NCBI GenBank assembly: GCA_948144175.1
Contig: CANXME010000212.1
Span: 1,551,501-1,615,500, forward strand
From: Closterium sp. NIES-65
Lineage: Eukaryota > Streptophyta > Zygnematophyceae > Desmidiales > Closteriaceae
Direction of reading: 5' to 3'
DNA: 64,000 bases
In this document: positions 1 through 64,000 of the stretch, piece after piece
Position numbering within the stretch: the first letter of the stretch is position 1
How the letters are laid out: each line of letters begins with the position of its first letter
The notes under the pieces: model-generated
Databases searched by the model: none
Told to the model about the DNA's origin: nothing
Seen by the model: the letters and a program-made list of their open reading frames with translations, nothing else
Program-made: the position numbers and the translations under genes

Positions 1-473
1 CGCTACAGCCGGCCAGCCATGCTGTGATGGCTGAGCTGCTGGGGTTTCAGGGGGCGGAATTTCACTTCAAAGAATGGTGGGAATGAAGGGAGAATGGGCA
101 GAATGAAGGGAGAATGGGGAGAATGAAGGGAGAATGGGCAGAATGAAGGGAGAATGGGGAGAATGGTGAGAATGGGGAGAATGGTGACTGACTGGTGGAC
201 GTTGTGCTATAACCAGCCTGGCACTACAGCCGGCCAGCCATGCTGTGACGGCTGAGCTGCTGGGGTTTCAGGGAGCCGAATTTCACTTCAAAGAATGGTG
301 AGAGAATGAAGGGAGAATAGGGAGAAAAGGGAGAATGGTGAGAGATGGGAACTGTTACGCTACAGCCAGCTGGCTCTGAGGGGGCTGGTGGACCTGGCGC
401 TACAGCCCGCTAGCCATGCTGTGACGGCTGAGCTGCTGGGGTTCCAGGGAGCGGAATTTCACTTCGAGGAATG
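1..473 (+). repeat. Three tail copies of a channel exon with donor sites
   Basis: The peptide AELLGFQGAEFHF(K/E)EW followed by a donor occurs three times, ending near 76, 297 and 473. GAATG(G)-type minisatellite spacers lie between copies. The third copy has the best donor (GTGAGG). These are exon-tail copies lying downstream of the exon body. Confidence 0.7.
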
Positions 474-3400
474 GTGAGGATGAAGGGAGATGGGATGGCA
501 TGGGATGGGATGTGATGAGATAGGATAGCACAGAAAACCACTTCCCAGCACCCTTCCCTTCTGTCTATGCTCTCTCTCTTTTTTCACAGGAAGGAGCTGG
601 AGGGTCGCACCTTTGCAGAGGCGGTGTTTATGTTTGAGGACGCCGTGCCGTGCGGCGTGCAGCAGATGGTTGGCACGGAGGATGAGCGGACTATCATTAA
701 CCCACCTGGTGACACCGTGATTGAGGTGAGTGTGATTGAATCGAAGGGATGTAGTGTGACTGTAAGGGAGTGAGATTGGTTGGATGAAAGGAGAGTGATG
801 GAAGGGAGTGTGCCGTGTGGGATTGTACGGGGCGTGACGGATTGGATTGTGATTGAAGGGAGTGTGCTGTAGTGGGCATGGAGGATGAGAGGACGCTCAT
901 CAACCCTACTAGCTGTATTCCCCCCTTCACACTCTTCCCCACTCCCTCCTCACCCTCCTTTTCCTCACCTCTCGTCCGCGCCACATCAGCCCGGGGACCG
1001 TTTGCTGGTCATCGCTGAGTCAGCAGACAGCTACGCGCCACGTAAGCCGACCGCTGAGTCAGCAAAGGAGCGCGAGCTGGCGGAGAAGCGGCTGGCGTCG
1101 TTCGCGACGCCGTGGCACTACGACAGCCTGCCACGTGGCAACGTGAGGCGCCGCCACAACGTGCTGATTGCGGGCGAGTGGAGGGATGACGTGGCCGAGG
1201 CTCTCCTGCTTCTCAGTTCCAAGCTGGCTCCCCGTGAGTCTCGACTTTCAATACAGTCACACAGGTTTCGAGACTAGGTAGTTAGAAGTTTGAGAGGTTA
1301 GGTAGCTTCATTCTCTCCTTATGATGACGTAGCAGAGGCCCTCCTGATGCTCGGTGCCAAGCCAAGCTGGCTCCCCGAAAGTCTTAACTCGTTCATTCTG
1401 TGATAGATACAACATGTAGGTAGGAGCCTACGAAGTCAAGAGGCTAGTAGGTTTATTCTCTCCTCATGGCGTGGCACAGACAGACGTGAAAGAAGGAGTG
1501 TTTTGAGACGTCTCAAAACACTCCTTCTTTCACGAGCCTACGAGGTCAAGAGGCTAGTAGGTTTATTCTCTCCTCATGGCGTGGCACAGACAGACGTGAA
1601 AGAAGGAGTGTTTTGAGACGTCTCAAAACACTCCTTCTTTCACGAGCCTACGAGGTCAAGAGGCTAGTGGCTTTATTCTCTCCTCATGGCGTGGCACAGA
1701 CAGACCCTCCTGCTGCTCGGTGCCAAGCTGGCTGGCTCCCCGTGAGTTTCCTTCTTTCAATACAGTCACAGTCCGAGAGTCCCTATCCTATTAATCTCTT
1801 TTGGTAACATATGACATGCCAGAGGTTCCCTTTTCCTGCCCACCTTCCCCACACCTTGCCCTTCCCCTCCACACCCTTCCTCCACCCCCCCACTCCCTTC
1901 TATTCACCTCTCTGTCCCCCTCTGCCGCTCTCTACCCCCCATCTACCCCTGTCTAACCCCTTGTACCCCGTCTTTCGCCAAGCAGGCAGTCAGGTGGCAG
2001 TGATGGTCGCCTCTCCATCCCTCTCAGCGGCACAGCAGCGCCTCAACCCCTTTATCAAATCAGGCAGCCTCAACCTCAACCTCTCGCTCTGTGAGTCAGT
2101 CATTCATCGTGAGAGGGAGGGAGATAGCACAATCCGTGCCCGTTCTCAACCGACTTGTGTGAGTGATAGTGGAAACTTCAACACAAACCCTAGCATGTGT
2201 AGTCGAGTCAAGCAACCCTTCATCAAATCGAGCAACATCAAACCCCTCTGCACACCGGACGAGGGCCACCTGGGCTGCATGGCCGATCTGGAGAGGGTTC
2301 CTTCCTCTAGAGGCCTTCGACACTCTCATCGTGCTCGCCTCCCGCTCACACCACTCCCAATGTGTTCTCCCCCCTCTTCCCCCACCCCCTCCCCAACACG
2401 CCAGACCACGGGCACCTGGGCTCAATGGCCGATCTGGAGAGGGTTCCTCTAGAAGCCTTCAACACTGTTATCGTGCTTGCCCCCTGCTCGCACCACGCCT
2501 CACCCTTTCCCATTCCCCCTTCCCTTTCCTCCCCTTCTCCATCCAGACCACGGGCACCTGGGCTCAATGGCCGATCTGGAGAGGGTTCCTCTAGAGGCCT
2601 TTGATACTGTCATCGTGCTCGCCCCTCGCTCTCACCACGCCTCACCCACCGACCAGCCGCAGACGCGGGACGACGAGGGGGGAGCGGAGCGAGGGGAGGG
2701 TGGTGCTAGTGGTGGGGGTGAGGGGGGCGAGGGGGTGCTCATGCCGTCTGCTTCTGTCACTGCTATGATGATTCGGACGATTCAGCGGGAGCGGGGACAG
2801 GCGGGAGCAACAGTGCTTGCAGAGAGTGATTTTGCGGTGGAGGGGAGGGGAGAGGGAGGGGAGGAGGGCGGGGGAGAGGGGGAGGGGGAAGGGGAGGGAG
2901 GGACGGCGGCAGCGGCGGCGGCAGTGGAAGGGGATATAGTGAAGGAGGTGCAGGGGAGGTGGCTGACTGACAGTATTGATACGAATGCAGTGCACGCGAG
3001 GATTTTGGCTCAAACTGCCATGGACCCAGGTGGGTGTGGGTGGGTGCTGCTGCTGATGTGTGAATGAAGCCGTGTTGGGAAGGGGGAGGTGGAAGGGGAT
3101 ATGATGGGAGGAGGTGCAGGGGAGGTGGCTGACTGATAGTGTTGATACGAATGCAGTGCACGCAAGGATTCTGGCTCAAACTGCCATGGACCCAGGTGGG
3201 TGGGTGGGTGCTGCTACTGATGTGTGAATGGACCCAGGTGGGGGATGTAATGAAGGAGGTGCAGGGGAGGTGGCTGATTGACAGTGTTGATACGAATGCA
3301 GTGCACGCAAGGATTCTGGCTCAAACTGCCATGGACCCAGGTGGGTGGGTGGGTGCTGCTACTGATGTGTGAATGGACCCAGGTGGGGGATGTAATGAAG

Positions 3401-4069
3401 GAGGTGCAGGGGAGGTGGCTGATTGACAGTGTTGATACGAATGCAGTGCACGCAAGGATTCTGGCTCAAACTGCCATGGACCCAGGTGGGTGTGTGGGTG
3501 GGTGGGTGGGTGGGTGGGTGTGTGGGTGGGTGGGTGGGTGGTGCTGCTGATGTGTGAATGAAGCAGCGTTGGCGGTCAGGGGACAGAGGAGGTGCGAGAG
3601 AGGTGGTTGACTGACTGTGTTGATAGACAAGTGGTGCATGCGAGGATTCTGGTGCAACCTGCATATTGGACGAGATCGTGAGCGCGACCGTATAAGACGT
3701 CTCAAAACTCACACCCATCCCCTACCGGCGCCTCAACACGCAAACCCACCCTTTCCTTGCCATGCCAGATGTCGGCGGCGTATTGGACGAGATCGTGAGC
3801 GGGGCAGGTTCATCGCTCTCTTTGGAGGATGCCACTTCTTTCCTTGTGGACGGCGAAGCCCTCTCCTTCTTCGACCTGCAGGTTTGCGTGCATGGCCACG
3901 TTGTGCATACACACACGTCCACGCACACGCGCACACACTCACATCACATGGGCACACGCACACAGACATGCGAGCGCACCCCCACAGGCACGCACTCACA
4001 CACACATACACATAAACAAACACGCACACAAACAAGCATACACACACACACATACACACACACACATAC

Positions 4070-4100
<31 letters not shown>

Positions 4101-4498
4101 TACGCACACTCACACAAAATCACACACACGCACGCATGCACGCACGCACGCACTCACGCTCGCACGCATGCACGCGCGTACGTGCGTAAGAACCACCCAC
4201 ATACACACACATGCGCTCATCCATTTGTTTGGCCATATACCTCTACCCATTTGAATCCTTAAGTCGGTTTTTAGCCGACTCAAGGCTCATCATTCTAGTC
4301 AATAGTTTTCCTCCATCTTCTCTTCGTCGAATACACCTTCCTCTTACGGTATTGCAGAGTCGGGTTTTGCGCCGGCGGAAGCTGATGATTGCATACAACT
4401 GTGCTAATAATGGGGGCAAGTGGCAGCTAAACCCCCAGGATAAGAACAAGCCGGTGGTTTGGCGAGCCGGTGACCGTCTAGTTGTGCTGTCTTCATGA
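1..4498 (+). CDS. CASTOR/POLLUX-type ion channel, C-terminal part (5' end outside window)
   Basis: This gene encodes the NAD-binding/RCK-like C-terminal region of a CASTOR/POLLUX (DMI1) channel. Land-plant relatives are nuclear-envelope or plastid-envelope ion channels. Exons that join in frame are 1-76, 590-725, 990-1233, about 1983-2090, 2547-3029, 3769-3881 and 4358-4498. Recognisable pieces in order are ELLGFQGAEFHFKEW, DAVPCGVQ, PGDRLLVIAESADSYAP, a degenerate AGEWRDDVAEALLLL (family: CGWRRDIDDMI), VPLEAFDTVIVLA and the terminal WRAGDRLVVLSS, all in the family's order. The pore helices lie upstream of the window. An acidic, Gly-rich stretch (about 2680-2930) is unlike land-plant homologues. 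The acceptor near 1983 is AAG rather than CAG and could be misplaced. Every exon except the last two is accompanied by partial copies. Family assignment is firm; subcellular site and ion selectivity cannot be read from the sequence. Confidence 0.8.
1485..1534. repeat. 50-bp perfect palindrome, GACGTC centre
   Basis: The two 25-base arms meet at 1509/1510 with core TTTTGAGACGTCTCAAAA. It joins two direct copies of a segment of about 60 bp. Confidence 0.95.
1595..1644. repeat. 50-bp perfect palindrome, second copy
   Basis: It is identical to the palindrome 110 bp upstream, with its axis at 1619/1620, and again joins two direct copies. Confidence 0.95.
2253..2546 (+). repeat. Two acceptor-side copies of the channel exon that is intact at 2547
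   Basis: The head of the next exon, reading GHLG(S/C)MADLERVP, appears near 2259 and 2403 before the full exon at 2547. Each copy keeps a pyrimidine-rich tract and AG and breaks off shortly after the LEAFDTVIVLA equivalent. Confidence 0.75.
3110..3660 (+). repeat. Four donor-side copies of a channel exon tail
   Basis: The tail EVQGRWLTDSIDTNAVHARI plus its donor (CCCAG|GTGGGT) recurs near 3110-3197, 3247-3344 and 3392-3488, and more weakly near 3595-3655. A (GGGT)n run follows the third copy (3486-3540). Confidence 0.75.
3905..4195. repeat. CA-rich microsatellite in the channel's last intron
   Basis: About 290 bp of CACACA with occasional G, C and T interruptions. Apparent reading frames in it are low-complexity Thr/His or Val/Cys runs. 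Confidence 0.9.
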
Positions 4499-5107
4499 TG
4501 CATGCTTGAACCGAACTGGTCTTTTTAGGGCTGGATGAATGAAACAAGGCAATATTGATGTTGTAGCAACTTGATCGCTGATATGTTTACCAGATACATA
4601 CATGCTCAAAGGTGTGCTCTACCAAATTTGCAGGTACTATGGCTTGAATTGTCACTTCATGCTATGGCGTGTCTCAAAATTTTTGAAATCTGAGATTTGC
4701 GAACGAGCTCATGCGCTATATCGAGGAGCTTTTCAGTGAGACGTACCTTTCCAGCCTTCCCCTCCCCTTACTTCATCCCTTGACTGTATTTCGACTATCC
4801 AATCCATGCCATACGTGAAGTGAAGCATGCATGATTCGCCGTTGATACCCCGCCGAATTTACCACCGTCTCCGTGCTCGCCTCGCGACGCGAATCTCCAC
4901 CGCGAGCGGTTTAGATTCATCGTGCAACGCGCCAGTTTCGCAACTCCCTTGGGATTGTGGGATTGTTTCAAGAGGAATCGCCTTATCTGCTTAGCGGATT
5001 CTATTGTGAGGTGAATTCTGATTTCATCCGTTTTTCGCTGTGCGGATTTTCTTTTAGAGTACATCAGCTGAGGTGATCGATAATTGTTTTCGCCGAGAAC
5101 CTTTCGC
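4499..5107. other. Intergenic gap between channel and DUF218 gene
   Basis: No gene or repeat recognised. It must hold the channel's 3' UTR and the DUF218 gene's promoter; no confident TATA box or poly(A) signal was picked. Confidence 0.5.
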
Positions 5108-6931
5108 ATGATGGCTGCGGCAGTGACGGCGCGGTCCCCGTCGCACGCGTCGGCGTCAGGCGCTTCGGCGGGATGGTTGTGGCCGTTGATCGGCACGGCG
5201 GCGTCGATCGCGTTCGCCTCCGCCTTCTCGCTCACTCTCCGCATCCTGCGGGGACTCTCCGCGTCGCGAACCGCCGCGCTGCATCCTCCGCAGGTACGCG
5301 GTAGTTCTTTCTGATGCTTAGAGCCTTTCCAGGTCCGTCTTCAGCTCGCGGTTACCCCACGCTACGGCCTCCGCGTCCCGCACTGTTGCGCCACAGCCCC
5401 CCGCCCGCGCTACAGCCTCCGTGACCCGCGCTACAGCTTTCGCAGGTCGTGAGTGCTTGGCTTGCTGCTATTTCATGTGTTTCTCCCCGACCCATCCTCG
5501 TGCTGGGAGGGGTAAGGACATTGCCTGTGTGAACGACCTTGTGAGAAATTCCCCTCCCCTCCTGGTTCCCTCCCCCACTTACATTTCAAGAAGTATTTTT
5601 AATCGACTCAAATAATCCTCCTGGCTCCCTCCCGCCACTTCCATTTTCTTTCCCGAGCGTTACTGTCACATTCCGCACATCCGATCCTTGTTCTGCTATT
5701 CCATTCGTATTCCACCGCCCAATCCTAGTGCTGGAGGGAGACGGTATCGACTGTGCGATATACCTGCCGCTTTACATGACGCAAACTTGGTGCTGTTTCC
5801 CTGGATTCTTGTTGAAATTTTCAAGCCATTTTTGTGTTGCCTGGGAGAATTGTTACCTTGAACGACTGGCAGGAAATTCCATTCCCTCTCTTTGCTCTCC
5901 CTTCTCTTCCATTCCCTCTTCCTCACTTCCATTACTTTTGGCTTCCCTCCTGACCATTTTTGTGCTGGGAGGGGATTGCCAGCAGTGGGACGGGGGCGCT
6001 CATTCCTCTCCTTGCTCTCTCTCCTCCTTTATTTCCTCTTCTCACTATCTCCTGCCAGGCCATTCTTTTGTTGGGAGGGAATCGCTATCGGGAACGACTG
6101 GCAGGGAGATTCGCTGCCCTGTTGGCTAGCCCTGAGACAGGGAGTTCAAGTTGTGTCAGCAGCAACCACAGCGGTAACACAGGGGTGACTCAGGATAAAA
6201 GCACCGGCAGAAGAGATATTGCTTGCAGCAGCAGCGGCAGCGGCAGCGGCAGCAGCAGCAGCAGTGCTGCTAGCAGCCTTGCGTTTGATCCCATCTTCAC
6301 CTCTTCTCCCAAGCCTCTAGCCAACGGCACGCTCGACCCCCTCCCTCCCGCTCACGCCGCAGCATCCGGGAAGCTTCCGGTGTTCATCTCGTCGGGGAAC
6401 GACGACGCTGCTGACGTCATGATGCGGGAGGGAGTGGCTGCCGGACGGTTACGGGTGGATAACCACGCGTTGGACACGGTTACCAACTTCACGGAAATGT
6501 TACGCACGTTTCAACGGCTGAAAATCACGCATGTGCTGGTGGTTACGTCGGATTATCACATGCCGCGCGCGGCTATGATGGCCAGAATTGTGCTTCAAAC
6601 GCATGGGATTGCGTTCTCTACAGTCACGCTTCCGAGTAGACCAGAAATCTGCAAGAAAGGAGGGGCAAGCGCAACAACAGTCAAGTATGGGGCAAGGGAC
6701 AGAAGCGGTGCTGGTACAGGGGTTAAGGGAGGAGGAGGGGAGGAAGAGGAGGTTGAAGAAATCGAAGAGGAATCAACGTTGAGGTTGGAGAGGGACAGAT
6801 TACGAGGATTATTCTGGTTGGTTACTGGCTGCCACGGCGCAGAGTTTCTGAGGTTCACTCGCCCGGAGCGATACAGGTTGCACAAGCAAAAACCTCTTGT
6901 CGTGTGCCCGGTATCAAGGGGGCAGCTATGA
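5108..6931 (+). CDS. DUF218 (YdcF/SanA-like) membrane-anchored protein
   Basis: Two exons (5108-5293 and 6059-6931) join in frame to about 352 residues. The first exon carries one hydrophobic segment (GWLWPLIGTAASIAFAS), a likely signal anchor or targeting region. The second starts with AILLLGGNRYRERL, contains PVFISSGNDDAADVM and the family hallmark HVLVVTSDYHMPRA, and ends with LFWLVTGCHGAEFLRF. DUF218 proteins are widespread in bacteria and occur in plants; ElyC/SanA relatives act at the cell envelope, but the reaction is unknown. Oddities are a Ser-rich run after residue 90, a Glu-rich insertion (6730-6780), partial copies of the exon 2 head in the intron, and a degenerate copy of the gene's end just downstream. 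The start could also be the adjacent ATG at 5111. Confidence 0.75.
5480..6058 (+). repeat. Degenerate head copies of DUF218 exon 2 within the intron
   Basis: Motifs resembling the exon 2 start (GTGCTGGGAGGGG... GAACGACTGGCAGG) recur near 5495, 5726, 5825 and 5957 ahead of the intact copy at 6059. A sequence CCTCCTGG(T/C)TCCCTCCC... is also duplicated around a half-palindrome at 5595-5613. Confidence 0.6.
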
Positions 6932-7040
6932 GGGGAGGGGATCGCTGTGGTTGGTAACTGGGTGGCATGGCGCGGAGTTTTTTAGGTTCACTCGTCCGGA
7001 TTGACACAGGTTACACAAGCAAAAACCTCTTACTGTATGC
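6932..7040 (+). pseudogene. Degenerate duplicate of the DUF218 gene's 3' end
   Basis: Immediately after the stop, a sequence matching the last part of the gene is repeated (the GTTACTGGCTGCCACGGCGC region, then TTCACTCG and the CAAGCAAAAACCTCTT block). It has frame breaks and an early stop, so it is probably now 3' UTR. Confidence 0.75.
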
Positions 7041-7698
7041 GTGGCCGGTGTCAAGATAGAAGTGAATGTAGGGAAGTGTAGAATGACTTAGGACTAGTAC
7101 CGTACGAGTGTACCACCTGTCAGTATGTAGCTTCTCATTGTACAGTTGTGTGGATGTGTTCTTGTATTATCTCCTAGCACAAAGAACCCATGAATCCATA
7201 GCGAGGTTGTCTTGTCTAACTACACCATTTGTGCCGTCTAAATTGCAATGCTTACTCTATTGGAGACTGAAACACCTGATTTACTTTGCTCAATATCTCA
7301 GAAAGCCGAAGCACCCCGGTATGTCTGTATCGGGGAGTGGATGTCTCCTTGACTAGCATGAAGGGGCGACGCGATGCGATGTCCTCCGTCGTGCAGATCG
7401 AGGAACTGTAGCAGAGTGGCAGGATACCGTTCTACTCTAGCGGCATATCGTGTCAAGCTAGTAGCGCGTATCGCACCATGGCACTCTTTAGATGTCTCCG
7501 TGTTTCACGCAGGTAGGCTAGTTTCGCATAATCGCATACTACGACCGGCCTTCTTGTTTTGTGGCTGGTGTTCGTTTGCAAGAATCATCGCTCCGCGCCT
7601 GCTTCGTAACCAGACACACGGCATTTCGCCGCCTGAGTTTTTCCTCGTTGTAGACTTCCCACACTATCGTAGCAGCCGTTTCTTCTTTGAATCGAGTT
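7041..7698. other. Intergenic region upstream of the IPUT1-like gene
   Basis: No gene seen. It should contain the DUF218 3' end and the promoter and 5' UTR of the next gene. Confidence 0.5.
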
Positions 7699-10600
7699 AT
7701 GATTCATTATGTCTTCCTCGCGTGCGTGCTGGTCGTTGCGTCTCCGCAATTCGCGGCGGCGCGCACCACGGCATCAGCCGTGGCGATGGGTGACGTGGCA
7801 GAAGAGACAAAACGCGCCGCCCTAACCGTTCCACGCCACGTGTCAGCCGAACCCGTGGCCGCCGCGCCGGGCCAGGCTCCGGAATTCTCGCTGATGCGAT
7901 CCGACGTGGCGGCCAACGCGTCGTTTGCTTACGCGGCAATCCTGTACATGGGCACGCCACGTGACTACGAGTATTACGTGGCGACACGTGTCATGCTGCA
8001 GACCGTTCGACGCACGGGGACCGTCGCGGATCTCGTCGTGCTGGCATCTGAGGACGTGCCTGCCACGTGGACCAATACGCTGTGAGCGAACCCTCATCGT
8101 TCATTAGACTTCAACCTGGAAAATGTGATGCACGGAGTAAAGTAAATCAGATCGAATCTCGTCATTAATCGGTAGAAGCATCGCTCCCCTCTTCCTCTCC
8201 CCCGCCTCCCCCTCTGCCAGCAAGAAGGAGGGCGTGCGGGTGGTGCGGGTGAGCAACATCCCCAACCCTTACCGGGGCAGTGCTGCCTTCAACCCGCGCT
8301 TCCCCTTCGCCCTCAACAAGCTGCTCGTATGGCGGCTGAGGGAGTACTCGTGCTGCTGCTGGTGGTAACACCCTCTCCCTCTCCCTCTTCCCCCCTTTCT
8401 CCCCCTGTTCCGATCCTCACCTCTGCCAGCAAGAAGGAGGGCGTGCGGGTGGTGCTGAGCAACATGCCTGTCTTCAACCCGCGCTTGTGTGTCAGTCAGT
8501 GGTATCATCTCAACCTCCCTTCTTCAACCCCACTTTTGAGTCGACTCAAAAGTCAACTCGGGTGGTGCTGAGCAACATGCCTGCCTTCAACCGCGCTTGT
8601 GTGTCAGTCAGTGGTATCATCTCGAGCTGACTTTTGAGTCGACTCAAAAGTCAGCTTGTGTGTCAGTCAGTGGTATCATCTCAACCTCCCTTCTTCAACC
8701 CCACTCTCTCCCAATCTCCCCTCCCCCAGCAAGAAGGAAGGGGTGCGGGTGGTGGTGCGAGTCGGCAACATTCCCAACCCCTACCGCACCACTCCCTCTT
8801 TCAACCCGAGCTTCCCCTTCACATCATGTGTGCTTCCCCTTGCCCATATTAGCAAGAAGGAGGGCGTGCGGGTGGTGTGAGTGAGCAACATCCCCAACCC
8901 TTACCGCACCTCGTCGGCCTTCAACCCGCGCTTCCCCTTCGCCCTCAACAATCTGCTCGCGTGGCGCCTGAGGGAGTACAAGCGAGTCGTGCTGCTAGTG
9001 GTAACACCCCTCTTCCCCCGTCCCTCCTCTCTCCCTCTCCTCATCTCCCCCTGTTCAACAGCAAGAAGGAGGGTGTGCGGGTGGTGCGTGTGAGCAACAT
9101 CCCCAACCCCTACCGCAGCACTGCTGCCTTCAACCCGCGCTTCCCCTTCGCCCTCAACAAGCTGCTCGCATGGCGGCTGAGGGAGTACAAGCGGGTGGTT
9201 CTGCTGGACGCTGATAACCTTGTGATGAAGAATATCGACGAGCTGTTCCAGTGTGGCAGCATGTGTGCCGTCTTTATTGACCCGTGCATCTTCCATACCG
9301 GGCTCATTGTGCTTAAGGTGAGTCAGCTTATATCAGGAATAAACGTGGGCGGCGCCTGAGAGAGTACAAACGAGTCGTGCTGCTGGATGCAGATAACATC
9401 GTAATGGAAGAACGTGGATGACCTGTTTCAAAGTGGCAGCATGTGCGCCGTGTTCATTGACCCGTGCACCTTCCACACCGGGCTGATCGTACTCAAGGTG
9501 AGTGCGTGTGTTGTGGGAGTCCAAGCGGGTCGTGCTGCTGGACGCAAATAACATCGTAATTGAAGAACGTGGACGAGCTGTTCCTCTGTGGCAGCATGTG
9601 CGCCGTCTTCATAGACCCGTGCACCTTCGATACTGGGCTCGTTGTGCTTAAGGTGAGTCAGCTCATAAAGGGTATGTATGCTGACAACCTTGTGCTGAAT
9701 AATGTGGACGAGCTCTTCCTCTGTGGCAGCATGTGCGCCATCTTCATAGACCCGTGCACCTTCCACACCGGGCTCATTGTGCTTAAGGTGGCTTACTTTA
9801 CGTCCAACGACTGCGGCGGACGAGGAGGGCGATTGCGTGGTGGTTAGTCCACCGACTGCGACGGTTGCTGTGATAGAGCTCCGTCGTAGGAGGAGGAGGA
9901 CGACGACGTGGTGGAGTTTTTTGGAGGTGTCTCAGCCCGTCCTCCCGCATTAGGCTGGCATCCAGCCAGAGTGCCTCCAATGCTGTCAGTTGGCCACGTG
10001 CACCATGCTGGCGGACGTGATCGACCCACAAGCATTTAAGGCCAGAAACAAGAGTGCGGTCAACCCTCGCAGCTTCGCTATTCCTGCGTCGGTCATTTTT
10101 GTCTCACCAAGATAAAGTGGTTTAAGTACCTTCAGGCTGCTAATACCTTCCAGAGAAGCGCTCGTTGCACACGTCCTCCTCCTCCACCTCATCGTCTGAG
10201 GGAGTACAAGTGTGTCGTGCTGCTGGACGCCAATAACTTGGTCTGAAGACAGTTCGTGGATGAGTTGTTCCTCTATGGAAGCGTGTGCGCTGTCTCATAG
10301 ACCCATGCACCTTTCGTACGGGCCTGGTTGTTTTCAAGGATGCACCCTCCCTCTACTGACGGCTCACCAGGCCCCCTTCATGCTTTTCGCATTCCACCCT
10401 CCTTATCTTCCCCACAGCTCCCTTGCCCCCCCCCCCCCCTCAGCCGTCAGTGAAGGTGTTTAAGGACATGATGCAGCAGCTGTGTTCTCTCCCGTCACAC
10501 ACCCTTCTTTCCTACCCTTCCCTCCCCTCCCTCCTAACACCCCCGCCCTCCCTCCCCCCAGCCGTCAGTGAAGGTGTTGAAGGACATGATGCAGCAGCTG

Positions 10601-13330
10601 CGTTCCCTCCCCTCCTTCCCACCCACCCATGCCCTGCATCCTTATCCCCCCACAACCCCCACCCCTGCTCCAATCCCCCCCAGCCGTCAGTGAAGGTGTT
10701 TAAGGACATGATGCAGCAGCTGCGTTCCCTCCCGTCACACGATGCAGCGGACCAGGGCTTCCTCAACCGCTACTTCCCCACGCTGCTCGCCTCCCCGCTC
10801 TTTGTGCCGCCTGCTGATGGCTTGCTAGCCCCCCGTTCGTGCCTTCCCCCTTCACCCTCATTCTCTGCCCCACATCCCTCTTCCCTCCCCTCTTCCGTCC
10901 CTTTCTTCCCATCCCCAGCCGTCAGTGAAGGTGTTTAAGGACATGATGCAGCAGCTGCGGTCGCTCCCGTCACACGATGCAGCGGACCAGGGCTTCCTCA
11001 ACCGCTACTTCCCCATGCTGCTCGCCTCCCCGCTCTTCGTGCCTCCCACCGATGGCTCAGCGCTCAAAGGGCAGTTCAGGCTGCCCATGGGGTACCAGAT
11101 GGACGCCATCTTCTACAGTGAGTTTCTCATTACTAGCACATCCTGTTATGCAAGAGAAAAAGTTGTTTCCCGCTCTGCTCTGCTCGCCTCCCCCCTCTTT
11201 GTGCCTCCCACCGATGGCTCGGCACTCAAAAGACAGTTCAGGCTGCCCATGGGGTATCAGATGGACTCCATCTTCTACAGTGAGTGTACTGGAGCACATC
11301 TCGTTACAGTCACATGGGCAAGGAAAACAATGCTCACAACAAACACCTCAAGTAATCACATCTTCTCCTCACCCTCTCCCTCCCACCAACACCCTCACCT
11401 CCCATCCCCCTCCCCTCTCCCCCCCGTCATTCCTCGCTTCCAGATCTCGAGTTAAAGTAAGAAGCACCTTGCTCCTCCAACACCTTTTGAAGCGCTTCAA
11501 CTGACCTACCTCTCCCCCTCACCCTCCTCCCCTCCCCTCCTCCTTCCCAGTGATCCTCGCTTCCAGATCTCAAGCTCGAGCGGCAAGTGCCTTCCTCCAA
11601 CACCTTCTGAATCCCCTCAACAAACTTAGCTCTCCTCCTAACCCTCCACCCTCAAATTCCTCCCCTTCCCCTCTTTCGTAGGCATTAACCTCCCTCTCCC
11701 CGTCACCATCCGCCCCCATCCAGATTTTAAGTCATCGCCCACTCCTCCCTCTTCCCTGCCTGCCTCTCCTCCCAACTCTCCTCCTCCACTTCCATCCCTC
11801 TTCCCCACTACCCGTCTCTTGTCCTTACTCACCTCTCACCTCTCACCTGTCCCCTTCTGCCCACCCCCCCACTTTCTTTCACTCCAGATCTCAAGTTCAA
11901 GTGGGAGGTGCCTTGCTCCGACAACAAGGTCATCACCTTCCCCATTATCTGCCTCTCTCCCTTACCCTTTTCACCCTTCTCCCCTCTTTCCCCGCTCCTC
12001 ATCCACTCCAGATCTCAAGTACAAGCAGGAGGTGCCTTGCTCCGATCTGACAACAAGGTCACCACCTTGACAACCTACCTCTCCCTCTCACCCTTCCCCC
12101 CACCTCTCCCCTCCCATTCCGTCCCTTGCCTCCAGATCTCAAGTTCAGGTGGGAGGTGCCTTGCTCCGACAACAAGATCATCACCTTCCCTGGAATCGCG
12201 CACTTAAAGCCCTGGTTCTGGTGGTCCTACCCTCTCCTCGCCCTCTCCCTGCACTGGCACTCCTGGCGCCTCTCCACCATCGCCTACTCCTCCCACCTCT
12301 CCCACCTCCCGGCCTGCCTCCCCTCCCACCTCCCCAATTTTTTCCCTCTTCCCCACTACCCACCACCTCCCCAACCTCTGCGCCTTCCCCTTCCCCTACC
12401 CTTTTCTTGCTTCCAGATCTCAAGTTCAAGTGGGAGGTGCCTTGCTCCGACAACAAAATCATCACCTTCCCCGGGATCGCGCACTTAAAGCCCTGGTTCT
12501 GGTGGTCCTACCCTCTCCTCGCCCTCTCCCTGCACTGGCACTCCTGGCGCCTCTCCACCATGGGCTACTCCTCCCACCTCCCCGCCTGCCTCTCGGCCGG
12601 CGTCTTTTGGCTCGTAGTGCTCGCGCTCAGCCACGTCATCGCCCGGGCGGCAGCCGACCCATCCTCGATCCTCTACCGCCTCACCCGTGGATACAGACAC
12701 GTCGGCGCCGCCCCTGTTGTCTCAGGGATTGGGGGGAGCGCAGCGGGAGGGGGAGCGGGAGGAGGAGGAGGGGGAGTCGGGTCCACTTCTCCTTATTCTC
12801 GCCTAGGAGCGTTGGGGACAGGGTTGGGAACGCCAGGAGGGGGGTCGAATGGGGGTGTAGGTGGAGGGGGGGCAACGACAGGCGCAGGAGCAGCTGCAGC
12901 TGCTGCTGCTGCTGGGGGAGTATCAGGTCTCCTCTCCTACCTCTCTCCTCGCTTCCTCCTCACACTCGGCCTCACGGTTCTCTCCGCATTCGTCTCCTTC
13001 TGGCTCGTGCCGACCACAGTACACCCGTTTCTCGGCTGGTTGCTCTTCACGTTCGGCACCTTTTCCGGACTGTCGCTAGTTAAAGCCCTGGTTGGCGCCA
13101 CAGCAGCGATTTTCTGGCTGCTACAGTACCTGGTGGTGGCGCTTATCGTCTTGGGATTGCCGGTTTACTCTGCTTTGGCATTTAAACTGTGTGCGATGCA
13201 CCTGCTTGCGCTTGGAGCAGGAGCGGTGCTGGTGGTGCAGGTGCAAGCGCTGCAGTTTGGGTTTCTCACTGGTGCTGGTTTGGCCCCAAGGCCTACTAGC
13301 TCGTCAGGAGGCCGCTCCCTTTTGGATTAG
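7699..13330 (+). CDS. IPUT1: Inositol phosphorylceramide glucuronosyltransferase (IPUT1/PGSIP6-like, GT8)
   Basis: Exons 7699-8081, 9062-9317, 10919-11117 and 12417-13330 join in frame to 583 residues. A signal peptide (MIHYVFLACVLVVASPQFAAA) is followed by the GT8 start YAAILYMGTPRDYEYYVATR. The metal-binding DxD is LLDADNLVMKNIDELF. Next come HTGLIVLK-PSVKVFKDMMQQL, DAADQGFLNRYFP, FRLPMGYQMDA and IAHLKPWFWWSYPLL, then several hydrophobic segments including TVHPFLGWLLFTFGTF. This order and the C-terminal membrane block match Arabidopsis IPUT1 (PGSIP6), which adds glucuronic acid to inositol phosphorylceramide in the Golgi; other GT8 plant glycogenin-like proteins lack that block. A Gly/Ala-rich insertion (about 12725-12925) is unusual. 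Upstream or downstream partial copies accompany exons 2, 3 and 4. Confidence 0.88.
8532..8553. repeat. 22-bp perfect palindrome, GTCGAC centre
   Basis: Axis at 8542/8543, core TTTTGAGTCGACTCAAAA. It lies at the joint between repeated blocks of degenerate exon 2 and intron sequence. Confidence 0.95.
8625..8656. repeat. 32-bp perfect palindrome, GTCGAC centre
   Basis: Axis at 8640/8641 with 16-base arms. The block GTGTGTCAGTCAGTGGTATC lies directly on both sides. Confidence 0.95.
9340..9795 (+). repeat. Three donor-side copies of the IPUT1 exon 2 tail
   Basis: The tail (DADN, GSMCAVFIDPCTFHTGLIVLK plus donor GTGAGT) recurs near 9377-9497, 9535-9651 and 9680-9788. The first two carry frame breaks (e.g. 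GTAATGGAAGAACGTGG). All lie downstream of the intact exon. Confidence 0.85.
9800..10192 (-). pseudogene. Antisense leucine-rich-repeat fragment in an IPUT1 intron
   Basis: On the minus strand two open stretches read like degenerate LRRs: SLEGISSLKVLKPLYLGETK, MTDAGIAKLRGLTALLFLAL, then QLTALEALWLDASLMREDGL. Spacing of about 24 residues fits LRR proteins. No start, ends or flanking domains are visible, so I read it as an inserted fragment of another gene. Palindromes and exon copies are absent from it. Confidence 0.55.
10439..10918 (+). repeat. Three acceptor-side copies of IPUT1 exon 3
   Basis: The head CCGTCAGTGAAGGTGTT(T/G)AAGG with its CAG acceptor occurs near 10442, 10561 and 10682, then intact at 10919. 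The copy at 10682 extends into FVPPADG before breaking off. Confidence 0.9.
11180..11285 (+). repeat. Donor-side copy of the IPUT1 exon 3 tail
   Basis: LLASPLFVPPTDGSALK(R)QF and MGYQMDSIFY plus the same donor are repeated directly after the intact exon. Confidence 0.9.
11553..12416 (+). repeat. Several acceptor-side copies of IPUT1 exon 4
   Basis: The head CAGATCTCAAGTTCAAGTGG, encoding LKFKWEVPCSDNK, occurs near 11560 and 11716 (both weak), 11885, 12009 and 12133, then intact at 12417. The 12133 copy extends as far as HWHSWRLSTIAYSSHL. Confidence 0.85.
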
Positions 13331-14076
13331 AAAAGTGGTAGGGTAAAAGTGTTTCATTACAAATTGTTGTGGCAAATACTGAATCAGTAAATCCTACCTG
13401 ATTTTGAGAATTAGGTGCACCAATGCGCTTCTGATGTCTTACCTAGATAAAACAATGTAATCTTGAGGTGGGTGATTTGGTTGCCATCGTTTAGGCATCA
13501 TATATCATGTCCCTTTTGGAGGGGATGAGAATGAATCATGACATATGCTGACCACGGAAAACAGCTCCGGTATAACTAAACGGGTAAAAAAATTCTTGTC
13601 GCGTCCGACGAGACCCTCCCTGACACACTGAAATTCTGGCGGGAAATTGAAACGACCGTTTGAAATTGCTTCAATCAGACGGCAGGTTTAGGAGAAAATA
13701 GTAGAGGCCGAAGAGAATACAGCCACTGTATCTAGATTTTATTTTGTTCAATTCCCAAGGTTAGCTGAGCAGGAGCATCTAGAAGCTGGGCCAAGCATCG
13801 TCTCGGTTTTTGGTCTTAGAGCATCAGCATCAGAAGTCTTAGTCGCTCGTTGACAATACAGTAGACTTGAGAGAAAGTCTGAGACGTCTTAGAGCCACTT
13901 TTTTTGGATAATACAAGATCCCTCTTTCCACGTTGCTTCCGTTTCGAAGCACGGAAATTGAAAGGCTATCATCGTTTAGAACCAAGAAGAGAAAGGGAAG
14001 CTTCCACGAGGATTCTGACAGTATCTAGACCTAAAATAAGGTTGTTTCGTAAGGCGATTGTTAGGAAAGGCCGCAG
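13331..14076. other. Intergenic region between IPUT1 and MurB genes
   Basis: AT-richer spacer with no coding potential recognised. It should contain the IPUT1 3' UTR and the murB promoter. Confidence 0.5.
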
Positions 14077-16569
14077 ATGAAGCAGATTGGAAGCGTCGTG
14101 CCGTTACCAAAAAGCCTACTAGGGAGCTCCTGGTTCCCAGACCACCTAAGAAAAGCGTCTTGGATCAGTACCCTCGGAAACTCCTCTCAAACCACCCTGA
14201 TTGGTGGAAAAAATAGCCTGCTAGTGACTCCCTTGTCTCCGGGTCACCTAAGAAAAGCGTCTTGGATCAGTCCCTTCAGAAATGCCTCTCGAACCACCCT
14301 GATTGGTGGAAACACAAGCCGCGTTTCCGCGCACCTGCGCGATGGCAGTGATGGCGCAGGCGAGAACGGAAGGACAGGCGGAAGGCGGAAGCCGGTTGGC
14401 GCAAGGACAGGTCGCATTGGCGGAAGGTCGACTGGCGGAAGGGCGACCGGGGGAAGGGTCATGGGCGCAAGGGGGGACGCTTTGACGGTGGAGTTTGGGG
14501 AAGGGCGGAGTGTTGTGCTGGAGGGAGGAAGGCGATTGGCGGAGGTGGGGACGTGGGGAATCGGCGGTCCTGCTGAGTGGCTGGCGGAGGTGACGACCGT
14601 TGATGAGATGGCGGCGGTACTTAGGTAAGTGCTTGTGGTAAGGCGCTCGACTTTCAATCAGGGTGGTTGCTTGACTTGAACAGGTCAGTGACAGGAAGTG
14701 GGGAGGACGTGGGGAATCGGCGGGCCTGCGGATTGGCTGGCGGAGGTGACGACAGTTGATGAGATGACGGCGGTGCTTAGGTAAGTGCTGGTTTCACTTT
14801 GAGAATTGTCAAAAGCGGATTGGCTGGCGGAGGTGACAACAGCTGATGAGATGACGGCGGCGCTTAAGTAAGTGCTTGTGGGAGAGCTCTCAAGTTTGAT
14901 CAGGGTCTCCAACTACCTGTTCGTTTACGGTCAGAGTGCCCCGTAATGTTTCCTGCACCCTTTCCCTGTGGACTCAGGTTCTGCCTCAGAAACAGCAAAG
15001 CTATTTGCGCGGTAGTGACAGGCGAGGGCGCCAACTGCCTGTTTCTCAGTCAGGACTTCCCCCCACACATTCGCGCACTGTGTTCCTGTGCCTCCTCCCC
15101 TTCCCCCATCAAGCGCAGGTTCTGCCACAGCAACGCCATCCGCGCGCTGGTGATAGGCAAGGGCTCCAACTGCCTGTTTGTTAGTCGAGGCTATATCTCT
15201 TTCCTGTACCCCTTCCCTTCCCTCCGTTGTCTCTCAGGTTCTGCCACAGCAACGCCATCCGCGCGCTGGTGATAGGCAAGGGCTCCAACTGCCTGTTTGT
15301 TAGTCGAGGCTCTATCTCTTTCCTGTACCCCTTCCCTTCCCTCCGTTGTCTCTCAGGTTCTGCCACAGCAACGCCATCCGCGCGCTGGTGATAGGCAAGG
15401 GCTCCAACTGCCTGTTTGTTAGTCGAGGCTCTATCTCTTTCCTGTACCCCTTCCCTTCCCTCCGTTGTCTCTCAGGTTCTGCCACAGCAACGCCATCCGC
15501 GCGCTGGTGATAGGCAAGGGCTCCAACTGCCTGTTTGTTAGTCGAGGCTCTATCTCTTTCCTGTACCCCTTCCCTTCCCTCCGTTGTCTCTCAGGTTCTG
15601 CCACAGCAACGCCATCCGCGTGCTGGTGATAGGCAAGGGCTCCAACTGCCTGTTTGTTAGTCGAGGCTCTATCTCTTTCCTGTACCCCTTCCCTTCCCTC
15701 CGTTGTCTCTCAGGTTCTGCCACAGCAACGCCATCCGCGCGCTGGTGATAGGCAAGGGCTCCAACTGCCTGTTTGTTAGTCGAGGCTCTATCTCTTTCCT
15801 GTACCCCTTCCCTTCCCTCCGTTGTCTCTCAGGTTCTGCCACAGCAACGCCATCCGCGCGCTGGTGATAGGCAAGGGCTCCAACTGCCTGTTTGTTAGTC
15901 GAGGCTCTATCTCTTTCCTGTACCCCTTCCCTTCCCTCCGTTGTCTCTCAGGTTCTGCCACAGCAACGCCATCCGCGCGCTGGTGATAGGCAAGGGCTCC
16001 AACTGCCTGTTTGTTAGTCGAGGCTCTATCTCTTTCCTGTACCCCTTCCCTTCCCTCCGTTGTCTCTCAGGTTCTGCCACAGCAACGCCATCCGCGCGCT
16101 GGTGATAGGCAAGGGCTCCAAGTGCCTGTTTGTCAGTTGGGGCGCTATCTCTTTCCTGTACAAAATCGTTGCCTGCAGGTTCTGCCACAGCAACAGCATC
16201 CGTGCAGTGGTGACAGGCAAGGGCGCCAACTGCCTGTTTATCCGTTGTCAGAGTTTCCCTCACACACTCCTGCTTCCCATTCCTTCCCTCCCACCCCCCT
16301 CCCATCTCAGGTTCTGCCACAGCAACAGCATCCGTGCGGTGGTGATAGGCAAGGGCTCCAACTGCCTGTTTGAGGACCGCGGGTTCAAGGGGTGTGTGAT
16401 CGTCAACAGAATCGCGTACAAGCGAGTGGATGGAGTGGAGTGCACAGATACTGCTGCTCCTTCGTCTGTGCACCAATACAGCACCAGCAGCCATATCGAC
16501 AGCAGTAACAGCAGCGGCAGCAATAACAGAAGCAGCGGCAGCAATAACAGAAGCAGCAGCAGCACTGGT

Positions 16570-16607
<38 letters not shown>

Positions 16608-19568
16608 GAGCAGCAACGATGACAATGACAGCAGTAGCAGCAAACAGACATCTGCTCAGTACGACGCAGTGGTGCACGTAGGGGGAGGGTACCCGTTCAA
16701 CCTGCTGGGCGTGGAGTGCTCTCGAGACGGGGATACTGATTCCATTACCAGCTGTCATGGTGCTGAGGGGTACGATGCGGTGGTGCAGGTGGGGGGAGGG
16801 TACCCGTTCAACCTGCTGGGCGTGGAGTGCTCGCGAGACGGCCTCTCAGGGCTGGAGTTTGCAGGCGGCATTCCCGGCACCGTGGGGGGCGCTGTCTTCA
16901 TGAACGCTGGGGCGGACGGGCAGGTGAGACGCAATGGGGGAGTTGAGGGGAATACGGAGGAGCGAGAGTTGGGGCATTTTGGATGCTGTATTCATGAACG
17001 TGTAGAGAGGGTGTTTTTGAGACGTCTCAAAAACACCCTCTCTACACGAGGAGCGAGAGTTGGGGCATTTTAGATTCTGTATTCGTGAACGCATGTCCTG
17101 CCCTCTTCCTTCTTCCCTCCTGCCTGTTCCTGTCTCTGGAAACAGCGGACTGTCTGCTCTCAGTGGATGTGCGCTCTTCCACCGGCATTCTCCTCTCCTC
17201 CTCTCGCTCTGACCTCACCTTCACCTACCGTCACTCGTCCTTCCAGCACACGCCGTCCCTCCTTTCCCCTCCACCTCCCCTCCTTTCTCCATTCCTTTCC
17301 TCCCTCTTTTCCTCTGTTTCCCTCTCAGAACAGGCGACTGCTTGCTCTCCGTGGACGCCCTCTTTCCAACCGGCACTCTCTTTCTCCTTCTCTTGCGCCA
17401 TCACTCCATCACTCCCTCAGGAAACAGGCGACTGCTTGCTCTCCGTGGACGCCCTCTTTCCAACCGGCACTCTCTTCTCCTTCTCTCGCGCCCACCTCAC
17501 CTTTGCCTACCACCACTCGCCCTTCTAGCACAAGCCTTCCCCTGCCTTTTTCCCCTCCACCTTCCCCACTCCCTCCCGTTTCCTCCCTCAGGAATTATTG
17601 GACTGTCTACTCTCTGTGAATGTCCTCTCTTCAACCGGCAATCTTACCCCACTTTCCCCCTCCATCACTCCCTCAGGAAACAGCCAAATGTCTGCTCTCC
17701 AACCGGCAATCTCCTCTCCTTCCCTCACTCCCACCTCACATTCGCCTACCAACGCTCGCCCTTCCAGCAAATGCGCTCCCTCCTTCCCTTCCTCCCCCTC
17801 CCTCCCTCGCCCCGTTCCCTATGCAAGAAACAGCCGACTGTTTGCTCTCTGTGGACGTCCTCCCTCCCACCGGCACTCTCCTCTCCTTCTCTTGCTCCGA
17901 TCTCACCTTCGCTTACCACCACTCGCTCTTCCAGCACAAGCCTTTTCCTCCCGCCCTCCCTCGCTCCCCCCCCCCCCCACCCTCCCTCACAGGAAACAGC
18001 CGACTGTTTGCTAGCTGTGGACGTGCTCTCTCCCACCGGCACCCACCTCACCTTCCCTCGCGCCCACCCCACTTTCGCCTACCGCCACTCGCCCTTCCAG
18101 CACATGCCCTCCCTCACCCCTTCCCCCCTCCCTCCTGCCCTCCATTTCCTCCTCCAGGAAACAGCTGACTCCTTGCTTTCTGTGGACGTCCTCTCTCCGA
18201 CAGGCACCCTCCTCTCCTTCCCTCGCGCCGAACTCACCTTTGCCTACCGCCACTCGCCCTTCCAGCACATGCCCTCCCTCACCCCTTCCCCCCTCCCTCC
18301 CGCCCTCCATTTCTTCCCACAGGAAACAGCAGACTGTCTGCTCTCTGTGGACGCGCTCTCTCCGACGGGGACGTTTCAATCCTTCTCTCGCTCTGACCTT
18401 ACCTTAGCGTACCGCCACTCGCCCTTCCAGCACATGCCCTCCCTCCTCCCATTCCCCCCTCCCTCCCGCCCTCCATTTCCTCCCCCAGGAAACAGCCGAC
18501 TGTCTGCTCTCTGTGGACGTCCTCTCGTCAACTGGGGATCTCCTCTCCTTCCCTCGCACCGACCTCACTTTCGCCTACCGCCACTCGCCCTTCCAGCGCA
18601 TGCCGGACTGTGCTGCCATAGTGGGAGCAACTTTCGGGCTGAAAAGGAGCAGTGAGGCGCGGGACAGGCAAAGACGATACATGGACAGGTGAGAGGCTGC
18701 TAGCCGTTGACTCCGTTGACTCGTTAACTCGGGAGCTCGTTGCTTCCCGCAACTCGCCCTTCCAGCGCATGCCGGACTGTGCTGCCATAGTGCAATAATA
18801 CCATACATGGACAGGTGAGCTGCTTCCCAATATGCTTGCTGCTGGAGATTGTATTTTGTTTCTTACCGGATCCCATCCACATATGTACAGAAAATAACAG
18901 TATTTGACGCAGAAACTCAACTTCTGTTGATGGCAGAATTATCTGGCTCCAAAGACACCTCGGGTATTGGGAAGGCAGTGGGACAATCTCACCCTGAGCA
19001 TCAACCTGAGCATCACCTTGATCCAGGCTGTTGGAGACCTTGGTTGCTATTACCATAACATCAGCCTGCCAGACAGACACAACAGCCCCCTTTCTCCCCA
19101 ACCTCTGTCCTTTGTCCACTTACTCCCAACAAGCCTTCTTTCTGACCTCCCTGCCAAATCCCTACGAATTCCCCACCCTATTTCTGTGCCAGGCGGCGAC
19201 AGTCTCAGCCCATTGCTGATCGCTCTGTTGGGTGCATATTCCGCAACCCTGCACCTCCCCTTGGTTCTGCTCCCTGCTCTATCTCTTCTCCTCCTGTGGG
19301 TTCCTCACCTCCAGCCGGTTTAGCAGCAGCTGGTGCTTCCGCAGTTACTCTCCCTGCATCTGCAGGTGCTCTAATAGACCGGGCTGGGTTGAAAGGCCTG
19401 CATGTTGGAGATGCTTTTGTGTCGCCCATGCATGCTAATTTTCTGGTGAATGGTGGGGCGTGCAGTAGCGAGGATATGGAAGGGCTGATTGTGGAGGTGA
19501 AAAGGAGGGTGAGAGAGGAATTCGGGGTGGAACTTGTAGAAGAGGTTAGGCGGATCCCATATGAATGA
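14077..19568 (+). CDS. murB: UDP-N-acetylenolpyruvoylglucosamine reductase (MurB), probably plastid-targeted
   Basis: Exons 14077-14624, 16311-16923, 18489-18688 and 19193-19568 join in frame to 578 residues. MurB reduces enolpyruvyl-UDP-GlcNAc to UDP-MurNAc (FAD, NADPH) for peptidoglycan. Landmarks are [27 protein letters not shown] (R-A-V-V in the intact copy), [20 protein letters not shown] (FAD site), [50 protein letters not shown] and the terminal catalytic Glu region [10 protein letters not shown]. The catalytic Ser position is Cys (GCIFRNP). The long, basic, Ser/Gly-rich N-terminus (about 140 residues, with an internal duplication of HLRKASWIS) fits a transit peptide. Odd insertions are a poly-Ser run (16495-16640) and a duplicated YDAVV(H/Q)[14 protein letters not shown]. 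Mosses and charophytes use plastid peptidoglycan for chloroplast division. Confidence 0.92.
14704..14876 (+). repeat. Two donor-side copies of the MurB exon 1 tail
   Basis: [16 protein letters not shown] with donor GTAAGT recurs near 14735-14780 and 14820-14872, just after the intact exon end at 14624. Confidence 0.85.
14980..16310 (+). repeat. Array of truncated MurB exon 2 copies, 119-bp unit
   Basis: The acceptor plus the first 61 nt of exon 2 ([20 protein letters not shown]) and about 58 bp of intron repeat with a 119-bp period at 15121, 15240, 15359, 15478, 15597, 15716, 15835, 15954 and 16073. Copies are nearly identical. Diverged copies flank the array at about 14985 and 16186. The intact exon is last, at 16311. 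Confidence 0.95.
16999..17048. repeat. 50-bp perfect palindrome, GACGTC centre, in a MurB intron
   Basis: Axis at 17023/17024 with 25-base arms. The block GAGCGAGAGTTGGGGCATTT ... GAACG occurs on both sides (from about 16961 and 17049). Confidence 0.95.
17139..18488 (+). repeat. Nine acceptor-side copies of MurB exon 3
   Basis: Heads of exon 3 ([20 protein letters not shown]...FAYRHSPFQ) start near 17139, 17328, 17421, 17592, 17676, 17827, 17993, 18158 and 18323, then intact at 18489. Copies end near the FQHMPS equivalent and run into C/T-rich intron. A tail copy ([11 protein letters not shown]) follows at about 18756. Confidence 0.92.
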
Positions 19569-20329
19569 ATATTTTCAGAATAAGGATTCCACTTCAGTGT
19601 TCTGCAGAAACTGGTATGTGTACCCCCACAAATGGTACTGCTCAAGATGGTGCAAGTAAAGGGCATATACTTAATCCGTGTAGAGAAGATTGTACAGTGC
19701 TGTATCGACGGTTGATAAGTGGTCCCTTATGGAGGACATTTGCTAAACATTCGGTGTCGGTTTGATATTCGTCCGCAGGCACACGGCGTCGGGATTGCTT
19801 CCACGAGACGCCATTGACGTGGCACGAGCACTAGGGAGTCGCGTCATCACCCTCGTGGATGATGCACACACACGAGCCCCTCGCACAGAGACATGTGGAC
19901 GGAATCGCAGCAATCCCCGAAAATTTCAAGATTACCACGTCATACGAAAGTTTCACGCGCTTTGTCAGAAAAGAATATCGGCCTACCCTTCGAAACTCGA
20001 GGGGTGTGTTCGAGAACCATCAAGTAGCTGAAAGAAGCAAGCTTAAATACACGAACCAGCACATCGTCAGTATTAAGTAGCAATCAGCAGTTTCCAGTTT
20101 CCAACACTGGAACGACTTATAGAACAGGAATGCGCTCTACCATTTTCAGATTTAGTTTCAGCAGCCTATCTCTGAAATATCCAAACAGGCATTACAGGCA
20201 GATACCGTAGAAAGTTTATCAGACTCCTAACTGCTTCTCAGTCACGGCATTCTCGAGAGTCGTTCTAGGCTCAGTCATATTTTAGTGCTTGAGCTTGTCG
20301 TGCTGCTAACAGCATTTCAACCTTCGACC
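19569..20329. other. Intergenic region between MurB and FLAP1
   Basis: No gene recognised. A modest open stretch at 19762-20031 has no family I know and no supporting context. Confidence 0.5.
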
Positions 20330-23300
20330 ATGGCGTCTGCCGTCGCCCTTCAAGGGAGCACGTCGACCTCGAGTGGCCTGCTCGCCGCGCCTCGGGTGGG
20401 TTCCAGCAAGCCGCGCTGCGCCTCTCTCGCCTCAACCTTAGTACCGCTGCCACGCAAGCTTACCTCTTCTAGAATTACACCCGCGCAGCCCTTTTCCCGT
20501 CAAAGGTGCAGCGTCGTTGTAAATGCTCAGGCCCCTCCCTCGTCCACTGAAGACGAGTCAGCCCCGGCTTCGCAACAATCTACAAGCCTCCCATCATCAT
20601 TCACCGAAGCGAAGACTTCTCTTCTCGACGCTCTTAAAGCCGCAGTTAAGCCAGCACTCGCCGCGCTCCTAATTTCCGCCGTCCTCGCCGCCGGCGCTCC
20701 GGACGCCGCACTCGCCGCGATGGGCGGCGGAAGAATCGGCGGAAGCGGCTTCGGCGCCTCCCGCATGCGCTCCTACGCCCCACCCCCCTCCGCGCCCCGC
20801 GGCGGCGGATACTCCTACAACGCTCCCCCCGTGATCGTCGGCCCGTCCGTCCCGTTCTTCGCGCCGTCCCCGTTCTTCTTCTTCGGCCCTTCCATCGCCT
20901 ACGGCGGCGGCGGCGGCGGCGGGATCTTTAATCTCCTCGTTATCGGGATCGTAATCTGGTTCGTGTCGCAGTCAGTTATGGGGTTTCTGAGCTCCGCGCA
21001 GGAGGAGGGAGTGTGGCAGGAGACGCAGCGCAGCAGCGTGGTGAGGCTGCAGGTTGGGTTGCTAGGCTCTGCGAGGCGCCTGCAACGGGATCTGGACCGG
21101 ATCGCGGATCGCGCGGATGCGAGCTCACCCGAGGGCCTTCATTACATCCTGCAAGGTACAGTATCTACTCTACAGTAGTTTACATTGTTGCAAGGTGTGT
21201 TAAGGTGTTTTGATGTGTCACTAAGGTAATCCCCCCTCACCTACCACACTTCAAGTGTTCTTCTGTTTCTGTTTTCTCTTGCGTCCTCTATCCTTTACGC
21301 GCTCTTCGTTTTTGTTTTTCTTCATCCCAACCTCCGTACACACTTATTTTTTTAGAAAGTAAAAATAACGAGAGACCATATTTCCGTTCGCTGCTTCTCT
21401 CTCCCTCGCTTCCTCTTTCCCACTCCCCTCGTCCCCATTCATCAGAGACGGTGCTCGCGCTGCTGCGCAATCCGGACTATTGCATCTACGGCTTCTCTTC
21501 TGTAAGTGCTGGGAGCCATGTGTGACCCGAGTTAGGTGCTTCCGTACTTGAGTGTTCTGGCTTAGGACCTAGTGGGTAGCAACCCGGACTGTTGCATCTA
21601 CGGCTTCTCCTCCTTAATTACTGCAAAATTGAGTGGTCATTATGTGTGACCCGAGAAAATTGTGTTGAGAGGGAAAAGGAGGCAGCGCGTTAGTTTCCAT
21701 CCATGTGCTGCTTTTAAGTGTTACATGCTCCTTAACCATGCTCTTTTCTGCTTCACCCTTTGCTCCGTCCCCCTCTCCTTCCACCTACAGCAAGTTATGA
21801 GGCGCCTCAAATAATCATCTGCTTCACCCCAATCTCCATATCCCTCTCCTTCCACCCACAACAACCCTCCTCTCCCCTCCTCTACCTCTCCCTTCATTCC
21901 ATGAGCCTTCAGTCACATGGCCATGGGGAGGAAGAGCATTTTGAAATCATTTGTTTTGCTCCCCCTTCCCTCTTCCCCCATCTCCCACATCAACAGTCAG
22001 AGGTGAATAACGACTCGTATGTGGGAGAGGCAGCATTCAACCGCATGAGCATGGAGGAGCGGAGCAGGTTCAAGGAGGAGACCCTGGTTTCCCTCACCCT
22101 CCTCCTCCCTTTCCATCATTCCCAACCCTTCAGTCAGAGGTGAACAATGACTCCTTCGCTGGCGAAGCAGCGTTTAACCGCATGAGCATGGAGGAGCGGA
22201 GCAAGTTCAAGGAGGAAATCTTGTTTCCCTCAACCTTCCTCTCCTGTTCCCCCGTCAACCCCTCATACCTACAGTCAGAGGTGAACAACGATTCATATGC
22301 GGGAGAGGCAGCGTTCAATCGCATGAGCATGGAGGAGCGGAGCAGGTTCAAGGAGGAGACACTTGTTTCTGTCGTTCAACCTCCCCCCTTCCCCCCTCCA
22401 TACCATATCTCCCAACAATACAGTCAGAGGTGAACAACGACTCATATGCGGGAGAGGCAGCTTTCAACCGCATGAGCATGGAGGAGCGGAGCAAGTTCAA
22501 GGAGGAGACACTGGTCAACGTGGACGGCATCAGGCGGCGAATCACGCGCAAGCCCAGCCAGGACCGCATGAACTCCGAATACATTGTGGTATGTAGTGTT
22601 GTGGGATGCTGAGTGTATACTGTGGGGAGTTTGAGTGTATACTGTGGGGATTTTGAGTGTATACTGTGGGGAGTTTGAGTGTAAACTGTGGGGAGTTTGA
22701 GTGTATACTGTGGGGAGTTTGAGTGTACGTTGTGGGGAGTTATAGTGTATATTGTGGGGAGTTTTAGTGTATATTGTGGGGAGTTTTAGTGTATATTGTG
22801 GGGAGTTTTTGTGTATATTGTGGGGAGTGTTAGTGTATATTGTGGGGAGTGTTAGTGTATATTGTGGGGAGTGTTAGTGTATATTGTGGGGAGTGTTAGT
22901 GTATATTGTGGGGAGTGTCAGTGTATATTGTGGGGAGTGTCAGTGTATATTGTGGGGAGTGTCAGTGTATATTGTGGGGAGTGTTAGTGTATATTGTGGG
23001 GAGTGTTAGTGTATATTGTGGGGAGTGTCAGTGTATATTGTGGGGAGTGTCAGTGTATATTGTGGGGAGTGTCAGTGTATATTGTGGGGAGTGTCAGTGT
23101 ATATTGTGGGGAGTTTGAGTGTATATTGTGGGGAGTTTGAGTGTATATTGTGGGGAGTTTGAGTGTATATTGTGGGGAGTTTGAGTGTATATTGTGGGGA
23201 GTTTGAGTGTATATTGTGGGGAGTTTGAGTGTATATTGTGGGGAGTTTGAGTGTATATTGTGGGTAGTTTGAGTGTATATTGTGGGGAGTTTGAGTGTAT

Positions 23301-24942
23301 ATTGTGGGGAGTTTGAGTGTATATTGTGGGGAGTTTGAGTGTATATTGTGGGGAGTACGAGTGCACGCTGAGGTACGTAGAGTTGTGCCCGCGCACCCCA
23401 CATGACAGTGCTGGCAGCACAGCAGAGGGCGCTTTTCGCTCTTTGCAGAGGGCACTTATGATGCATCCATTGCGCCAATTTTCACAGAATGTCCATACAC
23501 ACTCATCCTTGCCTTTCTGCTGATACACATTGCAGGTGACAGACAGCGCTGGCAGCAGCAGAGCACTTTGGTCCTTGTGGTTTCTCTGCGACCAATTCTG
23601 AATTTTTGCCAACCAAATCCATTCCTCCTCACATCACGTATGCACAAACTTGCAGGTGACAGTGCTGGCAGCAGCGGAGGGAACGTTTCGGCTACCGGAA
23701 ATAAAATCTTCGAGTGATTTGAGGGAAGCCCTGACTCGCCTCGGCTCTGTCCCTGCTGATGAGCTTCAGGTGAGTTCTCATGAATTTCAGGCGTGTTCGA
23801 ATGAGTTTCAGGGGAGCTCATTCTAGCTTAAGTGTGATTTGATGAGCTTCAGGTGAGTTTTCATGAATTCCAGGCGTGTTCAGGGTTTCATAAGCCCCAG
23901 GTGTGCCGATGACCTTCGGGTTTGTCTAGATAAGCTTCTAGTGGACTTCAGCGAGCATTAAATGTGTCATCTTCCACAGTATGAGGCTGGATTTCCTTCT
24001 TCTCTTCTCACATGTTGCCTCGTTCTACTCCCCTTTCCCTTTCCCTCAAACATGGGCCTTTTTTTCTACATCCTCCCTCCCTCCCTCCCTCTCCCTCACG
24101 CAAGTGACGTTATTCTGCTTCCTCCCTCCCTCCCTCTCTGCTCTTCTTGACTTCTACCTCCTCTCCTCCCCATCCAGGCGGTGGAGGTCGATTCTTGAGT
24201 CGACTCAAAAATCGCCTCATCCAGGCGGTGGAGGTGCTGTGGACGGCCCAGGACGATGAGGAAAGGCTCACGGAGCGCGACATCAGATGCTTGTTGGCTT
24301 CTCTCCTTCCCACTCCTGCTCCCTCCCACTTCGTTCCCTCCCCTCCTCTCCCACATCCAGGCGGTGGAGGTGCTCCGGATGCCTCAGGACGATGACGACA
24401 CCCCCACGGAGCGCAACATGCTTGTTGGCAACAACCCTTACCGCCACCTCTTACCCCACCTTGTTCTTAACCTTTGCCCTCTCTTCCTGTCTACCAGGCA
24501 GTGGAGGTGCTCTGGATGGCTCAGGAAGATGACGACTCCACCGTTTTTTAGCCGACTCAAGATGACTTTTGAGTCGACTCAAAAGTCACCTCAGGAAGAT
24601 GACGACTCCACCGTTTTTTAGTCGACTCAAAAACATCCCAACGGAGCGCAACATGCTTGCCGGTTTCCCTCCTTCCCATCCCTGTTCCCTCTCACTTCGT
24701 CCTCTCGCCCTTGCCAGGCGGTGGAGGTGGTGTGGACTCCGCAGGACGATGAGGACACTCTCACAGAGCGCGACCTGCTTGTTGACTTCCCTTGCCTGCG
24801 GCCCTGCTCCCTCTCTCTTGCCGTACAACCCTCACTTCTTGTCCTCCAGGCTGTTGAAGTGCTCTGGACACCTCAAGATGACGAGGACACTCTCACAGAG
24901 CTCGACCTGCTTGTTGACTTCCCTCGCCTGCGGCCGCTGTGA
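20330..24942 (+). CDS. FLAP1: FLAP1-like DUF1517 plastid protein
   Basis: Exons 20330-21155, 21446-21501, 22424-22588, 23656-23769 and 24850-24942 join in frame to 417 residues. The N-terminus (MASAVALQGSTSTSSGLLAA...) is a typical chloroplast transit peptide, followed by an Ala-rich hydrophobic segment. The DUF1517 body has MGGGRIGGSGFGASRMRSYA, a Phe/Pro/Gly stretch (VPFFAPSPFFFFGPS), one membrane span (GIFNLLVIGIVIWFVSQSV), LALLRNPDYCIYGFSS, MSMEERSKFKEETL, VTVLAAAEGTFRLPEI and the end VEVLWTPQDDEDTLTE. In Arabidopsis FLAP1 acts in chloroplasts in acclimation to fluctuating light. Partial copies of exons 3 and 5 and a minisatellite fill its introns. Two decayed copies lie downstream in the window. 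Confidence 0.9.
21798..21809. repeat. 12-bp palindrome, GGCGCC centre, at a duplication joint
   Basis: TGAGGCGCCTCA separates two copies of TCTGCTTCACCC...CTCTCCTTCCACC (from about 21747 and 21819). Confidence 0.85.
21995..22423 (+). repeat. Three acceptor-side copies of FLAP1 exon 3
   Basis: CAGTCAGAGGTGAA(T/C)AA and the peptide EVNNDSYAGEAAFNRMSMEE recur from about 21995, 22131 and 22271, then intact at 22424. Every copy stops at the same point (KEE(T/I)L), where the intact one continues VNVDGIRRR. Confidence 0.95.
22606..23357. repeat. 22-bp minisatellite in FLAP1 intron 3
   Basis: About 34 tandem units of GAGTGTATATTGTGGGGAGT plus two bases begin about 17 bp after the exon 3 donor. Sub-variants (TGTTA, TGTCA, TTTGA) form homogeneous blocks, which suggests recent local expansion. 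Confidence 0.95.
24189..24214. repeat. 26-bp near-palindrome, GTCGAC centre
   Basis: One mismatch between 13-base arms, axis 24201/24202. The block CCAGGCGGTGGAGGT lies on both sides. Confidence 0.9.
24563..24588. repeat. 26-bp perfect palindrome, GTCGAC centre
   Basis: Axis at 24575/24576. The block CTCAGGAAGATGACGACTCC...TTTTTTAG flanks it on both sides. Half-palindromes with GACTCAA occur at 24543-24561 and 24613-24634. Confidence 0.95.
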
Positions 24943-25636
24943 AGGAGTTGATAGATACCCAGTTGATACTTCCAGCTATTGCCTTGTTCGTTGTGATGAG
25001 GTGGCAAGAATGAGCACAGCAACGCACCTACTATGTGAAAGGGGACCAGAATGAGTGGAGCAGAATCAGAGGGGCTTGTGCCCTGCCTGTACCTGTTGAT
25101 CAGTGAGTGGTGACTTCTAAAAGAAAAAACGTGGTCGGTTGAATGGGTGGGCCATATTTGCAGATTGTGCTGTGATTGTGGTGTAGTAAAAGCTAGTTAC
25201 AAGTGATGTACCAATTATAGTTATGCAACAAGGATTTCACTTGTTTGTATTGGTTCATGATGTCACTCATTACAGCGAAGGGAGACAGGGTTTCATTAGA
25301 ATGAACTGAGCAATTTGCCATGTAGCAAGGCAAAAGACTAACTATTTAATTTTGTCACAGAGCATTGCAAATTGTAGCCAAATGCAAAGGAGCACCAATG
25401 GAAACCACTGCTGGATGGTAAAATCGTACGCAATGGTTTTACTGCGTTCTAAAAGGTAAAGGCTAAATGTGGGTGGAAGCTTTTTGCCATAGAACAAGGC
25501 ATTTACCAGTACATTACTGGCTAAACCCAACATCGTAAAACAAATAACCTTTAAATAAATATTCAATTATTGTACACAGATACAGCTATGCAGTGTCTAT
25601 CTAATGTATCCCATTATTATCTCAATCCACCAGCCC
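24943..25636. other. Convergent 3' spacer between FLAP1 and geneX alpha
   Basis: AT-rich spacer holding both 3' UTRs. No other gene seen. Confidence 0.5.
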
Positions 25637-27403
25637 TTATGGCCTCCAAGGAGGCCTTATTGCCACTACCCTTGTCATTCTTGAAGGATCCACCCTCCTC
25701 CCAACCCTCACACCCCCAGCTTGCTCCTGCTGCTTCTTCTTGCACTCTGATGCTGCGAACCCAACTTGCTGCTGCTTCTCCTTACTCTGTGATGCTGCCG
25801 AACCAACTTGCAGCTGCTTCTCCTTGCTCTGTGATGCTGCCGAACCAACTTGCTGCTGCTTCTCCTTGCTCTGTGATGCTGCCAACCCAGCTTGCTGCTG
25901 CTTCTCCTTGCTCTGTGATGCTGCCGAACCAACTTGCTGCTGCTGCTTCTTCTTGCTCTGTGATGCTGCCGAACCAACTTGCTGCTGCTTCTCCTTGCTC
26001 TGTGATGCTGCCAACCCAACTTGCTGCTGCTTCTCCTTGCTCTGTGATGCTGCCGAACCAACTTGCTGCTGCTGCTTCTTCTTGCTCTGTGATGCTGCCG
26101 AACCAACTTGCTGCTGCTGCTTCTTCTTGCTCTGTGATGCTCCCGAACCAACTTGCTTCTGCTGCTTCTCCTTGCTCTGTGATGCTGCCGAACCAACTTG
26201 CTTCTGCTGCTTCTTCTTGCTCTGTGATGCTGCCGAACCAACTTGCTTCTGCTGCTTTTCCTTGCTCTGTGATGCTGCCGAACCAACTTGCTGCTGCTTC
26301 TTCTTGCTCTGTGATGCTCCCGAACCAACTTGCTGCTGCTTCTTCTTGCTCTGTAAGGCTGCCGACGCTCCCTTGATACGTCCACCAGGAGGAGAGTCCA
26401 CACGACCTGAACGCGAGTTCTGTGCACCGAATGCCAAGCTTCCAACCCTCACGTGCTGCTGCATCTTACTTTCTGCTACTGCTGACCCCTTCTTGACACC
26501 TCCACCAGAAGGAATAACCAAAGCTCCTGAAGGCTGCTTCTTGTCCTCACACACCACACCTCCAGCCCTACCCGGCATCTTCATCCCAAGTGCTGCTGAA
26601 ACTCCTTTGAGAGCCTGGAGAGCTCCAACAGAAACAGTCACCATCGTTTTCTCCACCATAGCTGGCTGAAGCACTGCTACTCGTGTGCTGCCAGGTCTGG
26701 GACGCCGTGTAGGGGGCAGTCTCCAACTGGCTGCAGGCGTTCCCCCGACCACGCTCTGGTCTGCACCCAGCAGACCCATCCGTGATGCAAGATGCACAGC
26801 AGTTACCACGTTCTTACTCACTATAAACGAAACCAGCAGAAGCACCAGGTCAAGCAGCAACGAACTGTCACTGTACTGCTTGCTGTAAGTGCTGTAGCAG
26901 TTGAACCTGTAGTTGCTGCAGCAGAGGCTGTTGACAGCAATGTCAGTGGAAGGCTCCTCCTGGGAGCTCTGGCCGCTGCTGCTGCTGTCACTGAAGCAGC
27001 TGCTCATGGTAGCGTCACTGCTGCTTGGATCAGAATCGCCCTCTGCAGCCATAAACAGTGAATAAACCTCCTCTGCAGCCTCTACTTCAGCTTGAGGCAC
27101 TTCCTCGTCCTCAGGAGAAACGACCCACGAGTCCTCGTCCTCCTCAGCAGCCAGATTGCGAACTTGGGAGACCATCCAAGCATCATGTTGAGCCTGCAGC
27201 ACAGCATGACGATGCGCCTGCATCCAAGCATGACGCTGCGCCTGCAGCAACGCTGCCTTTTTTTCCCACAAGGCCATAGCCTCGGCGAACGTGGGACCGT
27301 CAGTAGACGACCGAGCATAGCCCTTCATCCGGATCAGAAATCCGCGCTTCTCCCAGAGGGCCAAACGATCAGCAATGGACGGAAAGTCAGAAGAACAAGC
27401 CAT
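25637..27403 (-). CDS. GeneX alpha: unrecognised single-exon gene, repeat-rich C-terminus
   Basis: An uninterrupted 588-codon frame from the ATG at 27403. I do not recognise the family. The N-terminus (MACSSDFPSIADRLALWEKR) is shared with two paralogues at 35984 and 43929. An acidic/Ser-rich stretch leads to SNYRFNCYSTYSKQYSDSS and one hydrophobic segment, LLLDLVLLLVSFIVSKNVV, then HLASRMGLLGADQ and PGSTR. The C-terminal third is about 15 imperfect copies of a 14-15-residue unit, QSKEKQQ(Q)VGSAAS. The protein ends AIRPPWRP, as do the paralogues (IRPLWRP in gamma). The hydrophobic segment suggests a single-pass membrane protein; function is unknown. The conserved frame across three diverged paralogues argues that it is coding. 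Confidence 0.7.
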   Translation of the reverse strand: MACSSDFPSIADRLALWEKRGFLIRMKGYARSSTDGPTFAEAMALWEKKAALLQAQRHAWMQAHRHAVLQAQHDAWMVSQVRNLAAEEDEDSWVVSPEDEEVPQAEVEAAEEVYSLFMAAEGDSDPSSSDATMSSCFSDSSSSGQSSQEEPSTDIAVNSLCCSNYRFNCYSTYSKQYSDSSLLLDLVLLLVSFIVSKNVVTAVHLASRMGLLGADQSVVGGTPAASWRLPPTRRPRPGSTRVAVLQPAMVEKTMVTVSVGALQALKGVSAALGMKMPGRAGGVVCEDKKQPSGALVIPSGGGVKKGSAVAESKMQQHVRVGSLAFGAQNSRSGRVDSPPGGRIKGASAALQSKKKQQQVGSGASQSKKKQQQVGSAASQSKEKQQKQVGSAASQSKKKQQKQVGSAASQSKEKQQKQVGSGASQSKKKQQQQVGSAASQSKKKQQQQVGSAASQSKEKQQQVGLAASQSKEKQQQVGSAASQSKKKQQQQVGSAASQSKEKQQQAGLAASQSKEKQQQVGSAASQSKEKQLQVGSAASQSKEKQQQVGFAASECKKKQQEQAGGVRVGRRVDPSRMTRVVAIRPPWRP

Positions 27404-28030
27404 CAAGCTAACCGAGCGTGAGTGCGAGTAAAAGCAAGGCTAAACGCTAAGCGAAGAGGTTCCGCGAGAACGATATTAAGAACGAATTAACGTTATGAGA
27501 GGTCTGAACTTGCTAGAAAAAGGACCAATCAACAGAACAAGAAGAAACTGGATTCTTAACTCTGAAACTAAGACTTCAGTGCGTTGGATTTGTAGATGAG
27601 ACGAGCAGCAGGAGAGAGAGGGACGAACGTTGTGTGGAGGGGACACTCACAGGAAGGAGACAGGAAAAAGGTAGGATTCTTTCTCGGTTGCTGCCCGAGC
27701 ACCTCCGGAAAATCGGAACCGTGCTCTGGCATGCTGCCCAGCGCGAAGTCTACTGAAACCGCGAAAATGGGAACGAATCGGCTGGTGAACCGATTCTCAC
27801 CGAGGGTCTTCGCATAGGAGCGACGCGACAGAATCTATTTTTTGCTAACCCCGATTCTATCGTGTCCTCCCCCCTCCCAAAACGTTTTCCGCTGCGCGCT
27901 AGCGGAGCTTCTTTCCTACAAAGTCTACGGCATGAAATTATAAGTTTCGCCTGCCCGACCGCACTCGAAGCGCTGACGAACCTCTGAGGTACTCCCATTC
28001 TCGAAAATGTCTAAGGGCGGTGGTGTGGCG
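27404..28030 (-). other. Conserved 5' flank of geneX alpha
   Basis: About 600 bp upstream of the ATG resembles the flanks of the two paralogues. Shared blocks include GTTTTCCGCTGCGCGCTAGC, TTTCCTACAAA, GCGAAATGGG and CACCTCCGGAAAATCGG (read on either strand). It may hold a promoter and 5' UTR, or an unrecognised first exon: one frame reads MGVPQRFVSASSAVGQAKLI. Confidence 0.55.
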
Positions 28031-28379
28031 ATGGGCCTCCCGCAATTGAAGGAAGACAGGCTTGGTGCGAAGTTCTGAATCTGTGAAGAGGGATGAGATC
28101 GAGGTCAGAATGGGTGGATTCGTACTCCCTAGGGAGCTCCTCGTCCTTAACTTTATGCATTCTCAACCATCAACACCATTTTATCCATATTTGTACACCA
28201 ATATCCTGAAAATCGGAAGGGCTGTAAGTATGCTGCGAAAACAAAATCAGCAAACCAAAACACCATGTTTGTTCCCTTTGATTAAAATGATTATTTTATG
28301 GATTGTGCACGGTTGCTGCTGTGTGAATTGTGAGGTTGAGTTGTGTTGGTGTTAAAATTTCAAATGCTGATATAACTAG

Positions 28380-28860
28380 TAAGAACTGTTTTGGCGCGTT
28401 GCACTCACTCAGCCGAACTGCACCACTGATTCTCCTTGGGCGCGGGCTCGCTTTCCTCACCCGCTGGTTCCGCATTGCGCGTTGCGCTCACTCGGCCGAA
28501 CTGCACCACTTCATGTTCATCAGTCAACCTCTCCCAAATCTGGCATCGCTCGCGCCTGCAATGCGAGGCACAACACCTAACTTTCCTTGCCTGCTCGTTC
28601 CCGTCACCTCCGAGTCGCGCTGACGCCGGTCAGCAGCCATTATCCAATGCTCGCGTGACGGTGCAATCGCTGTTCTCTCGAAATGGGTCGCGCATGGGTT
28701 TGCTGCAGCAGTCACGATCGCTGGAAATGTATTATCGAAGCAACGATCACGGCTTCATTGCAAGGCGGAAAAATCGGCGGAAGCGGCGGCTTTTGCGCCT
28801 CCCGCGTGCGCTCGTACGCTCCGCCGCCGCCTTTAGGATGGATTTCAGAGACGGCTAGCC
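28380..28860 (+). repeat. FLAP1-paralogue upstream region, inverted copy at 42.3-43.0 kb
   Basis: Blocks such as GCGCTCACTCGGCCGAACTG, GTCACCTCCGAGTCGCGCTG and GGGTCGCGCATGGGTTTGC recur in reverse orientation at 42340-43000 and, in part, in the same orientation at 33420-33720. Confidence 0.9.
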
Positions 28861-29728
28861 GCTTTCAGCAGGTTCTGGATCGAATCGCGGATCGCGCGAA
28901 TGCGAGCTCACGGAGGTCCTTTACACATCCCGCAACGTACATCGTTTTGCGTTATTTTCCTTCCCGCGTAACTGTTTCTTTCGGTTTCGCGTGCCAGAAA
29001 TCCTGTGATTGACATGAAGTGTTTCCCCTCACCTGCTGCACCCCAAGTGTTCAGCTGTTCCTCTTTCTCCTTTCCTGTGTATTCCCCGCCGCCAACTCGC
29101 TTCCTCGCTCGCTTCCTCGCTTTCTTCCTGATTACCTTCGTCTGTCCCTCTCATGTATTCACAATCCCCTACATCCTTTATTTCTCATCCTCATTCCCTT
29201 CCTCTTGTTTTCTCTTCATTCCAGACGCCATTATTCAACAAAAACGTGCTCGCGCTACTGCACGACCCCCATATTTCCCTCTGTTCATCCCGATGTTTCT
29301 CTCTCTCTTCCTCGCCCTCACTCTCCTCACGCCCATCCATGAGAAACGCTGGTCGGCTCGGGTGATCTCCCCAGCTGCCTGCCTCCCTGTCCCTTACAGC
29401 CTGCGGAGGAGAAGCTGTAGATGCAGTGGGGTGGGATGCGGTGTATGCTCGGGTGATCTCCCCAGCCGCCCGTGGGTCCGTTGCCCGTCCGCCGCTATTT
29501 GAGCCGCGGGGCCTATTACTCCTGTAGTCCGGGCGTTGTCCGGTAGCCGCTGTGCCAGTCTGCCTCCTGTTGCCCGTGTGTCTGCAGCTTCAGTCGTCGC
29601 CTCCTGTCTCCTCTCCCCTCACTCTCCCTCCTCCTCCTCACTTGCCCGTTGTGACTACCACTAGCTTTGCTGATAATTGTGCACCTAAACTATGGCTTCT
29701 AAGCCTACCTTTGCTTAAGATTCTGAGA

Positions 29729-29740
29729 TGGTATCAGAGC
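29729..29740 (+). promoter_or_regulatory. tRNA-iMet primer-binding site
   Basis: TGGTATCAGAGC immediately follows the left LTR, a perfect 12-base complement to the 3' end of plant tRNA-iMet. Confidence 0.9.
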
Positions 29741-30179
29741 TTAACGCTCCTGGCCTGTGGGCCCACTCGATTCCGCTGCCCTATTGTGTGTCGTGCGCCC
29801 CGTGGCGCACGACCACCTTTTTTTCTTCCCGCCACGCGCTCGGGGCGCGTGGCGGTTTTCTGCCCGCCGTGCGCCTCGAAGCGCGCGGCGGGTACCTACC
29901 TCGTCGCGGCGTCTTGGGAGCCCGCGCGCTGGCCCCGACCGTCGCCTCGTCGCGGCGTTTTGGGGGCCCGCACGCAGGTCCCTCCCGTCGCCTCGTCGCG
30001 GCACTTTCTGGGCTCGCGAGCCGGCCCCTCCCGTTGCCTCGTCGCAGCGCCTTAGGGGCCTGCGCGCGGTCCCCTCTCGTCGCCCGTCGCTGCACTTTCG
30101 GGGACCTGCACGGCTCCCTAGCACGTCACCCTTCAGGGCACAATGGGGGCCGCGCCCTTGCCCTCCCCTCCGTCCTACT

Positions 30180-31150
30180 TTCCGCTGCAGCAGCACCAAC
30201 AGCTGCAGCCCCTGAAACAGCCACCGCAGCAGCAGCAGCTCCAGGAGCCGCCGCCCCAGCAGCAGCCCCTGGGGCCGCCCCAGTAGCAGCAGCCCCGGGA
30301 GCAGCCGCCCCAGCAGCTGCTGCCTCTGGAGCGGCCACCCCAGCAGCAGCAGCTTGTGGAGCAGCCGCCCCAGCAGCAGCAGCCCCGGGAGCAGCCGCCC
30401 CAGCAGCAGCAGCCCCTGGAGCCGCCCCAGCAGCAGCAGCCCCGGGAGCAGCCGCCCCAGCAGCAGCAGCCCCGGGAGCAGCCGCCCCAGCAGCAGCCAA
30501 TGGAGCAGCCGCCCCAGCAGCAGCTGCCTCTGAAGCGGCCACCCCAGCAGCAGCAGCCCCTGGAGCCGCTGCTACTGCAGCAGCCACCCCACCAGCAGCA
30601 GCACGTGGAGCAGCAGCAGTAGCAGCAGCCCCAGCAGCTGCAGCCCCTGAAACGGCCACCGCAGCAGCAGCAGCTCCAGGAGCCGCCGCCCCAGCAGCAG
30701 CCCCTGGGGCCGCCTCAGTAGCAGCAGCCCCGGGAGCAGCCGCCCCAGCAGCTGCTGCCTCTGGAGCGGCCACCCCAGCAGCAGCAGCTTGTGGAGCAGC
30801 CGCCCCAGCAGCAGCAGCCCCGGGAGCAGCCGCCCCAGCAGCAGCAGCCCCTGGAGCAGCTCCAGCAGCAGCAGCCCCGGGAGCAGCCGCCCCAGCAGCA
30901 GCAGCCCCGGGAGCAGCCGCCCCAGCAGCAGCCACTGGAGCAGCCGCCCCAGCAGCAGCTGCCTCTGAAGCGGCCACCCCAGCAGCAGCAGCCCCTGGAG
31001 CCGCTGCTACTGCAGCAGCCACCCCACCAGCAGCAGCACGTGGAGCAGCAGCAGCAGCAGCCGCCCCAGCAGCAGCCCCAGCAGCGGCAGCCACTGGAGC
31101 AGCCGCACCAGCAGCAGCCGCCCCTGGCCCCTGCAGCAGCCGCTCATGGA
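30180..31150. repeat. GCAGCAGCCCC codon-like repeat within the LTR element
   Basis: Almost 1 kb of GCAGCAGCAGCCCC(G/T)GGAGC repeats with a higher-order duplication of about 450 bp (from about 30190 and 30645). It is open in several frames on both strands (Ala/Pro, Pro/Gln), as expected of the repeat itself, so I do not call a protein. Confidence 0.85.
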
Positions 31151-32957
31151 CCAGGTGCAGCCGTGGGGGGTGAGTGTTGGGGTGCTAGTTGTGGGGGTGT
31201 CGGTTGTGCGTGCCGTCCCCTCCTCCTCCTCCTCCTTCGTCTCCCACTGCTACAGCTCTCGCTGAGGGGGGTGGATGTGTGGGAGACTGGGGTTTAGGGT
31301 TTAAGGTGGGGTGGGTGGGAGTGGAGCTAGCGGTATAGCAGCGGGTGTGTGTCGGGGGGTGGGAATGTGTGCGGGAGGATGAGCGGAGGTTGCCAGTCTG
31401 TTGTCCGCAGCACCTGTAGTCCGGGCGCTTAGTCCGGTAGCCACTGTGCTCGCCACTCCTGTTGCCCGTGTGTCTGCAGCTTCAGCCGCCGCCTTCTATC
31501 TCCTCTCCTCTCACTCTCCCTCCTCCTCACTTGCCCGTTGTGACTACCACTAGCTTTGCTGATAATTGTGCACCTAAACTATGGCTTCTAAGCCTACCTT
31601 TGCTTAAGATTCTGAGAGTGGGGTGGGATGCGGTGTATGCTGAGGAAGGCATCAAGGTATGGGAGTGAGTTCGATGGAGAGGGGAGTGGGAGAGGGGAAA
31701 GCAGATATGGGATGGAGACGAAGGGGGAGAAATGGTTGAGAGAGGAGAGGGGGTAGGCTGTATGGGACAGTGAGACAGGCAGGCGAGGAGGATGTGGGAT
31801 CGAATGAGTAGAAATGCTTCATCGTTTTAGTTTTATGTTTTACAAGCCACAGTGCTTTTGCGTTTGAAGATCAAGCCGCCTCATTTCTGTCTTGACTTGT
31901 CGCAGGTGAAAGTGCTGGCAGCAGCACAGCAGCGGGTGCTTTCCCTCACTTCCAGAGATCAGATCTTTCAATGACCTGAGGAGGCCCAGACTCGCCGTGG
32001 CTCCATTCCTGCTGAAAAGCCTTCAGGTGACTTTCTGGTGTGTTTTGATGAGCTTCATGAAATAAGATGAAATCATCTCTTTTTGCCAGTTGAACCTATG
32101 TTGTCTCGAATAGCACAGTGTTGGTACTACTTCCACAGAATGAGGCTTAGTGTCATCTTTCCCTCTCCCTCATCTTCCCCTTTCCCTCGGATGGACTGCC
32201 TTCGTGTACTGTTTTCCTTCCGCTCCCTCACACGCGTGGCCTGCTACTTCCTCCCTCCTTTTTTTCAAATGGTTGTCTGAACGCCTCACAACAGTGAAGC
32301 ACCCTCTCAGGCAGGACATGTCACGAACCCTCCCCCTCCCTTTTTTCCCCAATTCTCTCCCCTGCTCCTTTGTTCCACACCTCTCCTTCCCATTCATGCA
32401 GTCAAGGTGCTCTGGGCACCTCATGACAGCGACATACCTTCACCCAGAAAGACCTTTCGCAATACCTCTCGCCCTCCTTTTTTTTCATCTTCTCTCCCTT
32501 CTTCCCTCCCATCAAACGAGGAGAACACCTTCACCCAGCGGGATCAGCCATGATCTACCTCCCCCCTCCCCACAGTTCCTTGTTCCTCCGTCTAACTCCT
32601 CCTCACTCCCTCTGTCTGCCAAACGATATAGGTGCTCTGGACATTACAGGACGACGAGGCCACTCTCTTAAAACGCGACATGCTTGTCAATTACCCTCCT
32701 TCCCGCCCCTGTTCCCTCTCACTTCCTCCCCCCTCCCCATCCAGGCAGTGGAGGTGCTGTCTCAGGACAATGAGGACACTCCCAGAGAACAGGACATACC
32801 TGTTCACTTTCCTCCTTCGCACACCTGTTCCCTCTCTCTTCATCCCCTCTCCCTTGCCAGTCGGTGGAGGTGTTGTGGACAGACACCATAAGTCGACGAG
32901 GACACTCTCACGGAGCGGTACCTGCTTGTTAATTTCCCTCGCCTGCGGCCGCTGTGA

Positions 32958-33419
32958 ATTAATTGTCTCCAGTCGACGACTCCAGCCATTGCCTGGCGAC
33001 TGGTTGTTGTGATGAAGCGGAAGGAATGAGCACGGGGCACCTACTACCGTATGTTAAGGACCAGAATGACTGGAGTGGAATCAATGGGGACCAGTGCTGC
33101 TGTCTCTGCCCGTTGACTTGTTGATGAATGAGTGGTGGAGTTTGGGTTAATGAAAGGAATGAAACAAGTACGGTACGGTCCATGGTTGCATGCTTATGGT
33201 GTGGTACAAGCTAATAATACGTGTTACAGTTTGTATTGGCTCAGGGAGTGACTTGTTACGATGGTTATGGAAAAGATGCTGTTCGTGTATAATGTAGCCG
33301 CGTTTTGTATCAATAATAGAATCCAAGCCATGGCATTTTGTAAGCAACTTCCAAAGCACATCCCTAGAGATTTCTGACACTTGTGCGTGTGCTGAGCTCT
33401 AATTGTTTCGAGTTCTCTG
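32958..33419. other. Spacer after FLAP1 copy A
   Basis: It resembles the sequence following the real FLAP1 gene (the GATGAGG/GAAGCGG...AATGAGCAC block near 33010 against 24995). No gene seen. Confidence 0.5.
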
Positions 33420-33760
33420 TATTGAGGACCGTTTTAGCGCGTTTCTCTCACTCGGCCGAAGTGCATGACTCATGCAGAAGCGGGATGTGACATTTTATTC
33501 GCAGATGGCTTTTTCTTGAACTAGTCCGGCTTTGTTGCTGACGACAGACGACAGGCAGTAGGTCGTTCCTGTCACCTCCAAGTCACGGTGACGCAAGTCG
33601 ACAGCCATTTCCAATGCCCGCGTGTCGGCGTGGTCGCATTTATCTCGAAATGGGTCGCGCATGGGTTTGCAGCGGCAGTCACGATCGCTCGAGGGGTATT
33701 TTCGAAGGTAGGATGGCGTCTTCACTGCAAGGAGTTTTGCTGCTTTCAGAATCTTTTTAC
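33420..33760 (+). promoter_or_regulatory. FLAP1-type upstream sequence in front of the prolyl hydroxylase
   Basis: CTCACTCGGCCGAA, CGTCACC/AAGTC and CGAAATGGGTCGCGCATGGG blocks match the upstream regions of the FLAP1 copies. They are followed by ATGGCGTCTTCACTGCAAGG (33714), which resembles the FLAP1 start (ATGGCGTC...CAAGGGAG) but stops after 45 codons. It is probably the promoter and 5' UTR of the downstream gene. Confidence 0.6.
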
Positions 33761-33800
33761 ATCAGCGATTTGGAAGGGTTAGTGTTTGCAGGACTCGATA

Positions 33801-34987
33801 ATGGGCCATCGAATGAGCTCTACTCGAAGAGTATCTGTCGTTTCACATAGGCCTGCGAGCTATTCTAGCCATTGTGCCGCGTCTGAAAGTACCGCTGCTG
33901 AAGATTCTGAAAGAAACGCTCCATGTGAGCCTACGAAAAACGATATCGACAACAAGACGAGCATCGTTCCGGTAGATTCCCCAAGATTTAACTTCTCGAC
34001 CGTAGATACAGAGTTCCGGGTGTGGGAGTTTCCAGGTTTGCTGTCGGAAGACGAATGCAGAATTTTGATCGAATCAGGAAGCGGCCGATGGCAGCGGAGC
34101 CGAGTCCAGGTCAGCAATCTCTCCCGCATGTACTCCCATGTCGTGTTGCCGACTTCAGCTAGTACTTTTCAGATTCATTGCTTTCATCGCTTCACGCATA
34201 TTTGATTTCGTTAGCTTAACCTGATCTCTGTCGTTTCTGCAGAAAGCAAACAAGGGGGATAGTGGACTAAGCGACTATAGAACCAGCAGGTTCGTATTTC
34301 ATGTTGCTGCCTTTTCTTCTGTTTTGCTCTTGTTTTCCTCATGATCCGCCTTCTGATGACATACTTTCGCCTTGCAGCACGACTTGGATTGATCCCTCCA
34401 AAGACTTGAGTGCAGCTGGTAAGGTGTGCATGAAGATTCGAGGATGTGCCAAGCTCATAACGGGAATCGTAGATTTTGAACGGCTTGCCACGTCAGAGCT
34501 CCAGCTGGTGAAATACGAAGTGGGCCAGGAGTATAAGGCTCACTATGACGGTCGCATGCTGCCAGACGGCACGCTTGAAGCTCGTGGGACGTTCCTTGTG
34601 TACCTGAATGATGGCTTCGAGGGTGGGGAGACGTACTTTCCAAACGTAGGCATCAAGGTATGTTCTGCTATTGAAGGGATTGTGACCACGGAGAGGGGAC
34701 AGGGGAGAGAGATTGGAGAGAGGGATTGGAGAGAGAGGGATGGTTGAAGGAGGAGAGGGATGGGGTGACAGTTGAGGATGAAATGAGTGAAGGTGCTTCC
34801 TTGTCTGATTGTTAACAATCCACGTTTTTTCTCTCTGCAGGTGAAGCCAGAGAGAGGGAAAGCTATTCTCTGGTACACACATTTGACAGATCAAGGCATT
34901 GAAGATAATAGGTCCAAGCATGCAGGGTTACCAGTCAAGAGGGGAGAAAAATACTTATGCACACAGTGGTTCAGTCTCCCTGCTTAG
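33801..34987 (+). CDS. Prolyl 4-hydroxylase-like 2-oxoglutarate/Fe(II) dioxygenase
   Basis: Exons 33801-34109, 34243-34289, 34378-34657 and 34841-34987 join in frame to 260 residues. The metal-binding HxD is in EYKAHYDGR, followed by FLVYLNDGFEGGETYFP, VKPERGKAILWY, and SKHAGLPVKRGEKYLCTQWF with the distal His and the 2-oxoglutarate-binding Lys. WEFPGLLSEDECRILI is the usual family start. Plant P4Hs hydroxylate proline in cell-wall glycoproteins and are usually type II membrane proteins. Here no membrane segment or signal peptide is seen, so it could be cytosolic or lack an upstream exon. The ATG at 33801 was chosen because the frame has no earlier ATG; another lies at 33813. It is the only multi-exon gene here without exon-copy arrays. 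Confidence 0.87.
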
Positions 34988-35240
34988 GAACGAAGTAGAA
35001 CTGTTCACGTAGCATACCATATCGGCATTTAGCTTTTTGAGTAGAGGCCCTATTGTTTTCCACCATGCAGTCAGCTTAGTATTTACCATGACTGCTATCA
35101 TTACCTCTCAATTCTGCTGGCAGCGAGTATAATCAAAATTATTTTCTCACATGGAAAACACTGCAGATGAAATTTTCTCATATTCTCCTCAATATATAAT
35201 AGCACGTAAGCAAATTAAGCTGAACATTTGTTCAGGACGT
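34988..35240. other. 3' region of the prolyl hydroxylase gene
   Basis: AT-rich 3' flank with no gene seen. TATATAATAG and TAATCAAAATTATTT stretches may include the poly(A) region. Confidence 0.45.
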
Positions 35241-35983
35241 GGAGCACTCTAGGGAGTACAGATTCACCATTTTGACCTCGATTTCATTTCTCTGCAACCT
35301 CTCAGGCTCGGAAATCATCGCCCGAACCTCCCTTCCTTCAGTCGCGGGGGCCACAGCACTGCCAGCCTTACGCATTTTCGGGAATGGCGGTGCGCCAAAT
35401 ATTCGTCGTCGAACCGAGTGCGGTCGGGCAGGTGAAATCTATTATCTCATGCCTTCGAGTTTGTAGGAAAGCAACTCCGCTAGCGCGCAGCGGAGAACGT
35501 TTTGTCGGGCCCAGGAGACACGATAGGCTCGGGGGTAGTCAACGACGGATCCTTTCGCGTCGCTTCCTCAGGAGGACCCTCTGCGAGAATCCCTTCACCA
35601 GCAAAACCAGATTTCCCCGTGTTTGCGGTTTCAGTAGAGTTCGCGCAGTGCACCATACCAGCGCAGAGTTCCGATTTTTCGGAGCTGCTCGGGCAGCATC
35701 TGAGAAAACTTCTCTCCCTTTTCGTTCCTCCCTCCTGTGAGTGTTCCTCCACACAACCTCGTCCCTCTCCCTGCTGCTGTTGGTCCCCTCGCCTCGTCTC
35801 ACCTACAAATCCGACGTCCAGCGGCAGTCTCATTTTCACAATAACAAAGCGAGTTTCTTACCGGTCTTATTGGTTTATCCGTTGTCCAGCATTTGGTCAG
35901 AGCTCTCGCAACCTTATTCTTTATCTAGTACCCGCGGTAGCTCGACTCTCTAGTGTTCAGATTCTCTTCGCTTCTTCCCTCCC
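35241..35983 (+). other. Conserved 5' flank of geneX beta
   Basis: It matches the gamma flank (43208-43928) in blocks: TTTGACCTCGAT, CATTTTCGGGAATGG, GCTAGCGCGCAGCGGA, GACACGATAG, TTTCAGTAG and CCTGTGAGTGT. The GTGAGT at about 35738 could be a donor of a 5' UTR intron ending before 35984. Confidence 0.55.
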
Positions 35984-37555
35984 ATGGCTTGTTATGATTA
36001 TCCCTCATTTGCTCAGGCTGTGGCCATCTGGGAGAAGCGCGGTACGCTGCTGCGGATGAAGGATTATGCACCGATCCGTGCATCTGCTGAGTACCCTACG
36101 ATCGCTGAAATCTTTTGCCTTTGGAGGAAACGGGCTGCAGAGGTGCAGGAGCAGCGTCGTGCTCTGTTCTTCTCCCCAACTCACTATCCCACTGTCGAGG
36201 AGGCGGTCTCGTGGAGCACATCTTATGCGGACCAGGAAGAGCAGCAATCGGAAGCAGAGGTCGTAGAGGAGGTGGACTCGTGGAGCACGTCTTATGCGGA
36301 CCAGGAAGAGCAGCAATCGGAAGCAGAGGTCGTAGAGGAGGTGGACTCGTGGAGCACGTCTTATGCGGACCAGGAAGAGCAGCTAGCTGAAGCAAAGGTC
36401 GTAGAGTTGGTGCTCCCGCTGCTTGATGCTTCAGAGGGCGAGGGCTCGGGGGATGATTTCGATCTGAGCAGCAGTGACGCCAGGATCTTCGGTTCTGAAG
36501 CCTCTACCATGAGCAGCGGCTTCAGTGACAGCAGCAGCAGCGGCCAGAGCTCCCAGGAGGAGCCTTCCACTGCTAGTGCTGTCAACAGCCTCTGCTGCAG
36601 CAACTACAGGTTCAACTGCTACAACACTTACAGCAAGCAGTACAGTGACAGTTCGTTGCTGCTTGATCTGGTGCTTCTGCTGGTTTCGTTTACAGTGAGT
36701 AAGAACGTGGTAACTGCTGTGCATCTGGCATCACGGATGGGTCTACTAGGTGCAGACCAGAGGTTGGTCAGGGGAACGCCTGCAGCCAGTTGGAGACTGC
36801 TCCCTACTCGGCGTCTCCAGCCTGGCAGCACGCGAGCAGCGGATGTCAAGGCAGTTGTTGTCGGCGTCTCCAGCACGAGCAGCAGCTTCAGTGACAGCAG
36901 CAGCGGCGCCCAGAGCTCCCAGGAGGATGTCAAGGCAGGTGTTGTGGAAACAACGGTGCTGACTGCAGGAGTGAAGGCAGTTCTGGTGGAGAAAATGCTG
37001 GTGATTGCGTCTGGCGTGAGAGGTGGAGATAAGGCAGAGCCGTCAAGTGCATTGGCTGCTCCTGGTGAAGGTTTTAAGAAGGTGTCAGGAGCAGCGGCAC
37101 AGGACAAAAAGCAGAAGGAACAGGTTAGATGTGTGGGATGTGGAGAGAGAAATATGTCTTCAGGATCACTGGTCGCTCATCCTGGGCGGGGTCTCAGGAA
37201 AGAGACAGCTGCACCGCAGAGCAAGAGGCAGGCACGTCGGGTTGGGGATGCGAAATCTGGAGTGAGGGAAGCAGTTTCTAGATTGCCGGTTGCTCTTCCT
37301 GGTGGGGGTCTCAGGGCTGGGTCAGCTGCAGTTCAGGGCAAGAGGCAGGAAGGAAGAGTAAGAGGTGCGGAATATGGAGTGAGGGAAGTAGTTTCTGTAG
37401 CATTGGTTGCTCTTTCAGGTGGAGCTCTCAGTGAAGGCTCAGCAGCACTGAGAAAGAAGCAACAGGAAAAAGTCATATGCAGGAGAGTAGGAGCTTGCAG
37501 GGGTGCGTCAAGTATGGCAAGGGTGGCGGCAATAAGGCCTCCATGGAGGCCCTAA
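35984..37555 (+). CDS. GeneX beta: unrecognised single-exon gene
   Basis: An uninterrupted frame of 523 codons and a stop. It is paralogous to alpha and gamma: N-terminus MACYDYPSFAQAVAIWEKRG, then SNYRFNCYNTYSKQYSDSS and the hydrophobic segment LLLDLVLLLVSFTVSKNVV (around residues 224-250), HLASRMGLLGADQ, and the end AIRPPWRP. Private to beta is a triple 23-residue repeat (SWSTSYADQEEQQSEAEVVE) near residues 77-140. The C-terminal half carries loose repeats with a pattern like GGGLR.GSAA.QSKRQ. The last codons lie in a perfect DNA palindrome, GGCCTCCATGGAGGCC (37536-37551). No family recognised; a single-pass membrane protein is a reasonable guess. Confidence 0.7.
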   Translation: MACYDYPSFAQAVAIWEKRGTLLRMKDYAPIRASAEYPTIAEIFCLWRKRAAEVQEQRRALFFSPTHYPTVEEAVSWSTSYADQEEQQSEAEVVEEVDSWSTSYADQEEQQSEAEVVEEVDSWSTSYADQEEQLAEAKVVELVLPLLDASEGEGSGDDFDLSSSDARIFGSEASTMSSGFSDSSSSGQSSQEEPSTASAVNSLCCSNYRFNCYNTYSKQYSDSSLLLDLVLLLVSFTVSKNVVTAVHLASRMGLLGADQRLVRGTPAASWRLLPTRRLQPGSTRAADVKAVVVGVSSTSSSFSDSSSGAQSSQEDVKAGVVETTVLTAGVKAVLVEKMLVIASGVRGGDKAEPSSALAAPGEGFKKVSGAAAQDKKQKEQVRCVGCGERNMSSGSLVAHPGRGLRKETAAPQSKRQARRVGDAKSGVREAVSRLPVALPGGGLRAGSAAVQGKRQEGRVRGAEYGVREVVSVALVALSGGALSEGSAALRKKQQEKVICRRVGACRGASSMARVAAIRPPWRP

Positions 37556-38350
37556 GGGATGCTGTAGGGACTTCAACTGGAAGGGAAACTGATTAGATGT
37601 ACCGTAGCTATGTACAATAAGTTTCATGTTCTATTTATTATAGCCATTGAGGTAATAGTTCATTTCAGTTACAATTGTACCTCACATACTTGGCATCATG
37701 GCAAAAAAACTTGCAAGCTCTTTTTGGAAACAAGAAAATACAAGTTTAGATGCTGATATTCTGTTACTATGGTACATCTGACCAATGATTAGCTTTATGG
37801 CCTGTGTGAAACCTTTGGATTGGATGGTCCCTGACAGCACATTCCAATCAGCAATTTGTATGCATCTATGTCGACATTCGGTTTAATGGCAATTTTGTTG
37901 CCATGTGACCCTTTGCTGCCACAACAGATGAGACAAATCAGGTAGGTGGGTGAATAACAGGACTACTGGAGCAGGGCGCATGAACCTGCACATGGAAAGA
38001 AAATGGAAAGACAAGATGGGGATGAGGATGGTAAGGAACAGACCAACCTCTACAGACCTAGGTAAGCAGCAGACCAATGACAGAAAACGAGAGGAGGAGC
38101 GCAGGAACATGACAGAATATCAACCTCAAAACAAATTTTCCATTCTACTCCTTCAACCCCCAGCCAGCACTCCCGTTAACTCATTGCCACTTGACTAACA
38201 TGGAGCAATGACATGGAGGGCTCAGCATGGTTGATGGCAATTCGGCCAGCAGGTGATGGAGCAATGACATGGAGGGTTCTGAAGGGTTCAGCATGGATGA
38301 GCATGGATGAGCATGGATGAGCATGTATATGACAGCCATCATGAGAGGTT
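37556..38350. other. Convergent spacer between geneX beta and FLAP1 copy B
   Basis: The geneX 3' flank is similar to that of gamma (GGATGCTGTAGGGAC, TGTACAATAA...TTCTATTT, TATAGCCATTG). GAGCATGGAT repeats lie at 38290-38325. No other gene. Confidence 0.55.
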
Positions 38351-39253
38351 ATGACTTGGCTGATGCGCCCTCACTGGGCGGGTGAGACTGAGATGATGAG
38401 CAACCAGCAGCAGGGCAGCCGGTGCAGGCCTCTCTCAGATGATGACCTGCCAGCAGCAGGCCTGAAAGAATGGGTGGAAAGACGGGAGGGGAGGGAGGTG
38501 TGAGAAGAGAGAGGAGGGAAGCGGGGAGGTGGACAGGGAGAGAAGAGAACGACCTGAATCTCATCAGCTCAAGATTATCAGCGCATACCAGACGGTCTTC
38601 AATTCACACCTGAAGGTCTTCAGGTCACAGCTGAAGGTCTTCGAATTACACCTGAAGGTCTTCAAATGACACCTGACGGTCTTCAAGTCACACCTGAAGG
38701 CCTTCAGATCAAACCTGAAGCTCATCAGCAAGGAAGGAGCCGAGGCGAGTCAGGGCTAACCTCAGGTGACTCACAGATTTGATTTCCTCATTGTCCTGAG
38801 GGAAAGCAAGTGCGGGGTGGGGCTGGGATGCCAGGTACTGCCGGGTGGAAGTGTCGCAGCCCCTGAGGCTCAAAAGGTCACCTGAGGCTCAAAAGGTCAC
38901 CTGAGGCTCAAAAGGTCACCTGAGGCTCATAAAAAAACAGACGGAAAGGACGCGCGGGAGCGGCTGGGAGGCCAGGTGCTGCTGGGTGAAAGTGTCCCAG
39001 CCCCTTCCTGAGGCTACCAGAGTACCTTCAATGCGTGGAAACGAGTAGAGGGGGACAAGTTACCTTCACTGTGTGGATGGGGAGCAGAAGGCAATAAGAG
39101 GGCAGAAACGAGTAGAATTAGGCCACTTGTATAGTGGAGATAAAAGGAGGAAGGAAGTGCCTAAGATACAATGACGTTGACCGTGAGAGCATTGAGAATC
39201 TTATGCTATCACGAGTTGAATGACACCGCTGAAGCTTATATGAACGCACCTGA

Positions 39254-39581
39254 CCTGAGCACACCTGGAGCTGATCAGAGCACACCTGAAGTGTTTTGAA
39301 GCACACCTGGAGCTGATCAGAGCACACCTGAAGTGTTTTGAAGCACACCTGGAGCTGATCAGAGCACACCTGAAGTGTTTTGAAGCACACCTGGAGCTGA
39401 TCAGAGCACACCTGAAGTGTTTTGAAGCACACCTGGAGCTGATCAGAGCACACCTGAAGTGTTTTGAAGCACACCTGGAGCTGATCAGAGCACACCTGAA
39501 GTGTTTTGAAGCATACCTGGAGCTGATCAGAGCACACCTGAAGTGTTTTGAAGCACACCTGGAGCTGATCAGAGCACACCC
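39254..39581. repeat. 42-bp tandem repeat in FLAP1 copy B
   Basis: Seven near-identical 42-bp units contain GAAGTGTTTTGAAGCACACC and TGGAGCTGATCAGAGCACAC. They look derived from the CACCTGAAGCTCATGAAAC motif scattered over the surrounding 1.5 kb, itself the complement of FLAP1 intron sequence (GATGAGCTTCAGGTGAG). Confidence 0.95.
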
Positions 39582-40318
39582 CAAAGCATGAACAGCTGAA
39601 GCTCATGGAAACTCATCTATGATTCATGAAACTCGCCTGAGGCTCATCGAAACTCAGCTGAGGCTCATGGAAAACTGACCTGCGGCTCATGACAACTCAC
39701 CTGAAGCTCATGAAACTCTCGTGAAGCTCGTGAAACTCACCTGAAGCTCACGAAACTCACCTGATGCTCATGAAACACACCTGAAGCTAATGAAACTCAC
39801 CTGAAGCGCACCAGCAGGAATGGAACCAAGGCGAGTCAGGGATTCCTTCGGGTCACTCGCACATTTGACAACCGACTCGTACTCTCTCCTGCTGCCAGCA
39901 CAGTCACCTGCAATGCAACAAGTCACGACAAACATGAGGCGGATTGCAGGAGAATGTAACCCATCAGGAGTGATCATGCCACAATACAAGGACAAAAGGT
40001 GCCCTCCGCTTCTGCCAGCACTGCTGCTTGCGGCGAATAACCCGTGAAATAATGGTCTTGGGCAAAACACAAGAAAGAAACGCGCAGTCTGCTGCTGCCA
40101 GCACTGACTGTCATCTGCGGTGAATGTTCTGCTCTTCTTCCCTGAAGGAGTTACAAACAACGCATGCATGAAAACCAAAGCGCTCCCCTTTTTTTTCCAT
40201 CCTTCCGTCTTCACACAAAGAGAAAATTTGACCTGCAGCACTCATAGATGCAATGCTTCAAAATGCTGCTTACCTTGTGAGTGAGAATCAGACTAGGCCC
40301 ACCCTTGGACCAGTCCAC

Positions 40319-40378
40319 TTGAATCAGTCTTGTAAGCTCGGTCGGCTTACGAGTCGACTCAGCTCACGATTCGACTCA
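40319..40378. repeat. Clustered GTCGAC-centred half palindromes
   Basis: TGTAAGCTCGGTCGGCTTAC, then GAGTCGACTC (40351-40360) and ATTCGACTCATT within 60 bp. This is the only member of the palindrome family in the 25-42.6 kb block. Confidence 0.75.
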
Positions 40379-41394
40379 TTTCCACATGGGGCGAAGTTTC
40401 GCTGCACTTTCCACAGAGTAGCTACCCCTCTCTCTGGCTTGACCTCCAAACGGAATGCGCTGCGCCGTGGCTTCTTAGACCTTAAAACCAAGACAATGAA
40501 GCATGCCTATCCAACCATTTCATCCCACATTCTCCTCAGCTGCCTGCCTGCCTCCCTGTCCCATACCGCTCATGGAAAGATACCTCTGATGAGCCAATCA
40601 GAACAACTATGAGCTTAGCAAAGCACACCTGAAGCTCATCCGAACCGAACCCACCTCAAGATCATGAAAACTCACATGAAGCTCATGAAAACACAGCGAT
40701 TTAGGGCTTCCCTCAGGTCACTCAAAGATTAGATTTGCCCTCTGCTACTGCCAGCTCGGTCGCCTGCGAAAATTCAAAACAGAAAAGAGGCGAATTGCTG
40801 TTAAGATTGATGTCGTAAGAAGGACGGAACCACTCTTTGCTGCTACCAGCAGTGTCACTCGCGGTGTGAGTTGGGACACTTGTGAGGGATGAGACTGGAT
40901 AACACGTAAAGCAATACTCTTGGACATAATACACGGAACGGAAGAAACATGCAATCCGCTGCTGCCTGCACTGTCACCTGCGGTGAGTGAATCTGCTCTT
41001 CCTCCCTGAAGCACTTACAAAGAAACAAACCATGCAAGAAAACCGAAGTGCTGCCCATTTTTCCATCCCTATCACAAAGGCAAAGAATGTTACCAACCAG
41101 CAGCACTCGTAGACGCAGAAATCTGGGAATGCTTCTTACCAGGTCACGACGAATCTGACTTGCCTCACAATTCGACTCCGCTCCATATGGGAAGAAGTCT
41201 CGCTGCACTTTCCACAGAACAGCTAACCCTTACTCTCGCTTGACAAACAGAAAAGTAAGGTGGCTTATTCGCTCCTCTCACCATTCGATTGTTCTATCCC
41301 ACATCCTCCTCAGCTGTCAGCCTCCCTGTCCCTCACAGCACCACTGTGAAGTACCCCCTCTCCTCTCTCAACCATTCCCCCCCCTTTTGACTCC

Positions 41395-41545
41395 ATCCCA
41401 TATCTCCTCTTCCCTCTCCCTCTCCCCTCTCCCTCTCCCCTCTCCCTCTCCCTCTCCCCTCTCCCTCTCCCTCTCCCCTCGCCCTCTCCCCTCTCCCACT
41501 CCCCTCTCCCTCCCATCTCCCTATCCCCTCTCCCTCGTCCTCACT
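41395..41545. repeat. CTCTCCCTCTCC simple repeat
   Basis: About 150 bp of polypyrimidine tract in the position of a FLAP1 copy B intron. Confidence 0.9.
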
Positions 41546-42339
41546 CCCATTGATCACAGAATGTACCTTGATGCCTGCCTGCCGGCCTCAGCGTACCTTG
41601 ATGATTTACCTTCAATGCCTGCCTGCCGGCCTGCCTTCCTCAGCATACACCGCATCCCACCCCACTGCATCTACAGCTTTTCTTCCGTAGGCTGTAAGGG
41701 CCATGACAGGGGGCAGGCAGCTGGGGAGAATATCCGAGCACCGTTTCTGATGGATGGGCGTGAGGGGAGTGAAAAGGAGGACATGGGAGAGAGAACAGCG
41801 AGGTGAACAAACAGCGGGAGCAACCTTTCCGTTCATTTATGGCGGCTGGAATCAAGAGAAAAGAAGACGAAGAGACGGAGGAAGGGAATGAGGAAGAAAA
41901 CCGGAAGAGACGGAGGAAGGAAATGAGAAAACATCAGAAGAACGGAATGAGGAAGAAAGCGTGGAAGGAGAAAGCGGAAGTGAGTGAGCGGCAGGGAATA
42001 GATGGGAAAGGAGAAGAGGGACAGATGGACACTTGGGGTGCAGCCTGCGAGGAAAGCACTTCATGGAATATCCGAACAAACGAAAACAGCAACAACTGCG
42101 AGAATTACTTGTTCTAGTGCGTGAAATCGAGAATAACAACTAACGCGGGAGAAAGAATCAAACAACTGTTGGTCTCACAGAGTACAGCACTGTAGAGAAA
42201 ACGCGGTACCTTGCAAGATGTAGTGAAGGCCCTTCGGGGAACTCGCATTTATTAGAATCCTCAAAAGCATCAACGCGATTCGCGACTCGGTCCAGATCCC
42301 GTTGAAACCGTCTAGCCGTCTAGAAGTGTGCTTTTTTAA

Positions 42340-43010
42340 CGTCTATCCGTCTCTGGAATCTATCCTCAAGGCGGCGGCGGAGCGTACGAGCGCATGCGGG
42401 AGGCGCAAAAGCCGCCGCTTCCGCCGATTCTTCTGCCTCGCAATGAAGCCGTGATCGTTGCTTCGATAATACATTTCCAGCGATCGTGACTGCTGCAGCA
42501 AACCCATGCGCGACCCATTTCGAGAAAACAGCGATTGCACCGTCACGCGAGCATTGGAAAATGGCTGCTGACTGGCGTCAGCGCGACTCGGAGGTGACGG
42601 GAATGAGCAGGCAAGGAAAGCTAGGTGTTGTGCCACGCATGCAGGCAGCTTCTAGGCGCGAGCAATGAAGAACCACGTGTAATGAGGTTATTTTTGAGAC
42701 GTCTCAAAAATAACCTCATTGGGCGAGGTGTTGTGCCTCGCATGTGGGCAGCTACTAGGCGCGAGCGGGTGAGGACAGTGAGCTGCTGCCTGTGGTATGC
42801 AGGCTGCTACTAGGAGCGAGTGATTCCAGACTTGGGAGAGTGTGTGTCTGATGAAAATGGTGGTGCAGTTCGGCTGAGTGAGCGCAACGCGCGCAATGTG
42901 CAACCAGCGGGTGAGGAAAGCAAGCTGGTGCCTGAGGAGAATCAGTGGTGCAGCTCGGCTGAGTGAGTACAACGCGCCATAACAGTTCTTTCTAGTTATA
43001 TCAGCGTTTA
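42340..43010 (-). repeat. Upstream region of FLAP1 copy B, inverted copy of 28.38-28.86 kb
   Basis: It shares CAGCGATCGTGACTGCTGCA, GCGCGACTCGGAGGTGACGG and CAGTTCGGCTGAGTGAGCGC with the other copies. Here it has also been locally duplicated around a 40-bp palindrome. Confidence 0.9.
42681..42720. repeat. 40-bp perfect palindrome, GACGTC centre
   Basis: Axis at 42700/42701. Flanked by diverged direct copies of GGTGTTGTGCC(A/T)CGCATG...AGGCGCGAGC (from about 42625 and 42726). The equivalent position near 28.56 kb in copy A has neither the palindrome nor the duplication. Confidence 0.95.
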
Positions 43011-43204
43011 GAATATTATACCAACACTGGTCAGCCTCACACAACACCAGTCGTGCACCATCCGTGAAAATAGGAATTCTTATTAAAAAGAAGAATTAAC
43101 CTGGTGTTTTCGTTTTATCTTTTATTCTCTCGCAGCATATATACAACCCTTTTGATTTTCAAGAAAATATATTTGTGTACAGTTATGATTTTTCCCTACG
43201 ACGA

Positions 43205-43928
43205 GGAGCTTCTTAGAGAGTACAAATTCGGCTGTTTGACCTCGATCTCGTACTGCTGGCGTTCTCAGCCTCGGAGCTTCCTTGTACGAACCTGACTTCC
43301 TTCGATTGCGGGAGGCACAGCGGCACCACCCTTAGACGTTTTCGGGAATGGGAGTACCCCAGAGGTTCGTCAGCGCTTCGAGTGCGTTCGGGCAGGCGAA
43401 ATGTGTTATGTAGGCCGTCGAGTTTGTAGGAAAGAAGCTCCGCTAGCGCGCAGCGGAAAACGTTTTGGCGGGGGGAGAACACGATAGAATCGGGGTTAGC
43501 AGAAAACAGATCCTGTCGCGTCGCTCCCTTGCGAAGACCCTCGGTGAGAATCGGTTCACGAGCAGATTCTGTCCCCATTTCGCGGTTTCAGTAGGTTTCG
43601 CGTTAGGCAGCATGCCAGGCCCAGCAAACGGTTCCGAATTTTCGGAGGTGCTCGGGCAGTATCCGAGAAAAGTTCCTCCTGTGAGTGTCCCCTCCACACA
43701 ACCTCCATCCCTCCCTCTCCTGCTGCTCGACTCATTTACATATCCAACGTACTGAAGTCTGGTTTCAGAGTTAAGAATCCAGTTTCTTCTTGTTCTCTTG
43801 AACGAGCCTTTGTCTAGCAAGTTCAGACCTCTCATAACGTTAACTCGTTCCTCATATCGTTCTCGCGGAACCTCTTTGCTCTCAGCGTTTAGCTTTACTT
43901 TTACTCCCACTCACGCTCAGTTAGCTCG
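43205..43928 (+). other. Conserved 5' flank of geneX gamma, divergent from FLAP1 copy B
   Basis: About 700 bp shared with alpha and beta. It includes AATGGGAGTACCCCAGAGGT (compare 28000-27960 minus), the GCTAGCGCGCAGCGG block and a possible 5' UTR donor at about 43681 (TGTGAGTGTCCCC). Confidence 0.55.
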
Positions 43929-45473
43929 ATGGCTTGTTCTTTTGACTTTCCGTCCATTGCTGAGCGTTTGGCCCTCTGGGAGAAGCGCGGTTTTCTGATC
44001 CAGGTGAAGCGTTACGCTCGGTCGTCTACTGAGGGCCCCACGTTCGCCGAGGCTATGGCCTTGTTTGAAAAAAAGGCAGCGCTGCTGCAGGCGCAGCGTC
44101 ATGCTATGCTGCAGGTGCAGCGTCATGCTGTGCTACAGGCGCAGCATGATGCTTGGATGGCCTCCCCAGCTCGCTCTCCGGCTGCTGAGGAGGAGGAGGA
44201 CGCGGGGATCGTGTCTTCTGAGGACAGGGAAATGCCTCAAGCTGAAGCAGAGATTGCAGAGGAGGTCTTCTCACTGTTCATGGCTGCAGAGGGCTTTTGC
44301 TCTGAGAACGATTCGGGTCTGAGCAGCGCCTGCAGCAGCGACGTTGATTTCTTCGGTTCTGACACCTCTAGCAGGAGCAGCAGCTTCTGTGACAGCAGCA
44401 GCAGCGCCCAGAGCAGCTTCAGTGACAGCAGGAGCAGCGGCCAGAGCTCCCAGGAGGAGCCTTCCACTGCCATTGCTGTCAACAACTTCTGCCTTGGTGA
44501 CTGCAAGCTCAACCGCTGTGACATTTACAACAAGCAGTACAGTGACAGCTCGTTGCTGCTTGATCTGGTGCTTCTGCTGGTTTCATTTACAGTGAGTAAG
44601 AACGTGGTTGCTGCTGTGCATCTCGCATCACGGATGGGTCTGCTAGGTGCAGACCAGACCTTGGTCAGGGGAATGGATGCAGCCAGTTGGAGAATGCTCC
44701 CTATTCAGCGTCCCAAGCCTGGCAGCACGCGACCAGCAGCAGTAGCGGTTGTGGAGAAAACGGCGGTGACTGCTTCTGGTCCAGGTGGGGGTCTCATGGA
44801 TGGGTCAGCAGCTCAAGAGAGTCTGAGGCAGGAGGTTCGGGTTGTAGCAGCAGTAGCAGCTGTAGCTGTTGTGGATAAAACGGCGGTTACTGCTTCTGGT
44901 GGAGCCCTCAAGCCGCTTCAGGACGGGTCAGCAGGGAGCACAAGGCAGCTGTATCTGAGTGCAGGTGTGCTGTGTGGATGGAGGACAATGGTTGCTCCTT
45001 CCGGTGGAGGTTTGAAGGAAGCGGTAGTAGTACCACAGAAGAAGAGGCTGCTGGAGTGGGTAGTAGGTGGGATATGTGGATCAAGGGATGTCTCTTTAAA
45101 AGTATTAGGTGCTGGTTCTGGTGGGGGTCTCATGGAAGGGTCAACAGCTCAACGGAGTATGAGGCAGGAGGGGGGGTTTGCAGGTGCAAGGGAAATGGCG
45201 TCAAGAGCATTGGTTGCTGTTCCTGCTGGTTCAGCTGCACTTCAGAGCACAAGGCAGCAGCAGGGAAGACTTGGGGTTGCAACACCTGGAGTGAGGGAAG
45301 CAGCTTCACGAGTGTTGGCTGCTCTATTTCGTGGATCTTCCAGGGAAGGGCCAGCATCTGCAGCACTGAAAAAGAGGAAGCTGGAAAAAGTCATGGGTAG
45401 GACATTTGGAGCTTGGAAGGATGCTTTAGGGATGTCATGGGTAGCGGCAATAAGGCCTCTATGGAGGCCCTAA
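43929..45473 (+). CDS. GeneX gamma: unrecognised single-exon gene
   Basis: An uninterrupted frame of 514 codons and a stop. It is closest to alpha at the N-terminus (MACSFDFPSIAERLALWEKR; TFAEAMALFEKKAALLQAQR). LLLDLVLLLVSFTVSKNVV is conserved at about residues 209-235, although the preceding Cys-rich motif is altered (NNFCLGDCKLNRCDIYNKQY). The C-terminal half has loose repeats (GGGLMDGSAAQESLRQE-type). It ends AAIRPLWRP. Upstream and downstream flanks are shared with the paralogues. No family recognised. Three paralogues with diverged repeats but conserved head, membrane segment and tail suggest selection on those parts. Confidence 0.7.
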   Translation: MACSFDFPSIAERLALWEKRGFLIQVKRYARSSTEGPTFAEAMALFEKKAALLQAQRHAMLQVQRHAVLQAQHDAWMASPARSPAAEEEEDAGIVSSEDREMPQAEAEIAEEVFSLFMAAEGFCSENDSGLSSACSSDVDFFGSDTSSRSSSFCDSSSSAQSSFSDSRSSGQSSQEEPSTAIAVNNFCLGDCKLNRCDIYNKQYSDSSLLLDLVLLLVSFTVSKNVVAAVHLASRMGLLGADQTLVRGMDAASWRMLPIQRPKPGSTRPAAVAVVEKTAVTASGPGGGLMDGSAAQESLRQEVRVVAAVAAVAVVDKTAVTASGGALKPLQDGSAGSTRQLYLSAGVLCGWRTMVAPSGGGLKEAVVVPQKKRLLEWVVGGICGSRDVSLKVLGAGSGGGLMEGSTAQRSMRQEGGFAGAREMASRALVAVPAGSAALQSTRQQQGRLGVATPGVREAASRVLAALFRGSSREGPASAALKKRKLEKVMGRTFGAWKDALGMSWVAAIRPLWRP

Positions 45474-46200
45474 GGGATGCTGTAGGGACACTACGGGATA
45501 CTGCTTAGTTCTAGCTTTGTACAATTATTCTAATGTTCTATTTTATTTGTTATAGCCATTGTTGTGTTATGAATCATAATAGAATAGTTCAGGATGGCAT
45601 CACGGCAAGAAGCCTCTATCTGTTCTGGAAACAGGGATGGTAGATCTGGATGCTAGTATTCTGTTACAACATCAGGCCATGCACAGGCTTTGTCTTGTGT
45701 CCTGTATGAAGTGATCAGAGGCATACCAGTAGCACTATTACAAACCTTTAGGTTGGTTCCTGCCATCCAATCTCACATCACATTATATGGTAAGCGAATG
45801 AATCTGACATGACAAGTGCATACGTCCAGCCAGCACCTTTGACCGTATGTATCGTAGCCATTCTGTTTTGCTAGCTGGTAGAAGGATTCGCCATGCCACC
45901 CTTTGCTGGGAAAACTGACAAGACAGCTTCGGTAGGTAGGTGAATATCAGTAGGAATCTTGAAGGCGCAAACGTGAATCTGCATATGGAAAGAACAGATG
46001 CGGATGTGGTAAGGAAACTAGGTTAGCAGCAGACCAATGACACCAAAATGAGAGGAGAAACACAGCAATATGACTAATAAACCAACCTCAGCCATGTTCC
46101 ATTCTTCTCCTTGCACCCTCAGCCAGCACCCCTCACATGGTTCATGAACTCTTGCCACGTGGCAAACACAGGCCAATGACATGCTGGCAGTGCCAAGCTG
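45474..46200. other. 3' flank of geneX gamma and spacer
   Basis: The first 100 bp match the beta 3' flank. 45840-46130 also resembles 37890-38170 (GGTGAATA...ATGGAAAGA, AACCTCA...CCATTCT). No gene seen. Confidence 0.5.
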
Positions 46201-47160
46201 GAATCGAGCGACGAGGAGATGGATAATGGAGGTGAGGTGGACATTGAGTGGACTGAACAGCTTTTCGAGAATTCTAAAAAAACCGAGTGGACTGAACAGC
46301 CACCTCTGGTGCATCAGAGGGAAAGTCACCTCATTGCCGGTTCAGATGAGCAGGTACTGTTCAGGACGTGTTTTTTGGAAAATCTCAAAAAACATATTGC
46401 CGGTTCAGATGAGCAGGTACTGTTCAGGACGCAACCTGTGAATGAATGATCGACGATGAGATGAGATGGCCTTTGAGTCGACTCAAAAAGTCCCTTCAGG
46501 TGAGTAGGTACTTGGGACGTAACCTGTGCGTGAATGACCGACCATGAGATGAGATGGATGCAACCTGTGAACGGCCATGAGCTTGCTAATGAGCTCTCTC
46601 TTTAAGTGAACAGCCATGAGCTCATGCTTGCTCAAGTGCTCTCTCTGGCTGGCCATGATAGCATGATGGCAGTGTGAATGGGCCAATGTGCTTGCTCTGG
46701 CTGACCATGATAGGATGATGGCAGGTCAGAGGTGAGAAGGTGCTGTGATGATGCCAAGAGCACCTGTGAACGGCCAAGAGCTCGCTGCTGTGAGGCCTGG
46801 GTGATGGGCCACGCCACAAAGCTGCTTTTGAGTCGACTCATGTGTGAACGGCCAAGAGCTCGCTAATGTGCTCCCTTTGGGTGAGCAGCAGGCGATGATG
46901 GGTGAGTAGCGGACTTGGGAGTGTATGGATGATGACAGGAGGGGAGGGGGAGAGGGGGAGAGAGAGGTGGAGGGAAGAGGGAGGTGGAGAGGGAGAGGTG
47001 AAAAAGAAGAGTGGGAGTATGGCTGGCTGGCTGTGTGCACTTGTGAGAATTCTCAAGGGTGCTGGTTGGTTGGATTGAGTTGCACGCTGGCTAAGCATGT
47101 GGAATCGATGACTCACAGGGATTTGAGTGCGAAGGTTCAATGATTACCAAAAAACATGCC
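46201..47160. repeat. Patchwork of short duplications around palindromes
   Basis: GAGTGGACTGAACAG is duplicated around a GAATTC-centred near-palindrome (46261-46282). CCGGTTCAGATGAGCAGGTA is duplicated around another imperfect one (46369-46394). GTGAACGGCCA(A/T)GAGCTCGC recurs several times. TTTGAGTCGACTCAAA is at 46472-46487. No supported gene. Confidence 0.7.
47044..47055. repeat. 12-bp palindrome, GAATTC centre
   Basis: TGAGAATTCTCA, a central-hexamer variant of the palindrome family. Confidence 0.7.
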
Positions 47161-47199
47161 GTTTGAGTCAGCAAACACCAAGGCAACACAACACACGTG

Positions 47200-47765
47200 C
47201 ACTGCACATCATTCCCCACCCACACCAAACCCGAACCTGACACACAAGGTTTAATGCCCTAGAAACGCCAAGACCTTGCCTGGATCCGGTGACCATCTGC
47301 TTTCTCGTGAGACAGAATGCAGACTGCAGCATCAGTAAGACACTTAAGAAACTACTGAACCTGACACACAAAGTATGATGCCCTAGATACGCCAAGACCA
47401 TGCCTGGATCCAGACACCACATCTGTTTTCTCGTGAGACAGAATGCAGCACCACCAGTGAGACACTTGAAGTCATTTTGAGGCGCCTCAAAATACGCCTG
47501 GATGCAGTGACCATCTGCTTTTTCGTGAGATAGAATGCAGAATGCAGCACCAGTGAGATGAGACACTTGAAGAAGTTACTGGACCTTAACCGAACCAGGC
47601 ACACAAGGTTCAATACGCCAACACGACATCAGCAATATATGCAAAATGCAGCACTAGTGAGACACTTCAAAAGTTACTGAACCTTTACCGAACCTGGCAC
47701 ACAGGGTTTAATACGCCAACACGACATCAGCAGCATTATATGCAGAATGCAGCACCAGTGAGACA
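47200..47765. repeat. Degenerate tandem copies of a block of about 120 bp
   Basis: GAACCTG(A/G)CACACA(A/G)GGTTTAAT, CGCCAAGACC and GACAGAATGCAG(CACCA)GTGAGA blocks recur about five times with decreasing similarity. A palindrome lies within (47474-47493). No gene recognised. Confidence 0.75.
47474..47493. repeat. 20-bp perfect palindrome, GGCGCC centre
   Basis: ATTTTGAGGCGCCTCAAAAT, axis 47483/47484, between two copies of the GAATGCAGCACCA...GACACTTGAAG block. Confidence 0.95.
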
Positions 47766-47859
47766 CTCACAAAAAACCTTTTCAAGAGGCTCAATTTGTG
47801 TTTGGGTACCTGTAAAAACCCTATGTAGCATGCATGCAGCACAGCGCCAACACCCATCT

Positions 47860-48215
47860 CAGAGACTCGTAATTTTGCACGCCAATAACCGTTACCTGTA
47901 TCGATCGAGGGGACTCAGAAGATCATCATCATTGTCCTTCGACCTGAGACACCTCAACATACACTCTCCATGCAGCACGCAGCACCACTTAACCATCCAT
48001 ATCAGAGATGTCTGTATCAATAATCGAGGGGACTCAGAAGCTCATCATCACTGCCCTTCCACCTTGAGCTCATTTTGAGTTGATAGTGAAATATACGCAG
48101 CATGCGGGCATTGCTAGAACTAGAACACCCATATCAGAGACGTCTGTATGGAGGGGACTCAGAAACACATCATCACTGCCCTTCGACTTTCAGACGTCTC
48201 CACATCCCTATTTTA
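47860..48215. repeat. Three degenerate copies of a GAGGGGACTCAGAA block
   Basis: TATCGA..GAGGGGACTCAGAA, ATCATCATCACTGCCCTTC and CAGAGACGTCTGTAT motifs repeat at about 47900, 48010 and 48140. Confidence 0.7.
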
Positions 48216-48401
48216 GCACCCATTTTTCTCTCCAAGCAAAGTTAGATTCCAAGTCTTTCCGAGCTTCCTTCTTCCCCCTCCTCCCCTCCACAACTGATGG
48301 CGGATTCCTCAACAGAATCCAACCACCAGCCAGCATTTCAATACTCTCTCCATGAGCCACTTCAGTGAATCAATGGAGAGGTTGGAGAATCTTTGTGCCA
48401 G

Positions 48402-48402
<1 letters not shown>

Positions 48403-48489
<87 letters not shown>
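48403..48489. repeat. (CT)n microsatellite
   Basis: Uninterrupted CT dinucleotide repeat of about 87 bp. Confidence 0.98.
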
Positions 48490-48493
<4 letters not shown>

Positions 48494-48620
48494 TGTGGCT
48501 GTTCCTTAGCTCCGATTGACTTGGGATCCAACTCTGCTCGGAGAGAAAAATGGGTGCGCTCAGGATGATGGGTGCATGGCTCCAGGGGCCAACTTGATCG
48601 AAGCTGGGTTCTGAGACCCA

Positions 48621-48825
48621 CCCAGCTTCATGGCTGCATAGCTCAAATCAGAGCCCAGCTTCATGGCTGCATAGCTCAAATCAGAGCCCAGCTTCATGGC
48701 TGCATAGCTCAAATCAGAGCCCAGCTTCATGGCTGCATAGCTCAAATCAGAGCCCAGCTTCATGGCTGCATAGCTCAAATCAGAGCCCAGCTTCATGGCT
48801 GCATAGCTCAAATCAGAGCCCAGCT
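48621..48825. repeat. 33-bp tandem repeat, six units
   Basis: CCCAGCTTCATGGCTGCATA plus GCTCAAATCAGAG repeated six times, nearly identical. GGTGCATGGCTCCAGG(G/A)GCC flanks the array on both sides. Confidence 0.95.
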
Positions 48826-48974
48826 TTTATCACGTGGGTGGGTGCATGGCTCCAGGAGCCAACTTGACGAAAGAACGAGCAGATGTGGGTGCGTTACCTA
48901 ATCTACTCACCTCAGTTTTTTTGCTGAGGCGCGTCAGCTTAACAACTGTGGGTGCTTGAAGAGTCCTCATTCAG

Positions 48975-49050
48975 AACGACTTTTGAGACGTCTCAATACC
49001 AAGGGTGCTTGGGACGTCTCAATACCAAGGCGCCTCAGCTCAGGAACAAG
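48975..49050. repeat. Tandem GACGTC palindrome units
   Basis: TTTTGAGACGTCTCAA (48981-48996) followed by TACCAAGG.., then GGGACGTCTCAATACCAAGG: a palindrome and its half separated by a short direct repeat. Confidence 0.8.
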
Positions 49051-49529
49051 CATGTGTGCGTGAAGAGCTCTGTTTCAGAACGACAGGTACGCTCTTGCCA
49101 ATGTCATGAACGGTGGAGTTGCCACCTGAAAGAGTTGATTGTCCACCTGAAGCCACGAAGATCACACCTGAAGCAACAGAAAACCCACCTGACGTTATAG
49201 ACAACCCTCCTGAATCCACAGGAAACCCACCCGAGGGACAACCACAGGTAACCCAAACAAAGTCATTAAACTATCCACCTGAAACCAGAGACAGTGGAAG
49301 ACGAATCCACTGGGCGAATTTCGCGAATTCTCAAACACGCTTCAGAGAATTCTCGAAAGCTACCCACCTGAAGGCTGAAACCAGAGATAGTGGAACCCGA
49401 AGCCACTGGGTGACAGAATAGCAGCAGCGAAGACTCACCTAACACAACCGAACACAATACCACCTGAACCCATCTTCTCAAACTCATCCTCCTCCCCCAC
49501 CTCCTCCTTTCCCTCTCTATCCCACCCAC

Positions 49530-49925
49530 TCCTCTCTCACCCTTGTCTCGCCCTGCACTGCACTCACCCCTGTACTGTCGCACCTCCCACTCGCAAGGTC
49601 CGCTTTTCCCCAGTGGCTCTCGCGGCGCCGTCTGCTGCACCGTCCATCCCACTCATCCTCTTCATCCTCCTCCCCCACCTCCTACTAGCCTCTCTACCCC
49701 CCACCCGGCACCCACCCCTCTCTCACCCTTGTCTCGCCCTGCGCTGCACTCACCCCTGTGCTGTCGCGCCTCCCACTCGCAAGCTCCGTTTTTTCCTTAG
49801 AAGCTCTCGCTGCGCCGTCTGCTGCGCCTTCTGAGACGTCTCAATAGTCACCTCCCACTCGCAAGGTCCGCTTTTTCTCTAGAAGCTCTCCCTGCGCCAT
49901 CTGCTGCGCCGCCTTCTGTCCGTCC
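49530..49925. repeat. Three copies of a block of about 150 bp, GACGTC palindrome at one joint
   Basis: CACCTCCCACTCGCAAG(G/C)TCCG and CTGCGCCGTCTGCTGC recur near 49577, 49768 and 49850. TGAGACGTCTCA (49832-49843) is at the second joint. Confidence 0.8.
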
Positions 49926-50039
49926 GTTGCGCCGCGCGCTGCGCTTAGCGTGTCACTCGTAGCGTGCTGCATCTGCTATAGCGCCGCTTGACGCTGCCGC
50001 ATCGCAGCCATTCAATGCCCACTTATCCATCTAATGCTG

Positions 50040-50520
50040 CGATCCTGCGTCGATGCCATCAGTAATCACCAACACCCGCGGCTCTACCGCAGCTGATTGT
50101 AGCGCTTCAGCACCTGCCGCATCGCTGCCGCATCGCTGCCATACAATGCCCCTACTGCTGCGATCCTGCGTCGACGCCATGATCAGCGGCAGCTCTACCG
50201 CCGCTCATTGTAGCGCTTCAGCACCTGCCGCATCGCTGCCATTCGGTGCCTTCTTAATCACCTACTAGCGCTACGATCCTGCGTCGACGCCATGATCAGC
50301 GGCAGCTCTACCGCCGCTCAACCCTGACCATCTGCAGCTCTACCATCAGTGATCACCACCGCAGCTGATTGTAGCGCTTCAGCACCTGCCGCATCGCTGC
50401 CATACAATGCCCCTAGCGCTACGATCCTGCGTCGACGCCATGATCAGCGGCAGCTCTACCGCCGCTCAACCCAGACCTTCGAGGGTCACTGACCTCAAAA
50501 GTCGCCGTCCGCGGCTCTAA
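50040..50520. repeat. Tandem block with CTACGATCCTGCGTCGACGC
   Basis: GATCCTGCGTCGACGCCATG and ATCAGCGGCAGCTCTACCGC recur four times. No coding potential supported. Confidence 0.8.
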
Positions 50521-51459
50521 CGCCGCTCAATCCCGCCGAAGCAGCAGCCGAAAGCAGCAGTGGCAGCAGCAGCGGGGGCTAAAAGTAGCGGGGGCTGCTG
50601 CGTCGTCGGTAGCGATGTCATGTGCGTTGCTCCATGAGTCAAGACTCAAAAGTCACCTTGCTCCATGACGAATCACTTTCGAGAACGCTTCCTGCAGCGC
50701 TTTCCTACAAATAGCGAGGCGCTTGAGAATGGTAAGGCGTTTAGGGCCACGAGGCGCGAGCCGGCGCTTGAGAAAAGACAGAAATGAATGTCCTGTGCAT
50801 TGCTCCATAATGAACCCCTTTCGACACCACTGCCTGCCTGCAGCGCGTTCGTACAGATAGCTGCGAGGCGATTGAGAACGGTTACGCGAGAAATCTCCGA
50901 GACAGACGCCGCCACGCAGGTGTCTCAGATGGTGACAGCAGTCAATAACGTGTGCTGACACGTGACAGACTAGCGAGGTATTATTTTGGCAGGGAACTTG
51001 CTGGTGGCGGACATGAACATTCGCTTTTGGACAATCTGACTACCGTACATGCCTCAAGATTCAAGCGAAACATGTCCTACACTTACGGTATGAAATAACA
51101 GATATTCCAGATACATGTTTCTAATCTGCATATTTCTAGACAAAGAAATTATACGGAGTCAGATAGACTATACAGGAAGGGTCTGACAATTTCAGACGAT
51201 AAAACAAACAGGTATGATAGTGATACTTTAAGCTTGCTGTTACACAGCCGTATCTGTGCATTAGTGTTCCACTCCACATTCCTGACCATAGCTTGAACAT
51301 TGGGGCAAAAACAGCAAAAGGGGATGTTCCTGCTACCCTGAAAACCCCCAAGAAGCAAGCATCATGTACGGTACTCAAGAAATTAAAGTAAAGAACCCCT
51401 ACCCATATACCCCAACCCCAAGAGTAGAGTAAATTTATTCGGCACACAAAAGAGAAACA
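50521..51459. other. Spacer downstream of the histidine kinase gene
   Basis: It contains a duplicated GCTCCATGA(C)GAA block around an imperfect palindrome (50630-50656), a second copy near 50800, and AT-rich sequence nearer the kinase gene's 3' end. Confidence 0.5.
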
Positions 51460-54240
51460 CTACAATATAAGTGCATCGTCCATCTCAAAATCTGCAAACC
51501 CGGCATCCACGAGTGCGGCAAGCAACTCATGCGCCACGATTGGCTTGCGCACGGCTCCATCCATCCCCGCCTCAAAGCACGCTCGCTTCACCCCAACGTC
51601 CAGATCTGCTGTTAGTGCTATGATGCACAACCGCTGAGGACAGGCCCTTCTCAAACCCGCCACTGCTTCTGTCACTGCCTCTCCCACTACTGTTGACTCT
51701 TGAGGCGTCTGAAAAGAGAATTTGCTGTCTGAACCGTCGGCTGCCGTCTTTCGAGTCGACTCAAAAGTCGCTGCTTCTTTCACCACCTCTCCCACTGCTG
51801 TTGACTCTTGAGGCGTCTGAAATGAGAATTCGTTGTCTGAACTGTCGGCTGCTGTCGTCGACTCTTGTGGCGTCTGAAAACTGAACTCGCTCGCTGCCTC
51901 GTCATCGGCTCTTGCTTCATTAGCTCCTTCTGCTTTGCTTGCTTTGTCTGATTCGTCTGTTCCTGCCTTATCGGCTGCCGCTGTCCCTGCCTGGCTAGCT
52001 CTTTCATCGTCTGCTTCGTTGGCTGCTGTTGCCTCCGCCACGATAGAAAGCTGCTGTTCGCTCTCCATGCGCCGGATTCGCCGAGCCGTTTCGAATCTGT
52101 AGCATGCGGGAGCAGTAGACACAAGGGTAACGAAGGTGGAGTTTGTAGAAAAAAGGGACAAGAGCTCAATGTCAAAAGCAGCAGTCAAACCAGTGGAGTA
52201 GCAAGACGACTTTTGAGTCGCCTCAGAACAATGCCAAAAGCAGCACTCAAACCGATGGAGTGGTGCCATGCACCGGATTTTACGTGCCGTTTCAATCTGC
52301 CTCTTGAGAATTCTCAAAAGGGGGAAGTGTTGATCGGTACAATGGCCGGCGGGTAATGGTATCAAGGAGGAGGGAGGCAGAAGCAGGGAGAGAGGCAGAA
52401 GCAGAGAGAGAGGCAGAAGCAAGGAGTGAGGCCAAGAAGGCACAAACTATCAGGAAGTGTATGAAGATCAGAGACGACTCAACACCCTTGAGTCGACTCA
52501 GAGATCTTGAGACGTCTCAGAACTCGATTCTGAGATGACTAAAAGCAGGGAGGCACTCACCCGTCAATGTCAGGAGGCATGTGGAGGTCTAGCAGCACCA
52601 GTTGGATGGGAGGGGAGGGGGAGTAGGGAGAGGGGTCCATGTGGGAGGAGACAGCTTGCAGGGTGTCCTCTCGTGAAGCCAGCAGCAGCACGTGTGCCCC
52701 GTAGCCCTGCAGTGTTCGCCGCGCCACCATGCGGTTCACCGCGTTGTCATCCACCACTACCACCCGCCGCCCCGCCACCGCCGCCTGCACCGCCGCCTCT
52801 GCGCCGCCCGCTCCGCCGGCCAAAATCCCCCCAACACCCCCCGTGCTGCTCCCCCCCATGCTGCTCCCGATGCTGCCCGCTGCTAAGCGGAAAGTCGAGT
52901 GTGCCATTACTTGCAGGTGCAGCCTTGCTGGGCTCAAAGGGTTTACCGGGCTTAGAGGGTTCACTGGGCTTAAAGGGGCTATTGGGCTTGCAGGGCTTAA
53001 CCGCGCTATTGGGCTCAAAGGGTTGAGTGGGCTTAACGGGGCTACTGGGCTGAAAGGGGCCACTGGGCTCAAAGGGACCACTGGGCTCAAAGGGACCACT
53101 GGGCTCAAAGGGGCCATTGGGCTCAAAGGGGCCACTGGGCTCAAAGGGGCCATTGGGCTTAAAGGGAAAGAATGTAACGAGGAGCTCCGAGAATGGCCTC
53201 TGGGAACCCCCATCTAGTGCTGCTGCAGCCTTCTGGATTGCCCCTCACGCCCCCCCCAACGCTTGCTGCTGCTGCCCCCAGGTTCGGTTGGGGGAGGCGG
53301 TGCAGAGAGGGGTAGGGCCAGCAGAATGGTGGTGCCGATGACACTGTCTGACAGCACTGCCATGCTTCCCCGCATCTCCGCCACCTGGGATGGTGGAGGA
53401 GGGGTGGAGGGAGGGAGTGATGGTGGGAAGGGAGATGTTTTGGAGGGGTCAGTGTGGATAAGGGAAGACCATGCAGGATGGTGGTGCCTGTGGTGTTGTC
53501 TGACAGCACTGCCATGCTTCCCCGCATCTCCGCCACCTCGGATGGTGGAGGGGGGATGGAGGGAGGGAGTGATGGTGGGAAGGGAGATGTTTTGGAGGGG
53601 TCAGTGTGGATAAGGGAAGACCATGCAGGATGGTGGTGCCTGTGGCGCTGTCTGACAGCACTGCCATGCTTCCCTGCATCTCCGCCACCTGGGACGGGTC
53701 GGGAGGTTAGGAGAGCGGCACCGCGGAGTGAAGAGGATTGCGAGTAAAGGCATGTGGTGTATGCATGGCCTCACGGAGCAATTTACACATGGCAGGCATT
53801 TTTGAAGCCTCAGCCATTAATGCTGTAGCACCTTCAGTTCCCACTTCTTCAACAGCCTTGCATTGTCGATGAGAAACAAACCTTTTGAGGCGCCTCAGAA
53901 GCCGTTCTCTGACATTGCCAACCTCCTCAAGTGTCACACTACGTCCGACAGTCGCCGCATGGATCTATACACATCCATGCTGTCATGCAGATCCCAATGC
54001 ATCTCGCTGGACAAATATATGGCCGACATTCGCCGCATGGATCTATACAAATCCATGTCTCGTGCAGATCCCAATGCACTAGTAAGTCCAACTGTTTCTT
54101 TTACGTCCTAGACTTGTTTGGCAGCCCTGCCAAGATGGTAGTGCTCGAGTTTTGAGATGTCGCAAAACCTTGCAAAGATGGTAGTGCTCACTCCAGCCTT
54201 AGGAAACTCAACGTTGTGTCATCAACAGGCAACCAGCCAT
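51460..54240 (-). CDS. Hybrid histidine kinase, 3' part (ATPase G2 box and receiver domain)
   Basis: Read on the minus strand, an exon ending near 53230 carries VAEMRGSMAVLSD(S)VIGTTI, the G2-box end of a HATPase domain. Then come a (PLSPVA)n linker and a receiver domain: VVVVDDNAVNRMVARRTLQG (acidic pair), LVLLDLHMPPDIDG (phospho-Asp), a splice from 52561 to 52095, FETARRIRRMES, then CIIALTADLDVG (Thr) and DGAVRKPI (Lys). It ends at 51460. Plant proteins of this kind include cytokinin, ethylene and osmosensing hybrid kinases feeding a phosphorelay; which one cannot be told because the sensor and HisKA parts are missing. The receiver holds an unusual insertion of about 135 residues. The copia element begins directly upstream, so the gene is probably truncated. 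Confidence 0.75.
51746..51769. repeat. Near-palindrome inside the receiver reading frame, GTCGAC centre
   Basis: GAGTCGACTC core (51753-51762) with imperfect arms. It lies in frame between two copies of the FSFQTPQEST(A/V)VGE(V/A)V repeat. Confidence 0.8.
52304..52317. repeat. 14-bp palindrome, GAATTC centre, in a kinase intron
   Basis: TTGAGAATTCTCAA lies beside a duplicated exon head (FETARKIRCM near 52260-52295, a degenerate copy of FETARRIRRM). Confidence 0.85.
52489..52519. repeat. Two adjacent palindromes, GTCGAC and GACGTC centres
   Basis: TGAGTCGACTCA (52489-52500) and TGAGACGTCTCA (52508-52519) lie eight bases apart: two central-hexamer variants side by side. Confidence 0.9.
52915..53180 (-). 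repeat. 18-bp coding minisatellite (PLSPVA) in the kinase
   Basis: About 14 units of GGGCTCAAAGGGGCCA(C/T)T (plus-strand sense) encode Pro-Leu-Ser-Pro-(Val/Met)-(Ala/Val) on the minus strand, upstream of the receiver. Confidence 0.85.
53290..53705 (-). repeat. Two acceptor-side copies of the kinase G2-box exon
   Basis: On the minus strand VAEM(R/Q)GSMAVLSD.ATGTTI recurs from about 53690 and 53545 before the continuing copy at about 53390. Earlier copies run into intron after the LPLS equivalent. Acceptors are CCCAG|GTGGCGGAG-like. Confidence 0.8.
53886..53897. repeat. 12-bp palindrome, GGCGCC centre
   Basis: TGAGGCGCCTCA, with imperfect CTTTTG/AGAAG extension. Confidence 0.85.
53940..54240. 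repeat. Duplicated blocks next to the copia truncation
   Basis: CGCCGCATGGATCTATACA and CAGATCCCAATGCA each occur twice (about 53953 and 54034). AAGATGGTAGTGCTC is duplicated around an imperfect palindrome (54149-54168). Confidence 0.8.
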
Positions 54241-54339
54241 TTAAATTTGGACGCCATGACACCAAAAGGAGACGATTGAGTTGAGGATTGCAGCACTCAG
54301 GAGGTAGGTGGAGAGGAGAAATCGGACAGGTCTACCCGC

Positions 54340-56864
54340 TGCTGCTCGCCCCCCTTGGAGGTGGAGAGAAGACAAGCGGGTAGACCGCCACGAAACGAAG
54401 CCGGAGCCAAGGCTGAAGGTGTAACCCTGTGACGACCGCTGCAGAGCCTGGTCGTCAGCCCAAGAAGCGTCAGCGTGACCTGTGAGGACCACTCGACGTC
54501 GCCCTCCAAGCACTAGCCCCATGCCCGACGTACTGCACACGTAGCGCAACACCCTCTTCGCTGCAGCCATGTGCTCTGGTCGGTGTCTCCCAGGAGCAAA
54601 ATAGCGTGCCAAGATGCTAAGAGGGTATGCAAGGTCAGGTCGTGTGCAGGTCATTAGGTACATGGACAGCCAACAAGCTCTGGGTACGGGCCACTCGGCT
54701 CTACGGACTCATCCGAAGCTAGAGCTGAGAGCGAGTGGCGAGTAGACAGACGAGTGGCTTGAGGCGAGGAGTACGTGAAGCCGAAGCGCTGAAAGACCTG
54801 CTGCACCATGTGTGACTGAGTCAGGGTAATGGTGTGCTGTGCTCTTTCCCGAGTGATCTGCAAGCCAAGGTAGCTGCACAGTTCACGCAGGTCTGTGCAC
54901 GTGTATCTCTTTTGCAGCTCGGATTTCACGTGGGCGAGTCCAGCAGTGACAGCAGTGGCAAAGACTAAGTCGTCGACGTACACGAGGATGTAGAACGGCG
55001 GCAAAGAGGTGTCGGTGCGCAGAAACAGCGACGGGTCGGCTGTAGAAGGAGCAAACCCAAGAGCCGCAAGTGTAGTCCTCAGTGTGTCGTGCCACTCACG
55101 CGATGCCTGGCGGAGACCGTAGACTAGCCACCGGAGGCTCCACTGGGTACCAGGGGGAAACGACCCAGTGAAGCCAGGTGGGCGGCGCAGCCAGATCTCC
55201 TCGTGCAGGCTGCCCTGCAGGAAAGCTGTGCTGAAGTCAAGAAAGTGAAGCTCGTAGTCGCGCTTAGCGGCTATGTGCAGCAGCACTCGAAGAGTGGTCA
55301 TCTTCGGGGTGGGAGAGAAGGTCTGAAAGTAGTCAACTCCCTGCCGCTGACTGAAGCCTCGAGCCACGTAACGCGCCTTGAAGACAGGCGGAGAACCCGG
55401 AGGCCGCTTCACCCTGAAAATCCACATGCCACTGACGATGTTTGCCCCAGGTGGGGGAACCTCGTCGACGTAGGTGCCTGTGGAATTCCAGGAAGCCATC
55501 TCTGCGTCCATGGCTGACTGCCACAATGAGGAGTAGGGACCCTCGATTGCCTCAGCGTACGATCGAGGAGTCGGGATGTCTGGTGCATCCGGGTCTCCCT
55601 CAGAGGCAATCAGCGTGGACACGAGATGGGGCAAAGCAGCAGCAAAGCACTGGAACTCCTTGTGCCTGTCCTCAAGGACGTCCGTGCTAAGAGCACACTC
55701 ACCCCCGACGGACGGATGACACACAGACTCATACTCAGCTACGAGACTAGCAGCGTAGTCTAGACGACAGCGAGCAGCGAAGTCGTCAAGCTCAGCAACT
55801 AGGGCAGACGCAGCAGTGGACTCAAAGGAAGGGTCAGTGACAACAGTAGCAAGGAGACGCGTGACCAAAGGACTAGCAGCACGAAGGGAGTCAGACTCCG
55901 GGTTAGTAAGAGTAGGAAGAGAGGACTCTGGAGGAGACGGCAACGGGACACGCAGAGGAGCAGTGGAAGGATGCAGCGCCATCTGGTGCGTGCCGGGGAC
56001 CGTAGGAGGACGCGGACGCGCAGTACGACCACGAGTGTGAGCAGCACGATCAGGCGATGCAGGACGAGACGCAGGCGTATAACGCTCAGCAAGACCTCCT
56101 GTAGGACCAGTGTAGGGAGAAGGAGCACGTAGAGGGGAGGCGGGCTCTAACCGTGACTGCGACTGGACAGGCTGTGGACACTCTAAGGAAGGAGCAGGAC
56201 TAGGAGAGGGCGGGAGACCAAGAACCTGCTCCAGGAGCGGAACGAAGTACGGCCTCGGCCGCTCAGCGCCTCCAGAACCAGCAAGGACGACACCAGTACC
56301 CTCAGCGGCAGCACCAGGGTGAGCAGCACCTCCAGCTCCAACAGCGCCAACTCCAGCACCCTCAGAAGCACCAGCGCCAGCAGCACCGCCAGCGCCAACA
56401 CCCCCAGCAGCTCCAGCTCTAGCAACACCAACTCTAGTAGGACCGTCAGCTCCAGCAGCCTCAGCAGAACCCCCAGACGCACCAGTGCCAGTAGAAACAC
56501 CAGCGCCAACACCCCCAGCAGCTCCAGCTCCAGCAGCACTAGTACCGCCAGCAGCTCCAGCAGGACCAACTCCAGTAGCCCTAGCAGCACCCCCAGTCTC
56601 AGCAGCACGTCTCCAGCGGCGGGCAAACCACTCGCGCAACTCCTGTAGAGAGAGTGGCTCACGCCTCGACGAAGCACCGCCGGCGGCCACACGAGCAGAC
56701 CCAGCGCCCCCAGGCTCGGCACCCCCAGGCTCCGCACCTCCAGGCTCCGCACCTCCAGGCTCCGCACCCCTGGACCCAGCACCCCCAGGCTCACCACCCC
56801 CAGACTCAGCACCCCCTGTCTCAGCACCCCCAGACTCCGCACCCCCAGGCTCAGCACCCCCAGT
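54340..56864 (-). pseudogene. Copia reverse transcriptase and partial RNase H
   Basis: A Gly/Ala/Pro-rich linker is followed by RT: VKRPPGSPPVFKARYVARGF, ELHFLDFSTAFLQGSL, LVYGLRQASREWHDTL and the catalytic LVYVDDLVF. The frame breaks after ELVG (about 54660), and RNase H continues as MYLMTCTRPDLAYPLSILAR to ...FVSWRSTR, where it is cut off. Confidence 0.9.
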
Positions 56865-58215
56865 CTAAGCACCCCCAGACCCGGCACCCGCAGGCTCAGC
56901 ACCTCTAGCAGCACCAGAGTCAACAGCTACCTCGATAGGCTCGACTGCGTCTACCTGGGACATACCTGATGGGGCGGGACTGTGAGGGGGGAGGGGGTCT
57001 ACCGGGGGAGGACCTGGTGCAAGGAAGAGCGGCGGCGGTGGGAGGGGCGCAGTGCGGTAGGGGAAGAGACGGTAGTAAGGCACCGACTCGTCAAAGGTGA
57101 CGTCCTGGGAGGATAGAACACGGCGCGAGGTGGGGTGGTAAAACTGCCACCCAGGTGCGTCAGGGGGGAAGCCAAGAAAGACGCAGGGAACAGCACGGGG
57201 AGACAGCTTGTCCGCAGACAAGTCGCGGACAAACGCCCGAGATCCCCAGACCCGAAACGCAGACGCATTGCCAACCTTCCCCGTCCACCGCAAGGTGGGG
57301 GAGGTCTCTGGCAAGGAGACCCGGGGCTGAAGGTTGAGCTGATGCGCGGCGTACTGAACCGCAAACGGCCACAGAAAATGGGGGGCAGCCGCATGCATCA
57401 TGGACGTACGAGCGACGCCCATGACCATGCCAATGCGGCGCTCAGCAATCCCATTTTGCTGTGGAGAGGGCGGAAGCGTGAAGGTCTGGCAGATGCCCTG
57501 TGCACCACAGAAGGCTCCCAGACGGGCAGAGGAAAACTCCCCGCCTCTGTCCGAGTGCAGACGCAGAACAGGAAAGTCCGAGCCGAAACTCTCTCTCAGC
57601 TGGAAACGAGCTGCGCGGATCCAGTCGATCAACACCTCAGTGACGTCACCCTTGCTGCGCAAGCGGAAGATTGTGGTGTAACGCGAGTAGTCGTCAACGA
57701 CCAGCAGAAAGTACCGCTCTCGCCCCTGCCCACTGACGCGGGCTGGGCCCCACACGTCCATGTGTAGAGTCTGCAGCGGAGCCTTTGTCGGAAGAAACTC
57801 GGAGGAGTGAGGGGCGGCGCGCTGTCGCCCCTCGACGCAGGGGACGCAGGTAGGGCCTGGCCCCGGAGGAAGTGAAGGGAGAGACCGAGGGAGACCAGAG
57901 ACAAGGACACGGGAGGCCATGCCTCGGAGACGAGGCAAGGAGGGGTGACCAAGGCGGTGGTGCCAAAGGAGAGTCTGGTGGGACAGCAGACGACACGAGC
58001 AGGGGGCAGACTCAGGACCAGACCTGGACGCCGCAGCAAACACCTGACTCGACGCAGCTACCTCGGCAGACTCAGCAGCAGGAGGAGACTCAGCAGTATG
58101 GGTGTACAGGCTCGACCCTGGCCGACGGGTGAACGTGGCCAAGTGTCGGCCTGTCCGAGCACACGTGCAGTGGGTCACTCGCTGACTCGCAGGAGTGATC
58201 TGGTCAACCCCTCGA
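56865..58215 (-). pseudogene. Copia GAG-pre-integrase zinc finger and integrase
   Basis: The HHCC finger is seen as LWHHRLGHPSLPRLRGM ... CVPCVEGRQ. The integrase DDE triad sits in LHMDVWGP, LHSDRGGEFSS and QQNGIAERRIG. VPCVFLGFPPDAPGWQFYHP is the usual copia integrase C-terminal motif. An in-frame TAG at about 56866 separates it from RT. Confidence 0.9.
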
Positions 58216-59978
58216 TCCTGTAGGTCGCTCCACTCACCAAGTTCGTAGAGAACGAGGGGAGGTAGAGACCAGACAGGGTGCCAGAGGGGGCTGCAGGGCA
58301 CGGAAGGACAGTGGAGAAGCTAGCAAGGACAGGACCCCCAGAGGGGTCTGCCAGGGAGACTGCAACCGGCCGACTAAGCGGTGTAAGAGTGGTGCGGTCT
58401 CGAAAGAAGGAGCAGGACGCACCCGAGTCCAGGGTGAAGGTGTGGAAGGCCTGAGCCGACGTAGTACCTGAGAGAGCAGACTCACCAGCACCTAGGACGG
58501 CAGACGCACTGGCACCTGGGGCAGCAGACGCACTAGCACCTAGAGCAGCAGCCTCACCAGCACCTAGAGCAGCGGCCTCAATGCCTGGGTCAGGTGGTAC
58601 ACATTGGTAACAGGCACCCTCAACACTATCAGCAACAACATACATGGCAGCAAGAATAGCATCAAAGTCAAGATCAAAGATAGCAACCCCGGCCTTAGCC
58701 AGATCTCCCCAGCGAGGGATCTCTGACGCCTTAGGGAACTGGCGACGCCACGCGTCCGTCAGGCGACCAAAGCAGCGCTGGGTGGAGTGCGGGCCTCCGC
58801 ACTGCTCACCAGTGCGGTCTCCGGTACGGAGGACGTAAGAGCAGGGACCAAAACCCCCACCGCGCTGGCGCGCAGTGTACCACTCACGAAGCTGCTGCTG
58901 CAGGCGCTGACCACCACCGGCGCCACTCCTCTGTGCAAAGTCACGACTCGCTCCACCACCGCCGCCTCCGCCGCCTCTGCCGCCTCCGCCGCCTCCGCCG
59001 CCTCCTCCACCTCCACTTCCTCCACTACCTCCGCCGCCTCCGCTCCCTCCGCCACCTCCACCGCCTCCGCCGCCTCCACTGCTGCCACCGCCGCCGCCAC
59101 CCCCGGCACCACCCCCACTACCACCCCCACTCCCTCCACCGCCTCCACCACCACCTCCACCGCCCCCTCCAGCCCCCCGAGTGCCCTTGCCCCCCTTGCC
59201 CTTTGCCGGTGCGGCGTCTCCCGCTCGGGGCAGACGCAGCGCCGACCGACTCAAAACCAACGAGGTCGGCCGCAGCAGCAGAGGCAACAGAGGGCAAGAG
59301 GGGGGAGGGAGAACACCCCTCAAAGACGGGGGTGCGAGGGTCACCACGAGAGGCTCCTACAACGACTATGCTCTTCTCTATCGCTAGGAGGGCCTTCTCG
59401 AGGAGGTCAACGGTGAGAGTGGTGGGGCAAACTGAGAGGAAGTGGTCCCTGACTACCCGAAGAGAGTCAGGGAGCCGGGTGACTATGTAGTAGAAGGTGA
59501 TGTACATGGGGGGGGGGTTCTTGGCGCAGAACTCAGCAGGAAGCGCAGCGCGGTAGCGAGTGTCACTAGTGCGGAGGTGCGTAATGAGGTCAGCGACACT
59601 GGGAAAGGCAGCAAGGTCAGGGAAGAGGTACGGTAGCATGAGGCGGCTCAGTGCAGCAGTGGCAGGGGAAGAGTAGCGCGCAAATACAGCGTCCTACAAG
59701 GTCTGAGCACTCTTGTACTGGCTAAAGTGTGCACGTTCAGTGGTCGGTAAGTGGCGGCGCACAACAAGGCGAGCAGCAGCATCGCGCGTGGCCCACTGTG
59801 AGCGAACAGTGGCGTCAGCATCAGCAGTAGGGGCAGGAGAGGCACCAGAAGTGAGGTCAAACAGGGAGAGGCCGTCTGCCCTATCGCATTGTAGGAAAAG
59901 CTGCAGATCATCTACCCAGACCTCAAAGTCCACTGCCCGACCCTTAGCGTCAAAGGTGAGAACGCTAGGGGAGGCCAT
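58216..59978 (-). pseudogene. Copia gag and aspartic protease
   Basis: Gag starts MASPSVLTFDAKGRAVDFEV, passes a TAG after YKSAQTL, continues LSRLMLPYLFPDLAAF, and shifts frame into a long Gly run (58940-59170). Protease shows FTLDSGASCSFF and LVSGATYRIEG. The second frameshift follows immediately. Confidence 0.85.
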
Positions 59979-60039
59979 AACAGCAGTAGGCAGGCAGTGA
60001 GTACTGTGGGGCAAGGCAGTGCAGTGGCAGAGACTATGC

Positions 60040-61000
60040 TCTTGCCAGGCAAGTGGGGCGATAGGGCTGCTCGGCTGTCGGGCGGCTCGGCTGCACGGTG
60101 CTGGGCGGCTCGGCTTTCGGGCGGCTCGGCTGCTGGGCGGCTCGGCTGCTGGGCGGCTCGGCTGCACGGTGCTGGGCGGCTCGGCTGTCAGGCGACTCGG
60201 CTGCTGGGCGGCTCGGTTGCTGGGCGGCTTGGCGGTCGGGCGGCTCGGTTGGCCGGCGATTCGGCTGCTCGGCGCAGCGGGCGCTGGGCGGCGGGGCTGC
60301 AAGTGGCGGTGAGGCCGCAGGTGGCGGCGGGGCCTTAGGTGGCGGCGGGCCGCAAGGGTGGGCGAGGCCGCAGGTGGCGACGGGGCCGCAGTGGGCGACG
60401 GGGCCGCAAGGGTGGGCGGGGCCGCAAGTGACGATGGGGCCGTAGGTGGCGGCGGGGCGGCAAGTGTCGGCGAGGCCGCAAAGGGGCCGCAAAGGGGGGG
60501 CCGTAGCGGCGCTGTAAAGGGGGTCCAGGCGGGGCCGTAAAGGGGGCCGTAAGGGGCCAGACGGGGCCGCGAAGGGGGGGGGGGGGGGGCTAGGGGGGGC
60601 CGCAAGGGGTACGACGGGGCCGCGGAGGGGCCTAAGCGGGGCCGTGAAGGGGCCGTGAGGGGCCTAAGCGGGGCCGCGACGGGGCCTAGGCGGGGCCGTA
60701 AGGGGTATGACGGGGCCGTGAGGGGCCTAAGCGGGGCCGCGACGGGGCCTAGGCGGGGCCGTAAGAGGGTACGACGGGGCCGTGAGGGGCCTAAGCGGGG
60801 CCGCGACGGGGCCGTAAGGGGCCTAAGCGGGGCCGCGACGGGGTCGTAAGGGGTAAGACGGGGCCGTAAGGGGCCGTAGAAGGCAGCGCGAGGGGCCGTA
60901 AGGGGCCTAAGCGGGGCCGCGATGGGGTCGTAAGGGGTAAGACGGGGCCGTAAGGGGCCGTAGAAGGCGGCGCGAGGGGCCGTAAGGGCGGCCAACGGGG
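60040..61000. repeat. GC-rich tandem repeats in the copia 1 leader
   Basis: CTGGGCGGCTCGGCTG repeats (60080-60290), GCGGGGCCGCAAG-type repeats, then GGGGCCTAAGCGGGGCCGCG units to 61000. Long open frames on either strand here are low-complexity products of the repeat. Confidence 0.85.
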
Positions 61001-61103
61001 GCCACTAAGAGCGGCTCGAGGCGCTACTCGGGTTAGGAGCGAAGCGCGCTTCGGGCAGGGAAGGAAAAAAAAGTTCGTGGTGGGCCCTAGGCAGTATTCC
61101 CAC

Positions 61104-61124
61104 TCGGGAACCTGCTCGATACCA
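61104..61124 (-). promoter_or_regulatory. Copia 1 primer-binding site
   Basis: Minus strand TGGTATCGAGCAGGTTCC directly follows the LTR end ...CGTCA. It resembles the tRNA-iMet complement TGGTATCAGAGC with one base lost. Confidence 0.75.
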
Positions 61125-61255
61125 TGACGAGAAGTGAGAATGGATGATTGAACTATGAAAGAGTTGGGTACAAGTACTAACCCTAATTGGGTTGTACCCC
61201 TTGTGGGCTACCCCACTACAGCCTACACAAATGTATAAGCTATAATGTTCTGACA
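61125..61255 (-). mobile_element. Copia 1 5' LTR
   Basis: 131 bp on the minus strand, from TGTCAGAACATTATAGC to TTCTCGTCA (TG...CA). It is alignable along its length with the LTR at 62654-62790 (shared GGCT(G/A)(T/C)AGTGGG, GGG(G)TAC, GGGTTAG). Confidence 0.8.
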
Positions 61256-61572
61256 GTAGTCACACTCGAAACTTTGCTATCACAGATGAACCCTCTCATC
61301 ATTTCGTCGGACCCGCCTTGTAATACTGTACAGATTTACAGACTATATTACAAATTGCTGGTTTTTGTCATGTAAACACGGCCATTTTGGGTTGCTATTA
61401 TGGATTAAGTTTGATAATCGTGGTAATTAAGAGAACGGGTATTAGAGGAAGGTAAAGATGGTGGAACAAAGAAAAGGGTAATAAGGAGAGAAGAGCTGGA
61501 GAAGAAGAGAAGGGCCGAAAGAAAGGTGGAAAGAGGAAAAGAAGAGAAGAAGAAACTAAAAGGAGGAAACAC
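61256..61572. other. AT-rich spacer
   Basis: No gene or repeat recognised. A purine-rich GAAGAGAAG stretch lies at 61480-61570. Confidence 0.4.
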
Positions 61573-62200
61573 CTAAGGACCAAAACACCACAGCAACCTG
61601 CACCATAGCGCGGGACACAGCTTTTCAAGCACAAACGCTAAACGCCTAAACATATGCATCGTACATATACTGCATATCTGCCACGCTCTCAAAGCAACGT
61701 GATGCCAACTGCCCTGCCTTGCACCCAAAGGGATTGGTGCGGGCATCCACCCATCGTCTGACCCTCCCAACTGCCGCACCGCGTGCTGTATAATACTCTG
61801 AGCCTGCTCTCGCTGCAGTGCCACAGAAAGTCATGTAGTGAGTCCGGTCTCGAAAATCCGTGCTGACCCGTCATCCCCCCCCAGGTCTTTACGCCGCTGT
61901 GCAATCCGCCGTGCACAAAGCCCTAGAAACTGCCTCATTGGCTCGCTGAGCAAACCAAAAGTCTCCACTACACAAGCGTAAAAGTATGGCGGCGGTTGCA
62001 ATCCCTCTGGATGCGGTGCCCAATCCTGCAACTTGTCCTGCATGTTGGGAACAAATAATCCTAAGCGCCTCTGTCGTGTCGAAACACCAAGACACAAGCG
62101 AAGCAGCACATATCGAGGCACCAGCGAGTCAACCCTCGGAGGTTGATGTAACCGCTGGAGGTTACGCGAAAGTCAAAGGTCAGCGACCTTTGACCTGACA
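61573..62200 (-). pseudogene. Possible retroelement polymerase C-terminal fragment
   Basis: The minus strand reads PPPYFYACVVETFGLLSEPM RQFLGLCARRIAQRR, a stop, then REQAQSIIQHAVRQL. This is weakly like the C-terminal region of some LINE-type polymerases, where a V-E-T-F-G motif precedes Leu/Arg-rich helices. No catalytic motif is seen and frames are broken. It could also be an unrelated gene remnant. Confidence 0.3.
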
Positions 62201-62262
62201 AGAGCAGCGCGACAGCAAGGACACACAACTGACTCGACATTGAGCAGTTGCCCGAGTCACAC

Positions 62263-62653
62263 TGTATCGAACCGCAACAGTTAAGAAGTTATAATTATGT
62301 CTCTTCATATTATCTGTATTCATATATATATATATTCTTGTATCTCTTTGCTTTAATCAACTTACTTTGCCCTCATATACTAGCGCAAGGTGGTTCAAAG
62401 ACTTAACTCTAAACGCTTCCGCTACTACATCACTTTACTCAGACTTTAACTCTACCAAAGATCCTAAAGGGGCTTTCAGCCCAACATGGTATGAGAGCAG
62501 GTTAGAGTTAAATTATTTCTCCTCAATACTTAATACACCAAGAGATATGTCTACTAGAAAGGAGAGGAGCTCCTCCAACGGCTCTCCTGGCACTACTCCT
62601 ACTCCACCTCCTGCCTCTGGCCTACAGACAGAGGAAGGGACAACAACGAGACC
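62263..62653 (+). mobile_element. 5' end of a plus-strand LTR element (LTR, primer site, start of gag)
   Basis: A putative LTR (start uncertain, perhaps 62263 TGTATCGAACCG; TATATATATATATTC near 62323) ends GGCTTTCAGCCCAACA at 62486. It is followed immediately by TGGTATGAGAGCAGGTT (62487), a near match to the tRNA-iMet complement. A short frame starting MSTRKERSSSNGSPGTTPTP opens near 62548. The element is cut by the copia 2 LTR at about 62654. Confidence 0.65.
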
Positions 62654-62790
62654 TGTTGAAACAACGGAACACGAATGGTTGGACTAAGGGTGAAAATAGT
62701 ACAAATACCTAACCCTACAATTATGTACCCCCTATACACTAACCCACTGTAGCCTAAATAAGCACAACAATATATATAATGTTTGACACA
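62654..62790 (-). mobile_element. Copia 2 3' LTR
   Basis: 137 bp on the minus strand starting TGTGTCAAACATTATAT right after the purine run ATGGGGG (62797-62791, polypurine tract). It is homologous to the copia 1 LTR. The lower boundary was placed by that alignment. Confidence 0.75.
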
Positions 62791-62797
62791 CCCCCAT
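62791..62797 (-). promoter_or_regulatory. Copia 2 polypurine tract
   Basis: ATGGGGG on the minus strand directly abuts the LTR start TGTGTC. Confidence 0.65.
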
Positions 62798-63013
62798 AGG
62801 CGAAGTGGGGGAGAACTAGGGGTCACAAGACCAGTCAAGGCAAAACAAGCTCACGGTGGATCTCAAGGATGCCACACAAATTTTGAGCACAAGCAAGTGG
62901 TCACAAGACCAGTTCACATGTAGGTTTATAATAGAACAAGTGGTACAGTGATCACAACCTAGCAAGAGTAAACATGCAGGTATAAATATATAGAGATCAC
63001 AGTACAAACAGAC
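62798..63013 (-). mobile_element. Copia 2 sequence between pol stop and polypurine tract
   Basis: About 215 bp of 3' untranslated element sequence with several CACAAG(A/C)(C)C motifs. No coding content. Confidence 0.6.
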
Positions 63014-64000
63014 TCAAGAAGTAAGCAAGTGAGGTACAGTAGGCACAAGGCCTAGAAGAGTGCAAAAGCGCTGATGGTCACAAGGCTGAAGCGCCTTGGT
63101 GAACACATCAGCAGTGTTGGCCTCAGAGGCCACGTAACGCAGACGAAGCTGACCACGCTGCTGCAGCTCTCGAGCAAGGAAGTAGCGCAGAGCAATGTGC
63201 TTCATTCTGTGCTCCAGTCTGTGCTCCTGACACAAGGCAATGGATGCCTTGTTGTCGACGTACAGCACTGGAGGAGAACGAGGCTGCTCTCCAAGGTCGG
63301 TCAGCAAGTAGGTGAGCCAGCGTAGCTCCTGGGCCGCCATGGCTGTGGCGTAGATCTCAGCCTCACAACTGGAGCTGAGAACAGAAGAAGAGCGAGTAGA
63401 ACGCCAAGAAACCGAACCAGAGCCAAGACTGAAGGAGTAACCCTGAGACGACCGCTGAGTAGCCTGATCATCTGCCCAAGAGGCGTCTGAGTGCCCAGTG
63501 AGAACAACTGGGACTCGCCCTCCAAGCACTAGCCCCATGCCCGACGTACTGCACAAGTAGCGCAACACCCTCTTAGTTGCATCCATGTGCTCCTTCTGGT
63601 GACGGTTGGGAGCGACATAGCGTGCAAGAATGCTAAGAGGGTATGCAAGGTCAGGTCGAGTGCAGGTCATCAGGTACATGAGGCAACCCACAAGCTCTGG
63701 ATACGGGCCACTTGGCTCTACGGACTCATCCGAAGGCAGAGCTGAGAGCGAGTGACCGGTAGGCAGAGGAGTGGGCTGAGGCGAGGAGTACGTGAAGCGG
63801 AAGCGCTGAAGGACCTGCTGCACCATGTGTGACTGAGTCAAGGTGATGGTGTGGCGTGCTCTGTCCCGGGTGATCCGCAAGCCAAGATAGCTTGTCAGTT
63901 CACCCAGGTCTGTGCACGTGTGTCTCTTCTGCAGCTCCGACTTCACGTGGGCGAGTGCCACAGTGTCAGCAGTGGCAAAGACCAAGTCGTCGACGTACAC
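63014..64000 (-). CDS. Copia 2 reverse transcriptase (end) and complete RNase H, continues beyond window
   Basis: An open frame of 328 codons from the window edge: YVDDLVFATADTVALAHVKS (RT catalytic motif at the edge), TCTRPDLAYPLSILARYVAP, LTGHSDASWADDQATQRSSQ (RNase H Asp), SSSCEAEIYATAMAAQELRW (Glu), PPVLYVDNKASIALCQ (Asp), IALRYFLAREL and ANTADVFTKAL. No stop or frameshift, unlike copia 1, so this copy is younger. The remainder lies above 64000. Confidence 0.92.
   Translation of the reverse strand: MYVDDLVFATADTVALAHVKSELQKRHTCTDLGELTSYLGLRITRDRARHTITLTQSHMVQQVLQRFRFTYSSPQPTPLPTGHSLSALPSDESVEPSGPYPELVGCLMYLMTCTRPDLAYPLSILARYVAPNRHQKEHMDATKRVLRYLCSTSGMGLVLGGRVPVVLTGHSDASWADDQATQRSSQGYSFSLGSGSVSWRSTRSSSVLSSSCEAEIYATAMAAQELRWLTYLLTDLGEQPRSPPVLYVDNKASIALCQEHRLEHRMKHIALRYFLARELQQRGQLRLRYVASEANTADVFTKALQPCDHQRFCTLLGLVPTVPHLLTS

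Follow-up and report, generated by a model that had tools for sequence, protein, structure and literature searches.

Tens of thousands of short palindromic inserts in the Closterium nuclear genome look like a very small mobile element

A short palindrome with variable arms recurs at many sites of a 64,000-nt stretch of Closterium sp. NIES-65 DNA (hereafter the window), which raises the question of what these palindromes are and how they arose. The window lies on a contig that spans 1.6 Mb or more of an 874-Mb assembly; we read its setting as containing copia elements and split genes, which indicates nuclear and not organelle DNA. The original prediction described a dispersed family of the form TTTTGAG-N6-CTCAAAA. 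Searching the 874-Mb genome, we found 30,327 exact copies of TTTTGAG-N4-CTCAAAA compared to 4 for a reversed-pattern control, while the N6 form matched 44 times (4 control matches). The six-nucleotide spacer was therefore wrong, while the dispersed family itself is real, lies far above chance expectation and exceeds its genome-wide control widely. Within the window we counted 11 perfect palindromes of at least 16 bp (mean of 1.1 in 50 Markov-1 sequences) and 26 cores with at most two mismatches (about 0.35 expected from 20 Markov-1 sequences). No excess over the Markov-1 expectation was observed in the window for cores with four (23 versus 21) or five mismatches (82 versus 111), and 50 kb sampled from long contigs held no site with at most one mismatch. 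Of the 30,327 exact cores, the first 50 listed include 46 with a self-complementary central tetramer; 22 of these 50 belonged to the centre class TC and 12 to AC, and among 40 cores that were read the numbers were 16 and 9. The nuclear genome thus holds tens of thousands of palindromic inserts of about 18–50 bp that look like a very small mobile element.

Most individual sites listed previously for the window were recovered. Of the 20 sites described as perfect, 18 do carry a perfect palindrome of 12 bp or more at the given start. The site at 24189 is instead an imperfect palindrome of 26 bp, with a perfect core beginning at 24195, and that at 51753 has a perfect core of only 10 bp. Among the sites described as imperfect, those at 24613, 46261, 46369, 52214 and 54149 carry one or two mismatches and those at 3689, 5595 and 49324 carry three, while 40319 and 50635 are absent from the sites with at most four. 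As had been stated, neither the copia region (54654-64000) nor the three geneX ORFs contain a site with two mismatches or fewer. The direct duplications that flank the palindromes, and the presence of four sites in the ORF at 51460-52443, were overlooked in that first description.

We analyzed these flanking duplications in a 189-kb sample consisting mostly of the window and two contigs. A direct repeat adjoined the palindrome on both sides at 26 of 42 independent loci, compared to 92 of 504 local controls, and a duplication within about 10 bp on each side was observed at 48 of 70 sites versus 89 of 600 random positions. When gaps were allowed, 5 of 33 exact-core loci still scored below 9, which argues against reading the palindromes as a micro-element; controls in this exact-core comparison were positive at 153 of 396 positions, a high value that reflects the abundance of tandem repeats in this genome. 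When one mismatch in the core was admitted, the gapped test was positive at 34 of 46 sites versus 204 of 552 controls. The duplications measure 13–86 bp with a median of 30 bp at 19 isolated sites (duplicates at least 80% identical) and 13–137 bp with a median of 41 bp over all 45 rows, array members included. Duplications of tens of base pairs adjoining the palindromes are what staggered-break tandem duplication predicts, and the interpretation of the palindromes as insertions with target duplication is well supported.

The window shows this geometry in many states of preservation. At 1424..1705, target copies of about 62 bp alternate with two identical 50-bp palindromes (1485-1534 and 1595-1644) in the order A-P-A-P-A, where A is the target and P the palindrome; a target copy was present at both ends in all three arrays inspected. 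At 8446..8703 a palindrome with centre TCGA (8532-8553) lies within a duplication of about 87 bp (8446-8532 / 8559-8703), which the ungapped test overlooked and an alignment revealed. Its right copy is split by a nested insertion (8595..8682), in which a 32-bp palindrome (8625-8656) is flanked by exact 29-bp duplicates (8595-8623 / 8654-8682). A degenerate palindrome near 14797-14814 is accompanied by a 62-bp duplication (14728-14789 / 14815-14876, feature 14728..14876) that, judged by eye, comprises an exon end and splice donor. The 50-bp perfect palindrome at 16999-17048 (centre ACGT) has a 44-bp duplication (16957-17000 / 17048-17091, feature 16957..17091), and a 22–24-bp insert with centre GCGC within 21747..21864 has a diverged one of about 47 bp (21747-21793 / 21818-21864). 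At 24168..24235, the 26-bp imperfect palindrome (24189-24214) is flanked by duplicates of 18–21 bp (24168-24188 / 24215-24235). At 24520..24630, a palindrome (24563-24588) lies in a 41-bp duplication (24520-24560 / 24590-24630), and the copied target carries part of an older palindrome, visible at 24545 and 24615, around which no duplication was found. A 40-bp palindrome with centre ACGT (42681-42720) occurs with a diverged 41–54-bp duplication (42620..42776).

Further downstream, exact duplicates of 16 bp flank a 23-bp insert with centre AATT (46262-46284, within 46246..46300) and exact duplicates of 36 bp flank a 27-bp insert (46369-46395, within 46333..46431). The abutment is unclean in the strict test at two loci: the palindrome 46472-46487 (centre TCGA; feature 46433..46557, score 4), whose diverged duplication (46433-46469 / 46521-46557) may extend further leftward, and the 20-bp palindrome 47474-47493 (centre GCGC; score 2.5) inside a diverged local duplication (47420..47540). 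A 22-bp insert with centre ACGT (49829-49850) has a 60-bp duplication (49769..49910), and another of 22 bp with centre TCGA (51749-51770), inside the minus-strand ORF 51460-52443, has one of 86 bp (51663..51856). The insert at about 52211-52228 has unlike centre halves (TC / GC) and a diverged 33-bp duplication (52167..52261), and at 54125..54189 a degenerate insert of 21–28 bp is found with a duplication of 15–22 bp.

An unoccupied counterpart exists for the insert at 46246..46300. Two copies of GAGTGGACTGAACAGC flank the insert in the window, while the contigs C2196, C1652 and C104, which are homologous to the window upstream at 80% and 88%, carry one copy of this 16-bp repeat and no palindrome. 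These contigs are 99.5–100% identical to each other over 3,061 bases and therefore count as one case, so that the empty site at the DNA level comprises one locus; it would reflect gain of the palindrome rather than its precise loss. Searches for empty sites with window 16850-17200 and with positions 1950-2700 of locus L032 found none. In the ORF 51460-52443 (minus strand), which contains four palindrome sites, the insertion totals 108 bp and is in frame, giving 36 residues without counterpart in the homologues P0121 and P0122. Another homologue, P0123, has a diverged extra repeat at the same place, which indicates that repeats are also gained and lost there in the absence of this palindrome.

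Next, we considered whether the arms belong to the insert or to its surroundings, since they had been described as extensions into flanking sequence. This description was refuted, as the arms recur elsewhere together with the element: the 50-bp palindrome at 16999-17048 has a close match at 39 or more other genome places (40 of 337 candidates scored), and at 29 of 39 places the best match is limited to query positions 144-206 of 351, near the palindrome (about 149-199). The independent copies are fewer than 39, since several places lie on contig pairs that seem to duplicate each other. The 32-mer palindrome also recurs elsewhere in the genome. The exact 50-mer was found only in the window and on contig C2079, while the palindrome at loci L042 and L045 is 48 bp long and lacks the outermost CG; its rarity is probably explained by the outermost CG belonging to the target and by changes in other copies. 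The arms are thus part of element families and not of the flanking DNA.

The two arms of a site are correlated as well: they vary between sites yet match within a site. Mixed centres (ACGA/TCGT) make up 114 of the 30,327 cores, compared to about 5,500–6,400 expected from random pairing; that hybrid centres exist despite this scarcity speaks against strict self-symmetrising. Outer-arm hybrids were observed in 4 of 50 cases versus 19 expected (first 50 listed of 621) and, with arrays collapsed by hand, in 4 of 40 versus 16; these expectations, and also that for the centres, which uses class shares among the first 50 cores listed, are rough because both sets of 50 are ordered by contig, include tandem arrays and are non-random. 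Position 10 was identical in both arms in 34 of 40 cases (39% expected). Neither mismatches nor G-U pairs occur in the window's four longest palindromes, which measure 50, 50, 50 and 40 bp and of which the first two share one sequence. In the TC class the arms were unequal in 16 of 19 rows, so that a pre-formed hairpin fits only with end trimming. Bases present only in the longer arm agree with the class master at 40 of 53 positions and shared positions at 61 of 66 (19 rows each), an agreement that is inflated because these very sites supplied the master. The TC rows include the window site at 24202, which has different arms, and one mixed row.

In our judgement the best explanation, for which we put the chances at about even, is a hairpin micro-element that symmetrises itself and is captured at staggered breaks. 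The family would consist of ultra-short mobile elements of about 18–50 bp, each a perfect palindrome at birth, and a new copy would enter the chromosomal DNA at a staggered break, where fill-in of single-stranded overhangs of 13 to about 90 nt would produce a direct target duplication on each side. The inserted molecule would be a folded hairpin with one arm copied from the other by snap-back synthesis, so that every new copy is re-symmetrised; this would account for arms that are very different from one site to another yet agree within each site. Nested insertions and minisatellite-like (A-P)n-A arrays would arise later, driven by the duplicated targets.

There are two main rivals: passive capture of filler during the repair of breaks, and a hairpin RNA that is reverse-transcribed. 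According to the former, which we consider rather unlikely, overhang fill-in and end joining duplicate targets genome-wide and capture short palindromic fragments that have no mobility system of their own and are abundant and prone to release as hairpins. Duplications without a clearly palindromic spacer are indeed common (97 with another spacer and 18 with none, beside 20 clearly palindromic ones) and their length ranges overlap, although at least 8 of the 97 belong to the same palindrome family below threshold. Breaks with complementary single-stranded ends are also known to yield small tandem duplications, as the abstract of PMC8355091 reports. However, generic capture explains neither the 30,327 recurrences of one core, nor a single 50-bp unit matching so many other places, nor the rarity of hybrid centres, and it leaves unexplained where so many copies of a single family would come from. 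SINE-like retroposition of a short hairpin RNA, which we regard as unlikely, supposes that a reverse transcriptase primes on a nicked target anywhere in the 3' arm and copies through the hairpin, and that a second nick at variable distance sets the length of the duplication. Target duplications of variable length, as observed here, are typical of target-primed reverse transcription (TPRT). As RNA, all five palindromes tested form strong folds (z from -4.6 to -11.5), copia reverse transcriptase is abundant in Closterium, and the outer ends appear to be truncated independently, given the match of longer-arm bases to the TC master. On the other hand, neither poly-A nor a fixed 3' end was observed in the inserts, which are palindromic and, in the TC class, truncated at both ends, and the median duplication of 30 bp at isolated sites is long for TPRT. 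Plain copying would also not restore symmetry, yet diverged arms are identical within a site. The window gave no Rfam match at the gathering threshold, so that a known RNA family was rejected as well.

The remaining readings are much less probable. The arms resemble a terminal inverted-repeat pair and MITEs reach high copy number, so that the palindromes might be remnants of a DNA transposon with its interior deleted exactly to the centre, or excision footprints; we consider this very unlikely. Cut-and-paste transposons give short target duplications of fixed length, whereas those at isolated sites are neither; the centre is mostly self-complementary, and no longer relative was noticed in the loci read. 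The insert as a whole is one inverted repeat without an interior. It is highly improbable that the conserved 14-bp core marks a protein-binding or other functional site under selection, as the paralogous site is empty, an insertion lies in an ORF, tandem arrays exist and the outer arms are varied yet symmetric. An assembly or sequencing artefact has a nearly negligible probability: perfect palindromes can upset long-read assembly and some contigs duplicate others at 100%, but the copies are in differing states of decay, with one nested event and one in-frame ORF copy, and the surroundings of the 30,327 exact cores differ in the part that was read. Telomerase-like head-to-tail addition was rejected, since 289 + 550 TC half arms were found head-to-tail (control 1 + 19) versus 30,327 palindromes with any centre; those listed were largely short tandem arrays.

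Among known systems, SINEs and MITEs resemble the Closterium palindromes in being non-coding and dispersed with a target duplication, but they are usually longer, and they differ further in the tail of SINEs and the fixed short duplications of MITEs. Bacterial REPs are imperfect palindromes with tag bases, and REP and REPIN sequences are prokaryotic whereas the Closterium palindromes are nuclear. The mitochondrial double-hairpin elements of Allomyces reportedly have two hairpins each. As far as the literature covered by our search extends, no nuclear element of this structure has been described, in agreement with the original prediction, and the string 'palindrom' is absent from the main text of the Closterium genome study (PMC10407611). 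The sections consulted on REP and REPIN sequences (PMC3116915, PMC3733652) describe 20–40-bp high-copy dispersed palindromes thought to move with outside help, with RAYT transposases, and mention no long target duplications, which the Closterium palindromes have. The Allomyces elements (Paquin et al. 2000, in PMC7218506) are likewise small mobile hairpin units but, in what that source says of them, mitochondrial and double-hairpin by name. The organelle genomes of Volvox carteri provide a case of short hairpin-capable palindromes that proliferated in a green alga; the relevant parts of the report (Smith and Lee 2009, PMC2670323) define these repeats as 10–100 nt long and describe them as selfish, with an unsettled mechanism. 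They are found in mtDNA as well as ptDNA, the copies in the nucleus being regarded as inert transfers, and have a 3–5-nt loop, whereas the Closterium palindromes are nuclear with a fully self-complementary centre; 'duplication' and 'direct repeat' are absent from the main text of PMC2670323, while the Closterium palindromes adjoin target duplications. A folded Closterium strand would still leave the central 4 nt as a loop. Break-repair tandem duplications share the small direct duplication, but the abstract of PMC8355091 mentions no conserved palindromic insert between the copies, whereas the Closterium junction is a conserved family. Introners, in the portion of PMC9860276 drawn on here, copy themselves into many genes genome-wide and create introns; in the Closterium palindromes no splice signals were noticed, and one lies in an ORF.

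Somewhat short of even odds, the palindromes may represent a class of mobile DNA that is new for the nucleus, consisting of micro-transposons (about 18–50 bp) that symmetrise themselves by copying one arm into the other at each move. Such elements would have spread to tens of thousands of copies, would often be shorter than the duplicated target, and would give rise to minisatellites and supply proteins with additional peptide repeats. Known nuclear transposons have sizes far above 20 bp; if the reading is true, nuclear mobile DNA can be as short as about 20 bp and still be prolific. The inserts would then be a natural mark of staggered breaks and overhang lengths across the genome, would make visible a path from single insertion over nested insertion to minisatellite, and would illustrate a way in which in-frame repeats are added to coding sequence, as with the 36 residues in one ORF of the window. 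Closterium is described as a member of the algal group that is sister to land plants, and its strains differ widely in copy number according to the sections consulted of the genome study (PMC10407611); if the reading holds, thousands of these inserts could be used as insertion markers for comparing strains.

Across the genome assembly (2,400 contigs, 874,075,685 bases), in which the window occupies contig C212, positions 1551501-1615500, we found 30,327 exact matches to the core TTTTGAG-N4-CTCAAAA compared to 4 for the pattern read backwards. The dispersed family described in the original prediction is thus borne out, but the six-nucleotide spacer is not, as the N6 version occurs only 44 times genome-wide (4 in the control). 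Within the window 11 perfect palindromes of at least 16 bp are present (mean of 1.1 in 50 Markov-1 sequences), and the core occurs 8 times exactly (expected 0) and 26 times with at most 2 mismatches (expected about 0.35). The central tetramer is self-complementary in 46 of the 50 first-listed exact cores (TCGA 22, ACGT 12, GCGC 10, AATT 2), and the remaining 4 centres (TTGA, TCAA, ACAT and AATC) are one transition away. No palindrome site with at most 1 mismatch was observed in 50 kb from long contigs.

Many palindromes are sandwiched by two copies of one sequence, a structure missed in the original prediction. Examples are duplications of 16 bp (46246-46261 and 46285-46300), 36 bp (46333-46368 and 46396-46431), 29 bp (8595-8623 and 8654-8682) and 44 bp (16957-17000 and 17048-17091). 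We analyzed 189 kb composed of the window, contigs C6 and C9 and five pieces of long contigs, a site sample skewed toward the window and two palindrome-rich contigs, and defined a duplication as abutting if it lay within about 10 bp of the palindrome with a score of at least 12. Abutting duplications were observed at 48 of 70 sites (at most 1 mismatch) compared to 89 of 600 random positions. With one site per locus and controls at most 2 kb away the counts were 26 of 42 and 92 of 504 (Fisher p 4e-9), a test that is not fully independent because twelve controls were drawn per locus. A gapped test (score of at least 9) gave 28 of 33 exact-core loci versus 153 of 396 controls and, for cores with at most 1 mismatch, 34 of 46 loci versus 204 of 552 controls, the high control level being due to the richness of the Closterium genome in tandem repeats. 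At isolated sites (n = 19, duplicates at least 80% identical) the duplication spans 13-86 bp with a median of 30, the insert 15-52 bp with a median of 26; with array members included (n = 45) the duplication reaches 137 bp (median 41). The geometry is that of insertion: at 8446-8703 the duplication is interrupted by a second palindrome insertion, and all three arrays inspected read (A-P)n-A (A, target copy; P, palindrome), with a target copy at both ends.

Other repeats were recorded as well. At C1651:696848-697920 the 32-bp version of the palindrome (see below) is repeated 15 times with a 74-bp period, apparently an insertion turned minisatellite. Minisatellites with 19-42-bp units lie at 38587-38929 and 39258-39807, some with degenerate TGAG/CTCA-like palindromes that may have arisen from old inserts of this kind, and a 22-bp minisatellite, TGAGTGTATATTGTGGGGAGTT, is repeated 34 times at 22610-23363. 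An exon-like 119-bp unit (8.8 copies, 99% identity) at 15116-16161 adjoins a FAD-binding exon, MurB-like by our own reading; similar exon-sized tandem duplications are found at 2267, 9172, 10426, 17695 and 21993. The ORF at 54654-56690 encodes a copia reverse transcriptase, and each of its 120 best-listed matches is a Closterium protein.

Searching with window 46200-47600, we found three contigs (C2196, C1652 and C104) in which the palindrome is absent and the flanks join on a single 16-bp target. Direct counting gave two target copies in the window and one in each contig, and the alignment of one of the three also confirms the empty site. Similarity to the window is 80% across some 650 bp on the upstream side and 88% across 720 bp in the adjacent geneX copy. 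Because the contigs are mutually 99.5-100% identical over 3,061 bases, they represent one independent case. Searches with window 16850-17200 and with positions 1950-2700 of locus L032 found no empty site. Contigs C2079 and C1759 contain stretches 100% identical to window 46200-47600 and 16850-17200, and C1759 also has a stretch 100% identical to C9:126950-127700; these can be read as recent segmental duplicates or haplotigs. GeneX relatives are present on C2196, C1652 and C104; the three related-looking ORFs of this type in the window lie at 25637-27406 (-), 35984-37555 (+) and 43929-45473 (+), and neither of the two tested matched Pfam.

A second insertion case, at the protein level, is suggested by ORF 51460-52443, whose response-regulator match is weak (E 4e-4, below the Pfam cut-off). 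Here 36 residues are explained by a 22-bp insert plus an 86-bp duplication, and they are absent from P0121 and P0122 of Closterium sp. Naga37s-1, homologues that are either orthologues or paralogues. They are missing from the homologue P0124 too, and in P0125 and P0126 the entire repeat region is missing; P0123 contains an additional, diverged repeat in the same place without the palindrome-encoded stretch. The peptide EFSFQTPQEST, repeated in these proteins, looks by our own reading as if itself encoded by an older, decayed palindrome (51698, 51806).

The palindromes share a family identity that includes their arms. With window 16850-17200 as query, the 50-bp palindrome was matched at 39 other places at 86-100% identity. 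Of the 337 candidates 40 were scored, and several of the contig pairs involved appear to be duplicates of each other. The arms belong to the element and are not simply, as had been proposed, extensions into flanking sequence. The best match is confined to query 144-206 in 29 of the 39 places (the palindrome itself spans about 149-199) and extends further on one or both sides in 10. Two of four related loci compared, L042 and L045, carry a 48-bp palindrome in different flanks and, to our eye, flanking duplications of their own. The 32-bp version is likewise recurrent, with AGKTGAC...GTCAMCT at 621 places genome-wide.

Between sites the arms vary, while within a site they covary. AC-class arms (centre ACGT) before TTTTGAGAC read, for example, CGTGAAAGAAGGAGTG-, CGTGTAGAGAGGGTG- or AATGAGGTTA-, each perfectly matched by its own opposite arm; at other sites the matched arms are shorter, down to the core or below. 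At position 10, counted from the centre, 34 of 40 sites have the same base in both arms (39% expected); farther out the agreement declines, reaching 12-14 of 40 sites for positions 17-19. Hybrid centres (ACGA/TCGT) occur at 55 + 59 = 114 places genome-wide, whereas random pairing of AC and TC (centre TCGA) halves would predict roughly 5,500-6,400 of 30,327, based on TC and AC shares of 16 and 9 in 40 sites read or 22 and 12 in the first 50 listed. The 32-mer varies between G and T at one outer position, where 19 hybrids would be expected among the 50 first-listed places and 4 were counted. Arms kept paired by stepwise compensatory changes would be expected to contain G-U pairs and bulges, and the longest arms show neither. 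Taken together, within-site symmetry, scarce hybrids and clean longest arms argue that both arms of each new copy were made from one template. Arms are unequal in 16 of 19 TC-class rows, and bases found in the longer arm alone agree with the class master at 40 of 53 positions, the master having been derived from these sites themselves; the outer ends are cut back independently of each other. L032 9027 is an unusual exception to the plain palindromic form, with one arm doubled head to tail (GAGGTGACTTTTGAGTC x 2). Telomerase-like addition was rejected: few TC half arms are arranged head to tail (839), and those listed are largely short tandem arrays.

Our best reading is capture of a hairpin at a staggered break, followed by fill-in. 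One arm would be copied into the other by snap-back, yielding a symmetric folded hairpin; this would be joined into a staggered break in the target DNA, and filling in the overhangs would produce the target duplication on either side. What the data show directly is the insertion geometry, the duplication, one empty site, the family identity and the covariation of the arms; the staggered break, the hairpin and the snap-back copying are proposed to account for them. Speaking against this reading, local duplications with other spacers number 97 (at least 8 of them palindrome family below threshold) and those without spacer 18, compared to 20 with a clearly palindromic spacer. Duplication during repair is therefore a frequent event in this genome, one in which the palindromes could have been taken up as passengers. 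A hairpin RNA inserted by retroposition would likewise agree with the variable duplication lengths and cut-back ends, but it leaves the restored arm symmetry unexplained.

In the main text of the C. psl. complex genome study (PMC10407611) the term 'palindrom' is absent, and listings of open-licence papers showed no description of such a nuclear palindrome element. In appearance the nearest known systems are short palindromic repeats in Volvox organelles, whose copies in the nucleus that study considered inert (PMC2670323), and bacterial REP/REPINs (PMC3116915); in outcome the nearest are the small tandem duplications that form where DNA breaks (PMC8355091). Compared with these systems, as described in the parts of those papers available to us, only Closterium combines a family of fully self-complementary nuclear palindromes with long, variable target duplications.
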